Source of the DNA: Watersipora subatra
Lineage: Eukaryota; Bryozoa; Gymnolaemata; Cheilostomatida; Watersiporidae
Direction of reading: 5' to 3'
NCBI RefSeq assembly: GCF_963576615.1
Contig: NC_088714.1
Location: forward strand, 27,214,558 to 27,278,557
DNA length: 64,000 nt
The translations under genes and the position numbers were made by a program. Position 1 is the stretch's first letter. The number at the start of each line of letters is the position of its first letter. Under the pieces are notes generated by a model that was given only the letters and a program-made list of their open reading frames with translations, did no database searches and was not told where the DNA came from. This document shows positions 1-64,000 of this stretch, one piece after another.

Positions 1-235
1 CAAAGGTGATCCAGTTCTATGTCAAGAGTTGCCTCACCCTTGTAGGTAGTGATATGTCTATTTAACATCATTATTTGTCGGTGAGGACCTTTCGGCAGCA
101 ATCCTAACTGCTGTGCCCACCGTTGTTGTATAATTGATTACTCACATCCACTATCCACCAATGCTTTTATCTTTGTGCCTTTTACCCATACATAAACAAA
201 TGGTAGCCCCGAGTTTTTTACAATGGGGTCTTTTT
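1..235 (-). mobile_element. Fossil LTR-retrotransposon fragment (protease region)
   Basis: Read on the minus strand, this edge segment encodes an aspartic-protease-like stretch of the kind found in Gypsy-type retroelement polyproteins, including an Asp-Ser-Gly active-site-like motif. It runs off the left edge of the window, so only part is visible. The piece is broken and looks old. It stops close to where the homology between the GST-A and GST-B duplication blocks begins. The family call rests on one short motif and is tentative. Confidence 0.4.
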
Positions 236-478
236 ACATCAGAAAAACAGCAACTATTACTCCCATGCTGTTAACACATGCTTTAATCATAAAGCAAAAA
301 TATGTGAAAAGTAACACATACTCAGAAGTAGACCCCACTAGATTATTGGACTAGTATATCAATAGGTTTGATACGTCTACTGATAATTTGTCTGCATAGT
401 AAAATTAAACCTAATTTAAAAAAATTATCTGTCCATAACCATGTTTGAACAAGGAGTAGAGCAACCAAACCAGCTTCG

Positions 479-484
479 TTTATT
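479..484 (-). terminator. Polyadenylation signal of GST gene A
   Basis: AATAAA on the minus strand 13 nt past the gene A stop, with a G/T-rich stretch just downstream. The 3'UTR would be unusually short. The matching site in gene B is AATGAA. Confidence 0.5.
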
Positions 485-497
485 TGAAGTCATAAAA

Positions 498-3400
498 TTA
501 AAGTCCTGAAAAAGATGCTGGGCGAGTTTCCAAGTACGACTTGACTTTCGGATCGTTTTGGAAACTTTCTGTAAACTGTTTGACCCAAGGAGTGAGTTCC
601 AGGGCAGAGGAACAGGCCTTGCTGCTAAACTGGAGAGTGTTGAACACCCAGACATCCGCCAGGGAGATCTGCAAAAGTTGTGTCGGGCTTCTATTACAAA
701 TGGTAGTACAATATGTCATCATCATAGCAGTCTGTATATGAGACAATAACCACTTTTATATGGGTTTATTCAGTATCCTCAGCTTGTCCTATCTCGTGTC
801 AGTTGTTACAGCATATGTCAGCTTTTTCCATATTGCTCTTTAAATACTATGCACACAATCAAAAAAGTTTCATGGCATTGCAACATGGCCAGATATATTC
901 TTTTGGAATTAGCTAAAAAAGATGACTTTAATTTAATAACTGCATACAAAAGACATCAAAATATGTCATTTTAAATTTGAAAAAAATTGACATGTCATTA
1001 GCAAACTTGTCATTTAATATGAAATTTTAGAAGTATAAAAGTATGTCATTAATAATCATTAAACTTGATATTTATAATTTTACCTCAAAGCAATGGATAT
1101 GAAGGTTGCCAAAAAAAAACTGAAGTCTTCTGTTATTAACCAGTTATTTTACCTTAATGATGCACTCATGTCTACAAGTTCTAAACCAAGTCTAAAATAA
1201 ACTTTTTACAGCCACAACATTTCTAGGCTAGTTCTATGGCAGAACAGCTTTCTAATTGTGATTGCATTGTTCACAGGCTGAATAAAACGATCCTGGAAAA
1301 TTGGTTCGTATACACAATTGATCTAATTACCATTAAGGATACTTTCAGACAAAATGGAGTGTCCTGAGTGTGACACTGTGCTACCCAAAAGAGGAAAGGA
1401 GAAACATCCTGCAGATGGATGTCTGTTTACATTGAAGTACTAGTAGGCTCTGCAAGTGTTAAGATGTTTAAGCTACCATAAAATGTTGAAGAGCAGGTTG
1501 AATCTATTATCATAAAAGAGTGTAACACTAGGCTGAAAAAGTGAATGCGAAGGGAAAATTTTACCCTTTTTTAGCAAAAAAACATGATATTTCAGAATTT
1601 TTGCTAACATTAGCCCATAGTGTACAGTTTTGAGCTGGCAGTATAATCGTAGTGTTTATTACGCTAAAGTTTTATACCGTCTTTGTATTTTAGAACTTGA
1701 TTTTTGCACAAAAATTACTTGAATTTCCATTTACTGCAATAAAATTTCCATTATTTTAACTTATAAGTAGTAAATAGAAGTCTCCGATTTAAGTTTTTGT
1801 ATTTCTAACCATGTCTTTACATTAATTTTAGACTAACCGACATTAGACCAATTGGTATATTGGGAGAATTGATTTAGGTTAATTGTCTTTGGGCGAGTTG
1901 GTCTATCAGACCATTTGTATTTGGGCCAGTCGTCATTAGACCAACCATACAAAATCCTGCTAAAATTCTTCAACACTACAACTAATACCTTGGTTGAAAG
2001 GGTTAAACTGATAACCGAGAGTATTTACTAGAATGTACTAGTATGCTATGATAGGCAAGTAATACTGCGTGTTCATACACATAATAAGGAAATGGTAACT
2101 AGGAGGTAAAACAAAAAGATACCAATCAAGGAATGTCTACATCTATATATATATTTTTCAAAGTATGTCGTGTGTCATCATTCTGCATTCTGGCTGTAGT
2201 TATTAAAATCTTTATTTTGAAATTCTACATTCTGATGGATTTGAACTCATGACGAACTCAACAATATCACACCAACAAGTTTCTAATCCAGATGCTCTAC
2301 CACTGAGCTAGAACCGCATAGAGATCAAATATGTTTTCATATAACTGATACACCATGCCCGTGCTAATTATCTTAGCCTTGCGTCCACGAGTTATGATGC
2401 TCCTGTTCAGAAATATTTTGGTACGTAAGCATATGCGACGCGACGCTTATTCATTTTTTTTTGTTAAGGCTAATTTATTCCACCTCACGATATCGACAAT
2501 AATTTATCTCCAACTTAAAATTTGGCGACTTATGTACTGATTATATACCGTGGAACCTCGTTTCTCGAATGCTTCGGTTCTCGACCAACTCGGCTTTCAA
2601 CCAAAGATTTTGAGATTGGTTCGTTTTGGATCTCGAACATAAATTCGGTTCTAGACCAAACTGAAGCATGCGCATTGGAATTGGAACAGCTCCGGAAACA
2701 GCATGGAAACATTTGTTAACAAAGGGAGAAGCACTTTACGCTTCATAAATTCTCTACAAAAAGGGAAGAACCATCTGGGACGACGCCTCCTCTACCGAAG
2801 AATTTTGCTAAGGATAAAACCTCTCCAGTCGAGTTACCCTAAATTGTTTTGGAAAAGGATTATCCTTCAAAGATGTGAAGTAAACGTGCTACTGCTGTTT
2901 ATATGCTCCTTTTCCTGCGATTTTTGATCTAACTGATCTGTTGCATTTTTTTGCTGTTTCATTATAATTTCCTGCAATTTTTGTCATTGTATCTTAACCT
3001 TTAATGTTTTTGATGTTTTAAAAGCAAAACATACGGAATGTTTACGTTTGTTTTCTTTTTCCATCATCATAAATAGAAAACCTTTTATTAAAATGAAACA
3101 TGATTTATATCTATACCCGTTTTTATTTATAGTATGCAATATACAGTACAGTTTATGGTGTGAAATGTTGAAAAAATACTTTACCAAAGTTGTTTTCTTG
3201 CCTTGGAATGGATTAAAATTCACATACGTTTATTCTAATGGGAAAAATTGTTTCGGATCTCGAACAACTCGGTTTTGAACAACCTTCCGGAAGAGATTAT
3301 GATTGACAACTGAGGTTCCCCTGTACATTATTAAAATATATACATCGCTGAAAGTTGTGAAGTATTATATTTACAGTGGTTTGAAAACCTTTATAGCTGT

Positions 3401-6400
3401 TTTATTCATTTTTAATTTAGTTGTCCTGCAAAAACTTTCTTTTTCCTCATGATATAAAGTTTGAAAGTTACAGTTGTTTGAAAAAGTTTGAAAACCTTAA
3501 CAGCTGTTTTTATTTTCTCTCTTAATTTATTTTAACCACACACAACACTTCTCTCATGATATATAGTTTGAAAGTTAGAATGGTAAATGGTGTTATATTT
3601 TCTGTCCAAAAAGTTTTTTATTACCCGAGCAACGCCAGATAGCACAACAGTCTACTATATATCTAATATTATATAATCTAACAATATCTATATCTAATAT
3701 CTATTATAATCACCTGATCACCAAGGATAAAAGTCTTTCCTCTTTTTTCTGCAACTGACTGAACATAGTTCATCGCTTTCAATAACTTTTCTTTGAATGT
3801 TTCCAAAATCTTATCTGAATTCTCCGGCTCAGGAGTTCGTTTAAAAAGCAACCAAAAGTAAACGCTTTTTGCAAGGTCATTGGTACATTCTAAGCACGTC
3901 TCCATAACCATATCATTTAGAGCCTCTTCCCAAGCATTTCCTCCAAATAATCCTGCAGCATATAAAAAATTTATACGAAATATAAATTTGAATGCAAATT
4001 TTATAATTTAATTATGAAGCTAATAGGATCAAAGACTTGGGACTTCCTGAAAGGCGAGTGTATTTAGAAAAAAAGCTTCGAGCTAAAATACGATAGGAGT
4101 TTTACAATAATTATTAGAACACATGGCTATGTAGTGGAAGCCTAAAAATTATTGCATATGCCAGCATGTACTTATCACAAATTTTTACAATTTGCACTGT
4201 AATCTTTTTAGAAAACAAGAATTTTACCCAATTTCTTAGCAACGTATCTTGCTATAGAGTTGGACATGACTAGGTTCCCCTCTTCACACTCCAATACAGG
4301 TAACTGTCCCAGTGGCTGCACTAAAAAGTGATGAAAAAGATGATAATTTGTAACATTCTACATTACTACAAAGTAATACATATAATGGGAAGAGCAATAT
4401 CTTAACTAAATAAAAATAATTAATTGCTCTCCGCAATTAATTATTCAACTAATTGCTTTCCTCTCCACTTGCTAAAAACAATTTTAACATCCAATAAATA
4501 TGTGAATACAAGGTTTATAGTTCCACCCTGATACATGGTTTGCCTACATCTGGTTTATCTTTCACAAAACAAGACAGGTGTCTGTCTGAAGCTAGTGTTT
4601 GAGTTTAGGATAAAATATTGCACTGGAAAGACCTCAAACTTATAGGATCAAGATTCACTGTCCAACACTCTCATCCCTGTACCACTCAACCATCCTCTGA
4701 GAATAGCTGTGTAAACAGTTAATCTGTATGCTTCTACGACACACCTGGCAATCTCTCATGGCAAGCCGAACTGTCAGGGTCCTAACCTATCTATGTATAT
4801 ATTTCTCAAATTTGGTCGTCGGTCCTTTGGTATGACCAGCTATAGCGGTTAAAATCTTGGAACAAAGAATCCTTATCGCAGAACATCTGATATCGGACCC
4901 TCCGTATCCCCAGTCCAATGCCTTACCAGTTCAACCACACGAGCTTGACGGATTCATTAGGCGATATATGTCGCTATATGAGAGCAAATACTCTACCGCT
5001 CTCCGTCATGACGCAAAGTGATAGCGTAACATCATGAGAAGCGATAGCTCTTATTAGTAAGCTTACTCAAATTATCCATTGGCACTTATCCTTGCAAATA
5101 GCAGGCAACTCTCATTACCTCTCATTTTTTATAAACTGATTTTTAATAACCGAGCAACGCTGGGTAGCACAGCTAGTCCTATAATTAAAGCCATGTTGTC
5201 TGCCCGTCTGTCTGTAGTGACGCTGGCGAATTGTGAAAAAATTGCATCATACGAGATATGATCTCATATATATACATATGCATAATAATATGCATAATAT
5301 ACATACTGTAACTGTGCATTGTCACATGCTTGTGGTTTTACTAAAGTTAAGCTTAATGGGGCATGCAATAGTGGCTGTATTACATGCATAAAATGCATAC
5401 AAATGTTTTGTTACGTGATCGTTCAACATTGTAATATTCTAGCTGACAGTAAATTGTCTTAAAAAATCTTACATACATTATGACAACCTTTCAGCATCAG
5501 CAAGATTTATTAGTTTGCTGACCTGAATGCTTTAGCAAAATCTTTATTTCCAAGTTCTCTCTCCACCACTCGACCTCTTTTTAAAGCTATTGCAGTTTTG
5601 AACCGTTGATCTCTTACAAGAAATGAATGCTGTTTTGATACTCTATAGAACCTTGTTTCAAGTAAAAAATCAGCCATTGTTTAGACACTTTAACAAAAAG
5701 AACCTGAAACAAGAGGTATCAGTTCTGATCCTTAAAATTCTTTTGGAACGTTTTGTTCTTTTAGAAATCAATGCATGTTGTCATTCGATGATTTCTTCAC
5801 ACAAATTAAGCTGTTGTTCTAGCAGAGAGTCATAAAACTCTCATCGTACCCTCGTTGTTTCTATACCTTTTCCGTGTTTTCAGAAGATAATATTGGACAA
5901 AAATAAAACAAACAAAAAACTATTGCAATACTGTGAGTATATCACTTTACAAATTTTAAAAGTAAACTGATTTATTATTTGCACTAGAATGAATCTAAAG
6001 ATTCAGCCAATTAAACTTTTTTAAAAAGGTAGCAAATGTAAACTCCAACTATTTTCTAATGTTTTTGGACATATTCCTGTCTGAAAGTTTTAGACAAACG
6101 ATTATTATGCATAAAAATAAGATTGAGACTCTACCACTCACCAAAAACAATAAACAAAATGGCAGTAGAGAAGAGAGTGAGAGAAAACAGAAAGGTGCCT
6201 GGTGTATGCATTCACATTAGTTTGAATGTTGATAGTTACCATGCAAATAATTGCACAAAACTGCATGTTGAATAGTAAACAGTAAAATGGATACATGTAA
6301 TAATGGTATCTCAAGTCAACTGTTATTTGGTAAAATCTCTATTTGTGATGATATTTTGTAATCATATCTCATCACTTACTTGCTTTCACAGCTGGCCAAT

Positions 6401-6515
6401 CATCAAATTGAACTCTCACATCTTCAAAAGGCACTCCGGCAATACTATACAACATTCTGATTGACTCAGCCCTTGCGTACACAGGGAAATAAGTTAGTTT
6501 GTCTTTGGCTGCCAT
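498..6515 (-). CDS. Sigma-class glutathione S-transferase, gene A (4 coding exons)
   Basis: Coding exons on the minus strand are 6380-6515, 4228-4320, 3714-3952 and 498-668 (136, 93, 239, 171 nt), giving 212 residues in one open frame with GT-AG borders. The product should be a cytosolic homodimer that activates glutathione for conjugation or isomerisation of electrophiles. The thioredoxin-like N-terminal half has Tyr9 (catalytic), Arg15, Glu17, Trp40, Lys44 and the PLGQLPVLE loop near residue 48. The binding loop reads VMSNSIARY, with Met64 in place of the usual Gln and Ser65 kept. The helical C-terminal domain starts near residue 78 and contains ISLAD at 157-161. Intron 1 (4321-6379) holds a Helitron-like insertion and LINE debris; intron 3 (669-3713) holds a larger insertion. 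AATAAA lies 13 nt past the stop. The ATG follows CTGTAG, so a 5'UTR intron is likely. The closest relative is gene B, at about 87% identity by hand count. Confidence 0.93.
669..2141. other. GST-A intron 3, no further gene seen
   Basis: AT-rich intron sequence matching 14202-15785 of gene B throughout. It includes a short run of paired TTAGACCA-type motifs near 1830-1945. No coding or RNA gene is recognised. Confidence 0.6.
2548..3323. mobile_element. Pogo/Tigger-type DNA transposon (non-autonomous or decayed)
   Basis: A 776-bp element flanked by TA on both sides. The ends are inverted: CCGTGGAACCTC on the left, and CAGGGGAACCTC reading inward from the right, close to the CAGTGGAACCTCGG-type ends of pogo/Tigger elements. 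The left end continues with a repeated TCTCGAA/CTCGACCAACTCGG theme and the right with GTTCAAAACCGAGTTGTTCG. A short plus-strand frame near 2790-2850 reads TPPLPKNFAKDKTSPVELP, resembling a transposase tail; no full transposase remains. Confidence 0.65.
3330..3650 (+). repeat. 3' portion of the Helitron-like element
   Basis: This stretch carries repeated TTTGAAAACCTTTA/TAGCTGTTTT and CATGATATA(A/T)AGTTTGAAAGTTA motifs. It matches 17255-17560 of gene B in reverse orientation and part of 38640-38725, so it is a family-wide 3' module rather than unique sequence. Confidence 0.55.
4640..4745 (-). repeat. tRNA-like (SINE-type) module, shared with gene B
   Basis: On the minus strand this reads GATGGTTGAGTGGTACAGGG followed about 30 nt later by a degenerate B-box-like stretch, the layout of a tRNA-derived SINE head. 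The same copy is at 16990-17110 in gene B, so it predates the A/B duplication. It is too degenerate to be a working tRNA gene. Confidence 0.5.
4790..5176 (+). mobile_element. Helitron-like element in GST-A intron 1
   Basis: A 387-bp insertion absent from gene B. Target in A: TAACCTA|element|TCCTATAA; empty site in B near 17142: AACCTA|TCCTATAA. It starts TCTATGTATATATTTCTC and ends AGCAACGCTGGG...CAGCTAG, that is 5' TC, 3' CTAG, and insertion between A and T, the Helitron signature. An antisense tRNA-like module (on the minus strand, GCTCGTGTGGTTGAACTGG) is at about 4870-4950. No coding sequence. Confidence 0.75.
5836..5918 (+). mobile_element. LINE 3'-tail remnant, shared with gene B
   Basis: GATAATATTGGACAAAAATAAAACAAAC-type 3' end, matching 18138-18249 of gene B, where the upstream TGCACCTTGACTAGCCATGC of the same LINE family is clearer. 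It predates the A/B duplication. Confidence 0.5.
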
Positions 6516-6774
6516 CTACAGAGTAAATAAAATTTTCTGCACCATGAATGAAGAATCACCCACCACTGTTATCTAATACAATGAGCCTTGGTCTACGTGT
6601 TTTGTCTGCCTTTGGTCTGCATGTGATGACTCTTGGCCCTGCTGGAATAAAGAGCGTATAATCAGTGATCCAGGTTAGTAATATGAAATTTTGCTACCGC
6701 ACGCACGTAATACTTTTAATAAAGTTGGTGTAACGAGCCGGTGGCAACTGGTACCTTATTACGCTAGTACCATA

Positions 6775-7350
6775 AATATATTACTACTCTAGTACTATCA
6801 ATATATTATTACTCTATTACTAGCAATATGTTACTACTATATTACTAGTAATATGTTACTACTATATTACTAGTAATATGTTACTACTATATTACTAGCA
6901 ATATGTTACTACTCTATTACTAGTAATATGTTACTACTATATTACTAGTAATATATTACTACTATATTACTAGTAATATGTTACTACTATATTACTAGTA
7001 ATATGTTATTACTATATTACTAGTAATATGTTACTACTCTATTACTAGTAATATGCTACTACTCTATTACTAGTAACATGTTAGTACTATATTACTAGTA
7101 ATATATTACTACTCTATAACTAGCAATATGTTACTACTATATTACTAGTAGCATGTTACTACTCTATTACTAGCAATATGTTACTACTATATTACTAGTA
7201 ATATGTCACTACTCTATTACTAGTAACATGTTACTACTCTATTACTAGAAATATGTTACTACTATATTACTAGTAATATGTTACTACTAAATTACTAGTA
7301 ATATGTTACTACTCTATTACTAGTAATATGTTACTACTATATTACTAGTT
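6775..7350. repeat. 25-bp minisatellite upstream of GST-A
   Basis: About 23 tandem copies of a 25-bp unit containing the 12-bp palindrome ATTACTAGTAAT followed by ATGTTACTACT. It starts about 260 bp upstream of the gene A start. Units vary by one or a few bases. Confidence 0.95.
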
Positions 7351-8550
7351 TTAAAAAACAACTTTTTGCTGTGATTTTGCTTTCGTGCAACCAGGATGGC
7401 ACGACAGCAGTTTTGAGATTTTTTGTTATATTGTTAAAATATGCTGTGTTGCTTACTGGTAGACACTTGGTGTGTTTATTACAACACTCACACTCTTAGT
7501 ATACAATTTTGTTTGCAAAGCACCTGCTTAAAGTTGTAAACAGTCCAACACCTTGTGCTAAGCTATTGAGTCTCCCTTCTAGTTATGTAACAGAGAAGTA
7601 AATCCCTCATTCACATATCTTCTTTTGACAAATGCTGATTAATTGCTGATTATATCTGGATATAAATAACCATTGCAGGTAAATGTGTTTCCAAGCTGTG
7701 CGCTATCAAGCATTTGTCCCAATTATTGTCCTGTTTTTCGCATTCTGTAGAGTATTGCATAAAACTGGCAGCTTGTTAAATATGAGGTGAATAGGGCAAC
7801 AAATAGCTCTGTCTCTGTTCACCAAGCTGAGGGAATTTGGCCAAAATTGTTTCAATAATAAATATCATATGCTCATTATGTTCCAATCCTCCCAGATATT
7901 GTTTGTCACTCATCACTTCTTATTGTATGATTAAGTTTTTCATATTGCAAACTATTTATTATTGGTCATAATTTCAAATTAATCCACGGTTAAATCTTTA
8001 TTTAAACGCCATGACACTCTATTTTTCAATCTATCACTTAGCGTGATGCTTTATTAGAAGTAACGTTCAAATGCAGTTGGCGTTCAAATACAAGTTTTAC
8101 GGTAAGTTGATATGTGAAACCCTCAAGGAAAGCTTGTTGAAAGGTACCCTCAACTTACCATTTGAGTTTGAAAATATTATTGTAATCTCAAAATATATAG
8201 TAACAATATAATGATGTTTAGAGTACGCAATGGTAAGCATGACATTGCATCATCATGATGCAATGTAATTGATCGGGATTAAATTAAGAGATTTCAAAAC
8301 TCCACAACCAATTTTAATGAGCTCGATCTGTGACATCAAAACTAATTCAAGCATAGTCCGTAAACAGCTTACCCTCGGAAAGACATCTATAATTCTACAT
8401 TCTTACAAGTAGCTACATAGCTACATTCTTGACAGAGATTTAATAATTCATTCCCCATACTTTCAGGAAAACTGGTTTAGATAACTTTAAAGAAGTTGAA
8501 TATGTCTCGATCTAAAAATTGCTTTAGCTTTCATATGTTTACTGTATAGT
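7351..8550. other. Spacer upstream of GST-A, conserved with block 2
   Basis: Matches 19383-20590 well, including CAACTTACCATTT (8148), which on the minus strand is a possible splice donor (AATG|GTAAGTTG) conserved in both blocks. No open frame of note. Confidence 0.5.
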
Positions 8551-8557
8551 CTTACTG

Positions 8558-8637
8558 TTTTGGCATGCTGACACATGCTGACGCATGCATCAGCATGCTC
8601 AAGCATTCTGATGCATGCTGACACATGCTAACATTTC
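8558..8637. repeat. CATGCTGAC short tandem repeat
   Basis: Irregular repeats of CATGCTGACACATGCTGACG type; a shorter version is at 20598-20630 in block 2. Confidence 0.7.
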
Positions 8638-8757
8638 AATCTTGAAACATCCTGGAAATCAGATTACCTCAAACATCAAAATCAAACGCAAATGATAAAA
8701 ACATATCAATACTTTCTGATAAAATTTTGTGCAATTTTGCTCATCTTCAAGATTAAC
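8636..8757 (+). mobile_element. MITE family 1, right-end fragment
   Basis: Carries the ATCAATACTTTCTGATAAAA and CATCTTCAAG end of the family described at 23023. The matching region in block 2 (22138-22495) has both ends, so this copy is truncated. Confidence 0.55.
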
Positions 8758-8785
8758 TGAGTTCTGTTATTTTCCAAAATGCATC

Positions 8786-8882
8786 TCACTGTTACACTCG
8801 AGTATTACTCACTGTTACACTCGAGTATTACTCACTGTTACACTCGAGTATTACTCACTGTTACACTCGAGTATTACTCACT
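8786..8882. repeat. 23-bp tandem repeat (4 copies)
   Basis: Four near-perfect copies of ACTGTTACACTCGAGTATT plus ACTC. Block 2 has two copies at 22532-22578. Confidence 0.9.
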
Positions 8883-9322
8883 GCTGGCACATAATATTAC
8901 TAACCACTGTGAGTACTATAGGGTACTAAGTAATGTTAGTACTGAAATACTACACAATAAAGTACTGCTCAGAGCTAGTATAAGATACTAATCATAGCTA
9001 GTACTCACACTCAGTATTCACTGCAACCACAACTAACAGCAACTAACAGCAACTAACAGTAACTAGCAATACTTGCGTCGTTTACCCTTTAGCTTTCGCT
9101 GCACAGCAGTTGATCTTGTGATATAATCTTCAATGTAACACAGATATGAATAGACAAATCATGCAAATTATGACAAAGCGCACATGATTAAAATCAGCTG
9201 AGCATGACTTCCACGCTGTCATAAGCATTTGTTTGTTGACATGCAGTTTGCACGCATAACCTTAAACCCGGTTAAAAAAGAATTTACAGCCGGTATACTG
9301 CCCAGCATCAAAAAAACTGTTT

Positions 9323-11145
9323 CTTAAAGATCATCTTACTCAAAGTTTTAGTAGATTTTATCAGAAAGTATTAGTATTTTTCTATCATTTGTGATTGTTT
9401 TTGATGTTCGAGGAGATTTGACTGCTAGGATGTTTCAGGATTAAAATCAACAAAACGTGAGTGCAATTAAAATGCTCAGATCAAACGAAAGTACAATTAT
9501 GATATCTATTGTTGCAAAGAGACTGATAGAATAGAGACGAATAACGCTGCAATTTGAATGCAATAGCTGATATCAACTATAGCAGTGATAGCAGCTAGTG
9601 ATGTCATTTCGCATGCATTTTCTCCTGAGCCTTTTAACCGCGATCAAGTTTTGCCGATATTAATGTTGAAAAATCCTGACAGCTAGATCATCTCAAACAT
9701 CAAAAACAATTGCAAATGATAGAAAAAATACCAACTAGAAATTCCACTGTCATACAGCCCATGACCAAAGTGATATTGGAAAAAAGAAAGGGTACTGATG
9801 GTTGAGAAATGCAATATTAGCAGTCAAATGGCACTGCTGTGCAATAGGATAACTGCAATGGTAGCTGTAATGTACTGGGTGTGGGTGTTATTATATACAA
9901 CAAACAGCAATAATGAAAGAAAAGATTATATGTTTATATCTCTCCCCCTGCAATAGGAGAAATGCAATATTGGCCAATATTAGAAGTAAAATGCACTGAT
10001 ATTATTAGAATAACCAATATTATTAATATAGTAATAATATAAAACCATTGCACAATTTTGTTTACATTTCAAAACGTCATAGCTAACAATATCGAGAAGT
10101 GAAATTTATATAGATTTTTAGAAAATCTATTTAAAAAAGTGTTTGGTCATGACAAACAGCAATAATGAAAGGAAAAGATTATATGTTTACATCTCTCTCC
10201 CTGCAATAGGAGAAATGCAATATTAGAAGTAAAATGCACTGATATTATTAGAATAACCAATATTATTAATATAGTAATACAGTAATAATAGAAAACCAAT
10301 GAACAATTTTGTTTACATTTAAAAACGTCATAGCTAACAATATCAAGAAGTATCAAAAAGAATATCCAAACTTAGTAATAGTAATACAGTAATAATAGAA
10401 AACCAATGCGCAATTTTGTTTACATTTCAAAATGTCATAGCTAACAATATCAAGAAGTATCAAGAAGAATATCCAAACTTGTAATTAAATATCGTAATCT
10501 CATAAAAATCGTTAGAAAAAAATATCATCGTCATTTCCTTTACTTACACTGCGTTGGACATCAGCTAGAATACTAAAGTACTAAAATGTATCTGAAATGT
10601 CAGTTAATTTGAAATCGGAAAAAATGAAACCATTTCAGTACTCCTACGTTAATCACCGAAACCTTCGGCAATTCGACAATGCTATAGACTGATGAAACGT
10701 GCACGTTATTTTTTCATGAAATGCGCACGATTTAATCGTTCTATTCTTTGTCGCTCGGCGTTTCAATTTCCGGTCTTAACTTTTATAAAAGTGAGGCTTG
10801 GCAAGTTTTAATAACGATTTTCGTCCAAATAAATCTATTTGTGTATAATCCGATCAGATGGGTAAGTTTTTAGAGAATTTCGATAATTTACTAAGACTTG
10901 GTAACATATTTAAATAGGCCTATATGTGTTTTGTATCGTCATTATACTTTAACGAATCTACAAAACGATGGTAAAATTTGTTGATGAAATTTTATACAAG
11001 GGTTCGTCTCATTGTTGATGAATAATTTTCGTAAGTTGTGTGCACATGCATTTATCATAAAAACTCCCAAACTTCGCATCCGCTTGTTTGGTCGTGGGAT
11101 CATTTCTGATATAATATACTAATACTTTGTGCAAGTTATTCTTTA
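9323..11145. mobile_element. MITE family 1 copy interrupted by element X
   Basis: Left arm from about 9323 (CTTAAAGATCATCTTACTC) and right arm ending about 11145, matching the intact copy at 23023-23463 in block 2. Element X (about 9734-11100) splits the right arm. The order of events is MITE insertion, block duplication, then element X in block 1 only. Confidence 0.6.
9734..11100 (+). mobile_element. Unclassified element X, copy 1
   Basis: About 1.37 kb, present here and in inverted orientation at about 25477-27050. Left end CTAGAAATTCC...CAGCCCATGACCAAAG; right end CGCTTGTTTGGTCGTGGGA, with CCCAYGACCAAA in opposite orientation at the two ends. Inside are two to three partial copies of a 250-bp internal repeat (about 9896-10095, 10150-10360, 10375-10470), a TTTTATAAAAG box at 10781 and GATGGGTAAGT at 10858. 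No long open frame is seen. The superfamily is unknown. Confidence 0.55.
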
Positions 11146-11550
11146 ACACTAACAGAATCCTCTATCATATGACGTTGGAGTTATCTGCTACACTCTACTT
11201 TCCATGACATGCAGTCAACACGATAATTGTACCGTTGATTAGAACATGACCAACCAATAAATTTACAAAAAACATTTGCAGTTTTCACTTAGCACACCAA
11301 TTGAGCAGTTGTGACTGCTTATTGTACTTAAGTATTGTGTAGATCAGACATACAGTGATATAGTGTGAATCAGCCTTAATACAGTAATATCTAAAGGTAG
11401 TAAAAGCTAAAAAAATTGAAAAATCAGCAGTAGTTTGACCTGAACAGTGACGGCTAATATTTTCTTAGGTTTGGAAATATTGTACATCTCTTGATTTAGC
11501 TTTGGTAGATATCTTATGAGAAACTCTGTACTTGTATCACTGTATGCGAC

Positions 11551-11938
11551 ATGGCCGATAAGTGGCAAGGTGTGATATGGCTGATCAGTGGCAAGGTGTG
11601 ATATGGCTGATCAGTGGCAAGGTGTGATATGGCTGATCAGTGGCAAGGTGTGATATGGCTGATAAGTGGCAAGGTGTGATATGGCTGATAAGTAGCAAGG
11701 TGTGATATGGCTGATAAGTGGCAAGATGTGATATGGCTGATAAGTGACAAAGTGTGATATGGCTGATCAGTGGCAAGGTGTGATATGGCTGATAAGTGGC
11801 AAGATGTGATATGGCTGATCAGTGGCAAGGTGTGATATGGCTGATAAGTGGCAAGGTGTGATATGGCTGATAAGTGGCAAGGGGTGATATGGCTGATAAG
11901 TGGCAAGGTGTGATATGGCTGATAATTGGCAAGGTGTG
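11551..11938. repeat. 26-bp minisatellite
   Basis: About 15 copies of GGCAAGGTGTGATATGGCTG plus ATAAGT or ATCAGT. The open frames across it on the minus strand are artefacts of the 26-bp period. Confidence 0.95.
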
Positions 11939-12039
11939 AAGGTGCTAAAGAATAGAAAAACCTTCATAGAACTCGCTGTTAGAGGACATCATAAGTAAAC
12001 TTCTGAGTATTTATGTTTCAGTACTTTTGTTTCAGAATT

Positions 12040-12292
12040 TAGGTGTGTATGTTTGCATGTATGTTTGTATGTATGCGCGTATCTAAGCACGTACGTATGC
12101 GTGTACATGCGTGCATATGTACGCTTTACGTATGCGCATACGTATGAGCATATGTACACGCATACGTTAGTGTGAATGTAAGTATGCATAATGTGTGTAT
12201 GTACGTATGTATGTGCATGTACGTAATGTATGCACATATACATATATATTTATGTATAGGTGTATATATATATACATATATATATATATCAG
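12040..12292. repeat. TGTA/CGTA simple-sequence tract
   Basis: Irregular GTATG/CGTACG alternations grading into TATATA. No gene. Confidence 0.85.
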
Positions 12293-12624
12293 TTCTACAA
12301 TATTATACATTGTTTATATTAGATTGTTACATTCAAAGACTAAAAAATACACATAGTTATACAACACAACTTTTATTTGCAGGCATGCTTGTTTGCTTCG
12401 ACTGCTAGAAAAACAAACACTAGTTTGGATATCTTAATTACGACTCACAATGCAAATATTTAGCATGGTTGCTGGTCCCCTGAAGACAATAGAAATTCAA
12501 ATCACTATATAAACTAAACCTGTCTACTAGCTCAAGTATTGTAACTTTACTATCTGAAAGCAATGATTGAGGATGATGATAAAAAGCATCTATCATCAGC
12601 CTATCGTACAGTGAACAAGTTTCT

Positions 12625-13752
12625 TTGAATAGATTTATTTAAAGAGCGTGGGGTTCCGCAAGGTTCTATTCTTGGCCCTACATTGTTCCTTCTCTATATA
12701 AATGATTTAATTTATTATTCGAAACCCTTCTTTACTATTTTGTTTGCTGATGATACAAACCTGTTTTTTACTGACAAGAAATTAAATGATAAAATCCACG
12801 AAATCAATTCAGCTTTAGATAGAGTTCAAAATTGGTTCAAACTAACTCTTAACATTGATAAAACAACTTTTATAATAATCAAAAATCATCAAAATAAATT
12901 CGAACGTAGCCAAAATATAAGTATAAACGGTAAGCCATTAAATACTGTTACAAATGTGAAATTCTTAGAAGTAGTTATTGACAACTCATTAAGCTGGTCT
13001 TCTCATATTGATTATTTGAAAAGTCAACTGCATAAAATTTTGGGTATAATTTTCAAGGCCTCAGAAATTTTTCCAACTGACATTTTAGTATTGCTTTATA
13101 ACAGTTTAATAAACAGTAAACTAATTTATTGTTTAGAAGCATGGGACAATGCTGCAAAGTGTCATTTGAATAAAATATTCCTGATTCAAAAACGTCTAAT
13201 GCGAATAATCATAAGAAATTCCATAAAAAATTCAAAGACCACACAGTTGATCTGTTCAAAAAGGCTAATGTTCTTCCAATTAAAGAGTTATACAAATTTC
13301 GTTTAGGTATTCTCGCTCATTCATCATTCTACTCTGACACTCATGCTCAACAACATTCTTATGCTACTCATTTTCTTCTAATGCCTTACCTTACTCTAAG
13401 TCTACATCTACAGCTGGACATCGACAGGTAACTTACCAGTTGTCCAGTATTTGGAATGACTTACTAATATCGATCAGGTACATTGAAAATTCAAATAGTT
13501 TTAGGATTGCTTTAAAGAGGCATCTGCTTGACTCATTGGGATGGCTTTAGGTCTTAATATGTGAACATTTTTATATTAAGAAAAATTTCAACTCGGGCCC
13601 TGCACCTTGATTAGCCCTACTACTGTGAACGTGAGCCTTCATCACTCCCAATTGTATTATGATTGCTCGTTCATATATGTATATTTATTTAGTTTATGTC
13701 TCCGTGTGCATCTGTTTTTATGATGAAAATAAACTCAAATCAAATCAAAAAG
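12625..13752 (+). mobile_element. 5'-truncated LINE (CR1/Jockey-like reverse transcriptase)
   Basis: The plus-strand frame opens with GVPQGSILGPTLFLLYIND and FADDTN, the core reverse-transcriptase motifs of APE-type non-LTR elements, then runs to 13306. The C-terminal part continues in other frames, with HTVDLFKKANVLPIKELYKF just after the frameshift and a tail ending ALKRHLLDSLGWL near 13549. The 3' UTR contains TGCACCTTGATTAGCC and ends in AAACTCAAATCAAATCAAAA. Endonuclease and ORF1 are missing, so the copy is dead. It abuts the left border of block 2. Confidence 0.85.
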
Positions 13753-14030
13753 CAATGCTAACATGAGAAAAACAGCAAATATCTCTTCCAATCTGTTAAC
13801 ACATGCTTTAATCATAAAGCAAAAATAAGTGAAAAGTAACACATACTCAGAAGTAGACCCCACTAGATTGTTGGACTAGTATATCAATAGGTTTGATACG
13901 TCTACTGATAATTTGACTACATTGTAGAACCAGACCCAATTTTAAAAACTATCCATCCATAACCATGTTAACCACGTTTGAATGAGGAGTAGAGCAACCA
14001 AAATAGCTCTTTTCATTTGAAGTCATGAAA

Positions 14031-17000
14031 TTAAAGTTCTAAAATAGATGCTGGGCGAGTTTCCAGGTACGACTTGACTTTTGGATCGTTTTGGAAATTC
14101 TCTGTAAACTGTTTGACCCAAGGAGTGAGTTCCATGGCAGAGGGACACGCCTTGCTGCTGAACTGGAGAGTGTTGAACACCCAGACATCAGCCAGGGAGA
14201 TCTACAAAAGTTATGTCAGGCTTCTGTTACAAATGGTAGTACATGTAGGTCTTCATTATGGCCGTCGGTAAATGTGACAACAGCCACTCTCATACGGGTT
14301 CATTCAATATCTTTAGCATATCTAGTGATATCTAGTAGTATATTTAGTACTTCAATATATCTTTGCTCTATTCTATGTCAGTTGTTACAACATATGTTCG
14401 CTTTTTCTATATTGCGCTTTAAATGATATGCACACAATCAAAAAAGTGTCGTGGCATAGCAACATGGCCATATATATTCACTCAAAATTAGTTAAAAAAG
14501 ACAACTTTAATTTAATAAGTGCCTACAACAGATGTCAAAATATGTCATTCTAAATTTGAGAAAAATTGGGTATGTCACTAACAAACTTGTCATTTATTAT
14601 AAGATTGGAGAAATGTAAAAAGATGTCATTAATAATCATTAAATTTGACACTTATAATTTTACCTCAAAGCGGTGGATATGAAGATTGCCAAAAATAAAA
14701 AAAACTGAAGTCTTCTGTTATTAACCAGTTATTTTACTGTAGTAATGCACTCATGTCTACAAGTTCTAAACTAAGTCTAAAATAAACTTTCTCTAGCCAC
14801 AATATTTCTAGGCTAGTTCTATGGCAGAACAACTTTCCAATTGTTATTGCATTGTTCACAGGCTGAATAAAACGATCCTGGACAATTGATCCGACGATAT
14901 GAGTGGTCTAAAATTGATTGGTTCAAATACACAAGTGCTCTAATTACCATTAGGGATACTTTGAGACAAAATGGAGTCTCCTGAGTGTAAAACTGTGCTA
15001 TTTGAAAGAGAAAAAGGAGAAACATACTGCAGATGGCTATCTGTTTACATAAAAATACTAGTAGGCACTGCACATGTTGAAATGTTTAAGCTAACTACGG
15101 AATTATAATAAAAACAAAAAAATGTTGAAGAGCAGATTGAATCCATTATTAGAAGGTGTAATAGTAAGCTCAAGAAGAAATAGTGAATGTGAAGGGAGAA
15201 TATTGATTGTTTTTAGCAAAAAAGAAAAAATGATATTTTAAAGTTTCTACAAACAGCCATAATGTTTTGCAGCACATGTTATCAGCCCATAGGGTACAGT
15301 TTTGAGCTAGCAGTATAATCATAATATTGTTTATTACGCTAAAGTTTTATACCGTTTTTGTATTTTAAAAGTTGTTTTTTTTGCACAAAAATTACCTGAA
15401 TTTACATTTAATCCAATAAAATTTTCGTTATTTCAACTTATGTGTAGTAAATAGAAGTCTCTGATTTAAGTTTTTATATTTTCTTTCTTGTCTTTACATC
15501 ATGGTTTGTCTAACCGTCATTAGACCAAATGGTATATTGGAAGAATTGTTTTAGATTAAATGTCTTTGGACGAGTTGGTTATTAGACCATTTGTATTTAG
15601 GCCAATCGTCGTTAGACCAACCGTACCAAATCCCGCTAAAGATACATAACATAATAACTAATATCTTTGTTGCAAGGGTTAAATTGGTAACCTAAAGTAT
15701 TTACTAGAATGTACTAGTATGCTATGATAGGCAAGTAATACTGCGTGTTCATACACATTAAAAGGAAATGATAACTAGTCACTCAAACAGAAGGATACCA
15801 AACAAGAAACGTCTGTATCTACTATATATCTATACATTGCACAATATATTAATATCTATATCTAATATCTATAATCACCTGATCACCAAGAATAAAAGTT
15901 TTTCCTCTTTTTTCTGCAACTGTCTGAACATAGCTCATCGCTTTCAATAGCTTCTCTTTGAATGTTTCCAACATCTTATCTGAATCCTCTGGCTCAGGAG
16001 CTCGTTTGAAAATCATCCAAACGTAAACAGTTTTTCCAAGGTCATTGGCACATTCTATGCATGTCTCCATTACCATATCATTGAGAGCCTCTTCCCAAGC
16101 ATTTTCTCCAGATAAACCTATAACACATAGAAAATTTTATGTAAATTTACATGCAAATTTTATGATTTAATTATGAAATTGGCGCTCATTTTAAAAAAGG
16201 GTTAAAGACTTGGGACTAAAGAAAGACTTGGGTTAAAGAAAGGCAAGTGTACTTTACAAAAACATTTCGAGCTAAAATATGATAGTTTTACAATATTAAA
16301 ATGTATGTATACATAGTGGAAGCCTAGAAAATTATTGTATACAACAGCATGTACTTATTGGAAATTCTTACAGCGTGCACTGTAATTTGATAGAAAACAA
16401 GATTTTTACCCAATTTCTTAGCGACGTATCTCGCTATGGAGTTGGACATGACTAGGTTCCCCTCTTCACACTCCAGTACAGGTAGCTGCCCCATTGGCTG
16501 CTCTAAAAAGTGATGAAAAATATGACAACTTGTAACATTCTACATTAATCCAAATTATATGTAAGATGGAGAGAGCAATGTCTTAACTAAACAAAGGTAA
16601 TATCTCTGGAATAGATTTGTTCTGATTTCTTTTGCTTAGACAACTATGTTTTCTTCTTTAACAATCTCATCTGTTAACGCAGGCTCTGCACCCGAATAGC
16701 CATGCTACTGCACATATATGGACCCTCATTCCACCTTACTTTTCTTATCATCTTGTTATGTTATGATTTGATGTAAATAAAATAAACAAACAAACAAAAT
16801 AAGTACATGTAATTTGACCTCTCTACTTGCTAAAGACGTTTTCATCATTCAATAAATATGTGAATACAAGGTTTATAGTTTCACCCTGAAACATGGTTTG
16901 CCTACATCTGTTTTAGCTTTCACAAAACAAGACCAGTGTCTGTCTGAAGCTAGTGTTTGAGTTTAGGATAAAATATTGCACTGGACGGACCTCAAACTCA

Positions 17001-18844
17001 TGAAATCCAGATTCACTGACCAACACTCTAATCTCTGTACCGCTCAACCATCTTCTGAGAATAGCTGTGTAAACAGTTAATCTGTATGCTTCTACAACAC
17101 ACCTGCCGATCTCTCATGGCAAGCCTGACTGCCTGAGTACTAACCTATCCTATAACAAATGCTGTCTTTGTCCGCCCGTCTGTTCGAAGTGAAGATGGCA
17201 AATTGTGAGAAAAATTACATCATACAGGATATGAACGCATTTTAAACGTAACTAGCTAAATGCCCGGCGTTGCCTGTCTTTGAACTAAAAATTTATTTGT
17301 ATTAAGCTTATACAACATTTACCATTCTAACTTTTAAACTACATATCATGAAAAAAGTGTTTTTTGTGCAGTTCAAATAAATTGAAAGAGAAAATAACAC
17401 AACTGTAAAGGTTTTCAAACTTTTTCAAACAACTGTAACTTTTAACTTTCATATCATGAGAAAAGTTCATGATATGAACTTTCAAGTGATATGAACTTTC
17501 ATGATATCAAGTTTCAAGTGTTCTGTTGAAATAACTTAGGAGAAAAAATAAAACTGCAAAGATGTTTAAATGTTACTGTGAAATTATTAGCAAGTAATGA
17601 ATAAATATAGTCTATTTTGATCTGATTACAATGAAAAATTATTTGGTAAACAATTATATGATTTTAGTTTGTTTCAGTGTCAGCATCATAAAACAACAAT
17701 ATCAGATAGATGTAAAGAGTGGCCTATAGAAACCCATAGTAATTATCTAATGCAATCATCTCCTGGTAAAAATCATCATCATTAAAAATAGTAACAAAAC
17801 AATATGCTAACCTTAGTAACTATATGTACCTACAATAACTTTAGTGCACTTTGTGGTTATGTGCTTTGTGGATCTGCAAGAAAATGTAATGTTACAATGT
17901 ACTATGAGCAGAGTTCTATACCTTCAAGACAGACATGTAACATGGACACTGTCTCTAACTTAAGTAAATTTAGCTTAATAAAGACATACTTGAAAGAAGT
18001 ATCAGTTTTGATCTTAAACATCTTATCAGAATGTTTTGTTCTCATAGAAATCAATGCATGTTGCCATTTGATGATTGTTTTACACAATTTTCATTTTCAG
18101 CAGAGAGCCACAAAGTATCAAGGTTTATACTATGATCTTGCACCTTGACTAGCCATGCTATTGCGCAATGAGTCCGCATCGTCTCTATAATTTTTTCTTG
18201 TTTTCAAAAGATAATATTGGACGTAAATAAAACAAACAAACAAACAAAGTACTAGAATATTGTGAGTATCTCACTTTACAAGTTTTAAAAGCAGACTGTT
18301 TTATTATTTACACTAAAATGGTTTTAAGGAATCCACTGGTTAAAACTTCTAAAAAGTAACAAATGCAAACTCTATGAATATTTTCTGATGTCTATGAATA
18401 TCTTACAGCCCAACACTCTTTGACTAACAAATATTATGCATAAAAATAAGATTGAGACTCTATACCACCTACCACAAACAATAAACAAAATGGAAGCAGA
18501 GAAAAAGTGAGAGAAGACCACAAGGTGCCCGTTGCTTGTGTGCAAATTAGTTTGAATATTGATAGTTACCATGCAAATGATTGCACAAAACTGCATGTTG
18601 AATAGTAAACAGTAAAATGGATACATGTAATAAAGGTAATCAACTAAACTGCTACTTGGTAAAACCTCTATTTGTGGAAGTATTTTGTGATCATATCACA
18701 TTACTTACGTGCTTTCACAGCTGGCCAATCATCAAATGGAACTCTCACATCTTCAAAAGGCACTCCGGCAATACCATACAACATTCTGATTGACGCAGCC
18801 CTCGCATGCAAAGGGAAGTAAGTTAGTTTGTCTTTGGCTGCCAT
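14031..18844 (-). CDS. Sigma-class glutathione S-transferase, gene B (4 coding exons)
   Basis: Coding exons are 18709-18844, 16410-16502, 15879-16117 and 14031-14201 on the minus strand, with the same four lengths as gene A, an intact 212-residue frame and GT-AG borders. The fold and role match gene A: Tyr9, Arg15, Trp40, Lys44, Met64-Ser65 and ISLAD at 157-161. It differs from A at 27 residues. Notable changes are Glu17 to Ala just after Arg15, Tyr13 to His, and the last three residues. Intron 1 (16503-18708) contains a truncated LINE tail at about 16655-16797 that A lacks, while the two Helitron-like insertions of A are absent. The ATG follows TTTGTAG, so a 5'UTR intron is likely. The AATAAA next to the stop in A is AATGAA here, so 3' end formation may differ. 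No disabling change is seen. Confidence 0.93.
16590..16800 (+). mobile_element. LINE 3'-tail insertion in GST-B intron 1
   Basis: Contains CTCTGCACCCGAATAGCCAT and ends in ATAAAATAAACAAACAAACA, the 3' end of the LINE family seen at 12625-13752. Gene A lacks it at the matching place near 4420, so it came after the duplication. Confidence 0.6.
16985..17110 (-). repeat. tRNA-like (SINE-type) module in GST-B
   Basis: Partner of the copy at 4640-4745, same orientation and relative position. Confidence 0.5.
17252..17560 (-). mobile_element. Helitron-like 3' module, inverted
   Basis: Starts CTAGCTAAATGCCCGGCG, the reverse complement of the Helitron-like 3' end, and continues with the same 3' module as 3330-3650. 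Block 1 lacks it at the matching place. The other end is not clear. Confidence 0.5.
18138..18249 (+). mobile_element. LINE 3'-tail remnant
   Basis: TGCACCTTGACTAGCCATGC followed by a 3' tail of AAACA repeats; same family as 12625-13752 and orthologous to 5836-5918. Confidence 0.6.
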
Positions 18845-19086
18845 CTACAAAGTGTATAACATTTTCTGCGAGTTACAAGAATGAAGAACCACCCACTTCT
18901 GTTATCTAATGCAAAGAGCCTTTGGTCACACAAAGAGCCTTTGGTGCAAAGTACCAAAGACACTTGGTACAGGCTGAAATAAAGAGTGTTTGAACAGTGA
19001 TCCAGGCTGGTAATATGAAATTTTGATATGTGATATTTTTAATAGAGGTGGTGTAACAAGCCGTGGCAAGTATTAGGCTTCCTTAG

Positions 19087-19382
19087 TACTCTAGTACTAT
19101 CAATATATTACTACTATATTACTATCAATATATGACTACTATATTACTAGTAATATGTTACTACTCTATTACTAGCAATATGTTACTACTCTTTTACTAG
19201 TAATATGTTACTACTATATTACTAGTAATATGTTACTACTATATTACTAGTAATATGTTACTACTATATTACTAGTAACATATTACTACTATATTACTAG
19301 TAATATATATATTACTACTATATTACTAGTAATATATTACTACTATACTACTAGTAATATATTACTAATATATTACTAGTTC
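19087..19382. repeat. 25-bp minisatellite upstream of GST-B
   Basis: About 12 copies of the same ATTACTAGTAAT-containing unit as at 6775, at the same distance from the start codon, roughly half the copy number. Confidence 0.95.
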
Positions 19383-20630
19383 AAAAAAGTAATGCTGTTC
19401 TGTAGAACTCTTTGTCCTTGGGCAATCAGCATGGCATGACTCAGCAGTTTTGAGATTTTTTTTCATATTATGAAACTATGCTAATGTGATGCTGTTTGGT
19501 AGATACTTGGCACTTTTGTTACGAAACTCACATTCTTTAGTATAAAATTATGTTTGCAAAGCACCTGCTTAAACATGTCAATAGTCTAAAATTCAGTGCT
19601 AAATCATTAAGCATTGCTTCTAATGATCTAACAGAGAAGTAAATCCATCATTCACATACCTACTTTTGACAAATGCTGATTAATTGCTGATTATATCTGG
19701 GTACAAATAAGCATTGCGTACAAGTGTGTTTTCTAGTTGCCGCCATCAAGCATTTGTCCCAATTACTCTCCTGATGTTTTTTCCATTCCATAGAGTATTG
19801 CATAAAACTGGCAGCTTGCTAAATATGACATAAGCTGATGAAATGATGTGAGACGATAGAGCTAAAAATAGCTCTGTTTCTGTCTACAAAGTTGAACGAA
19901 CCTAGCCAAAGTTGTTTCAATAGTGAATATCACATGCTCATTATCTTCCCATCCTCCCAGATATCGCATTTAATTCATTACTTTCTGTTTTTTGATAAAG
20001 TTTTCATATTGCAAACTATTTACTATTGCTCATAATGTCAAATTACCGTAAAACCTTTATATGAATGCCATGGCGCTCTATTTTTCAACCCTTCCTTCCT
20101 TACCCTTCCTTTAAAGATCGCTTTCAAATACAGGTTTTACAGTAAGCTGAAATGTGAAACCCTCAAGGAGAACTTGTTGAAAGGTACCCTCAACTTACCA
20201 TTTAAGTTTGAGAATATTATTGTAACCTAAAAATATATAGTAAAAATTTATTGATGCCCATGATGGGCACATAATGCCATCCATCATGATTCAATCAAAT
20301 TGATCATGATTTAAAGAGTTTTCAAAACTCCACTACCAATTTTAATATGATCAAGCGAGCGAGTGATAACACCAAAACTATTTCAAGCATAGTCCGTAAG
20401 TAGCCTAGCCTCAGAAAGATAGCTATTATTTTACATTCCTACATGTAGCTACATAGCTACATTCTTGACAGAGATTTAATAATTCATTCCCTATACTTTA
20501 ATGAAAACTTTTGTTCACATAATATTTAAGAAGTTAAATCTCTACCTAAAAATCATTTTGGCTTTCAAATACTTGCTGTATAAGATTAATGTTTTGGCAT
20601 GCTGCCACATGCTGACACATGCTGACACAA

Positions 20631-22137
20631 GAAGGTAGAGAAGACTTTAGGTTGTTGAATGAGGGATTGAATATTAGATCATGTTAAACATACTTGATGC
20701 TAAAATGAGCTTAATTAGGTCACGTTTTCTACATGTACTGTGTATTTCTGAAAACCACAAATGTACCAAAATAGAATTGAAGGTTTTATTGTAAAACGAC
20801 AAGATTCATAGTATTATACTTTTATTTTCACCTTTATTTTATGCTTCGCGTTATAATTAAGTCTGTTTTAAAAAAGATTCAGGTATCAAGCTGTTATATC
20901 AGAGATAAAGCCCACCCCTTGACCTATTTTTGTTGTATGATGTGAAGTATTAGAACGACAGTTGAATTTATAGGAATTATTGTTTGCTATCACGTCAGTG
21001 CCGGTTGTAGACACTAAGCTAATCACGTACAAAGGAAAATATCCAGCCTAGATTCTGGCCAGATAAGCTGCAAGTGTGATAATCTGGTACAGATCCACTG
21101 CGGATGCAATAACATTGTGTTGATATGCAGCAGGTATAACTGTTAGATACGATAGGGCTGTATGTGGGACATGCTGTGCTGATGTGCTATAACTACGGCA
21201 GTTTAGCATTAGTGCCAAAGCAATTGTAACAAGTAGGCGCTGGCATACTGTGAGGTTAGCTGCATGGTGTTTATGTACGAGACTTTTCACACAATGGTGA
21301 TGACATCCAGAAAGTGTGATTGCTTGGGTTATTCTAAAAGCTGGCAATTGATGGTTTATATGGATTTCCTGCCTATCAGCCTGTTTTAAACCCTCAGTTT
21401 ATTATTAGTTATTGCTGCACTGCTTAATTAATAGCCTTAGCTCCTATGATCACCATTATGTCATCTACACAGTTTCATGCTTGAACAATCTAGCTATCCT
21501 AATAAACCTTATCTGTCTGTATATTAGTCTGCATGTATGATATGCGTTTCCACAGTCTTTGGCTGATTTAATCCAAACTTTACACGAATATGCTCCAGTT
21601 CCACTAAAATATTTAGTCTAAGAACTTAGTGTGGTTCCTGAGAGCCAGACTTTTGAACACCTATTTGTGGATTATCTGATTGAAAATGCAAGAAATCTTA
21701 TGCATTCTCAGGCTTACTGACACAATTAGCCAAAACCATGTAGGTTTCAGAGCCCATGTTGATATAAACCTTCTTTAGCCATCTTTACATGAAATGTGCT
21801 ATTGCAAAACATATTTGTTAAATTGTACAAAACTAAGGTGTTTGCATATACATATGCAATGTATATAATTCAGAACTACAGAACTAACGGGTAGCAATAG
21901 AAAAATGCTATAACGTGTGAGCTTATTACATTGAGATAACACTGACATCAAAAAGATTAGTCGCGATGCCTGGTATCACCACATATAGTAAACCTTTGAG
22001 TGTGGAAAGATTATTGAACATTTTGACCGAAAAACTTCTACTAGGAATTTGCTAGAAATAAAAGTGATTAATTTGAATGAGTCTGTAGAGCAGAGACGAT
22101 GCTAAATGCTGCCTAAAAATCAACTTAAAACTTTGTT
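20631..22137. other. Block-2-specific spacer, unrecognised
   Basis: About 1.5 kb with no match in block 1. A 99-codon frame on the minus strand (21048-21347) shows no recognisable domain. Either an insertion in block 2 or a deletion in block 1. Confidence 0.4.
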
Positions 22138-22495
22138 TAGAGAACAACTTGCACAAAACTTTATCAGAGAGTATCAGTATTTTTTATCATTTGCGATCGT
22201 TTTTTATGTTTTGAGGTGATTTGTATGAAGTGATGTTTCAACAATTAAAGTCGGCAAAACTAGTTAGCCGTTAAAACCCTCAGATCATTTTCATGTGACG
22301 ATGTTTTCAGGCCATCATCTGGTGATGTCATTTTGCTCATATTTTCTTCTGAGCAAGTTTTGTCGATTTTAAACTTGAAACATCCTGACAATCTCATCCC
22401 TTCAAACATCAAAAACAAACGCAAAATAAATGATAAAAACATATCAATACTTTCTGATAAAATCTACTAAATCTTTGTGCACGGTCATCTTCAAG
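22138..22495. mobile_element. MITE family 1 copy
   Basis: Left end AACTTGCACAAAACTTTATC; right end ATCAATACTTTCTGATAAAA and CATCTTCAAG in opposite orientation. No coding sequence. Confidence 0.6.
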
Positions 22496-23022
22496 ATTAA
22501 CTGAGTTCTGTTATTCTCAAAAATGCATCTTACTGTTACACTCGAGTATTACTCACTGTTACACTTGAGTATTACTCACTGCTGGCACATAATATTACTA
22601 ACCACTGTGAGTACTATAGGGTACTAAGTAATGTTAGTACTGAAATACTACACAATAAAGTACTGCTCAGAGCTAGTATAAGATACTAATCATAGCTAGT
22701 ACTCACACTCAGTATTCACTGCTACTAACAGTAACTAACAGTAACTAACAATAACTAACAGTAACTAACAATACTTGCGTCGTTTACCCTTAGCTGTTGC
22801 TGTGGTGCGAGTTGATCTTCGAGGTCCAGTCTTCAGTGTGACACAGATATGACAGTAGACAGATCATGTAAATTATTACAAAGATCATATGATCAAAATC
22901 AGCTGAGCATGACTTTCACGCAGTCATAAGCATTTGTTTATTGACATACAGCATGCATGCCTAAACGTGTTTATAAAAGAATTTAAAGCCGGTAAACTGC
23001 CCGGCATCAAAAAAGCTGTTCC

Positions 23023-23463
23023 TTAAAGATGCTCTTGCACAAAGTCTGTGTAGATTTTATCAGAAAGTATTGGGATTTTTCTATCATTTAATGTTTGAGG
23101 TGATCTGACTGCCAGGACGTTTCAAGATTAAAATCGACAAGACGCGGGTGCAGTTAAATTACTCAGATCAATTGAAAGTGCGATTATGACATCTATAGTT
23201 GCAAAGATCCCGACAGAATAGAGACGAGAAATGCTGCAACTTGAACGTACCAGTCGATACGAGCAACGATAGCGACTAGTGACATCATTTTAGCACATCT
23301 TTTTCTTCTGAGAGTTTTGATTGAGATCAAGTTTTGCTGATTTCAATTTTGGAAACTCTTGACAGTCAGATCATCTCAAATGTCAAAAACTGTCGCAAAT
23401 GATAGAAAAATACCGATACTTTCTCGTAAAATCTACTAAAATTTTGTACAAGTTAACCTTTAA
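23023..23463. mobile_element. MITE family 1, intact-looking copy
   Basis: About 440 bp. The left arm begins TTAAAGATGCTCTTGCACAA and reads inward through TTTTATCAGAAAGTATT to TTTCAAGATTAAAATCGACA. The right arm repeats this inverted and ends GTACAAGTTAACCTTTAA. Arms are about 150 bp around a short centre. It encodes nothing and should depend on a foreign transposase. Confidence 0.7.
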
Positions 23464-23616
23464 CACTAACAGAATCCTCTATCATATGACCTTGGAGTTA
23501 TCCGCTACACCCTGCTTTCTATGACATGCAATCAATACATAATTGTATCATTGATTAGAACAGGACCAGCTAATGAATCGAACAAAAACGTTTTTAGCTT
23601 TCACCTATCACACCCA

Positions 23617-24900
23617 TCGAACAGTTGTAACGGCTTAAAAAACCCTCATACCACAATTTCACTGACTTATTAAGAGGCTACAATGAGTCTGTTCTTGTGG
23701 ACTGTTGCATACCCCACCCATAGCCAAAACCGCTTTAAGTCTTTTACAATTCTAAAGGGTACACATATGCCTACTCAATATACTCACCTGCACATAGATA
23801 TCTAAAATTACCCTTAGATAAATATGGCAATTGTGTTTCCTAATATTTTACTCCAATATCATAGTGCAGCACCATTGGAACTAATGAATCGGAAACAAGC
23901 AGCACTATTGGAACCAATGAGTTGGAACCACTCTATCATCGCATGCTTCATTGAGGTGTCCACACTTGACAGATCTTGACCTATACTTATTTTACCAGAT
24001 TGCATATTCATTCTAAATTACTTTAGTAGCATAAAATTTAGTTGTTGATATTAAATATAGGTTTAGCATACATTTCTGCCATTTCTTTTTGCCCTATTAT
24101 ACTGTAAAGTTTATCTGCCAAATCGGATTGTAGCAGTGTATATAGAACTATCATATATCATAGGATTTAATAATCAAGCAAATGAGGTGGGATTTTTTGT
24201 TTAGTGTTTTGATTACATTTACTACTCTATTTTTCAGAAGCAGTGTTAGCTTCAAGTACAGAAGAATTTATATTTTTTGCGTTCTCCTTGCAAAAAATGG
24301 TTCCTCCATAAATCATGGTTTCTACTTGAATAACATTCTGTGAAGATATATATGTGACAGTCTATATCGCTGTATGTCTGATCTACACAATACTTCGGTG
24401 ATGGTCTGTAATAACAATGTTCACACTATCACAAACCCCTCCATGTTTACATCAGCTAATAGTTTCCAACACAGTATTCTTATTATACAATACGCTCAAT
24501 GAAACGATGAACTACTAGCCCAGCAACTCTCATGAAATAAAATATAAATCAAGACATTTGGGACAGCCAATCACTAGCGCCGAAATTGTGCACTTTGCTT
24601 AGGCTGGCACAAAGGCATGGCGAGCTATTTGGAGAGTTTGATAGCTGAAATCTTGTTTGATGTATCCGCCTTGCCTCAATGATGCCATCGGTTTACGGTG
24701 AACATAGTCAATGAATAACCATGGAGAAGATAACTTCGATATATGGCATTATAGTGTGAATCAGCCTTTACTGCCTTGCTGCGCCCATAAACTAATCTTG
24801 GAGCTATTACAGTAGGTTGAAAAAGTTTTCACATGCCACAAGATTTACAGTTACAATGACAACGAAACAATTTATTTGCTTTCATGATTTTTACCATCTC
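23617..24900. other. Spacer between block 2 and element X copy 2
   Basis: The sequence at 23617 (GAACAGTTGTAACGGCTTAA) recurs inverted at about 25430-25476, so this spacer may itself lie inside an inverted-ended element. A piece of the block-1 border (ATGTCTGATCTACACAATACT, 24375) is also inverted here. No gene is seen. Confidence 0.4.
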
Positions 24901-24949
24901 CACATGATGTCGTTATGGTATTGGAATCATCACTTTAGTGGGTTTTGCT

Positions 24950-25427
24950 GAAAAGTCGAAATAAACTGTAAAAGACATTTTGCCATATTTATCAAAAGGT
25001 ATTTTTCGATTTTCATGTGTAAAAGTAGTACTTGTATTAAAAAGGCATATGTGTATTTTTTTACTATTGTCAAAAACTTGTGAAGGATTAAAATTGACAA
25101 AACTTGCTCGTAATTGAAACGCTGAGAAAAAAAACAAAATGGTGTCAATAGTTCTATCATTGCTATAGTTAATACTGTCTATCGCATTCAGGTGTTGGTG
25201 TCAAGTCTTTACTGTTGGTCTTTTTGCAACTATAGACGTCATGATTGCATTTTCGCTTGATCTAACCATTTTAACCAGGATCAAGTTTTACCAATTTAAA
25301 TCTTAAAACATCCTAACAGTCAGATCTCCTCAAACATGAAAAACATTCACAAATACAAATGATAAAAAATGCCAATACTTTATGATAAAATCTACTAACA
25401 TTTTGTGTCAATTCATCTTTAATGGAT
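24950..25427. mobile_element. MITE family 1, diverged copy
   Basis: The right arm is clear (25260-25427, ending TTCATCTTTAA). The left arm (about 24950-25110) is weak but keeps GAAGGATTAAAATTGACAAA. Confidence 0.5.
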
Positions 25428-25997
25428 CATAAAATTGTGGCCTGTAGTTTTTTAAGCAATTACAACTGTTCAACTGGTCCCACGACCAAACACGAGCAAA
25501 GCGATTGGTTGGGAGATTTATAATAAATGCACATGTGCACACAACACCCGAAAATTATTCATTAACGACCGTCACAAAACCTTGTACTAAAATCTCATCA
25601 ACAAATTTAACCATTTTTGTGTAGAGTCGTTTAAATATAATAACGATACAAAACACGTATAAGCCTTTTTAAATATGTTACCAAGTCTTTGAAAGGATAC
25701 CGCAAAACCCTAAAACTAACCCATCTGATCGGATTATACATAAATAGACAGATTAATTCGGCCTTAAATCAAAATAAAAAATCTACAAGCCTATTGTAAT
25801 TAAAATTAAGACCGGCATATGAAACGCCGATAAAGCCGTGCGACAGAAAGTAGAAATATTAATCCGCTAGCATTCTATGAGAAAAACGTGGACATTTCTC
25901 CAGTCTATAGCATTGTTTAATTGCCGAAGGTTTGTGTAATTAACGTAGACTGTTTGAGGCGTAGACTGATTTACAGGTATGAAAATGTGGTACACAG

Positions 25998-26422
25998 TTT
26001 ATCAGCCTACATTTTTTTGTCCAATTACCGAAGGTTTTTCAAATTATTTAAAACATTAACCAGATTTATTTATGTTTTATCTAAAAGCTAGGACCGAACT
26101 ACCATGCCCCTTTGTGACAATAATATTTCTTTATTTCACTCCAGTTTGCAGAAAACTTCCAGATGCGTGAATGCTAACGATTGCTTTTTGTTACATATCG
26201 CTGTATGTTCGAACAGTTTATCAGCCTACATTTTTTTGTCCAATCACCGAAGGTTTTTCAAATTATCTAAAACATTAACCAGATTTATTTATGTTTTATC
26301 TAAAAGCTAGGACCGAACTACAATGCCCCTTTATGACAAGAATATTTCTTTTTTTCACTCCAGTTTGCAGAAAACTTCCAGACGCTTGAATGCTAATGCT
26401 TGCTTTCTGTTACATATCACTG
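25998..26422. repeat. Direct duplication inside element X copy 2
   Basis: Two head-to-tail copies offset by 218 bp, both starting GTTTATCAGCCTACATTTTT; they differ by only a few bases. Confidence 0.9.
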
Positions 26423-26716
26423 TCAAAACCATTCTACATTCACAACACAACCAACTTTCAAACTGTATATTACACGGCAGCTTGCCGTTTTACTTTTAAT
26501 ATGGCATTTCAGAGATATAATAAACATATTTCTTTATTGCTGTTGTTAGTTAAATTACGTACAGTAGGGTAGGTCTACAGCTTGAATTAATATTTATTTT
26601 ATTGTTGTAAAACATAGGTTTGAGATAGTAGTAAATTAGGTCTGATTTTGATACAACCTTTTTGTTTTGCATAATGGACCTTTTGAATTTCATTTCAAAA
26701 CAACTTGACAACTACC

Positions 26717-26827
26717 ATGAACATACAACTTCCCAGAACACCACGTCGTCGCAGTGGCCGTCCACGTGTCTCCAAATTATTACGGAGGAGGAGAAATAGA
26801 AGGTCCTCACAGCAACCATCAACATAA
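26717..26827 (+). CDS. Short Arg-rich frame of unknown nature
   Basis: A 36-residue frame with 12 arginines, containing TPRRRSGRPRVSKLLRRRRN. The DNA is clearly richer in G and C than its surroundings, which suggests it was once coding. I do not recognise the family. It overlaps another short frame (26674-26799) in a different phase. It lies inside element X copy 2; it may be a decayed remnant and not a working gene. Confidence 0.2.
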   Translation: MNIQLPRTPRRRSGRPRVSKLLRRRRNRRSSQQPST

Positions 26828-26887
26828 AATGCTAATGTTCAACAACACGCTACTCAAAATAATAACAACAACTCATTTAATTCAGAG

Positions 26888-26938
26888 AATTCTTTAGTAG
26901 ATGTTGTAGGCGAAGCCTACAACATCTACTAAAGAATT
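26888..26938. repeat. Perfect 24-bp hairpin with a 3-nt loop
   Basis: The left arm 26888-26911 and right arm 26915-26938 are exact reverse complements around the loop GAA. The arms start AATTCTTTAGTAGATG. Confidence 0.95.
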
Positions 26939-27055
26939 TTACTTTTGTAGAACTCTGACCTTTTGTAACTACTTTTTCAACAACCAGCAGTACCCTTTCT
27001 TTTTTCCATTTGTACTTTGGTCCTGGGCTGTATGACACGGGAATTTCTAGTGTGT

Positions 27056-27611
27056 TTGGTCAAAGCTAAAAGTGTTGTTGCTAAATGCATCTGCTGCTCA
27101 TGTTCTAATTGATGGTACAATTATCATGCTGATTGCATGTCATGGAAAGCAGAAAGTAACTCCAAGATTTTTGCACATGTCTGCGCTCAACACTTGCTCA
27201 TCACATGTCCTCTATTTAATTACAGATATATTTTTGTGCACAGTCGAAAGAAGTAGGTGAAGAAAATTTGAAAAAAGTTCACAAGTTTAGAATATATAAA
27301 GGTAAAAATTAAAAAGCCAATTTTAGAAACAATGTTGGAAAATAAATTATTAATATAGTTGCTATAATAACACACTTCCTTCTATCAATGACATCATAAA
27401 CTAGTGACAGCTATTTTTGTACTTACAAAAGTTTTTAGCTAAAAATGTTTAGCCAAATTCTTTTGCTACTCTGTAATCTCTATTGGTCAATATAAAGCTC
27501 AGATACCTCTAGAGCCTAAAGCCTGCTCAAGTTCATTTGTATTAAATTAATTAATCTATATTATCAGTCAGTTAAAATTTCTCAAGTAAATTATTACAAC
27601 TTGGGCTGTTT
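27056..27611. other. Spacer downstream of GST-C
   Basis: AT-rich, no feature recognised apart from the probable gene C 3'UTR next to 27611. Confidence 0.4.
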
Positions 27612-30600
27612 TTATATTTCATATTTAGAGGCAGGTCGACTTTCCAGATATTTCTTTAAAGATGCATCACTCTCCATCCGCTCTGTAAACTGCTTGACCC
27701 AAGGAGTGAGTTCCATCATATCCGGAAAGGCTTTTCTGCTAAATTGAAGGGTGTTGAACAACCAGACATCAGCAAGAGACACCTAAAATGATATTGAGTG
27801 TTTGATGTGAGTGGTTTGTTCACACAATAGCCAAGAAACACTGTTCAAATAAGCACATGTGGAGAAAATAAATTACATAAGTGTACGAGGAATGACAACT
27901 CCATTGCTAATTCATAAATACCTTATCATCAATGATGAATTTCTTTCCTCTCTTTTCAGCTACCGACTGAATAAAATTCATTGACTTGACAAAAATTCCT
28001 TTGACCTCTTCTTTGATCTTTGTAGAGTCTTCGGGTTCGGGTTGCATTTTAAAAAGCATCCACAGATAGATTTTCTTGGTAACAGCCTCAAAGCAATCAA
28101 TGCTGGTTTCGACGACCATATCATTAAGAGCCTCTTCCCAAATACTGCCTCCAGACAAGCCTGTTAAGTAAAAAATTTAAATACAAAATAACTAAAACAT
28201 AAATCCTTTTTTGGCTATGGGCATATGCAAATAGCGGAAAAAAAGAATTACAGTAATTGCTAAGATTGTAATTAATTATAGTACCAATTTGTGAAATAAT
28301 TGTATTTGGCAGTTGATACTTACCGAATTTTTTAGCCACATATCTTGCTATGGAGTTGGACATGACGAGGGTACCTTTTTCACATTCAAATGTTGGTAGC
28401 TGTCCTAGAGGAGTTCCTATAACCAAAGAAATTCTGGTTTACATGTAGTTATATAAAGTTGCGCTAATAGTAGCATAAATAAGCTCTTCCAAAGATACTG
28501 TAAAATGTGTTATGTTTTTGCTAGAAATCTTTAGCTGTAGCACCTAGCAAGGTTCACTAGTTAGCCTTGTTTTATGGTTTTATGGTTTTATCATCAAAAG
28601 ATGAAAGAGTATTACATTATACTGGTATGCTAAAAGTCCAGAATGCCATGAGAGATCATCCTGTGTAGTAAGTATACACATAATTATTCTTAGATGTTTG
28701 CTGATGGTGGAGGAGAGTCGTGGTAAGGGTGTCAGTCCATGAAGCCAAACACTTGAATTCGATTCACATGTAGCAAATTCTTTTTTCTTACCTCTAAGCG
28801 TGGCTTAGGACAGACAGACAAACAGACGAACACAACTCTTATTATAGTAAAAATTTGCTGGCCACTCATAAAACATTTTTTTGAGTTAAAGTGAAAGTGT
28901 CTGTTTATTCTAGTCCTAAATTGGTTCACTACTCAAAGGCTTAACTAACTTGCACTACATGGTAGCCACACTCATAGATAAAACTAATTACATATAATAC
29001 AACTTGCAGTTGATGATTTAAGGTACTTGAGTTTTGTTCAAGTAGTTTAAAAGTATTCTTGATTTAACTCGATGATAACTTGAGCATTTGAACTAGTTTA
29101 AGCCCCTTTACAGAATTTATTTTATTCTTATAGCTATTTCCACAAGTTAAACTCTATGATTAACAAAGAATGAACCAAATCGAGACAGAATAAGCTGTGA
29201 AATTTCATCTAACTGCAAATATTGGTTTAGCGAATCTCATGCCTCTCACAGGATCAGTAAATGAGTACACAAACCTTTGTTCCCACAATAGAAAGATATG
29301 AGATAAAACTGTTTGCAAATCTTCTAGAGTGAAAGGCGGTGCCAATGATCTCTTAAGTCAAGTTCTTATGATTATTCTAGCCCTTGAATGTAGAGCTTAT
29401 ATAAGTGATGATATTATGCTTTACGTCTATATCTTGTGTTTATGTCATCTGAAGTCAAAATCATAACCAAAAGTCATTGACTTATTTATCCTTTACTAGA
29501 GTTGAAAACAAGTACAGTTTTAAACTGCGTGTTTTAACATCATTTATCAATTATGCTAAAACACAGATGAAACAAGTGTTACCACCAGTTTTTGCAACAA
29601 GTGCAGAAACAGTTGCATAAAAGCGCTTTTGCGCTGAATAATTGCAAAAATTATTTTGCAGTTTTACACATAATGTGACAAAAGTCATATTTATAAACGC
29701 ATCACCAATAACATTGATTCGACCTACAAAAGCTCATTTTTATTGAGTCTAAACTTTGACCGCAGTTAGTCATTGGTAGAGCTTGATGACTAGTTGTTAG
29801 TGTTATCCTTTGACCATCTTTGTTCAAATTTTTACTTTGGTTCGCTAATACATGAGTTCAAAGAGAAAGCTGACATGATTTAAAATACTTGTTTTGTGAA
29901 GAGCTCTATCAGCAAATGCGAAAGATCTAAAAAATTCAAATTAGATATCACTGCTGTGAAAAGGTGACTCGTAATTCAAACTTTTCCAGGAGATACGATA
30001 GATTTACTTAAATAGCACATTTAATACGCAATAAAACTACAGCTAGTTATTCTGAACTTATATGATCAACACCCCTCACAGCTAAACTACCTATGGATAT
30101 GCCATTTTTAATTGAGAAGCATCTGGCAGTTTGTGTAACCAATCAAACGCCTCCTACCTGCGGCTATATAATTATTAGTACATAATTTACTTGAGATTTA
30201 TATGTACTGATATTCTTTGCTATACTAATATGCATGTCTGTTCATCTGTTCGTTTGTCCATCTGTCAAAATTCAGGTACTAGCTGTTACTAGTACCTCCT
30301 GCTACCTGATTTCCTTGGTTTGCTACCTGATAACAATTACCCCGTATCTATTGCTTTCTACTTGTTAGGTACTAATATATTAGGTATAAGGTCTCTACCT
30401 GTGACCTTATACCTAATATCAGCCGTAAGTTGTCTTTTATCCTCTGCCAAATGGGAGATGCTAATAGTTGCCACCAACTGCATGATATACATTACTTGCT
30501 GTCTAATATCTAATACCTCATATTACCTCTATGCAGACCATACTATAGAGAGGCATATGAGAAACACCAACATCCGTAGAGTTTAAAGGAACTTAGTGGG

Positions 30601-30822
30601 TTTCAGAAACTTCGTGAAGGAAAAAATATAATGCATGTTTTTGGTATGAATACTGAACATGATTTCACATTTTGTCATAAACTTGCCTTCCTTTACAGTT
30701 GGCCATTCTTCCTCTCCCACGATTTTATCATCTAGTTCTTTTCCAGCCACCGCGTAAAGCATTCGTATTGGTTCTCCCCTTGCATAGACATCAAAGTACA
30801 CTAACTTGTCTTTTGTAGCCAT
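27612..30822 (-). CDS. Sigma-class glutathione S-transferase, gene C (4 coding exons)
   Basis: Coding exons are 30687-30822, 28324-28416, 27922-28160 and 27612-27782 on the minus strand, again 136/93/239/171 nt and 212 residues. Introns 2 and 3 are very short (163 and 139 nt); intron 1 is 2270 nt. Visible residues are Tyr9, Arg15, Glu17, Trp40, Lys44, PLGQLP, VMSNSIARY with Met64-Ser65, and VSLAD at 157-161. Exon 1 has no usable GT donor in the required phase. The border reads GAAG|GCAAGT, a textbook GC-AG donor, and only this donor keeps phase 1 with the next exon. The ATG follows CATTATAG, which suggests a 5'UTR intron. A candidate noncoding exon ends at 31497 with a strong GTAAGTGA donor. 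Exon 4 resembles A and B more than D-F. Confidence 0.92.
28690..28862 (-). repeat. Helitron-like/tRNA-like repeat in GST-C intron 1
   Basis: On the minus strand it starts TTACTATAATAAGAGTTGTG, followed by a GTCTGTTTGTCTGTCTGTCC tract, a family 5' end. On the plus strand a tRNA-like module (GGAGAGTCGTGGTAAGGGTG ... GAATTCGATTC) lies at 28708-28770. Confidence 0.45.
30377..30419. repeat. Perfect 17-bp hairpin
   Basis: ATATTAGGTATAAGGTC at 30377-30393 and its exact reverse complement at 30403-30419, with a 9-nt loop, in GST-C intron 1. Confidence 0.9.
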
Positions 30823-31029
30823 CTATAATGAAAATTGCTGTCATGACCATCTTGTTACAAATTGCATGAATGTTCTCTGCATGGTCAATGTTTGTGGAGT
30901 GTAAATTGGGCAATCTGTTCAATGTTATCCTGACCACACACATTCAGCAAACAAATGAGGGTTGCATATATCTGAGTCGATTATATGCCTAGTTCATCAT
31001 TTGTTGTAAATATTCCTATATTTATAGTA

Positions 31030-31240
31030 TACTGCATGAATTAATTTAATGATAGCATAATTTATTAGTTTAATAGAATAAATTAACAGGAAGTTTAATA
31101 TATTATATAAGGCATTTAATATATTATATTATATGAGAAATTTAATACATGTATATTATATGAGATGAGACATTTAACATATTATATAAGACATTTGATA
31201 TATTAAATGTCTTATATATGTAGGCCTACATTTATATATG
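31030..31240. repeat. AT-rich degenerate tandem tract
   Basis: Repeated GGCATTTAATATATTATATT-like units upstream of gene C, with several inverted pairs. Confidence 0.6.
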
Positions 31241-31496
31241 AACTGATTACCTTGTAGTTGAGATTTTGGTAAAATCTTTGCGTTTACTAGCAAAAAACAA
31301 TATGCATTTATTGCTAATATTTCTTGATTTAAAAAGTCTGGCCCAATCAAAATAATATACCACAAAACTGCTGAATTTTGCAAGCATGACGCCTTTTTTG
31401 TACATAAAATATGTTTGATTATTGTTATCTATACAGAGCTTGTTTGAATATATAACTGCTATTTTATCACAAAAGAAAGATCTTATGTTCACTTAC

Positions 31497-31620
31497 TGTA
31501 GCGGGTAAACGATAGATGATGGCCGGCAATGGTCAGCTTGAGAGAAAAGAAACCTCGTCAGATCAGAATAACACAATTGATCTATGGCAAACGTGAAAAG
31601 CGCTTAAGTATGAGCCTTTG
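31497..31620 (-). promoter_or_regulatory. Candidate 5'UTR exon and promoter region of GST gene C
   Basis: About 700 nt upstream of the gene C start, the minus strand has a less AT-rich stretch ending in ACA|GTAAGTGA, a strong splice donor with its GT at 31496-31495. Joining it to the acceptor that abuts the gene C ATG would give a noncoding first exon. The upstream border is a guess. No clear TATA box is visible. The placement is inference from the donor, the position and the base composition. Confidence 0.4.
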
Positions 31621-31769
31621 TTTGGTTTAAGATAAGTCAGTCGTCTGATCTTTGAAAGATGATACTGTCTTTACATATTTTAAGCGTCACATTATGTATT
31701 GCTAAATACCGTATCATATTACAGCAAGTGAAAATTTATTTAAACTAAAAAGAATTATAGCATTAGGAG

Positions 31770-31960
31770 CTTAGTTATATATATATATTACTTTATTGGC
31801 ATATTCATTTATTATATTACTTCATATAATAAAGTAATTATTAATAATTTATATATTACTTTATATAATAAATATATAAATATAATAATTATTTAATATA
31901 TTATTCATTTATTATATTGCTTTATATTACTTTATATTACTTATGCCCTACTTTTCTTCT
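31770..31960. repeat. ATATTACTTTAT tract
   Basis: Irregular repeats of TATATTACTTTATATAATAA type. Confidence 0.65.
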
Positions 31961-32339
31961 CTGATTTTATAATATATCTATTAGATGCTCTGAGCTTATT
32001 CTGGTAAACTTTATCTTATGATATTCTTTAACTACACCGAGGGAGTGTAATTGAAGAATTTACCCCGATTACAATTGCTAAGGTCTGAATAGAAGATACT
32101 TCATATATAAAGTTTCCAAATATTTCATAATTATTATATAAGAAATATATATATAGAAGATATATTTCTTAAAATAATCTCTGTTTTACAAGCAATGTAT
32201 GCCAATTTAATCAAGAAATATATGAACTTAAACAGTGTTCCACCATGGTGGCTGTTATCAATGTTATATTCTTACATATAGCTGTGAAACCATGAGCTTC
32301 TGAGTCAAGCCAATAAAGAATTTGTGCTAGAACACATTG

Positions 32340-32720
32340 TATTTATGTAGGCATTCATACATGAATACTTACATAAATACATCAATAGAAAAATGCATCT
32401 ATGAGAATATGCATCAACAGAAAGACACATCTATTGATGCAATCTATAGATGCATCTATTGAAAAATTTAATAATAGAGAGATATATTTAAAAGCGAGAG
32501 AGAGATGTATTTATAGAAAGATGTGTCTCTAGGAAGGTATATCTAGGAAAATATTGGTCTACAGAGAGATGTTTCTATGAGAAGTCATGTGTATAGGAAA
32601 ATGTATCTATGGAGAGACATGTCTATAGGGATATTTATTTATAGATAGAGGTATCTACAAAGATATGTAATCATTAGGAGAGTTATCCATAGATAGTTGT
32701 ATCAATTGAGGTGCCCACAA
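32340..32720. repeat. Degenerate AGAGATGTATCTATAGAAA-type tandem array
   Basis: Loosely repeated 20-30 bp units around ATGTATCTATAG(G/A)AAA, strongly diverged. Confidence 0.65.
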
Positions 32721-32889
32721 AAGTTCTAAAGCTTTTTAGACAATTTTCCATGCTTATGCTATTATATGTATACGCGTCGAAAATGCACACCAAAAATTCC
32801 CTAATGGAATTCTGATATTTCATTTAGCCTCAGGTTGTAAAGAAGTAGTGGTAAAATTTAACAACTTTACTAATGTTGGCCAGATAATA

Positions 32890-33150
32890 GGTTGACACCC
32901 TGGCATATTGACAACCCGACACATTGACACCCTGGCATATTGACAACCCGACACGCTGACACCCTGGCATATTAACAACCTAACTCATTAAAAACCTGAC
33001 ATAGTGACATTCTGACATATTGACAACCTGCCACACTTTAAAATTCTGATATACCTTGACAACCTTAAATGCACCTGTAGTCTGACATAGTTAAACAATC
33101 TAAAATGCTTTAACAACCTGGCATACACTTGAAACCCAAAGACTTTAATG
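32890..33150. repeat. 32-bp tandem repeat decaying to the right
   Basis: Units around TTGACACCCTGGCATATTGA and CAACCCGACAC; the first three are well kept, then diverge to about 33150. It lies downstream of gene D. Confidence 0.75.
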
Positions 33151-33664
33151 ACTTGGCAATCAAGAGTTGATTTCCACCATTCTAAACATGTATAGTCAGT
33201 TCTCATCTAATTTGTGCATAATTTACCAAACACATAAACTAATACATTATATTTACTAAGACGCATTTCCATATTTTATGAGGTTTCATATTACACCGAT
33301 CAGAACAGTTTTTGAATGTCATTAACTCATCTAAAAATTATATGAGATTTTAGCAAAGGTTTACATTTAGTAAACTAATCTGCAGGTGATGAAGCTAGGA
33401 GCAAATATCTAATATGCATCATATTTGTATTAGTATATTCCTGAAAATCAAATGCTTTACAAAAATTTCAGATGATTTATTTCAATATTAGATTCACGTT
33501 GTCAGTGTGAAACTAGACTCAGAGACATGAATATTCTAAATATTTTTGCTAATTAAACATAATTATATCTGCAATGATATGCTGTGTTGCTAACAAAACA
33601 GCCTACAAAATTATAACTAAAATACTAAGCAAACCATCCACCTTTTAATGTTTATCTAAACAGT

Positions 33665-33670
33665 TTTATT
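33665..33670 (-). terminator. Polyadenylation signal of GST gene D
   Basis: AATAAA on the minus strand, about 105 nt past the gene D stop codon. It is the first canonical hexamer seen downstream of that stop. Confidence 0.55.
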
Positions 33671-33774
33671 GCATAAATTTTTCTTTGTTATTCTATAAAA
33701 AGCTGCAACTTCAAACTCAATTAAGATTTTTTGAACATTAGCAAAGTTGACTTCTACAAATCAGAGTGTGAGTG

Positions 33775-36700
33775 TCAAATTTTGAGATGAGATGGTCTTC
33801 GAACTGCCAAGTAGGTTTTAACTCGTGCTTCATTCTTGAATTTCTCCACAAATTCTCTGATCCATGGTGTGACATCCATGAGCTCCGGGAAAGCGACTAA
33901 ACCAAACTCCAAGAAGCTATAAAGCCAAACATCTGCCAAAGAAATCTACAAGAGTGACCAAAATTGCACTAATAAAACGCCTTGTCAGTTTTTGACTTAA
34001 CCAAACCATGTTTGTTTAAAGTTTTTAGGATCGAATTTACTTTTCTATAAGTAGTCATAATGAAATGCAACAAAATTCATAGCTGATTTGTAGAATCATT
34101 GGCTAGTTTTCCAAAGTTTGGTAAAAAGTACCATTGTGAACACTGAACTACAACACGAAAGTATCATCTGGGTAACTTTTATGCAAAGCTAGTATGAAAA
34201 AATTGCTTTTTTTATTCTAAAAACTCAACGTAATGTAACTAAGTTTGAAAATAGATAATAATTTTTCCTTAACGATAACAAAAATTGAAAAAAATGCATT
34301 AGTTTTTCTTCTTGTTTAAAAAAGCTCATATTTTTAGTATAAATTTAACAGTGAATAATGTGTAGCTCGTTAATATAACCAAATTTAGTAAGAATGTTGA
34401 AATGTAGTAAATTAATGTTAGCCAAAGAATGTTTTTTGTTTGCAGTATTTTGAGAAGACTCCATGAGCTGTAAAACTAGATAACATTTGTAGACCCACAT
34501 TCAGCCAAGTAAAATTATTATTAAAGCAACTTGTGGATAGGTAAAACAGCAAGAGTGGTGAGCATGATGTACCAGGTTACTGGGACTAGATAACCAGATT
34601 TAGACTGGGTAATACTCCGTATTGAGGTAAGTTTTTAATGTCTCAAGAAAGGGCAACTCCAATTGCAGCATGAAAAGGTGGTAAGCCAGCGCATAAAATT
34701 ATTTTGGAGTGCTATGCTGATTTTAATTATGTAGTTTACTTGGCAAGTAATTAGGGACTAGTTGATCTTTACTCTTTACTCCATTATTTATATAAATTTC
34801 TAAGTTTTTTACAAACTTGAAACTTTCATCCTTGTCAATGTTTAAACAAAAATTTTGGTCTATGCTTTTGGTTGGCCATCATAAGCATACATGCCTAAAT
34901 GCTTAAGCAAATGCTCACAGGTGTATGCACGCACCCACACACCCACACATATGTATGCACACAAGCACGCGTAAATGTACACGCAAATGTGCACAGTCAT
35001 GCACATACACATGCACACACGCACACGGACACGCACACACACACACACACATGTGTGCACACACAAACACACACACTCACTCGATCACACACACCTGCAC
35101 ACCTATGCATGCACAAGCAACCACAAGCACACACAAAGGCACGCATAGACTTGCAGATGCACATGCACACATATGCACACACGGACACACATACGCGCAC
35201 GCACATGCATGCACGCACACACACGCACACATACGCACACATACACACACATATGCACGCACACACGCACACACATCCACACAAACACATACATGCACAC
35301 GCACACACACACGCACGCACACACACATGCACGCACACACACACGCACGCACACACACATACACACACACACACATGCATACACATATGCATGCATGCAC
35401 GTGCATGAACACACATACAAGAATGCACGCACACACATTCAGATAGTCTTAACTTGTTGCATATCACAAAAAATATTAATTTTTAGGCTTTCTGATGAGC
35501 ACAACATTTCGTGAATGTTTCGATAGTATTAAGCGATAGCCAAAATTGCTGTGAACTAGTAACTTAAATAGACATATAGCTATACCCTGTCAGAACCCCT
35601 TTCATTATTTACTATATACTAGGTCGAAAATAACATTTCAAAAATTAATTCTTATATCAGTTTGAATTGCGATAAAACAAACTGAGATACTGAAAGGTAA
35701 TTTTAGTTATGAAATAGGCAATTGATTAAAAATGATTAGAGACTGGCTGAAGTCATCACAAATTCATCAAGCTACAAATGCATATGACTATTATAGTGAT
35801 CAGGTCATTTGAGGTAAATTAACTACCAAAACAAAATTAGAATAAACTTGGTTAAACTGTTGACAGAAAAACCTCCTTAACTAGTTTTTTAAATAAGGTT
35901 ATTAAAATTGCACTTTTAGCATAAGCCTCAATCAAAGATATTTCACATTTTAGCTCATGCATTAGCAGCTAACGTGTTGTTTTATTTTTTAATGTATTTT
36001 GGGAGTTATTCTACTACTGACACCAGTGTAGCAGGTGCTCTACTTGGGAGATAACTGCTTGTCAGTAGAAGCTGTGGAAGATTTTAATATTTCATATTTA
36101 AATAGAATGTTCTAATTTTAGAATTGCAGTAATTGTAAAATACATTGAGCAGTTGTGGTTCAGTGTTTAGTGCGCTGGCATACCATCATTAGGTCAGCGA
36201 TTCAAATTACAGAAGAACCATCAGTGGTGTTAAAAAGGGCATCTACCCACAATTGCTTTTGTGCCAAGTTTCATGAGCAATAGGTCACAATGTATGCTGT
36301 ACAAGGATATACTATTTGCAGTGGCAACCCCTAGAATAGATGGAAAAGCACAAAGAAGCAAAAATATTGGTAAAACATCTGTTGATTGAAAATGTATGGT
36401 ACAATGAGGTATGACTACCTTATCGTCTAGTATGAAGTTTTTTCCTCTCTTTTTAGCGACGGCTTCAATAAAGTTCATTGACTTTATTATATTTGCTTTG
36501 ATGTTTTCCTTCACCTTATCCGCATCATCAGGCTTTGGAAATCGTTCAAATAACATCCAGAAATAAACTTTTTGATTAATGTCTTCAAAGCAGTCAGAAC
36601 AGACTTCAACAAGCATGTCATTCATCGCTTCGTCCCAAGAGGTTGCTCCAACAAAACCTGTTGTGTATTAAATAATACACATAAGAGAAATACACTTGTA

Positions 36701-39700
36701 GTATCAAGTCGAACTTATTTAAAAAAGCTCTCAACTTTACAGACACTATTGCAATCTATACTCTGAGTTGAAATCATACAAAAAAATTTGTAGGTTGAAC
36801 AAGTTTTAAATAGTAGCCATCTCGTTGCCTCTAAATGTAGACACTTTCCTTTTAAGCAATAACCGTAGGCTTTATCTGTGGTAAACCTATGTAGTGCTGC
36901 CCTGACTGAAAGCTGAACTTAATCTTTATAAATAAACAGCTGAAATGCTAAGCACTTGATCAGAAAGTCCATCAAATCTACAACTGCTGAAAAAAATAAA
37001 CAGAAATTTGAATCAGCAAAGAAGTTGAAGCAGCGACAGCATGCAAACTGACTATTAATATAGAGTAACATCAAAACAATATGATTTTGATAATACCTGT
37101 CCCTCTGCATTATTTGTAGTAAACTGAATAATAGCCACCTCTTTTGAATTTGAGTATCATGTATGCACAATCATGCCTTAATGCATCTGTAATAATGTTA
37201 AAACTAACCAATTTAGCGTAAAAATATTATAGTGACTGTTTTTGACTCAAATTCATGCAACCTATTAACTGGTAAGAGATTTTTGTAGACTATTTTTACA
37301 AAGTTTCTATTTGTGTCAAAATTTTCTTGATGTACATCTTATAAAACTATAAGGTATGTTAGTTTAGCTTTATAGTCCCAAACCAATATAAACTTTTATT
37401 CATACGCTTTATTGTTCACTTACAAAAATAATTTTTATTTTGAGACAAAAAATTGAAAAAAAATGAACAAAATACAAAATGGAGTCAATTACCTGTGACT
37501 TTTTTGAGTATAAGTTACATTTTTTTGTTCCAAAACGCCGCCCAAAAAGTCAGTTGCGGCTTATACACAAATAAATGTTTGAGGTATTTCCTTGCTATTG
37601 CTTTGTACAAACTATTGCACATGGCACATGGCTACTGAACTAAAGCATACCTTTATACATGACTGTGACTTTACATTTCACCTGATTGAAACAGACCAAC
37701 AACAAACATTTCATTCGCAAAATATATTTGGTGTTATGGTGTTATTATGATACCACATTCGTACAATTTTTGGAACAATATGGAAACAAAGCTGCAGAGC
37801 GTAAATGTAGAAGCTCAGAAAAATTTGTTCGAGAATGGGGTAAGGCTGCAGGTTGTAATGAATAAATCGTGTTAAAAAGATTTTGTATTGTTTCACACAT
37901 CAAATATAGGTTTGACTTATCCAAGCGTACATATTGTACTTGAATTAGCATGATATAACTATTATATACATACAATTTTACATATGATCCCGCTTTATTG
38001 CACGCATGTACCCACTTTATTTGATAACACATTCAAGAATCAGTTTTGAACACTCAAGCTACACAGCTTTTAGTATGTACTTTAAACTTGTAAGTTTGAT
38101 TTCTATATAAATCTCAGTCTTTGCCTGTCGTACTTATAGCGATTGAAATCTAGGAATTGAGAATCCACTTCGCACTAGAATTGAACTCAGAACCACCAGT
38201 TCTGCCGACAAACGAGTCTTTGCCATACTGTGGAATAATTGTGCACATACTTATGCAGAGTTTGCAAAAATATTATTGGTTACTACTAGCACGCTTAAAG
38301 GTTATGATTGCGGGAGAGATCATGACGCGTGGCGTAACAAATATAAGCACAAGCTGGCTTCAGGCAGACGGAAATGGCTCTTATTATAGTAAAGATTTTG
38401 ACTAGCTTAAATTACTAGCTGAGTTACTCAAATTCATTAAGTGAAAAAACTTAGCCAATGACAACTACATTACCTGTCACTATTTGTAAGCTGTTTTAAA
38501 GCTAGAACAAATGCATAGCAAAAGAAATAATTAATGTTTTTCAACGCTCTGTTTTAGCTATGCCTGACGCTTTCAAATATTTAAATTATGCATTGGCCGA
38601 ACACACACAGAAATAACAAACTCCTTCATTTAAAAGTTAGAATGGTAAATGTTGCATATATGGATTATAAACGAATTTTCTGTGCAAAAACCTTTCTCGT
38701 GCAACACCGGACATCCACCTACATGTAGTAAAACAATAACGGAAACTTACCAAATTTCTTAGCCACATATCTCACTATGGCCTTAGACATGAGCAACCTC
38801 CCCTCCTCACACTTAAACACTGGAACTTGTCCAAGTGGAAGGGCTGTAAAATAAAACATTTTTCTGCCAAAAGGGTGCTTTTTTAGGCATTTCTCTTAAA
38901 CCTGAGCAAAACTTTGGCTTGTAAGAGTTCGGCAAATTTCCATGCAACTTTTATTGTCAATAGTTTACAATGTATTTTTCCTATCATTTTGTTATTTCTC
39001 AATAATTAATTGTACAAAATGTGGCCAATTTCAAAATTTGGGGAGATGTTAGTAAAAATAAACGAATTACTATGGTTAATTATCTATAACATTACTCCAT
39101 ATAAAACTTTGAAAAAAAAACAATGCAAATTTTTTCTGTTGTGTATCTCTAAGTTTGCAAAACAATGAACTCTGATTATTTTTATTTTTATATAGCTTAT
39201 GGACCAAAATACTGCCAAATAAAGCTAATAATTTTAAAATATTTAATTCTCAGTTACATTTTATAATTATATGGCAATTAAATATTGGTTAGATATATAG
39301 TGGTGATAGCAATTATGGAACCACTTAGAATGAAAATGATATTAATTATTAATTCATAACTATGCATTAATGCTAATTGTTGTTAATTCAATACTTGATA
39401 AAGTTATAATTTGTTAAATATTTCCTAAATGAATTAGTAATTAGTATTAATAATGTTTTAATATTGAGCTGGCCGGCCTTTATTGTCAATCACAAGATAA
39501 GATAAAATGGGTGCCCAATAAAAAGACTATCTTTTTAGAATACAACATACAACAATAGAACAAAGGTATCCGTGTAACTATTATGGAACTTAAGTGGTGG
39601 CTTCTGGAGTATTAGTAGCATCTTAGTATTTAGTTGGTAAGCCCATATTGTCAACCACAGAGTAGGATGAAAAAGGTTGCTCATTAAATATTATATTTGT

Positions 39701-41313
39701 TGATAGTACTTTTGGTGGCAGACAGAGTGTCTACCAATCTTGCTTCTCAGATATGTATTGTATGTATAGTTTGAGATTACAAAGAAATTGAGTTTATGCC
39801 ATAAATAACAAAAAAACAAAAATTTATTGGGTTCCGTAATCATGATCATCACTGTAAAAGAACATTGCATGATTTCAGAACATTGAAATAGGTCTTCATG
39901 ACAAAACACAAAAACAACTATGTAAAAAAAGAGATTTTGCTGAGTACGGCCAGCTAATGCATAAATCTAGGTGGTTGCAATCATTTAACTTGCACTTTCT
40001 AGCACATTGCGTTGCTTGTCAGTTCTGCTAAACTCTTTGACAATGTTGATTAGATACACCTGAACTCTATTACAGCTATTATCATATCAAGGAATGTCGT
40101 CTCATTGCAAAGTCATGGTGATAGAAGTAAAATTGCAAAGAATTTATGTTTCATCATCTTGGTACCGCTAAAAGGCATTAGGGTGTGTAAATTTCTAGCT
40201 AGAGCAGGAAAATGAATTCCGGCGCTGCGAGAAGTCGCGCAACCTTGACAAAGGAAAAATGTGAATGACTGCGTTCATTTATCGAGAGAAGATCTAGGTC
40301 ACTGCTGATAGCCTCTGGACTCCGCAGCCTTTGACACTGCGTGATTAGGACAATAAATTGAATTTCTACCAGTTCATGCATAAATCATGTTGCTGTGTTG
40401 AGAATAGATAAAAATGGAATAAGCATATTTTCACCTGAGTAAACAACACAGAAAAGAAATTTTCTTCAAGAGGTTTGGCATTAACACTAAAATATAGTGC
40501 AATTTTAATATTATCACATAGCATTTAGATAACAAGTTAAATAACTTTGTCTGTGGAAGATGCAATAAGTTGATTCAATATATATATATACGTATGGTAA
40601 AGACTTACTTGATGATACGTACAGTTTTGGTTCAGAGCAAAACTGAACTTATTAATTATCTCAATTAATAAGATCTTTGGCAAAAAAGCTTCAGCAAAAT
40701 TTAACTCAGTTGCTGGCTCAAAACACATTAAGTCCATGCATGGAATTTACTATAAAATGTAAAAGGCCTATTTTCTGTTTTTATAACATAGAGCAGCAAA
40801 AACTTCTAAAGATAAGTAAGCGCTGTAAAAGAATATGTTTTTTTCAGAGATTGGCAATAAAACTACATCTGCAATCAAAACTTCAGCTGCATTAATGAAG
40901 TCTCAGAGCCCAAATTAATTGACTTTGGATAAACAAGAATACAGTAAACTTCTGAACATTTGCAATTAATTATCACAACCCTAAAATGTTGTTCTTATCA
41001 GAAAAATACTCTCATGAAAGCTAATTTAAGGCCAAGTACAATTTTTATAATTTTCATACCCTTGAACTTTAGGATTTAATAAACCAATAATATAATTTAA
41101 TATTTAATATAACCAACTCAAATAACAAGGAAAAATACAAAAAATAAAAACAAGACCAATCTCTCTTTATAACTAACCAGCTTTCACTGGTATCCATTCT
41201 TCATGCTTGACTATGTGATCTTCTAGCCTCACACCAGCAAGAGCGTAGAGCATTCTAATTGGTCCAGCTCTTGCATGCGCACCAAAGTAGGTCAACTTGT
41301 CTAGAGATGCCAT
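33775..41313 (-). CDS. Sigma-class glutathione S-transferase, gene D (4 coding exons)
   Basis: Coding exons are 41178-41313, 38751-38843, 36419-36657 and 33775-33945 on the minus strand, with the cluster-standard lengths, GT-AG borders and 212 residues. Introns are long (2334, 2093, 2473 nt). Tyr9, Arg15, Trp40, Lys44 and Gln51 are present. Glu17 is Gly, and the binding loop reads LMSKAIVRY: Met64 and Ser65 are kept but the following Asn-Ser is Lys-Ala. The C-terminal domain has WDEAMNDM near residue 84, like gene E, and ISLAD at 157-161. The last exon is strikingly similar to gene F. The ATG follows TTTTGGAAG, a weaker acceptor than in the other five; without a UTR intron the frame stays open 17 more codons upstream to an ATG at 41362-41364, so the start is slightly less certain. 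Gene E starts head to head about 3.4 kb away. Confidence 0.9.
34918..35442. repeat. CA/CACG simple-sequence tract (about 525 bp)
   Basis: Near-continuous ACACAC with CACG and CATG interruptions inside GST-D intron 3. Long frames on both strands here are His/Thr or Cys/Val artefacts. Confidence 0.97.
36140..36290 (+). repeat. tRNA-derived SINE copy in GST-D intron 3
   Basis: A tRNA-like head (TTGTGGTTCAGTGTTTAGTG, A box; GCGATTCAAATTA, B box) followed by AAGGGCATCTACCCACAATT and TGTGCCAAGTTTCATGAGC. A related body is at 58408-58480. Confidence 0.55.
38100..38730 (+). mobile_element. Helitron-like element in GST-D intron 2
   Basis: Begins near TCTATATAAATCTCAG, has ATAGCGATTGAAATCTAGGA and an antisense tRNA-like module (38160-38230), an internal ATGGCTCTTATTATAGTAAA, and a 3' part with GTGCAACACCGGACATCC ending near 38727. 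Non-coding. Confidence 0.5.
38844..41177. other. GST-D intron 1
   Basis: AT-rich. A diverged direct repeat of about 60 bp (39467-39530 and 39630-39690, sharing TATTGTCAAYCACAG/A) is the only structure noticed. Confidence 0.45.
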
Positions 41314-41739
41314 CTTCCAAAACACAAACGAGAATTCCTTATTGAACAAAGAGAAACATAACAAGTATATTCACCTAAAGTGAAGCTTAAAATAATGGTA
41401 ACACATTTCTAAAAGAACAATTGAATGTTTTAGCAATTTAATGCCTTGAATCAGTTTAGGAGATGGACTTAGATCTTGCGAGTAGTTCAACGCTATCTTT
41501 CTCTTAGGTAGGTTCTAAGGCAGCAAATGTTAGCAAACACAACTAACCTACTGGGCTATACTACAGACAGAGTAATTGAGGAGATAGACGGCTATGACTC
41601 TAAAACCTTGTACACGATTACATTTGTGAATTTTAGTTATATGCTGCATACTACTAAGTCTATCTCAAATTGATGATTTTCTAGCTCTTTAGCAAAGGCT
41701 TTACGACTGTACAATCTATCAAACGCTGAGTAATTTACC

Positions 41740-42250
41740 AGTTATTCAGTGCTGTGTAACTGTACAATGCATCAAGTGCGATACAACTGAACAATATATC
41801 AAATACTGTGGGAATAGACCACGTGTCAAAAGTTTTTAGCTGTTCTATGCATCAACTACTGTCACACTCTGCAATGTATCAAACACTGTACCACTGTGTA
41901 ACATTTGTACAACTGTACAACATATGTACAACAGTACAACAGACCAAGCATTGTATAACTGTACAACATAGCAAACACTGTATAACTGTTCAACGCATCA
42001 AAATCGGTACAATGTAAGTTGTACATTGTTTGATATATCCAGAGGAATTATATTAAACAATGTACAACTGTACAATATATCAAAACATTGTACAACTGTG
42101 CAATATATCAAACATTAAACAATTGTACAATATATCAAACATTGTACAACTGTACAACATATCACTACTGTACAGCTGTGCAATATATCAAACATTATAC
42201 AACTAGACAATGATTTATATTAAATGCTGTACAACTGTACGATACATTTC
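41740..42250. repeat. 27-bp degenerate tandem repeat in the D-E head-to-head spacer
   Basis: Some 18 diverged copies of TGTACAACTGTACAATATAT plus CAAACAT. Each unit holds a TGTACA-type palindrome. Confidence 0.85.
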
Positions 42251-43539
42251 CTTCAGGCTGCTGAACACTTTTGCTGCAAAGATTATTACAACTACTCACC
42301 CTGCTATACTTACTCCTGCTGTTCCTGGGCAATAGCGACTACGAAGAGAAAGAGTGATGAAGTTAGTGTGAGCATCTGTAATAGCAATCTTAGAGCCTTC
42401 TTAGTATTTTATATTAAACACTCCTACCTGTTTACAATTGCAAGGCAACACAGAGACTGTCAGGTCATCACAAGCTGTTAGCATGTGGAACGCATCAATT
42501 TGTGGTAATCTAAGCGGGAGTTATCTGCTCTTAGCAGAAAGAAACTCCTTTTGGTTACATTAAATTTTCTTTCTTCCCAGTGCTGGTGTTTTTTACCTTT
42601 TATGAAATCCATGAGAATGCAAATATAATTTTTGCTAGTTTGTACAACAAGACATCTATTATATACCCAAGCTTTGATTATTATTCTAGCCATATGAACT
42701 GTTATAACACAGATGTCACAGCATCACGGATGAAAAAACACTGCGGTTTTGTCTGATAGGTATTATTGTTTATGTTCTTTGAAACTGATTTTGTTAATGC
42801 AATTTCCCTTTCTCGATTATTAATTGAAACTCTTTCTGTTATTCTAAGTTCTGTGTATACAATTTATATAAAAATATGTGTATAAAATGTGAGTATACTT
42901 TTAGTATAACAGCAGAAGACAAGGTTTCAGACTAAATCAATACTTGAAGAATTTTTTTAAAACCTTTAACAGCAGCCACGGCGCTGAAAATGCTGCATCA
43001 TTTCCATTTTTATAGTTTCTATCATCAAAAAGACTACGTGGCAGACCCTTTCTCTCTATTGATTTTTTGTGGCACTATATTTAAAACATTTGTTTTACAA
43101 AATGCATACAGACTGCCAAATGAAAGTACTGTATATATATAAACAATTTATATTTTATTGAAGTTTACTCGCACCTCATGAAGGTCTTTGCAGATTGAAT
43201 TAGATACACTCTAACACTTAGTGCTCATTATATACACTACCTTCCCGCGGATGCTTTCTACAGCAGTCAAATACCATTAATATGCAAGACTGTAGACAGT
43301 ATTATCATTTTTCAAAGACTACCATTTCAGCAATACTGGCATTGTAAAGCCTGATTACTTTACCACAGTATAACTTGAACAATAGCTAAAAAGAAATAAA
43401 AATAGGGCTGTGTCTGCTATTATAATTACATAAAGTAAGTAAAGTAGGTCACAGATAAGAACTTCCTTGTCACAGTAATACCGCTGACTAAATTATTTTA
43501 TGCTTGATTGATCTCCCGCTGACAAGCTCCGCCTTGTCT

Positions 43540-43668
43540 TGTGCATAAAACTCCTGCTCATAAATAAAGGTCTGTTAATAGCATATCATATTCAGGCTAT
43601 AAGTAAGCGGCAGCACTGCAAGTTCACTGTCAGCAAAATCACAGATTGAGAGAAGAAATCAAAGTAAG
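43540..43668 (+). promoter_or_regulatory. Candidate promoter and 5'UTR exon of GST gene E
   Basis: A less AT-rich stretch 1.1 kb upstream of the gene E ATG. It contains TATA-like CATAAATAAAGG at 43559-43570, then about 90 nt free of repeats, then two overlapping donors (GTAAGG at 43664 and GTATGA at 43669). A GTCAGCA (reverse TGCTGAC, a Maf half-site) is at 43629. The repeat-free composition, TATA-like box and donor fit a first noncoding exon splicing to the acceptor at the ATG. This is inference. Confidence 0.4.
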
Positions 43669-44389
43669 GTATGAGCATTGTGCTTCGCCGTAGTATGAGG
43701 CAGATCTGTAATATAGTTTGTACATTTATATAGTATTAGCTACCTGAAGGTGCTGCTTTAGTAAACAACTTTGGGATTCGACTAACATGTGTACAAATAC
43801 AATTGTGTTTTACAGCAACTTCTTTTTTCCATGAATCTTTTTTTACGTTGGGCTTTGAAGGTTTGTTTAGCTAATTGGCCAGCATCAGATACTGGTCGGT
43901 ATTTAGCGAGACTACATATTCTCCTTTGCTAGTTTTATCGCGTTTCTGCGTGAAAATGCGCGAAGCCCGATGAGTGAAGTTGGTAAGCAAACAGCAAACG
44001 TTTGAAACACTCAAAGGTTACTTTATGCTATAAAAATAGACTAGGATAGAAACCACATAATATAAGCATTTTCTTTCATCAATCCAACTATCGACTTCTC
44101 AGAACCTGCAATTAACAAGCGATTTTTGCAGTCAATTTGCTGAAAGGTCAAGTGATTAAATAACATACACCGGTGATTTGTTATGATGACTTGTTTACCT
44201 ACAGCATCACGTAAAACACTACTGTAAAATTGCACATCAATACTTCTAATATAAAAATGCTCTGGAAATCAGATTTCTTTTTTTAAAATAATAGTTATTA
44301 TTAAGCAGTTTTAATTTAATATATAATGTAATTGCTTGTCATCAGGACCATTAGCAAACATAATTTACATGATTCATAGAACCTTTACT

Positions 44390-44600
44390 ATAATAAGTAT
44401 AATAGTTCATCTTTACGTCCGTCCATCTGTCTGTATGTCCATCTGTCTGTCTGTACGTCTGTTCATCTTTTCGAAGTCACACTAAGGCCGTTAAGAAAAA
44501 TGACTCCACCGCACAGGAATCAAACCCCATATTCAAATTCTGATTTACAATCTGCACTACTCGATCACTTTTGACATTTAATAATAATTGTGCACATAGT
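44390..44600 (+). mobile_element. Helitron-like 5' part with tRNA-like module
   Basis: Begins ACTATAATAAGTATAATAG, then a CCATCTGTCTG-type tract. The minus strand has a clear B-box-like GGGGTTTGATTCCTG near 44515-44530. It lies just upstream of the gene E start. Confidence 0.5.
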
Positions 44601-44764
44601 TATTACATATGATGGTCTCTCACGGCTCACAAGACTGACACTATACTATTAACTATAAATACACAGTGTATAAACTAATCCTCTGCATATCTAACGTTTA
44701 TTATATCAAGTTAAATGATTTTTGTGTCTATTTAATATGTATGTGACATATTTATTTGGCATAG

Positions 44765-47700
44765 ATGTCTGCCGGAGACAAGCTTGTATACTTCACAGCG
44801 CATGGAAGGGCTGAACCTACCAGAATGCTCTACATTGTGGCAGGGAAAAGTCTAAATGATGTTCGGGTGACTCACCAGGAATGGCCAATAATGAAAGGAG
44901 GTGAGGCAACTTCAATTTGGATGAATGTTTTATTGTTAGTACTTGTATATTGGTTTGATTGTCAGAGTGAGTTTGGCCTTAATCTTAGAATACTTCTACA
45001 TGTGTTCTATGTCATAATGTATATAATCTTAGAATACTTCTACATGTGTTCTATGTCATAATGTATATAATCTTAGAATACTTCTACATGTGTTCTATGT
45101 CATAATGTATATAATCTTAGAATACTTCTACATGTGTTCTATGTCATAATGTATATAATCTTAGAATACTTCAACATGTGTTCTATGTCATAATGTATAT
45201 ATACATAATCCTATATGTCATATATCCCATAAGACATATCCCATGGTCATAGACATCCATTTGAATTACAATACTGCTGCGCATTTGGAGTATAACATTG
45301 TCATTAAATATCTAAGCAATTTGAGATGTGTACTGGCATATTGCTAATAGCTTATAATATACCATGGCCATAGACATCTAAATAGTTTGATATTTTTACT
45401 AAAATATTGCTAATAGCGTGAAATTTCTCAAGGTCCTAGATAGCCTACATCTAAGCAATATGAATTTTGTACAAATATATTGCTAACATTTGGTAATACT
45501 GCAAGGTTATAGATATCTAGAATAGTTTGATATTTTTTCTGTGTAATATCTTCAGGTCATAGGGTCTATATGTAAATAGTTTGAACTTTATACTAAAATT
45601 CTACTAAAATAGGTATAGTATTGTGAGGGCATAGACATGTGAATAATCTGTAATTTGTTAAAATATTGCTACAAATGTGTGTTAGTATAGCAAAAGCAAC
45701 AGCCATGCAATGCACATTTTCATTGTCTAAATAAAATACAGTTAATAATATGAATGTTAACAGTTAACATGTATGAATGTTTAAACAAAAATATTTGCAT
45801 AAGCTACAATATGAAAATTGTCAAACAAAATCCCCATGATTGTAATCTGATGAAAGTACCTGATAGCAAAGGTGTGTTCCCAACAGTTGTTTGCATTATT
45901 CAACAAGAGAGGTTTATGACAATTCAGGTGTTGTACATCGATCAGAGAATTCTTCCATCTGAGAGAAATGCAAGAATCCTTATAGGGAACCCACTTTTGA
46001 GTTAGTAAGACTGAATATGGACATGGATAAACTTACTAAAATACCTATTGATTGATGACAATGCTACTTGATGTCATTTCTCAATGCCAATATCAAATTA
46101 GTAGCTTATAATAAGAATAGTATTTAGTTGTGATTTCTAGAGTAAAAACTTTAGCTTTATTCCGAGATAAAGATCTACTTCTGAACATATACTGCTACAG
46201 CTAGTCCTATTATAATGTAACATCTGGAAGGTTAGATCAAATTCTACAGAGTGTGAGATATGCTTTTGCTATAAACAAGTACTGTTTGGAATTTGTGTAC
46301 AAATACTTGTGCCTAAATATTTAAATGAGGTTAAATGTTACCAGGTAGTACTATGCAATGACTAAGTGTTACCAGGTAGTACTATACAATGACTAAGTGT
46401 TATCAGGTAGTACTATGCAATGACTAAGTGTTATCAGGTAGTACTATTCAATGACTAAGTGTTACCAAATAATACCATACAATGACCCAGCAATTTATCG
46501 CTAAAACTTTGGTTATCCAAGAAGGCTGTTAACAAAGTGACACAGCAAAAGTTGATAGTGTTTATTCCTTTGCTCTGCTTGCTTAGCCTTTTCCACATTT
46601 TTGCTAAAATTATTTTCGAGGTAAATTCTTACTCAAAGGTACTTCGACTGTTATTTTAAACTGAATGAAGGAAACATTTTTATGCATTTATTGCTTACAG
46701 CATGCGATTAGCAAAGAGTATTTGACTAACTCTCACTAAAAATAGCATTTTTGATCGACAATTATTGCAGGTATTTTTGTCTCGCTGAAGGACTTGCTCA
46801 CTGACTGAGCATGCCAATTGAACATTATTGAACTTCTCATATGTTCCGGGCAAAAGTGACACAACATCATAAATGTTGTGTCATCTGTTATTTGGTCTGT
46901 CCAGCAACAGTGATTGGTACATAGCAATGACAAATCTGTATCACAAAGGATTTGATCTCGGAACCTCCGATCACCACGCAATAACTTACCCAATTGAGCT
47001 ACGCATGCTTCTGATAAGTGTGAGCCCCTTTGTGTGAGGTCCTGATAATGACTCATAAGCGGGCGATGTGAGTTGCTATCAGGGTTGAAATACGCATAGC
47101 AATCTGAGTTATTCAATTTTAATAAAGCTTGCTCTCACAGCTCTTATTAGGAAGTTTAGCAATACAGATACTAACTTATTCAAATTAGCGATTGGCAATG
47201 TGTCAGGCTAATGGCAAGTGGTAGGCAACTACCTTACCTGCAACTGTTTATAAGCTGTTTTTAATACCTGTGCAACACCGGTCATTCATCTAGTCTCTAC
47301 TCTAATAAGAGCCGTGTCTGTCTATCCGTCTGTCTGTCCAAAGCAACAGCTAGAGGCTGGAAAAAGGATTGCACTGTACGGGGTTCAAACTTGTTGTAAT
47401 AATGAAACTCGTGAAACAATGTATAATTTAAGAGATTGGAAAACTACATATAGTTTTGTGGTGACAACATATGCTTTATATAAGCCCTTTTATTTGACTA
47501 AGTTATTATTTGGTTTCACACTCTGTTGAATACTGTTAAAATAACACTGAAATATTTGTGCTTTTTAGAAAGGTAGTAACCTGAGAATGTTAATGATTTA
47601 CAGGTTTTTATGATCACCTACACATGTTTATCGTACTTATACAGTTGTATATCGAAAGCTAAACATAAAGTTTTTGATAAGATTGCATAATGCTGTAGGT

Positions 47701-50700
47701 GTTACATCAAAATTTTTTTTACTTCATAACTTTCGACTGCTTTTCATGAAGTATAATCTTAGCTATTTTTTATCAACTAATGTTTGCGCATATAAAATGA
47801 CAAAATTTTTTTTAACAATTTTCCACATTTTTGTATGAATATATTGCTTGCTTAAGTAAGAAAGCTTTAGACAGCAATGTTTATAGGTAGAGCATTGGTG
47901 CATTTGATGTTTAATCCAATTAATTTGTAGAGAAATGCTTTTGTACATGTAACAGTTTTAGTTGACATGTGAGTAACATGTACTTGTAAGTACAAAATCT
48001 CAATGTAAGTAAGTTGGAGATTTGCAGAAATAAAGAGCGCCCTTTACTCAAAGAATTAAATCTCTTAACACAATGATCTCTCACAAATATGATCTCTTAA
48101 CACAATGTGATATATAAACACGCTGTGTATCAATTATCAAAATTATCAACAACTTTCTGAAAGTTTTTAAAATGAACAAGATCTTTACTTAGCTACCCAA
48201 ACTTTTAAAATGCGTCTGTTCAACTCACTCAATAATTTTTGATTTCTTTTTCAATTGTTCTTCTTTCTTTTAGTATCTAACAAAAACATCATTTTTGTTT
48301 ATAATTACCAATGCCAATAAAAGTTATACTTACAATTCATGAGTGCATGGTAAAGTAAGATTACGCGTGGTCTTGTTCTTTTGAAAACTGTCTTGCTTAC
48401 ATTGAAATCTGTTACTATAGTAGCATATAAAAATAAAAATTATATAAAGTGAACCCAACTAATAGTAAAAACTTAATTAAAATAACCAAATAAGAATAAT
48501 AATTCATTCACTACTACATATAAGTTGTATATTGTAGAACAGCCACTTGGCCAAGTCCCAGTGTTTCATTGTGAGGAGGGGTCTCTTGTCATGTCTCGGA
48601 CCATAGCAAGATTTGCAGCTAAAAGATTAGGTAATTCTTAATTTACCACACCATAAATTTGAAACCAAATTATTTAAATTTTGACTGCAGATCTTTGGAT
48701 TCTTGTATTTACAGATACAGTTTGGTTATCCTTGCAACGCATTACATGATAATCTACCATATTTAAATTTAAGTACATTATAATATAACGTATTTAATCT
48801 TACAATATAGTATTTTAGACTCTAGAATCTTTTGCATTGAAATTGCAAAAAATGTTGAAGCTTAAAAATTAATTTAGTGTTGTAAGTTCACCACAGAAAG
48901 ATTAAGTGCTAAGAAGAACTTGTTTTTTGCACTTCAAACTGCACTAAATTTATTAAAAATATTTAGCATGTCTATGCTTTTGAAAGCGAAAAGTTTGTGC
49001 TTTTATGCTGTACAATTTTTTGGCAATCGCCTACACGTGTTATCTAGAACGCTTGTAATTTTTTGGAAGATAAAAAACCTTCTTGGTGAACAGAGTTATT
49101 GTTTTACTATATCACACTTTTGCAAATTTGGTAAAACAAAACAGTGACTATCAAAGCATAGTAAATGAAATTTTAAGAAGATTCTAAAGATTGTTTCTAA
49201 AATTTCATGTTGCTTGACTGCAGTTGGCAAACAATGTGATATCACTTGACAGCAAAATGGTACCATGTTGTGATACTATTCTTACCAATATTAAAAATAG
49301 TATCTTGAGCCCACAAAAATAACGCATAACTGAAAATGTAATGAATTAGATTTATCAAACTATTTGTTTTTGGACACATCCCCTATTACTTGTCTCATAA
49401 AGTAGTATTAAAAAAATTTGGCAAAGATACCAATTTTATTTTGACAGGAAAATAATTTGACAAAAACTTAAATTCTGCATTGTCACTGCCATAAATTCAT
49501 AGATATATAATCACATTATAAACATATATACACATAGATGCATAAACCTATGGAGACATAAGCATATAGAAAAATAAACCCATAGACCTATAAGCTTACA
49601 CACACATAAATTCATAGTTGTATAAACACATAGACATATAAATATAAACACATAGGCATATAAACTCATAGACATATTAATTCATACAAATATAAACTCA
49701 CAGACATTTAAACTCATAAGCGTGTACTTTCATAGGCATATAAAAGTATAGGCATGTATAGGCCCATACAATTATAAACTCATAGACATGCCAACTCATA
49801 GACATGCCAACTCATAGACATATAACCGCATAACTGTTATATGAAACAGGATTAGTTGGTGAAACAGCTTGGGATGAAGCAATGAATGACATGGTGGTGG
49901 AGACCTGCTCAGACTGCATGGAAGAAATCACAAGAGAAGTTTATTACTGGTTGATTTTTAAACGCTGTCCTGAGCCTGAAGACTCTGCCAAGGTAAAGGA
50001 AGCAGTCAGAGGCAAAATTGTGAAGTCAATGAACTTCATACAGTCTCTGGCTGAAAAGAAAGGAAAGAAATTTATTCTAGATGACAAGGTAATTGCCTTT
50101 ATGCATGTTACAAAGCTACTACACGTATGTCACGGGTAACACAATACATGCTTGTTTCTATTAGATATGCTTACTTTTGTAATGTTAACTATGTGCATAT
50201 AATATACAACATATGTGCATGTTTATATAGCTCATAAGTTACATGTAACACGCTACATGCCTACTTTTACTAGATATGCTTACTTTTGTAATTAATTAAG
50301 GTGAGATTAATCTGAATGAAGCCAAGTGCAACATGTTTTACCTATAATATAAAAATTTAAAAAGGCTGATATCATTGTTAACACAAATTTCAGAGCTTCC
50401 AATGAATCTACAGTAATCAAAATTAAAATGCCTTTTGAGCGTTATGACTGATAAAGAATTTTTAGTTTGTACAAAAATGGAACATTACAAGATGCAATTT
50501 GGAGAAATAATAAGTTAGTTTTTGTGCACTTTAATTTTGGTAAAGGGTTTGAAAATGACCAAACATTTTGATTAAATATAAACCGTAGTGAACAGAATAT
50601 AAAACTGTTTTGTGTAATCGGATCATACAGAAGCCAAAGTCTAGGCTTAACCTCAGTTCTCAGGTTACATTTGCGTCGCCATAAACGCATAAAAAATGGT

Positions 50701-51407
50701 ACATGTAGCTTTATTTTTTTAAATAGGTGTAACAACAGCTTCTAAGGTTTTTTAAAAAATGACACCATACTTTTTATTATTAGCTCCACGCATTAAGTTA
50801 GATTTTTGTAAGTGTTGTGCTACATTGTTTCATACAAAAAATTTGTATTTAATTTTTTTTGGTTTTATTATTAAATGTTATTCTTATGTAAATATTCATC
50901 CAGCACAACTGATATTTCATTACTATTTTGTTTGCAACGTTTTTCATTGGTAGTACATCATGAGAGCCTGCATCAAACTGAATAGATTCTCAAATGTTCA
51001 GGTAGATCGACGAGTGCGTACAATTGAAGAGTTGTCTTTCACCTTATGAGTGGCCAACTCCTAAGTAGGCATGCTAATCGCTCTAAACAAACTACCTGTA
51101 GAAGGATGAACAGTGCATACAGAATTAAGGCAGTGCTATGTTCAAGGCTGCCGTATGCTGCTCAGAACTCCCACTTGCGATTCTAGTACCATTTGAACAA
51201 GTTAGCAATAACAATAATTAACATTCTTTGTTTCAGATACTTTTCGCTGATATCGGACTCTACTGTTTCTTAGAATTTGGACGAAAAGCTTTTCCAGATT
51301 TGCTTGAAATTACGCCTTGGGTAAAAGAATTTGTAGAAAAGTTTCAAAATGATGAAAGAATTAAAAACTATCTGGCAACTCGACCACCATCTCCAATTGG
51401 AATCTAA
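44765..51407 (+). CDS. Sigma-class glutathione S-transferase, gene E (4 coding exons)
   Basis: Coding exons are 44765-44900, 48538-48630, 49850-50088 and 51237-51407, with the same four lengths, GT-AG borders and 212 residues. Tyr9, Arg15, Glu17, Trp40, Lys44 and PLGQVP are present, and the loop reads VMSRTIARF with Met64-Ser65. The C-terminal domain begins with AWDEAMNDM, as in gene D. Exon 4 differs from its paralogues: it reads ILFAD where the others have (I/V)SLAD, so the helix-cap Ser158 is Leu, while Asp161 is kept. Intron 1 (3637 nt) contains a five-copy 44-bp tandem array, further degenerate repeats and a Helitron-like copy. The ATG follows TTGGCATAG, which suggests a 5'UTR intron; a candidate first exon lies near 43590-43668. 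AATAAA at 51980 may end the transcript. Confidence 0.93.
44982..45200. repeat. 44-bp tandem repeat (about 5 copies) in GST-E intron 1
   Basis: Nearly identical units containing TTAGAATACTTCTACATGTG and TTCTATGTCATAATG, starting about 80 bp past exon 1. Confidence 0.95.
45235..45700. repeat. Degenerate ~90-bp tandem repeats
   Basis: Recurring GGTCATAGACATCTA, AATAGTTTGATATTTTTACT and ATATTGCTAATAGC motifs spaced at about 80-100 bp. Confidence 0.55.
46333..46475. repeat. 31-bp tandem repeat (4 copies)
   Basis: Units of TTACCAGGTAGTACTATGCA plus ATGACTAAGTG. Confidence 0.9.
46830..47293 (+). mobile_element. Helitron-like element in GST-E intron 1
   Basis: The right end has CCTGTGCAACACCGGTCATT and ends CATCTAG|T at 47293. 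An antisense tRNA-like module (minus strand GCGTAGCTCAATTGGGTAAG) is near 46945-47010. A second family 5' end (TCTCTACTCTAATAAGAGCC) starts directly after it, so two copies sit head to tail. The left border is approximate. Confidence 0.6.
47294..47400 (+). mobile_element. Helitron-like 5' fragment
   Basis: Starts TCTCTACTCTAATAAGAGCC with a GTCTGTCTGTCC tract and GGGGTTCAAAC (B-box-like). It fades into intron sequence. Confidence 0.45.
49500..49835. repeat. CATAGACATATAAACT degenerate tandem array
   Basis: About 20 loose copies of a 16-18 bp unit, ending about 15 bp before exon 3 of gene E. Confidence 0.8.
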
Positions 51408-51979
51408 TTTCAAGATCCAACACCACTAATGACTGTACCATGGCAATGAATTATAGCTGCATCATTTAAATATCTGTATTCAATGTTTGCGAGCATTTCT
51501 GTTAACTTCATAGGTACTTTACTTTACAAAATAACTAAATATCACATTTCATTACATACCTTTAGATTGGTTATTATCTAAAGCTTTAGACCCTAAAATG
51601 ATGACTCTAGGATTTCAACACTATTACTACGCACTCTAGGTGATGCACTCTAGGAACTCAGCACTATTACTATGCACTTTAGGTGATGACTATAGGAAGT
51701 CCATACTATCAACATCAGTTCACTTTGTGTACTGTTTTCTATGTTGAATGATTTGCACAAGTATCGTTTGACTAATACTCCAATACAATTATTATAGGAG
51801 GTATTCTACATGTTTGTAGACTTCTGTACAATTATGTAATAGTTGCTCAGATTGTCATACTAGATTGGTAAGATTTGCCTTACCCTTTGTGTAGAGAATT
51901 TTCGCTTTGTTGATTTTGTAGCTGAAACCTAAATAATTTACTAATTTGCTCATCTATAAAAATGCAGCCACTATATACT

Positions 51980-51985
51980 AATAAA
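51980..51985 (+). terminator. Possible polyadenylation signal of GST gene E
   Basis: AATAAA about 570 nt past the gene E stop. No closer canonical hexamer was seen, so the 3'UTR may be long or use a variant signal. Confidence 0.35.
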
Positions 51986-52545
51986 AATATAATGAGAATG
52001 AAATGGCATAGCCAAAAGGTTCTCACAGATTTTCTTTGCATGTAAAATAGCTAAAAAAAGCGTAAAATTCAATGAAATTGAAAGCACGATCTGAAACATC
52101 ATAACATAAAATAGCACTTGTTTAAAACACAGTGGTCTTGTTTAACCTGACAGCTTATACTGAACAAGGTGAAAATCTAATAATGAAGCATTTACAATAC
52201 ATGCAGGAAAAGGTAGTAATTTGAAAAGAAAAAGTAACAACATATGCAAGAAGAGGTAACAACATACAAAGGAAATGATAACAACGCATGCAGGCAAGGC
52301 TAGTAACATAAAAAGGGAATAGCAACAACTCATTCAGCAAATTTTGTGAAGCAATTGTACACGTTGGTGGTAACAGTACACGCTAAAGCCGGTACTGTTA
52401 CCATTTCTTCCATAGTCCTGCAATATAGACTGTCATATGACCAGAGTAGCACTGCTGAAACAGTGTAGGATAGCAGTATTACAGTAAGTGTACCAGAGAT
52501 AATGATATGATGTTTGATTTTTGAAGCATGATGTATGAAGTATGA

Positions 52546-52560
52546 CTGTATATATATATG

Positions 52561-52635
<75 letters not shown>
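52546..52635. repeat. AT dinucleotide microsatellite
   Basis: Almost pure TA repeat. The minus-strand Ile-Tyr frames across it are artefacts. Confidence 0.97.
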
Positions 52636-52637
<2 letters not shown>

Positions 52638-52639
52638 CC

Positions 52640-52960
52640 CAATGACTACAATATAGCCAGCAAAGAAAAAGAAAAGGTAGAGAAATAGCTCCCTCTTGGA
52701 GAAGAGATTGAAAAATGCTGGGATGTAAGAACAACTGTAATCCAAATAGGCATTGGGGCACTGAGCGCAATATCACCAGCGCATAAAATGTGGCTTGCCC
52801 AAATACCGGCAGCAATCAACTCAGGTGAGCTGCAGAAAAGTGCGCTATTGAGAACAGCTAAGATCTTGAGGCGAGTGCTCAAACTCCCAGGTCTCTGGTA
52901 GGAGACCCGAGTTAGAACAGAAATTACCACCCATACGGGTTAACCGGGGTGAGGAAACAA
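52640..52960 (+). mobile_element. 3' end of a non-LTR retrotransposon polyprotein
   Basis: The plus-strand frame reads [20 protein letters not shown], then [14 protein letters not shown] and ending ALLRTAKILRRVLKLPGLW before a stop at about 52902. This matches the usual C-terminal tail of reverse-transcriptase polyproteins (VVIGALG ... QKTALLGTARILRKVL). One in-frame stop lies just upstream, so the copy is decayed. The clade is not determined. Confidence 0.55.
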
Positions 52961-53078
52961 TTTTTTATATATGAACATATGTTTGTGTTATATATAATAC
53001 ATATTATATATGCATTATATATAATATGTATATATATCATACATAATGTATATATAATAAATATTTTGTATATATAAA

Positions 53079-53242
53079 ATAACTAGCACTGTTGGCCATT
53101 ATTTGTAACAATTGTTAAGCTGGCCCAAAATGTGGGTATTATTTTAGTAAAGATTTTAATACAGATCTAGCTTTGTAGGTAAGTTACTCAAATTCATTAG
53201 ATAGTTATTCTATTACCCGTGCAACACTGGGCATTTGGCTAG
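53079..53242 (+). mobile_element. Helitron-like 3' end, plus orientation
   Basis: Contains TTGTTAAGCTGGCCCAAAAT and TAGGTAAGTTACTCAAATTC, and ends CAACACTGGG...TTGGCTAG at 53242. It is inverted relative to 53619-53785. Confidence 0.6.
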
Positions 53243-53618
53243 TAGTAATATATCATACTTGTATGATATATCATATGTATGAAAAGGTATATATATTATA
53301 TATACTATTATATATATTTATATATAATATATTACGTATATTTACATATAGTATACATATTATATATAATACATACTACACACTATATATAAAATAAATA
53401 ATATGTTTATATAATATATATAACTATATATATATTTTACATATAAATATAATATGTATATTTTAGATAGATATATAATATATACTGTATATTATATAGT
53501 AAATATATAAAATATATTTACTATATAATATATATTATATAGTACGATTGTACTATATAATACATATAATATATTTATGAATATACAGTATTTCTATATA
53601 TATATATATACTTGTATA
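53243..53618. repeat. TATATA-rich tract between inverted Helitron-like ends
   Basis: About 375 bp of nearly pure A/T with many short palindromes. Confidence 0.9.
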
Positions 53619-54000
53619 CTAGCCAAATGCCTGGTGTTCCACAGGTAATAGAATAATTACCTAATGAATTTGAGTAACTTACCTAGAAAGCTAGATCTTT
53701 ACTAAAATCTTTACTAAAACAATACCATTATTTTGAGCCAGCTTAACAATCATTATGCGTGAAAGTCAACATTGCTAGTTGTTAACCACCAGCAAGCACT
53801 TTAAGCATGAGTATCTTAACCAATGTAATGACTATTTGCTCAATGAATCTATTGTATTTCGCGTAGCTTAATGATTAGGTTCACTGGATGGCGATGTGCA
53901 CCAGTGTTGTGCAGGTCTTTTATTGCTAGATTATAGCTGCTATAACTGGACACAGGGTTTAACAAAAAGGCAAAAATACAAACACTGAGATTTATATATA
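53619..54000 (-). mobile_element. Helitron-like element, minus orientation
   Basis: Starts CTAGCCAAATGCCTGGTGTT (reverse of the 3' end). A tRNA-like module (GCGTAGCTTAATGATTAGGT) is near 53860-53930, then GCTATAACTGGACACAGGG. It ends in the AT-rich 5' part near 54000 and is followed directly by another copy. Confidence 0.6.
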
Positions 54001-54002
54001 TA

Positions 54003-54406
54003 CTACCCAAATTCCCGAGGTGTCAAAGGTATTAAAAAACAGCTTATATACAGTGGCAGGTAATGTAGTGGTCTGCCACTTGTCATTTGCTTGGCACATT
54101 ACCAATGAATAATTTGAGTAATCTACTACTACCTGTATTGCTAAACCTATTAATAAGAGCTGTGAGAGCAAGCTTTAGTGAAGTTGTGTAACACAGAGTG
54201 CTATGAGTATTTTAACCTACATAGGGACTCATATCGCATAACGATTCAATTTCGTCTCTCCTAGCTTAATTGGTTAAATAGTTGCCCGGTGAAAGGGAGG
54301 TCTAAGATCAAATCTAGCACGTAGCGGATCATTCATTCCTAGACTTTAATTGCTATAACTGGAAAGACCGAATGATGAACTTTGCGATATATGAGCTATA
54401 TATAGA
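54003..54406 (-). mobile_element. Helitron-like element, second minus copy
   Basis: The reverse 3' end is degenerate (CTACCCAAATTCCCGAGGTG). Internal ATAAGAGCTGTGAGAGCAAG, tRNA-like CTAGCTTAATTGGTTAAATAG near 54260, GCTATAACTGGAAAGACCG, and 5' end TCTATATATAGCTC on the minus strand at 54406. Confidence 0.6.
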
Positions 54407-54839
54407 TTAGAGTTCCACATTGGAGATGACCTACTTTTACCTCTGCTCATCAATATTCAATCTGTAGGAAATGGAAAGTGACATAAACTGTTATTGGTTT
54501 GAGGTTCAAAACACCTACATTCACTATATGGACTAAGGGTAAGACTTACCTTTGTGATTAAAAAAAATAATGTGTAGTTTTGTTTCAGGGAGATGCATAC
54601 AAAGATACTACATTTTAAAACACAGAACGTGCAGTCATTTATATTAATTAAACTATCAGGAAGTTGTCATTGCGTGTGTGCGTGTGTAAATGCGGTATGT
54701 ATCCAAATTTTGTGGCTGATTTTAACCAACTTCTTGCACATTTTGTCACTGTTTTCTCCCAGACCGCCAAAAGTATTTAGTTTCAAATTTCTGTCTAGCT
54801 CCTGATAATCAGCCTCCTAAACACCCTGAAAAGGAAAGA

Positions 54840-54875
54840 AAAGGAAAGAAAGAGCATTGCCGGGCTTACGGCTAG
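54840..54875 (+). mobile_element. Isolated Helitron-like 3' end
   Basis: GCATTGCCGGGCTTACGGCTAG ends at 54875, followed by T. The matching 5' end was not found. Confidence 0.4.
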
Positions 54876-54985
54876 TTGATAATAAAAAAGAGCTTAAATC
54901 TAAGGCTAAAATGTCTGAGAAAAATCAACCTTTATAGCCTAAGACAAGCTGATGAAAGTCATGATGATTTACAGTTTTAGTTACA

Positions 54986-55117
54986 TACAGAGGTGAGAGG
55001 GCAAATGTCTCAAGATGTTCAAGAATCTCATTTGTACTCAACCAGTTGGTATATACAGAGGTGAGAGGGCAAATGTCTCAAGATTTTCAAGAACTTTATT
55101 TGTACTCAACTAGTCGG
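54986..55117. repeat. 67-bp direct duplication
   Basis: Two adjacent copies starting ACAGAGGTGAGAGGGCAAAT, a few differences apart. Confidence 0.9.
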
Positions 55118-55207
55118 GATGCTTAGTTGACTTATTGGTTCAAGGTGAGACTCCAAACCTTTTTCTTCTACTTATTTGAGCGTTTGGAAAACCTTATAAA
55201 CAACTTT

Positions 55208-55350
55208 GGTATTACTATGGTATTACTATGGTATTACTATGGTATTACTATGGTATTACTATGGTATTACTATGGTATTACTATGGTATTACTGTGGTAT
55301 TACTATGGTATTACTATGGTATTACTATGGTATTACTATGGTATTACTAG
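55208..55350. repeat. 11-bp tandem repeat (about 13 copies)
   Basis: Near-perfect TATTACTATGG units directly left of a MITE family 1 copy. Confidence 0.97.
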
Positions 55351-55385
55351 GGCATTTCTTGTGGATCTCAGCAATTTTCTTTAAT

Positions 55386-55837
55386 AAAGATGAACTTGCA
55401 CAGAATTTTAGTTGATTTTATCGAAAATTATTGGTATGTTTTATGATTTCCGTTTGTTTTTTATGTTTGATGTGACTGCCAGAATGTTCCAAAATTGCAA
55501 CCAAAAAACCATTAATCTTATTAAAACACTCAGATCAAGCAAAAATGGTATTATGACGTCTATAGTTGCAAAGATACTGCCAGAATAGAGACACGTAATG
55601 CTACAACTTGCATGCAATAGTAGATATCAACTATCGCAACAATAACAACTAGTGACGTCATTTCGGCACGCATTTTTCTTCTGAGCGTTTCACTCGCAAT
55701 GAAATTTGGTCAATTTTAATCTGGAAATATCCTAGCAGTCAGATCACCCACCAACATCAAAAACAATCTCAAATTAAAGAAAAATATGGATACTTTCTGA
55801 TAATATTTACTAAAATTTTGTCAAAATTCATCTTTAA
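55386..55837. mobile_element. MITE family 1 copy upstream of GST-F
   Basis: About 450 bp; left end AAAGATGAACTTGCACAGAA, right end TTCATCTTTAAG in inverse. Internal TCTATAGTTGCAAAGAT and ACTAGTGACGTCATTTC match the copies at 9323 and 23023. Confidence 0.7.
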
Positions 55838-56727
55838 GCCGAGTATGTAGTAGATAATAACAAGAGCTCTGTAGCATTACTTGTAACAGTACTTGTACAT
55901 TTTGACATTCAACATGGGAAAATATTGCTCTGCCTCTGCAGAAGTTAGACCTAGTCATATAGTTTGACCTTCTGAGGTACAACTAACCAAGTCTGTGAAG
56001 TGTCAGGAGGCGTGCATAGTTTGAATTCTAAACCTATCATTGTGTTCAGGTAGACCAGAATTTAGTAATTAATAAATTCAAAATAAATATTGAATTTTTG
56101 TGCAACAAACTAGAAGCCAAACTATGCACTTTTTCTAGTTTTATATAGACTTGGTTAGTTCTGCCTCAAAACTTAAAACTATACTATCATTTTTGGCACA
56201 GTAATCTGGTGTTGCTGCGTACAGAATAAAACGTTTGCTATTTATGTTCCACCTTGCGGGATCTAAGTTTGGCCTGCGTGTGGTACATGAAACATCTCTG
56301 TCATGTTGGCAGGCATTTATTATAAACTGCACAGTTCCAAGTCTGTAAAATTGAATTATTGTGCCACCTTTCACCTCATTAAGTCCTAGGTGCTAAATCT
56401 CAGTACAGATCTACGTAATACATCCTAAATTCATGAACGAATTATATATGTGACTTTCGTGATTCGATCTTTACCTTGTGTTTATTTTGTACACATTTCA
56501 GACCGCTGTATAAAATTCATCGTTAATTGTTTTCAGAAAAATACAACATAAATGAATGTGTTGTTTACTTTGTTGTACTTTACTCAGTTGTCACTTGATA
56601 CCACTAATTGACTTAGTAGATCTGTTTTGTTTGTACTTTGCATCTTGTTCAGCCTGCCTAAAACCAATAAGGCTAAAATTGTTCAATAGGTTCATAAAAC
56701 GATACGAATTGTACTTCTATGTTACAG

Positions 56728-57373
56728 ATGGTAAATGAAGACAAGCTCAAATACTTTGATTTGTACGCTAGAGCGGAGCCAACCAGGATGCTTTATGCTG
56801 TTGCTGGTCAGCCATTGCAAGATGTCAGGGTGTCATTTAAGGATTGGCCAGCTATGAAAAACGGTTGGTATAATCTATATGTGTGACTTCGTAAGCAATG
56901 GAAGAGTGACTTGTAATGATTTCGCAAAGTTAGAGCATGATGACATGCCAAATGAGTTGCAGCAGAATAATTTGATGCCAATCAAACATTTATCATATTA
57001 GCACCTCAGGCTCTTCCAACTCCTTTGCTCCCTTACTTTATCTCTCTATCTCTCTATCTCTCTCTCTCTTTCACCACTCACTTTCTCTTTATCTCTCTCC
57101 CTCTCTCTCTCTTTCACCACTCACTTTCTCTTTATCTCTCTCTCTCTCTATCTCTTTCACCACTCACTTTCTCTTTATCTCTCTATCTCTCTCTCTCTCT
57201 CTCTCTTTCACCACTCACTTTCTCTTTATCTCTCTATCTCTCTATCTCTTTCACCACTCACTTTCTCTTTATCTCTCTCTCTCTCACTCACTACTCTCTC
57301 ACTACTCACTCACTTTCCCTCTCTCTCTCTCTCTCTCTCTCTCACTCACTACTCTCTCACTACTCACTCACTT

Positions 57374-57417
<44 letters not shown>

Positions 57418-60400
57418 ACTACTCTCTCACTACTCACTCACTTTCCCTCTCTCTCTCTCTCTCTTTCTCTCTCTCGTGCAGTTGGTCATGTTGGCGAAGG
57501 CTGCCTCATGGTTTAGGTTTTATCACTGACTTCTATGCAGCTTTGTTTTCCAGTTTTCTCGTTTTCTAGTTTCTAGTTTCTAGTTTTCTCTTAAGGAGTA
57601 TAGCTTGTTATGAACCAGAAAGTAAATGGTGACTTGACGTCATTTTAAATATTTTAAGACGTCATTCTATACTTTAGTAGAGCATATAATATAGAAGTAA
57701 ATGTTGGCCTACTATTTCTGTGTGTGACTCACTGAGTAACTTGCTATCAATTATAAACTAAAATCACAGCATGTACTACTAACTGCTAATCCTAACTTGA
57801 TTGAACCGTTAGGAGGGATTCTGACTTATGAGCCTAATCTCAAACTCAATAAATATTTATGGAAAGACTGCTGTCATTTAGCTAATAGCTGACTCAGCAG
57901 TTTTTAATTGATTGGTGATTTTACCTGCTGTCTTTTTCATTGCGCAATTTTGGAAACTCTTCGTAGCTAATGATGCAATTAAACAACATAGGGCTTGACT
58001 TTATGGGTCTCTGTAGTTGATAGCAGCCTTGGTGCATCAGTTAAGGTGGTAACTTATGATCAGTAGGGGCATACAAACACAAAGCAGACTGTTCATCGCT
58101 GGATTTTGATCGCTATAACTGGACACAGGGATCAAAACAAAAGACCATCAAAGCGACAAATAAACACTGAGGTTTATACACATAATATGATATACTTATA
58201 TGTAAGAGCCATAGAAATGATAAAAACGTCTTAGTCTAGTGGTTATGCGTGCTTGTTAGTAGACTTGTGGTTTGAATGTTGTGAGTTGAAATCCTCTGCA
58301 AAGTTTAAATTTAATTGCTGGATTTTAATCGCTTTAGTTGGACACACTGAGGAAAACAAAAGACCAGTGGTTTGAGGTCACACAAGAACAATTGGCAGTG
58401 TTAGAAAGGGTGTCCAACCACAATATTACTTCTGTGCTACATTTGTCCAAAGTCTTCATACCCCAGTACAACCTCCCTCCCCCACCCGACTCCTCCCCTC
58501 CCTCCCGTTATCAAACTATAAACATTCGATGAGCTATTTTTATAGTAACCAAATAGCCACAGCAGCTATCCAGCCAAGCTGTAAAATTGCTATTCACGTT
58601 AGGGCCATTTTAAAAGGTATATTGTTCAAAGATGCTAATATGCACACGAGAAAAGACAACTTCCTTTTATACTAAATGTTCATAACTTCTCGCCTTCAAA
58701 TTAAAAATATTAGTACTTTGTCAGTCTAGTGTGATGTAAGAGATCATCAGGTGAGGTATAAAGTACAGAGAATAACTATGCGCACAAGTATTCTAAAGAA
58801 GGTGATTGATTAGTGCAGATGTTAGAGTGCTGGGGTCGTGACCCAACACTCATGAGCTAGAATCCCGCTTAAAACTGTCATTTACCCCTACATCTAACCG
58901 TAGCTTCAGACAGATGAATATACACAGTTCTTATTATAGTAAAGGTTTAGTAAAGAATCTTTTTACATGTAAAGTTCTTTTTGTAAATGCAGATGCGATA
59001 AATTTTGTGGTTTTTAATGCAATCTGTAGTTTGAAAGACAATTTCCGCTCCCATACAGTGTCTGGAGAGTTGGCTCTATACAGTGTCTGGAGAGTTGGCT
59101 CCATGGTAATAACCAGCTATTTATAAGAGCTTTGTGGTGCCTTACTTTCTAGCCTAAATTCAGTTTACAAGTTACAAGGTTTATATGCGTAGCAGATAAA
59201 TGAAAAAAAATCAAATATTCTAACTTTTGAGGCAAGATGTTTATACCATTTGTTGTTGTAGCCCAGCCTCTTGGACAGATGCCAGTGCTAGAGTGTGCAG
59301 CAGGGACTCTGGTAATGTCCAACTCTATTGCAAGATATGTGGCTAAAAGATTTGGTAAATATTTACTAACCATTACCTTTGCATTAAGAGTTTTGTTAGG
59401 ATGATGACAATCTTGTTGATGATGTAAAGCCTTTTAGGGTAGAGGACATGTAAAACTAGCTTTAAAATTTATAAAGGATTAAGTCTGACTTTAGGAAGGG
59501 ACAAAACTATAATACATTAACTACTTTATTACTTTATCAACTTGTTGTGACAGTAGTTAGCGAAGTCTCCAAAAATGCGAAGTTAAAAATAAAATTTTCA
59601 GTTTTGCATTTTTTATTACTTCTTATTTTACAGCATCTAATGCGCAATGGCTAAACAGTATTTAAATTTTTAAAATGATTTTACTAATAATTTACAGAAA
59701 GCTTTAAAAAGAATATGGTGAAGAAGTGAACTCATTGTGGTATAACTTTGTGCAAAGCTTTTTATTGCTAACCATTTTTTAATTCAACTAAAGTTTTTTG
59801 TTTTAGAAACACAACACTGGGTGTTAGATTATAATGCTTCCAACATTTTAAAAGCACATCATAAACATTAATTTGAATAATAATGTAAAAACCTAAATGT
59901 TTAACTAAATGGTTAGTTATGTTTCACTACAATTATACACATTATAAAGAGCATAGCGCATGAAGGTCAGTTTGTTTTTTGTTGGTTAAATAATCAATTT
60001 AATGACTGAACCTAGTTTTTGTGTTTTTTTTCTATCTCATCTTGGCTTAAAAGTTATATAAGTATTAGAGTAATAGTAATCATCAAAAGACATCAATGGT
60101 TAGAGCCGTAATTTATTAAATTTATTTAACTAAAGTTATTCTTTAAATAGGTTTTCTTGAAGAAATTTTTTCTAAGGATTTTCTTGAACCAGAAAAAAAC
60201 ATATTCGTAATATTATACGGAAACTTGCTATATGTTTGAGAAAAGTAGTACCCTATACTAAAATTTAATTGAAAAAAAAACTTGTACTTCGAATATTCCA
60301 TAAAATAAATATTTCTTAAATAAAGTTCATTTTAAGAAATTTATTTAAAGAATGGAATTCATTATTTATTCATAATAAATTTATTCATTTAAATAAAATT

Positions 60401-63400
60401 ATTCTTTAAATAGGTTTTCTTTAAGTAATTTTTTCCAAGGATTTGTTTGAACCAGAAAAAATGTATTCTTAATATTATACGGAAACTTGCTACAATGTTT
60501 TTTTTTCATTTAGCTCTGCAACTAGTTGAAATGTTGGCTATTTTAAACAGGGCTGTCTGGGAAGACTGCTTGGGAGGAAGCTCTCAATGACATGGTGGTA
60601 GAAATGTGCATAGACTGCTATGAAGACATCGCTCAAAAGATCTATTACTGGCAAATCTTTAAACGCCAACCAGAGCCCGATAACTCTGACATGATAAAAA
60701 GAGAAATCAAAGAAAGAATTATGATGTCACTTAAATTCATAGAGGCACTTGCTGACAAGAGAGGAACAAAATTTATTGTTTGCAATCAGGTAATCAGGGA
60801 CACTATAAAACAGTAAATTAAATGTTTTGTGAATACAACATGGATGAGTAGGGCTACTTATTTTACTTTATTTAAATAACCCACTGAGCACTACTGCTCT
60901 CCAGAATAATCTTCTCAGCCCTTGAGGTCTTTTTGTAATTGTTATTCTTATTCATAATCCCTACTAAAATGTCTAGCTGACATTTTTATGAGCAGTATCA
61001 TAACCTAAAATTTTGGAAATAAGCAAAATTTTAAATCCGTCAAAATAAAACATTTTTAGTAAATTTGTAAAAATAATTCCAGTCAGAACTGCTCTGGAAA
61101 AAAAAAGTTTGTAGCATTGACTAACAAGTTGCACTTTGCACTAACACCTGCACAGTTGCACTAACACTTGCACAGTTGCACTAACACTTGCACAGTTGCA
61201 CTAACACTTGCACAGTTGCACTAACACTTGCACAGTTGCACTAACACTTGCACAGTTGCACTAACACTTGCACAGTTGCACTAACACTTGCACAGTTGCA
61301 CTAACACTTGCACAGTTGCACTAACACTTGCACAGTTGCACTAACACTTGCACAGTTGCACTAACACTTGCACAGTTGCACTAACAGCATTGACTAAAAT
61401 TTTTCATTGCCTATCTTTTGAGTTATTAAGTATGGCCTATGTTGCCATGTTAACTACTAAACTTTTTTAAAAGTAATATATAAAATTGTAATGATATAAT
61501 GCCACAATGTTATTTTCTGTAATTTACATTTTTGTGAGTATGTGAAATGAAAATTAACTGCATAATGTAGTTTTTAACACCTTTGTCAAAAATACTGCTA
61601 CAGTAACATACATTTCTGTTATCTTTTTAAATATTTCTATCTTTTTAATGCCTCATTTGATTTTAAATGTTTGTTTTACCAGAAATGCGTAAAACATACA
61701 CTTAAAGGCTGATTTGCAACAGAATTTACATTACGGTTAATTGCTATCCAAAGGTTCAACATGTCTTACTCTGCTGTGTTGTAGGTTCAATGTATGTAGA
61801 AATGTGATTACAAGCTCTTAAAAGCTTAAAAACAAACAGTTAAAAATGGCTGTAGGTTGGAATCCCTTTATTTTGATGACGTACTCAACTCGGCATGGTT
61901 ATTGTTTTGGTACGTGATGTCATCTATGAAATGAAAGGCCAATAAAAGACTCAATATAACACATCTTGTAGCACTAGTTTATGACAAACACTTTGGGTTC
62001 TATCGGAAAGCCTGTATCAAATATAAATGCTCATTACTTTACAGTTTCGTTTCAGCTTGGTCTAATCATCTAGTCATAGTCTGATCATGTGATCCATATT
62101 TTCTGCCAAATGGCGCGAACAACTTCTACAGCATTTGTCGATCATCACTGGTGACCAACAGGCTTCTCATGTTTATCAGAGAATGATATGCACACCCTCG
62201 AGCTAAGGCTAAAAAATTAAACTACTATTTAAGCTCGGTTTTGAGATATCAGTGCTCAAAGTGACAGTATTACAATAATAATGAAATAGACAATAACAAA
62301 AAACATGGTTTTATTGAATGCATGAAGTATATTTGTGAAAATAGTTTGACGAATAAGGTTGCATAAAAGTGTAAACAGAAGCACATCATTTTCAACTAGG
62401 TAAAATTTGAGCTGTTTTGAGAGGGATTCCAACCTACGGACATTTTCATGATGGCTGCAATTAACCGTTCGTTTTTGAGCTTTTAAGAGCTTTTAATCAC
62501 ATTTCCACATATTTTGAACCTACAACACAGCAGAAAAAAACATTGTGAACCTTTTAATACTGAATAGCTGTGTGATTTTTGTTGCAAGTCAACCTCTACT
62601 GTAATATTCAAATTGCCAACTATTGCCTTTGCTAATTGCCAACTATTGCATTTGCTAATTGCCGACTATTGCCTTTGCTAATTGCCAACTATTGCCTTTG
62701 CTAATTGCCAACTATTGCCATGCTTGTTTGCTCGTATGAAAACTTATAAAACTCTAGAAACTCAATTGGTTTGATATTTTTAAAAGGCTGCAGACCTTAT
62801 GTAAAATTTACCAAATTTACAATGATATTATTATCAACATGTGGGTATTATCTTTAAAACTTTACCTGTGTAACTTTTGGTTTAAACAGTTTGAACAGAA
62901 TGAATATTTATAAACTCGAAGTAGCTCTCAGTTACACCATAGCAGAGGTTCTGCTTATCATAGTTACTAATTACCACCTAAATTTTTTTTCATTTTCAAA
63001 CACTTGCTACAATAGCTATGATTATTATATGCACTAGAAAGTCTATAAATTATAAAGATTTTTTAACCATGAAGTCCATTTTAGCTTTATACCGCAACTC
63101 CCACCTTGTAAAGAGTTGTTTCCCTTTGTTAAAAAAGAAGATAACACCCATTCTCAAATATATCTCAATGAGTCTATGGTTGCCTTCCTATTAAGCATTA
63201 AGTCACTCTCTTGCTAACAGTGATTACAAACTGCTACATTAATAGCAATACATATTTATTGTCCTCCGATCATCATAAATACTTATTGTTTTATTTGTTA
63301 TTGCAAAAAGGAGCGAAACTTTTACTTAATGAAAATGTATTTTGAGTTTAACGATTTGGTGAAGGAAACCCAACTGCCAAAAGATTTGAAGTTGTGAAAG

Positions 63401-63638
63401 AAATATTTTCATGCTCGCATATCTGATTTTTGTGTGTTTTAGTGTGCTGTACACTCATATGTTGCAGATATCCCTGGCGGATGTCTGGTTGTACAGTTTT
63501 TTGGAGTTTGGATTGGCTGCCTTTCCAGAGCTAATGGACGTAACTCTGTGGGTAAAAGCATTTGTGGAGAGAGTTCGTAATACAGCTGAGATGCAGAGTT
63601 ACCTGGCAACAAGGCCAGCTTCTCCAATTGGTGTTTAA
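56728..63638 (+). CDS. Sigma-class glutathione S-transferase, gene F (4 coding exons)
   Basis: Coding exons are 56728-56863, 59262-59354, 60551-60789 and 63468-63638, lengths 136/93/239/171 nt, GT-AG borders, 212 residues. Tyr9, Arg15, Glu17, Trp40, Lys44 and PLGQMPVLE are present, the loop reads VMSNSIARY with Met64-Ser65, and ISLAD sits at 157-161. Exon 2 has CAAGTL where the paralogues have CEEG or CEKG, so the acidic pair is lost. Exons 1-3 resemble genes A-C (for example AWEEALNDMVVE), while exon 4 is close to gene D over its first half. Intron 1 holds a 440-bp CT array and Helitron-like pieces; intron 2 has a 95-bp repeat pair; intron 3 has a 13-copy 20-bp array and an inverted-repeat element. 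The ATG follows TGTTACAG, a clear acceptor. AATAAA at 63831 with a T/G-rich follow-up ends the gene. Confidence 0.93.
57035..57476. repeat. CT microsatellite with nested higher-order units, GST-F intron 1
   Basis: CT runs interrupted by TTTCACCACTCACTTTCTCT and by ACTCACTACTCTCTCACTAC, giving two families of longer units. A polypyrimidine tract on the sense strand of gene F, but far from any acceptor. Confidence 0.97.
57860..58190 (-). mobile_element. Helitron-like copy in GST-F intron 1
   Basis: A tRNA-like GGTGCATCAGTTAAGGTGG module near 58030, GATCGCTATAACTGGACACA at 58110 and an AT-rich end near 58190. The 3' end is not clear. Confidence 0.4.
58205..58490 (+). repeat. tRNA-derived SINE-like copy in GST-F intron 1
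   Basis: Head with TTAGTCTAGTGGTTATGCG (A box) and GAGTTGAAATCC (B box), then a body with AAGGGTGTCCAACCACAATA like that at 36200. Confidence 0.5.
58770..58950 (+). repeat. tRNA-like/Helitron-like copy in GST-F intron 1
   Basis: TGATTGATTAGTGCAGATG and GCTAGAATCCCGC (A- and B-box-like), ending with the reversed 5' motif TTCTTATTATAGTAAAGGTT. Confidence 0.45.
60140..60498. repeat. 95-bp direct repeat pair in GST-F intron 2
   Basis: Copies at 60140-60235 and 60402-60498 share CTTTAAATAGGTTTTCTT and ATATTATACGGAAACTTGCT, separated by about 165 bp. Confidence 0.85.
61125..61387. repeat. 20-bp tandem repeat (13 copies) in GST-F intron 3
   Basis: Almost identical TTGCACTAACACTTGCACAG units. Very homogeneous, so recently expanded. 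Confidence 0.97.
61703..62597. mobile_element. 895-bp inverted-repeat element (MITE-like) in GST-F intron 3
   Basis: Arms of about 190 bp are inverted copies: left TTAAAGGCTGATTTGCAACA ... GTAGGTTGGAATCCC, right GGGATTCCAACCTAC ... GTTGCAAGTCAACCTC. Both arms include the GAACCTACAACACAGCAG sequence. The centre has no open frame of note, so it is non-autonomous. Confidence 0.8.
62610..62725. repeat. 23-bp tandem repeat (5 copies)
   Basis: TGCCAACTATTGCCTTTGCT plus AAT units, right next to the inverted-repeat element. Confidence 0.92.
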
Positions 63639-63830
63639 TGCGTGAAAAGAATCTAGGCTATCAAAATCTGTCATAAGCTGAAAACATTAACTACAACATG
63701 TAGAAACGTTGGGCATCTTTTTATAAATCACTATAGTGATGCAGCAACAGGGAAGTAATGTTGACCATTGGGGTTGGGTCACTACATGTCTGTGCAATTT
63801 GATTGGCTATGTAATTATCTAGATTGAACA

Positions 63831-63836
63831 AATAAA
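63831..63836 (+). terminator. Polyadenylation signal of GST gene F
   Basis: AATAAA about 190 nt past the gene F stop, followed within 20 nt by a T- and G-rich stretch typical of a downstream element. Confidence 0.65.
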
Positions 63837-63892
63837 AATTTCTTTTGATGTAATTTGTTTTTTTTGGTTTGAAGTAGAGTAATTCGTAACCT

Positions 63893-64000
63893 TTGCTACA
63901 ATAAGAGTTCTGTCCGTCTGTTCATCCGTCCATCTGTTTGTCCATCTATCTAAAGCCAAACTAACAGCGTTGGAAAAACACCACTCTCAACAAGATTCGA
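63893..64000 (+). mobile_element. Helitron-like 5' fragment at the window edge
   Basis: GCTACAATAAGAGTTCTGTC followed by the CCGTCTGTTCATCCGTCC tract of the family. Continues beyond the window. Confidence 0.45.

Follow-up and report, generated by a model that had tools for sequence, protein, structure and literature searches.

The window, i.e. the whole 64-kb stretch of DNA analysed (C7:27214558-27278557 of a 784-Mb genome, presumably that of an animal), carries six genes of the GST family, designated A to F. Gene models were reconstructed on the basis of tblastn anchors and splice sites, and all splice junctions are predicted. Window coordinates of the genes, their exons and the region between genes D and E are as follows.

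6515-498, minus strand: gene A, overall
6380..6515, minus strand: gene A, coding exon 1, 136 nt, AG immediately 5' of the ATG
4228..4320, minus strand: gene A, exon 2, 93 nt
3714..3952, minus strand: gene A, exon 3, 239 nt
498..668, minus strand: gene A, exon 4, 171 nt including the stop
18844-14031, minus strand: gene B, overall
18709..18844, minus strand: gene B, coding exon 1, 136 nt, AG immediately 5' of the ATG
16410..16502, minus strand: gene B, exon 2, 93 nt
15879..16117, minus strand: gene B, exon 3, 239 nt
14031..14201, minus strand: gene B, exon 4, 171 nt including the stop
30822-27612, minus strand: gene C, overall
30687..30822, minus strand: gene C, coding exon 1, 136 nt, GC donor, AG immediately 5' of the ATG
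28324..28416, minus strand: gene C, exon 2, 93 nt
27922..28160, minus strand: gene C, exon 3, 239 nt
27612..27782, minus strand: gene C, exon 4, 171 nt including the stop
41313-33775, minus strand: gene D, overall
41178..41313, minus strand: gene D, coding exon 1, 136 nt, AG immediately 5' of the ATG
38751..38843, minus strand: gene D, exon 2, 93 nt
36419..36657, minus strand: gene D, exon 3, 239 nt
33775..33945, minus strand: gene D, exon 4, 171 nt including the stop
44765-51407, plus strand: gene E, overall
44765..44900, plus strand: gene E, coding exon 1, 136 nt, AG immediately 5' of the ATG
48538..48630, plus strand: gene E, exon 2, 93 nt
49850..50088, plus strand: gene E, exon 3, 239 nt
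51237..51407, plus strand: gene E, exon 4, 171 nt including the stop
56728-63638, plus strand: gene F, overall
56728..56863, plus strand: gene F, coding exon 1, 136 nt, AG immediately 5' of the ATG
59262..59354, plus strand: gene F, exon 2, 93 nt
60551..60789, plus strand: gene F, exon 3, 239 nt
63468..63638, plus strand: gene F, exon 4, 171 nt including the stop
41314..44764, no strand: intergenic region between the head-to-head genes D and E, 3451 bases from the gene-model coordinates

The D/E intergenic region probably contains both promoters and, if the reading of the AG/ATG junction given below is right, probably both 5' exons as well. A nearly identical 25-bp minisatellite lies shortly before the ATG of genes A (23 copies, 6775-7349) and B (11.8 copies, 19083-19380). 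The window further includes an ORF with an FADDTN motif at 12683-13306 on the plus strand, which we take to be reverse-transcriptase-like, and a VDSGC stretch with stops nearby at about 1-280 on the minus strand, presumably retroelement-protease-like; both are probably mobile-element debris. A Pfam search with three other ORFs of the window, including the FADDTN ORF, gave no match at E 0.001, and no RNA families were found within the window at gathering scores.

The rebuilt models reproduced in all six genes the coding exons of 136, 93, 239 and 171 nt with phases 1, 1 and 0 that had been reported in the first-pass annotation, and coding introns of 139-3637 nt agree with the 26-fold size spread given there. 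Each gene comprises 639 nt with the stop (212 codons and a stop codon), and the reading frame is open throughout. The coding introns end in AG in 18 of 18 cases and begin with GT in 17 of 18, the exception being a GC donor in intron 1 of gene C (AAG/GCAAGT, window 30681-30686, minus strand). Within 30 nt of this site, a GT donor that is open and in the same phase exists only at +18; hence the 136-nt length of gene C exon 1 depends on the GC donor. Several exon-2 and exon-3 acceptors have alternative same-phase AGs within 30 nt, and the predicted exon ends are therefore well supported but short of proof.

Protein searches of the same genome showed that the six genes are the part of a larger array that falls within the window. 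Two further array genes (N39 and N40) are located upstream at C7:27.165-27.184 Mb and one (N41) downstream at C7:27.286-27.289 Mb, 7 kb beyond the window. Gene counts from this search are lower bounds, and the array thus has at least nine genes. As it runs past both window edges, the six genes are less 'clean' a family for studying duplication than had been proposed. A sister cluster of the same GST family was found at C7:24.27-24.69 Mb, and a more distant GST cluster of about 11 genes on C3. The three neighbours and 17 sister genes were modelled, which together with the six window genes gave 26 family models; three of the about 11 C3 genes were modelled in part. In the 26-gene tree the split between the array and the modelled sister genes had an ultrafast bootstrap of 97%. 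The six window genes did not form a clade, N39, N40 and N41 being interspersed among them with weak support.

Elsewhere on C7, a displaced partial family copy was observed at C7:30131241-30138739, whose exon 1 does not lie in its normal order with respect to exons 3 and 4. Within the sister cluster, the segment at C7:24.61-24.69 Mb contains two near-identical gene types alternating in the order a, b, a, b, a, b, b, with genes of the same type about 15-21 kb apart; this is a recently amplified two-gene unit.

Family identity was examined by Pfam for two of the six window genes, A and E. Gene A exceeded the cut-off for GST_N (34.9 bits) and GST_C_3 (53.9 bits, E 2e-14), and gene E only for the C-terminal models GST_C_3 and GST_C, while an NCBIfam search matched chiefly bacterial GST models and was uninformative. 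A profile built from 10 family proteins was searched against solved structures. Among the best 60 of 209 matches, Na-GST and similar proteins, which we take to be nematode GSTs, ranked first, followed by S-crystallin OctvuS4 (4e-30) and a squid GST (9e-28). Within the same 60 matches, pi (9e-25) and alpha (3e-24) GSTs scored slightly better than the sigma-class HPGDS (2e-23), and partly for this reason the family is named only 'sigma-like'. As judged by these matches, the array would consist of sigma-like cytosolic GST genes, and its members are ordinary new members of a known family.

Tyr9, presumably the N-terminal catalytic Tyr of cytosolic GSTs, and Arg15, the active-site Arg, are kept in all 26 aligned proteins. 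Residue 65 is Ser in 25 proteins and Thr in one. Residue 17 is Ala in B, Gly in D and Glu in the remaining 24 of 26. To our knowledge, the Gln of the Gln-Ser pair at the glutathione site is a conserved residue and not one that defines a class. It was present in all five solved relatives whose alignment was examined. The corresponding family position, residue 64, is Met in all nine array genes; 16 of the 17 sister genes have Leu, His or Asn there, so that Gln is retained in only one of 26 proteins, a further reason for the name 'sigma-like'. Family position 64 was equated with S-crystallin Gln64 via the Gln64-Ser65 pair. In the portion of PMC4976375 available, a role is described for the active-site Arg, and Gln64 of S-crystallin is presented as seemingly indispensable both for binding GSH and for catalysis. 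The replacement of Gln by Met in all nine array genes thus leaves the catalytic role in doubt, and glutathione conjugation or binding by the array proteins is a putative activity.

Comparison with the wider family indicated how the equal exon lengths arose. Exon 1 is 136 nt in all 26 models, and each of the three C3 genes fetched has a 136-nt exon 1 and a 93-nt exon 2; hence the lengths represent an inherited design. The complete set 136/93/239/171 occurs in eight of the nine array genes, the exception being N41, in which exon 3 is 236 nt with one codon lost. Of the 17 sister genes, nine have an exon 2 of 93 nt and eight have one of 99 nt, the latter with an acceptor 6 nt further upstream (one of the nine 93-nt models has AG at both positions). 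Exon 3 is 242 nt in 16 sister genes, counting G44, the exon 3 end of which was shifted one codon by hand to a GT, and 236 nt in one; exon 4 is 165 nt in 16 and 162 nt in one. Every exception involves whole codons. Two sister groups reached the 242-nt exon 3 via insertions that the alignment places differently, and equal length therefore need not mean equal history. The claim that no codon has been gained or lost thus stands within the six window genes but does not extend to N41 or to exons 2-4 of the sister genes. The equal exon lengths are mostly inherited architecture with rare whole-codon changes.

The strictness of the retention depends on the reference chosen. In the alignable parts of the A and B introns, 44 indels were counted over 2808 aligned bases, which gives a neutral expectation of about 10 indels per 639 nt, as against none seen in the coding sequence. 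By the family's own rate, taken from seven length-change events tallied manually across the 26-gene tree outside the six-gene subtree, about 3.3 changes were expected on that subtree, and the probability of none is about 0.04, a rough and post hoc value. The tree used for this rate omits two codons of exon 2, since a length of 93 nt was assumed for this exon in every one of the 17 sister genes, including the eight with 99 nt. The absence of length change in the six genes therefore exceeds chance under neutrality, whereas relative to the rate of this constrained family it is mild.

Equal lengths could also have been produced if the exons had been homogenised by gene conversion in recent times or by a very recent duplication. 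Genes A and B are indeed close, with 91.5% nucleotide and 87% amino acid identity. The other 14 pairs share only 50-62% protein identity, and their synonymous sites are saturated. The exons of A and B are similarly alike (0.90-0.93), with none standing out. Recent conversion as the source of the equal lengths was ruled out for C-F by their divergence, and for the set as a whole this explanation is most improbable. Inheritance from a common ancestor followed by maintenance accounts for the lengths better.

Pairwise dN/dS, which had been proposed as a check on function, was 0.135-0.278 by the NG86 method in all 15 pairs and supports purifying selection, although synonymous sites are saturated in 14 of the 15 (NG86 dS 1.4-2.6) and those omegas are rough. 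A one-ratio codon model for the nine array genes gave an omega of 0.147. Codon-model tests used 210 codons of the nine genes, after removal of the first codon and of the one that N41 lacks, on a tree in which some inner nodes had 21-26% support. When terminal branches were freed singly, omega = 1 was rejected in seven of the nine genes (C-F and N39-N41). It was not rejected for gene A (omega 2.3, p = 0.77) or gene B (omega 0.70, p = 0.78). For the A-B pair, maximum likelihood gave an omega of 0.36, which rejects 1 (p = 6e-4). Continued purifying selection on the array genes is thus supported. The view that selection has continued on all six holds in that dN/dS is below 1 in every pair, but since the terminal branches of A and B are singly compatible with omega = 1, the claim for 'all of them' carries less weight in the youngest pair. 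Similarly, length retention had been offered as evidence of selection; dN/dS supports the constraint itself, but length is a poor argument for any one copy, as the design is inherited.

The A and B branches, neither distinguishable from 1, would suit the idea that certain copies are drifting or no longer function, equal length being only a lag, as would the loss of Glu17 from B and D, which the other 24 proteins keep, and the state of the neighbour N41, which lacks an ATG at the usual place and has one codon fewer. This is unlikely given that the A-B pair as a whole rejects omega = 1, that the branches of C-F and N39-N41 do so too, and that internal stops occur in none of the 26 models.

A further feature of the array lies at the start codon. 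An AG directly abuts the start position in all nine array genes (e.g. window 6516-6517 and 44763-44764) and is found before the start in none of the 17 sister genes and none of the three C3 genes. As it has been kept although silent sites are saturated, it points to a splice acceptor. The array genes probably have a 5'-UTR intron that ends at the ATG, which would imply an upstream exon. Scored with an acceptor matrix, the nine AGs fell at the 44th-99th percentile of 7421 AGs on both window strands, six of them above the 85th percentile and those of D, E and N40 being weak. The matrix was trained on 33 distinct sister-gene acceptors; because this set is small and from relatives, the presence of the AG in nine of nine array genes versus none of 17 sister genes, and not the scores, is the main argument.

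Upstream comparisons, which for N39 and N40 covered about 0.5 kb, did not reveal a 5' exon common to diverged copies. Homology between A and B upstream of the genes extends to the ATG, and a clear exon was not found in the A/B comparison; the sequence AAATG/GTAAGT, conserved at -1643 (A) and -1354 (B), is a weak 5' exon candidate. Comparison of the N41 upstream region with the other copies yielded no 5' exon, the only matches being two short and weak ones with E and with A. N41 retains the AG and the reading frame at the usual start without an ATG (L041 513-521), and its terminal branch has an omega of 0.09. This combination fits a start in an upstream exon, or else a recent loss of function.

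An AG at the start position could instead be the acceptor for trans-splicing of a spliced leader. Its presence in nine of nine array genes and the failure to find a 5' exon shared by diverged copies (within about 0.5 kb for N39 and N40) are what would be expected in that case. Against this, neither the 17 sister genes nor the three C3 genes carry it; moreover, in an epsilon GST of a moth a cis intron lies just before the ATG (PMC2990328). Trans-splicing is therefore quite unlikely, and a cis intron remains the preferred interpretation. The gene concerned, Plutella PxGSTe, has a 718-bp intron directly before the ATG that was demonstrated with cDNA (PMC2990328, as far as its accessible text goes). 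It resembles the array in the cis intron before the ATG, as compared with the AG/ATG junction proposed here, and according to the same part of the source it differs in being an epsilon-type gene without introns in the coding region.

It may be asked whether the array is a derived sigma-like branch in which both control (the 5' intron at the ATG) and chemistry (Gln64Met) have changed, its proteins perhaps binding glutathione differently and being more binding or structural than conjugating. Under such a scenario the start codon of N41 would have to come from an upstream exon. We regard this scenario as doubtful.

The reading that we favour, with a probability of about 0.9, is that the six window genes are members of a tandem sigma-like GST array of at least nine genes, whose equal exon lengths were inherited from a common ancestor and maintained. 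Local duplication would have produced the array genes, with retention of an ancestral layout of four coding exons and phases 1, 1 and 0. In a compact two-domain enzyme in-frame indels would rarely be tolerated and frameshifts not at all, and it is for this reason that equal exon lengths would be maintained, whereas introns, free of constraint, vary widely in length. Each array gene probably has an upstream exon spliced such that the 136-nt exon begins at the ATG. The gene models, their lengths, the array context, dN/dS below 1 and the AG at the start position were observed; transcription and the 5' exon would follow from the sequence pattern. Identical coding-exon lengths among paralogues are thus mostly inherited and are not independent evidence of selection on each copy. 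Two modest leads remain: a probable 5' intron that abuts the start codon in this array only, and the near-universal substitution of the glutathione-site Gln across this GST sub-family.

The four coding exons and three introns with phases 1, 1 and 0 in all six window genes are as in sigma-class genes. A study of human and mouse HPGDS by Kanaoka et al. in 2000 reportedly states in its title that the ancestral genomic structure of sigma GSTs is conserved. A partial search of the literature found no paper on this array. Trematode sigma GST genes, in the part of PMC3656158 consulted, are each split into four exons by three introns, which occupy orthologous positions among them but vary in length, and the window genes are alike in the number of exons and introns and in the variability of the latter. 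The moth sigma gene PxGST likewise has four exons with phases 1, 1 and 0 (PMC2990328, same portion as above). Exons 2 and 3 of PxGST, by the coordinates stated there, are 171 and 140 nt; hence not every intron position is common to the moth and window genes. The array differs from both the trematode and the moth sigma genes in comprising at least nine copies at one site. From S-crystallins, which have a long loop insertion separating helices 4 and 5 (PMC4976375, in the section available), the window proteins differ in being 212 aa without a long insert, and no insert of this type was found in the family alignment. The likeness to cephalopods lies in the clustered expansion of GST-derived genes, the GST/S-crystallin clusters numbering 139 genes in Doryteuthis, 77 in Euprymna and 27 in Octopus according to the accessible part of PMC9068888.
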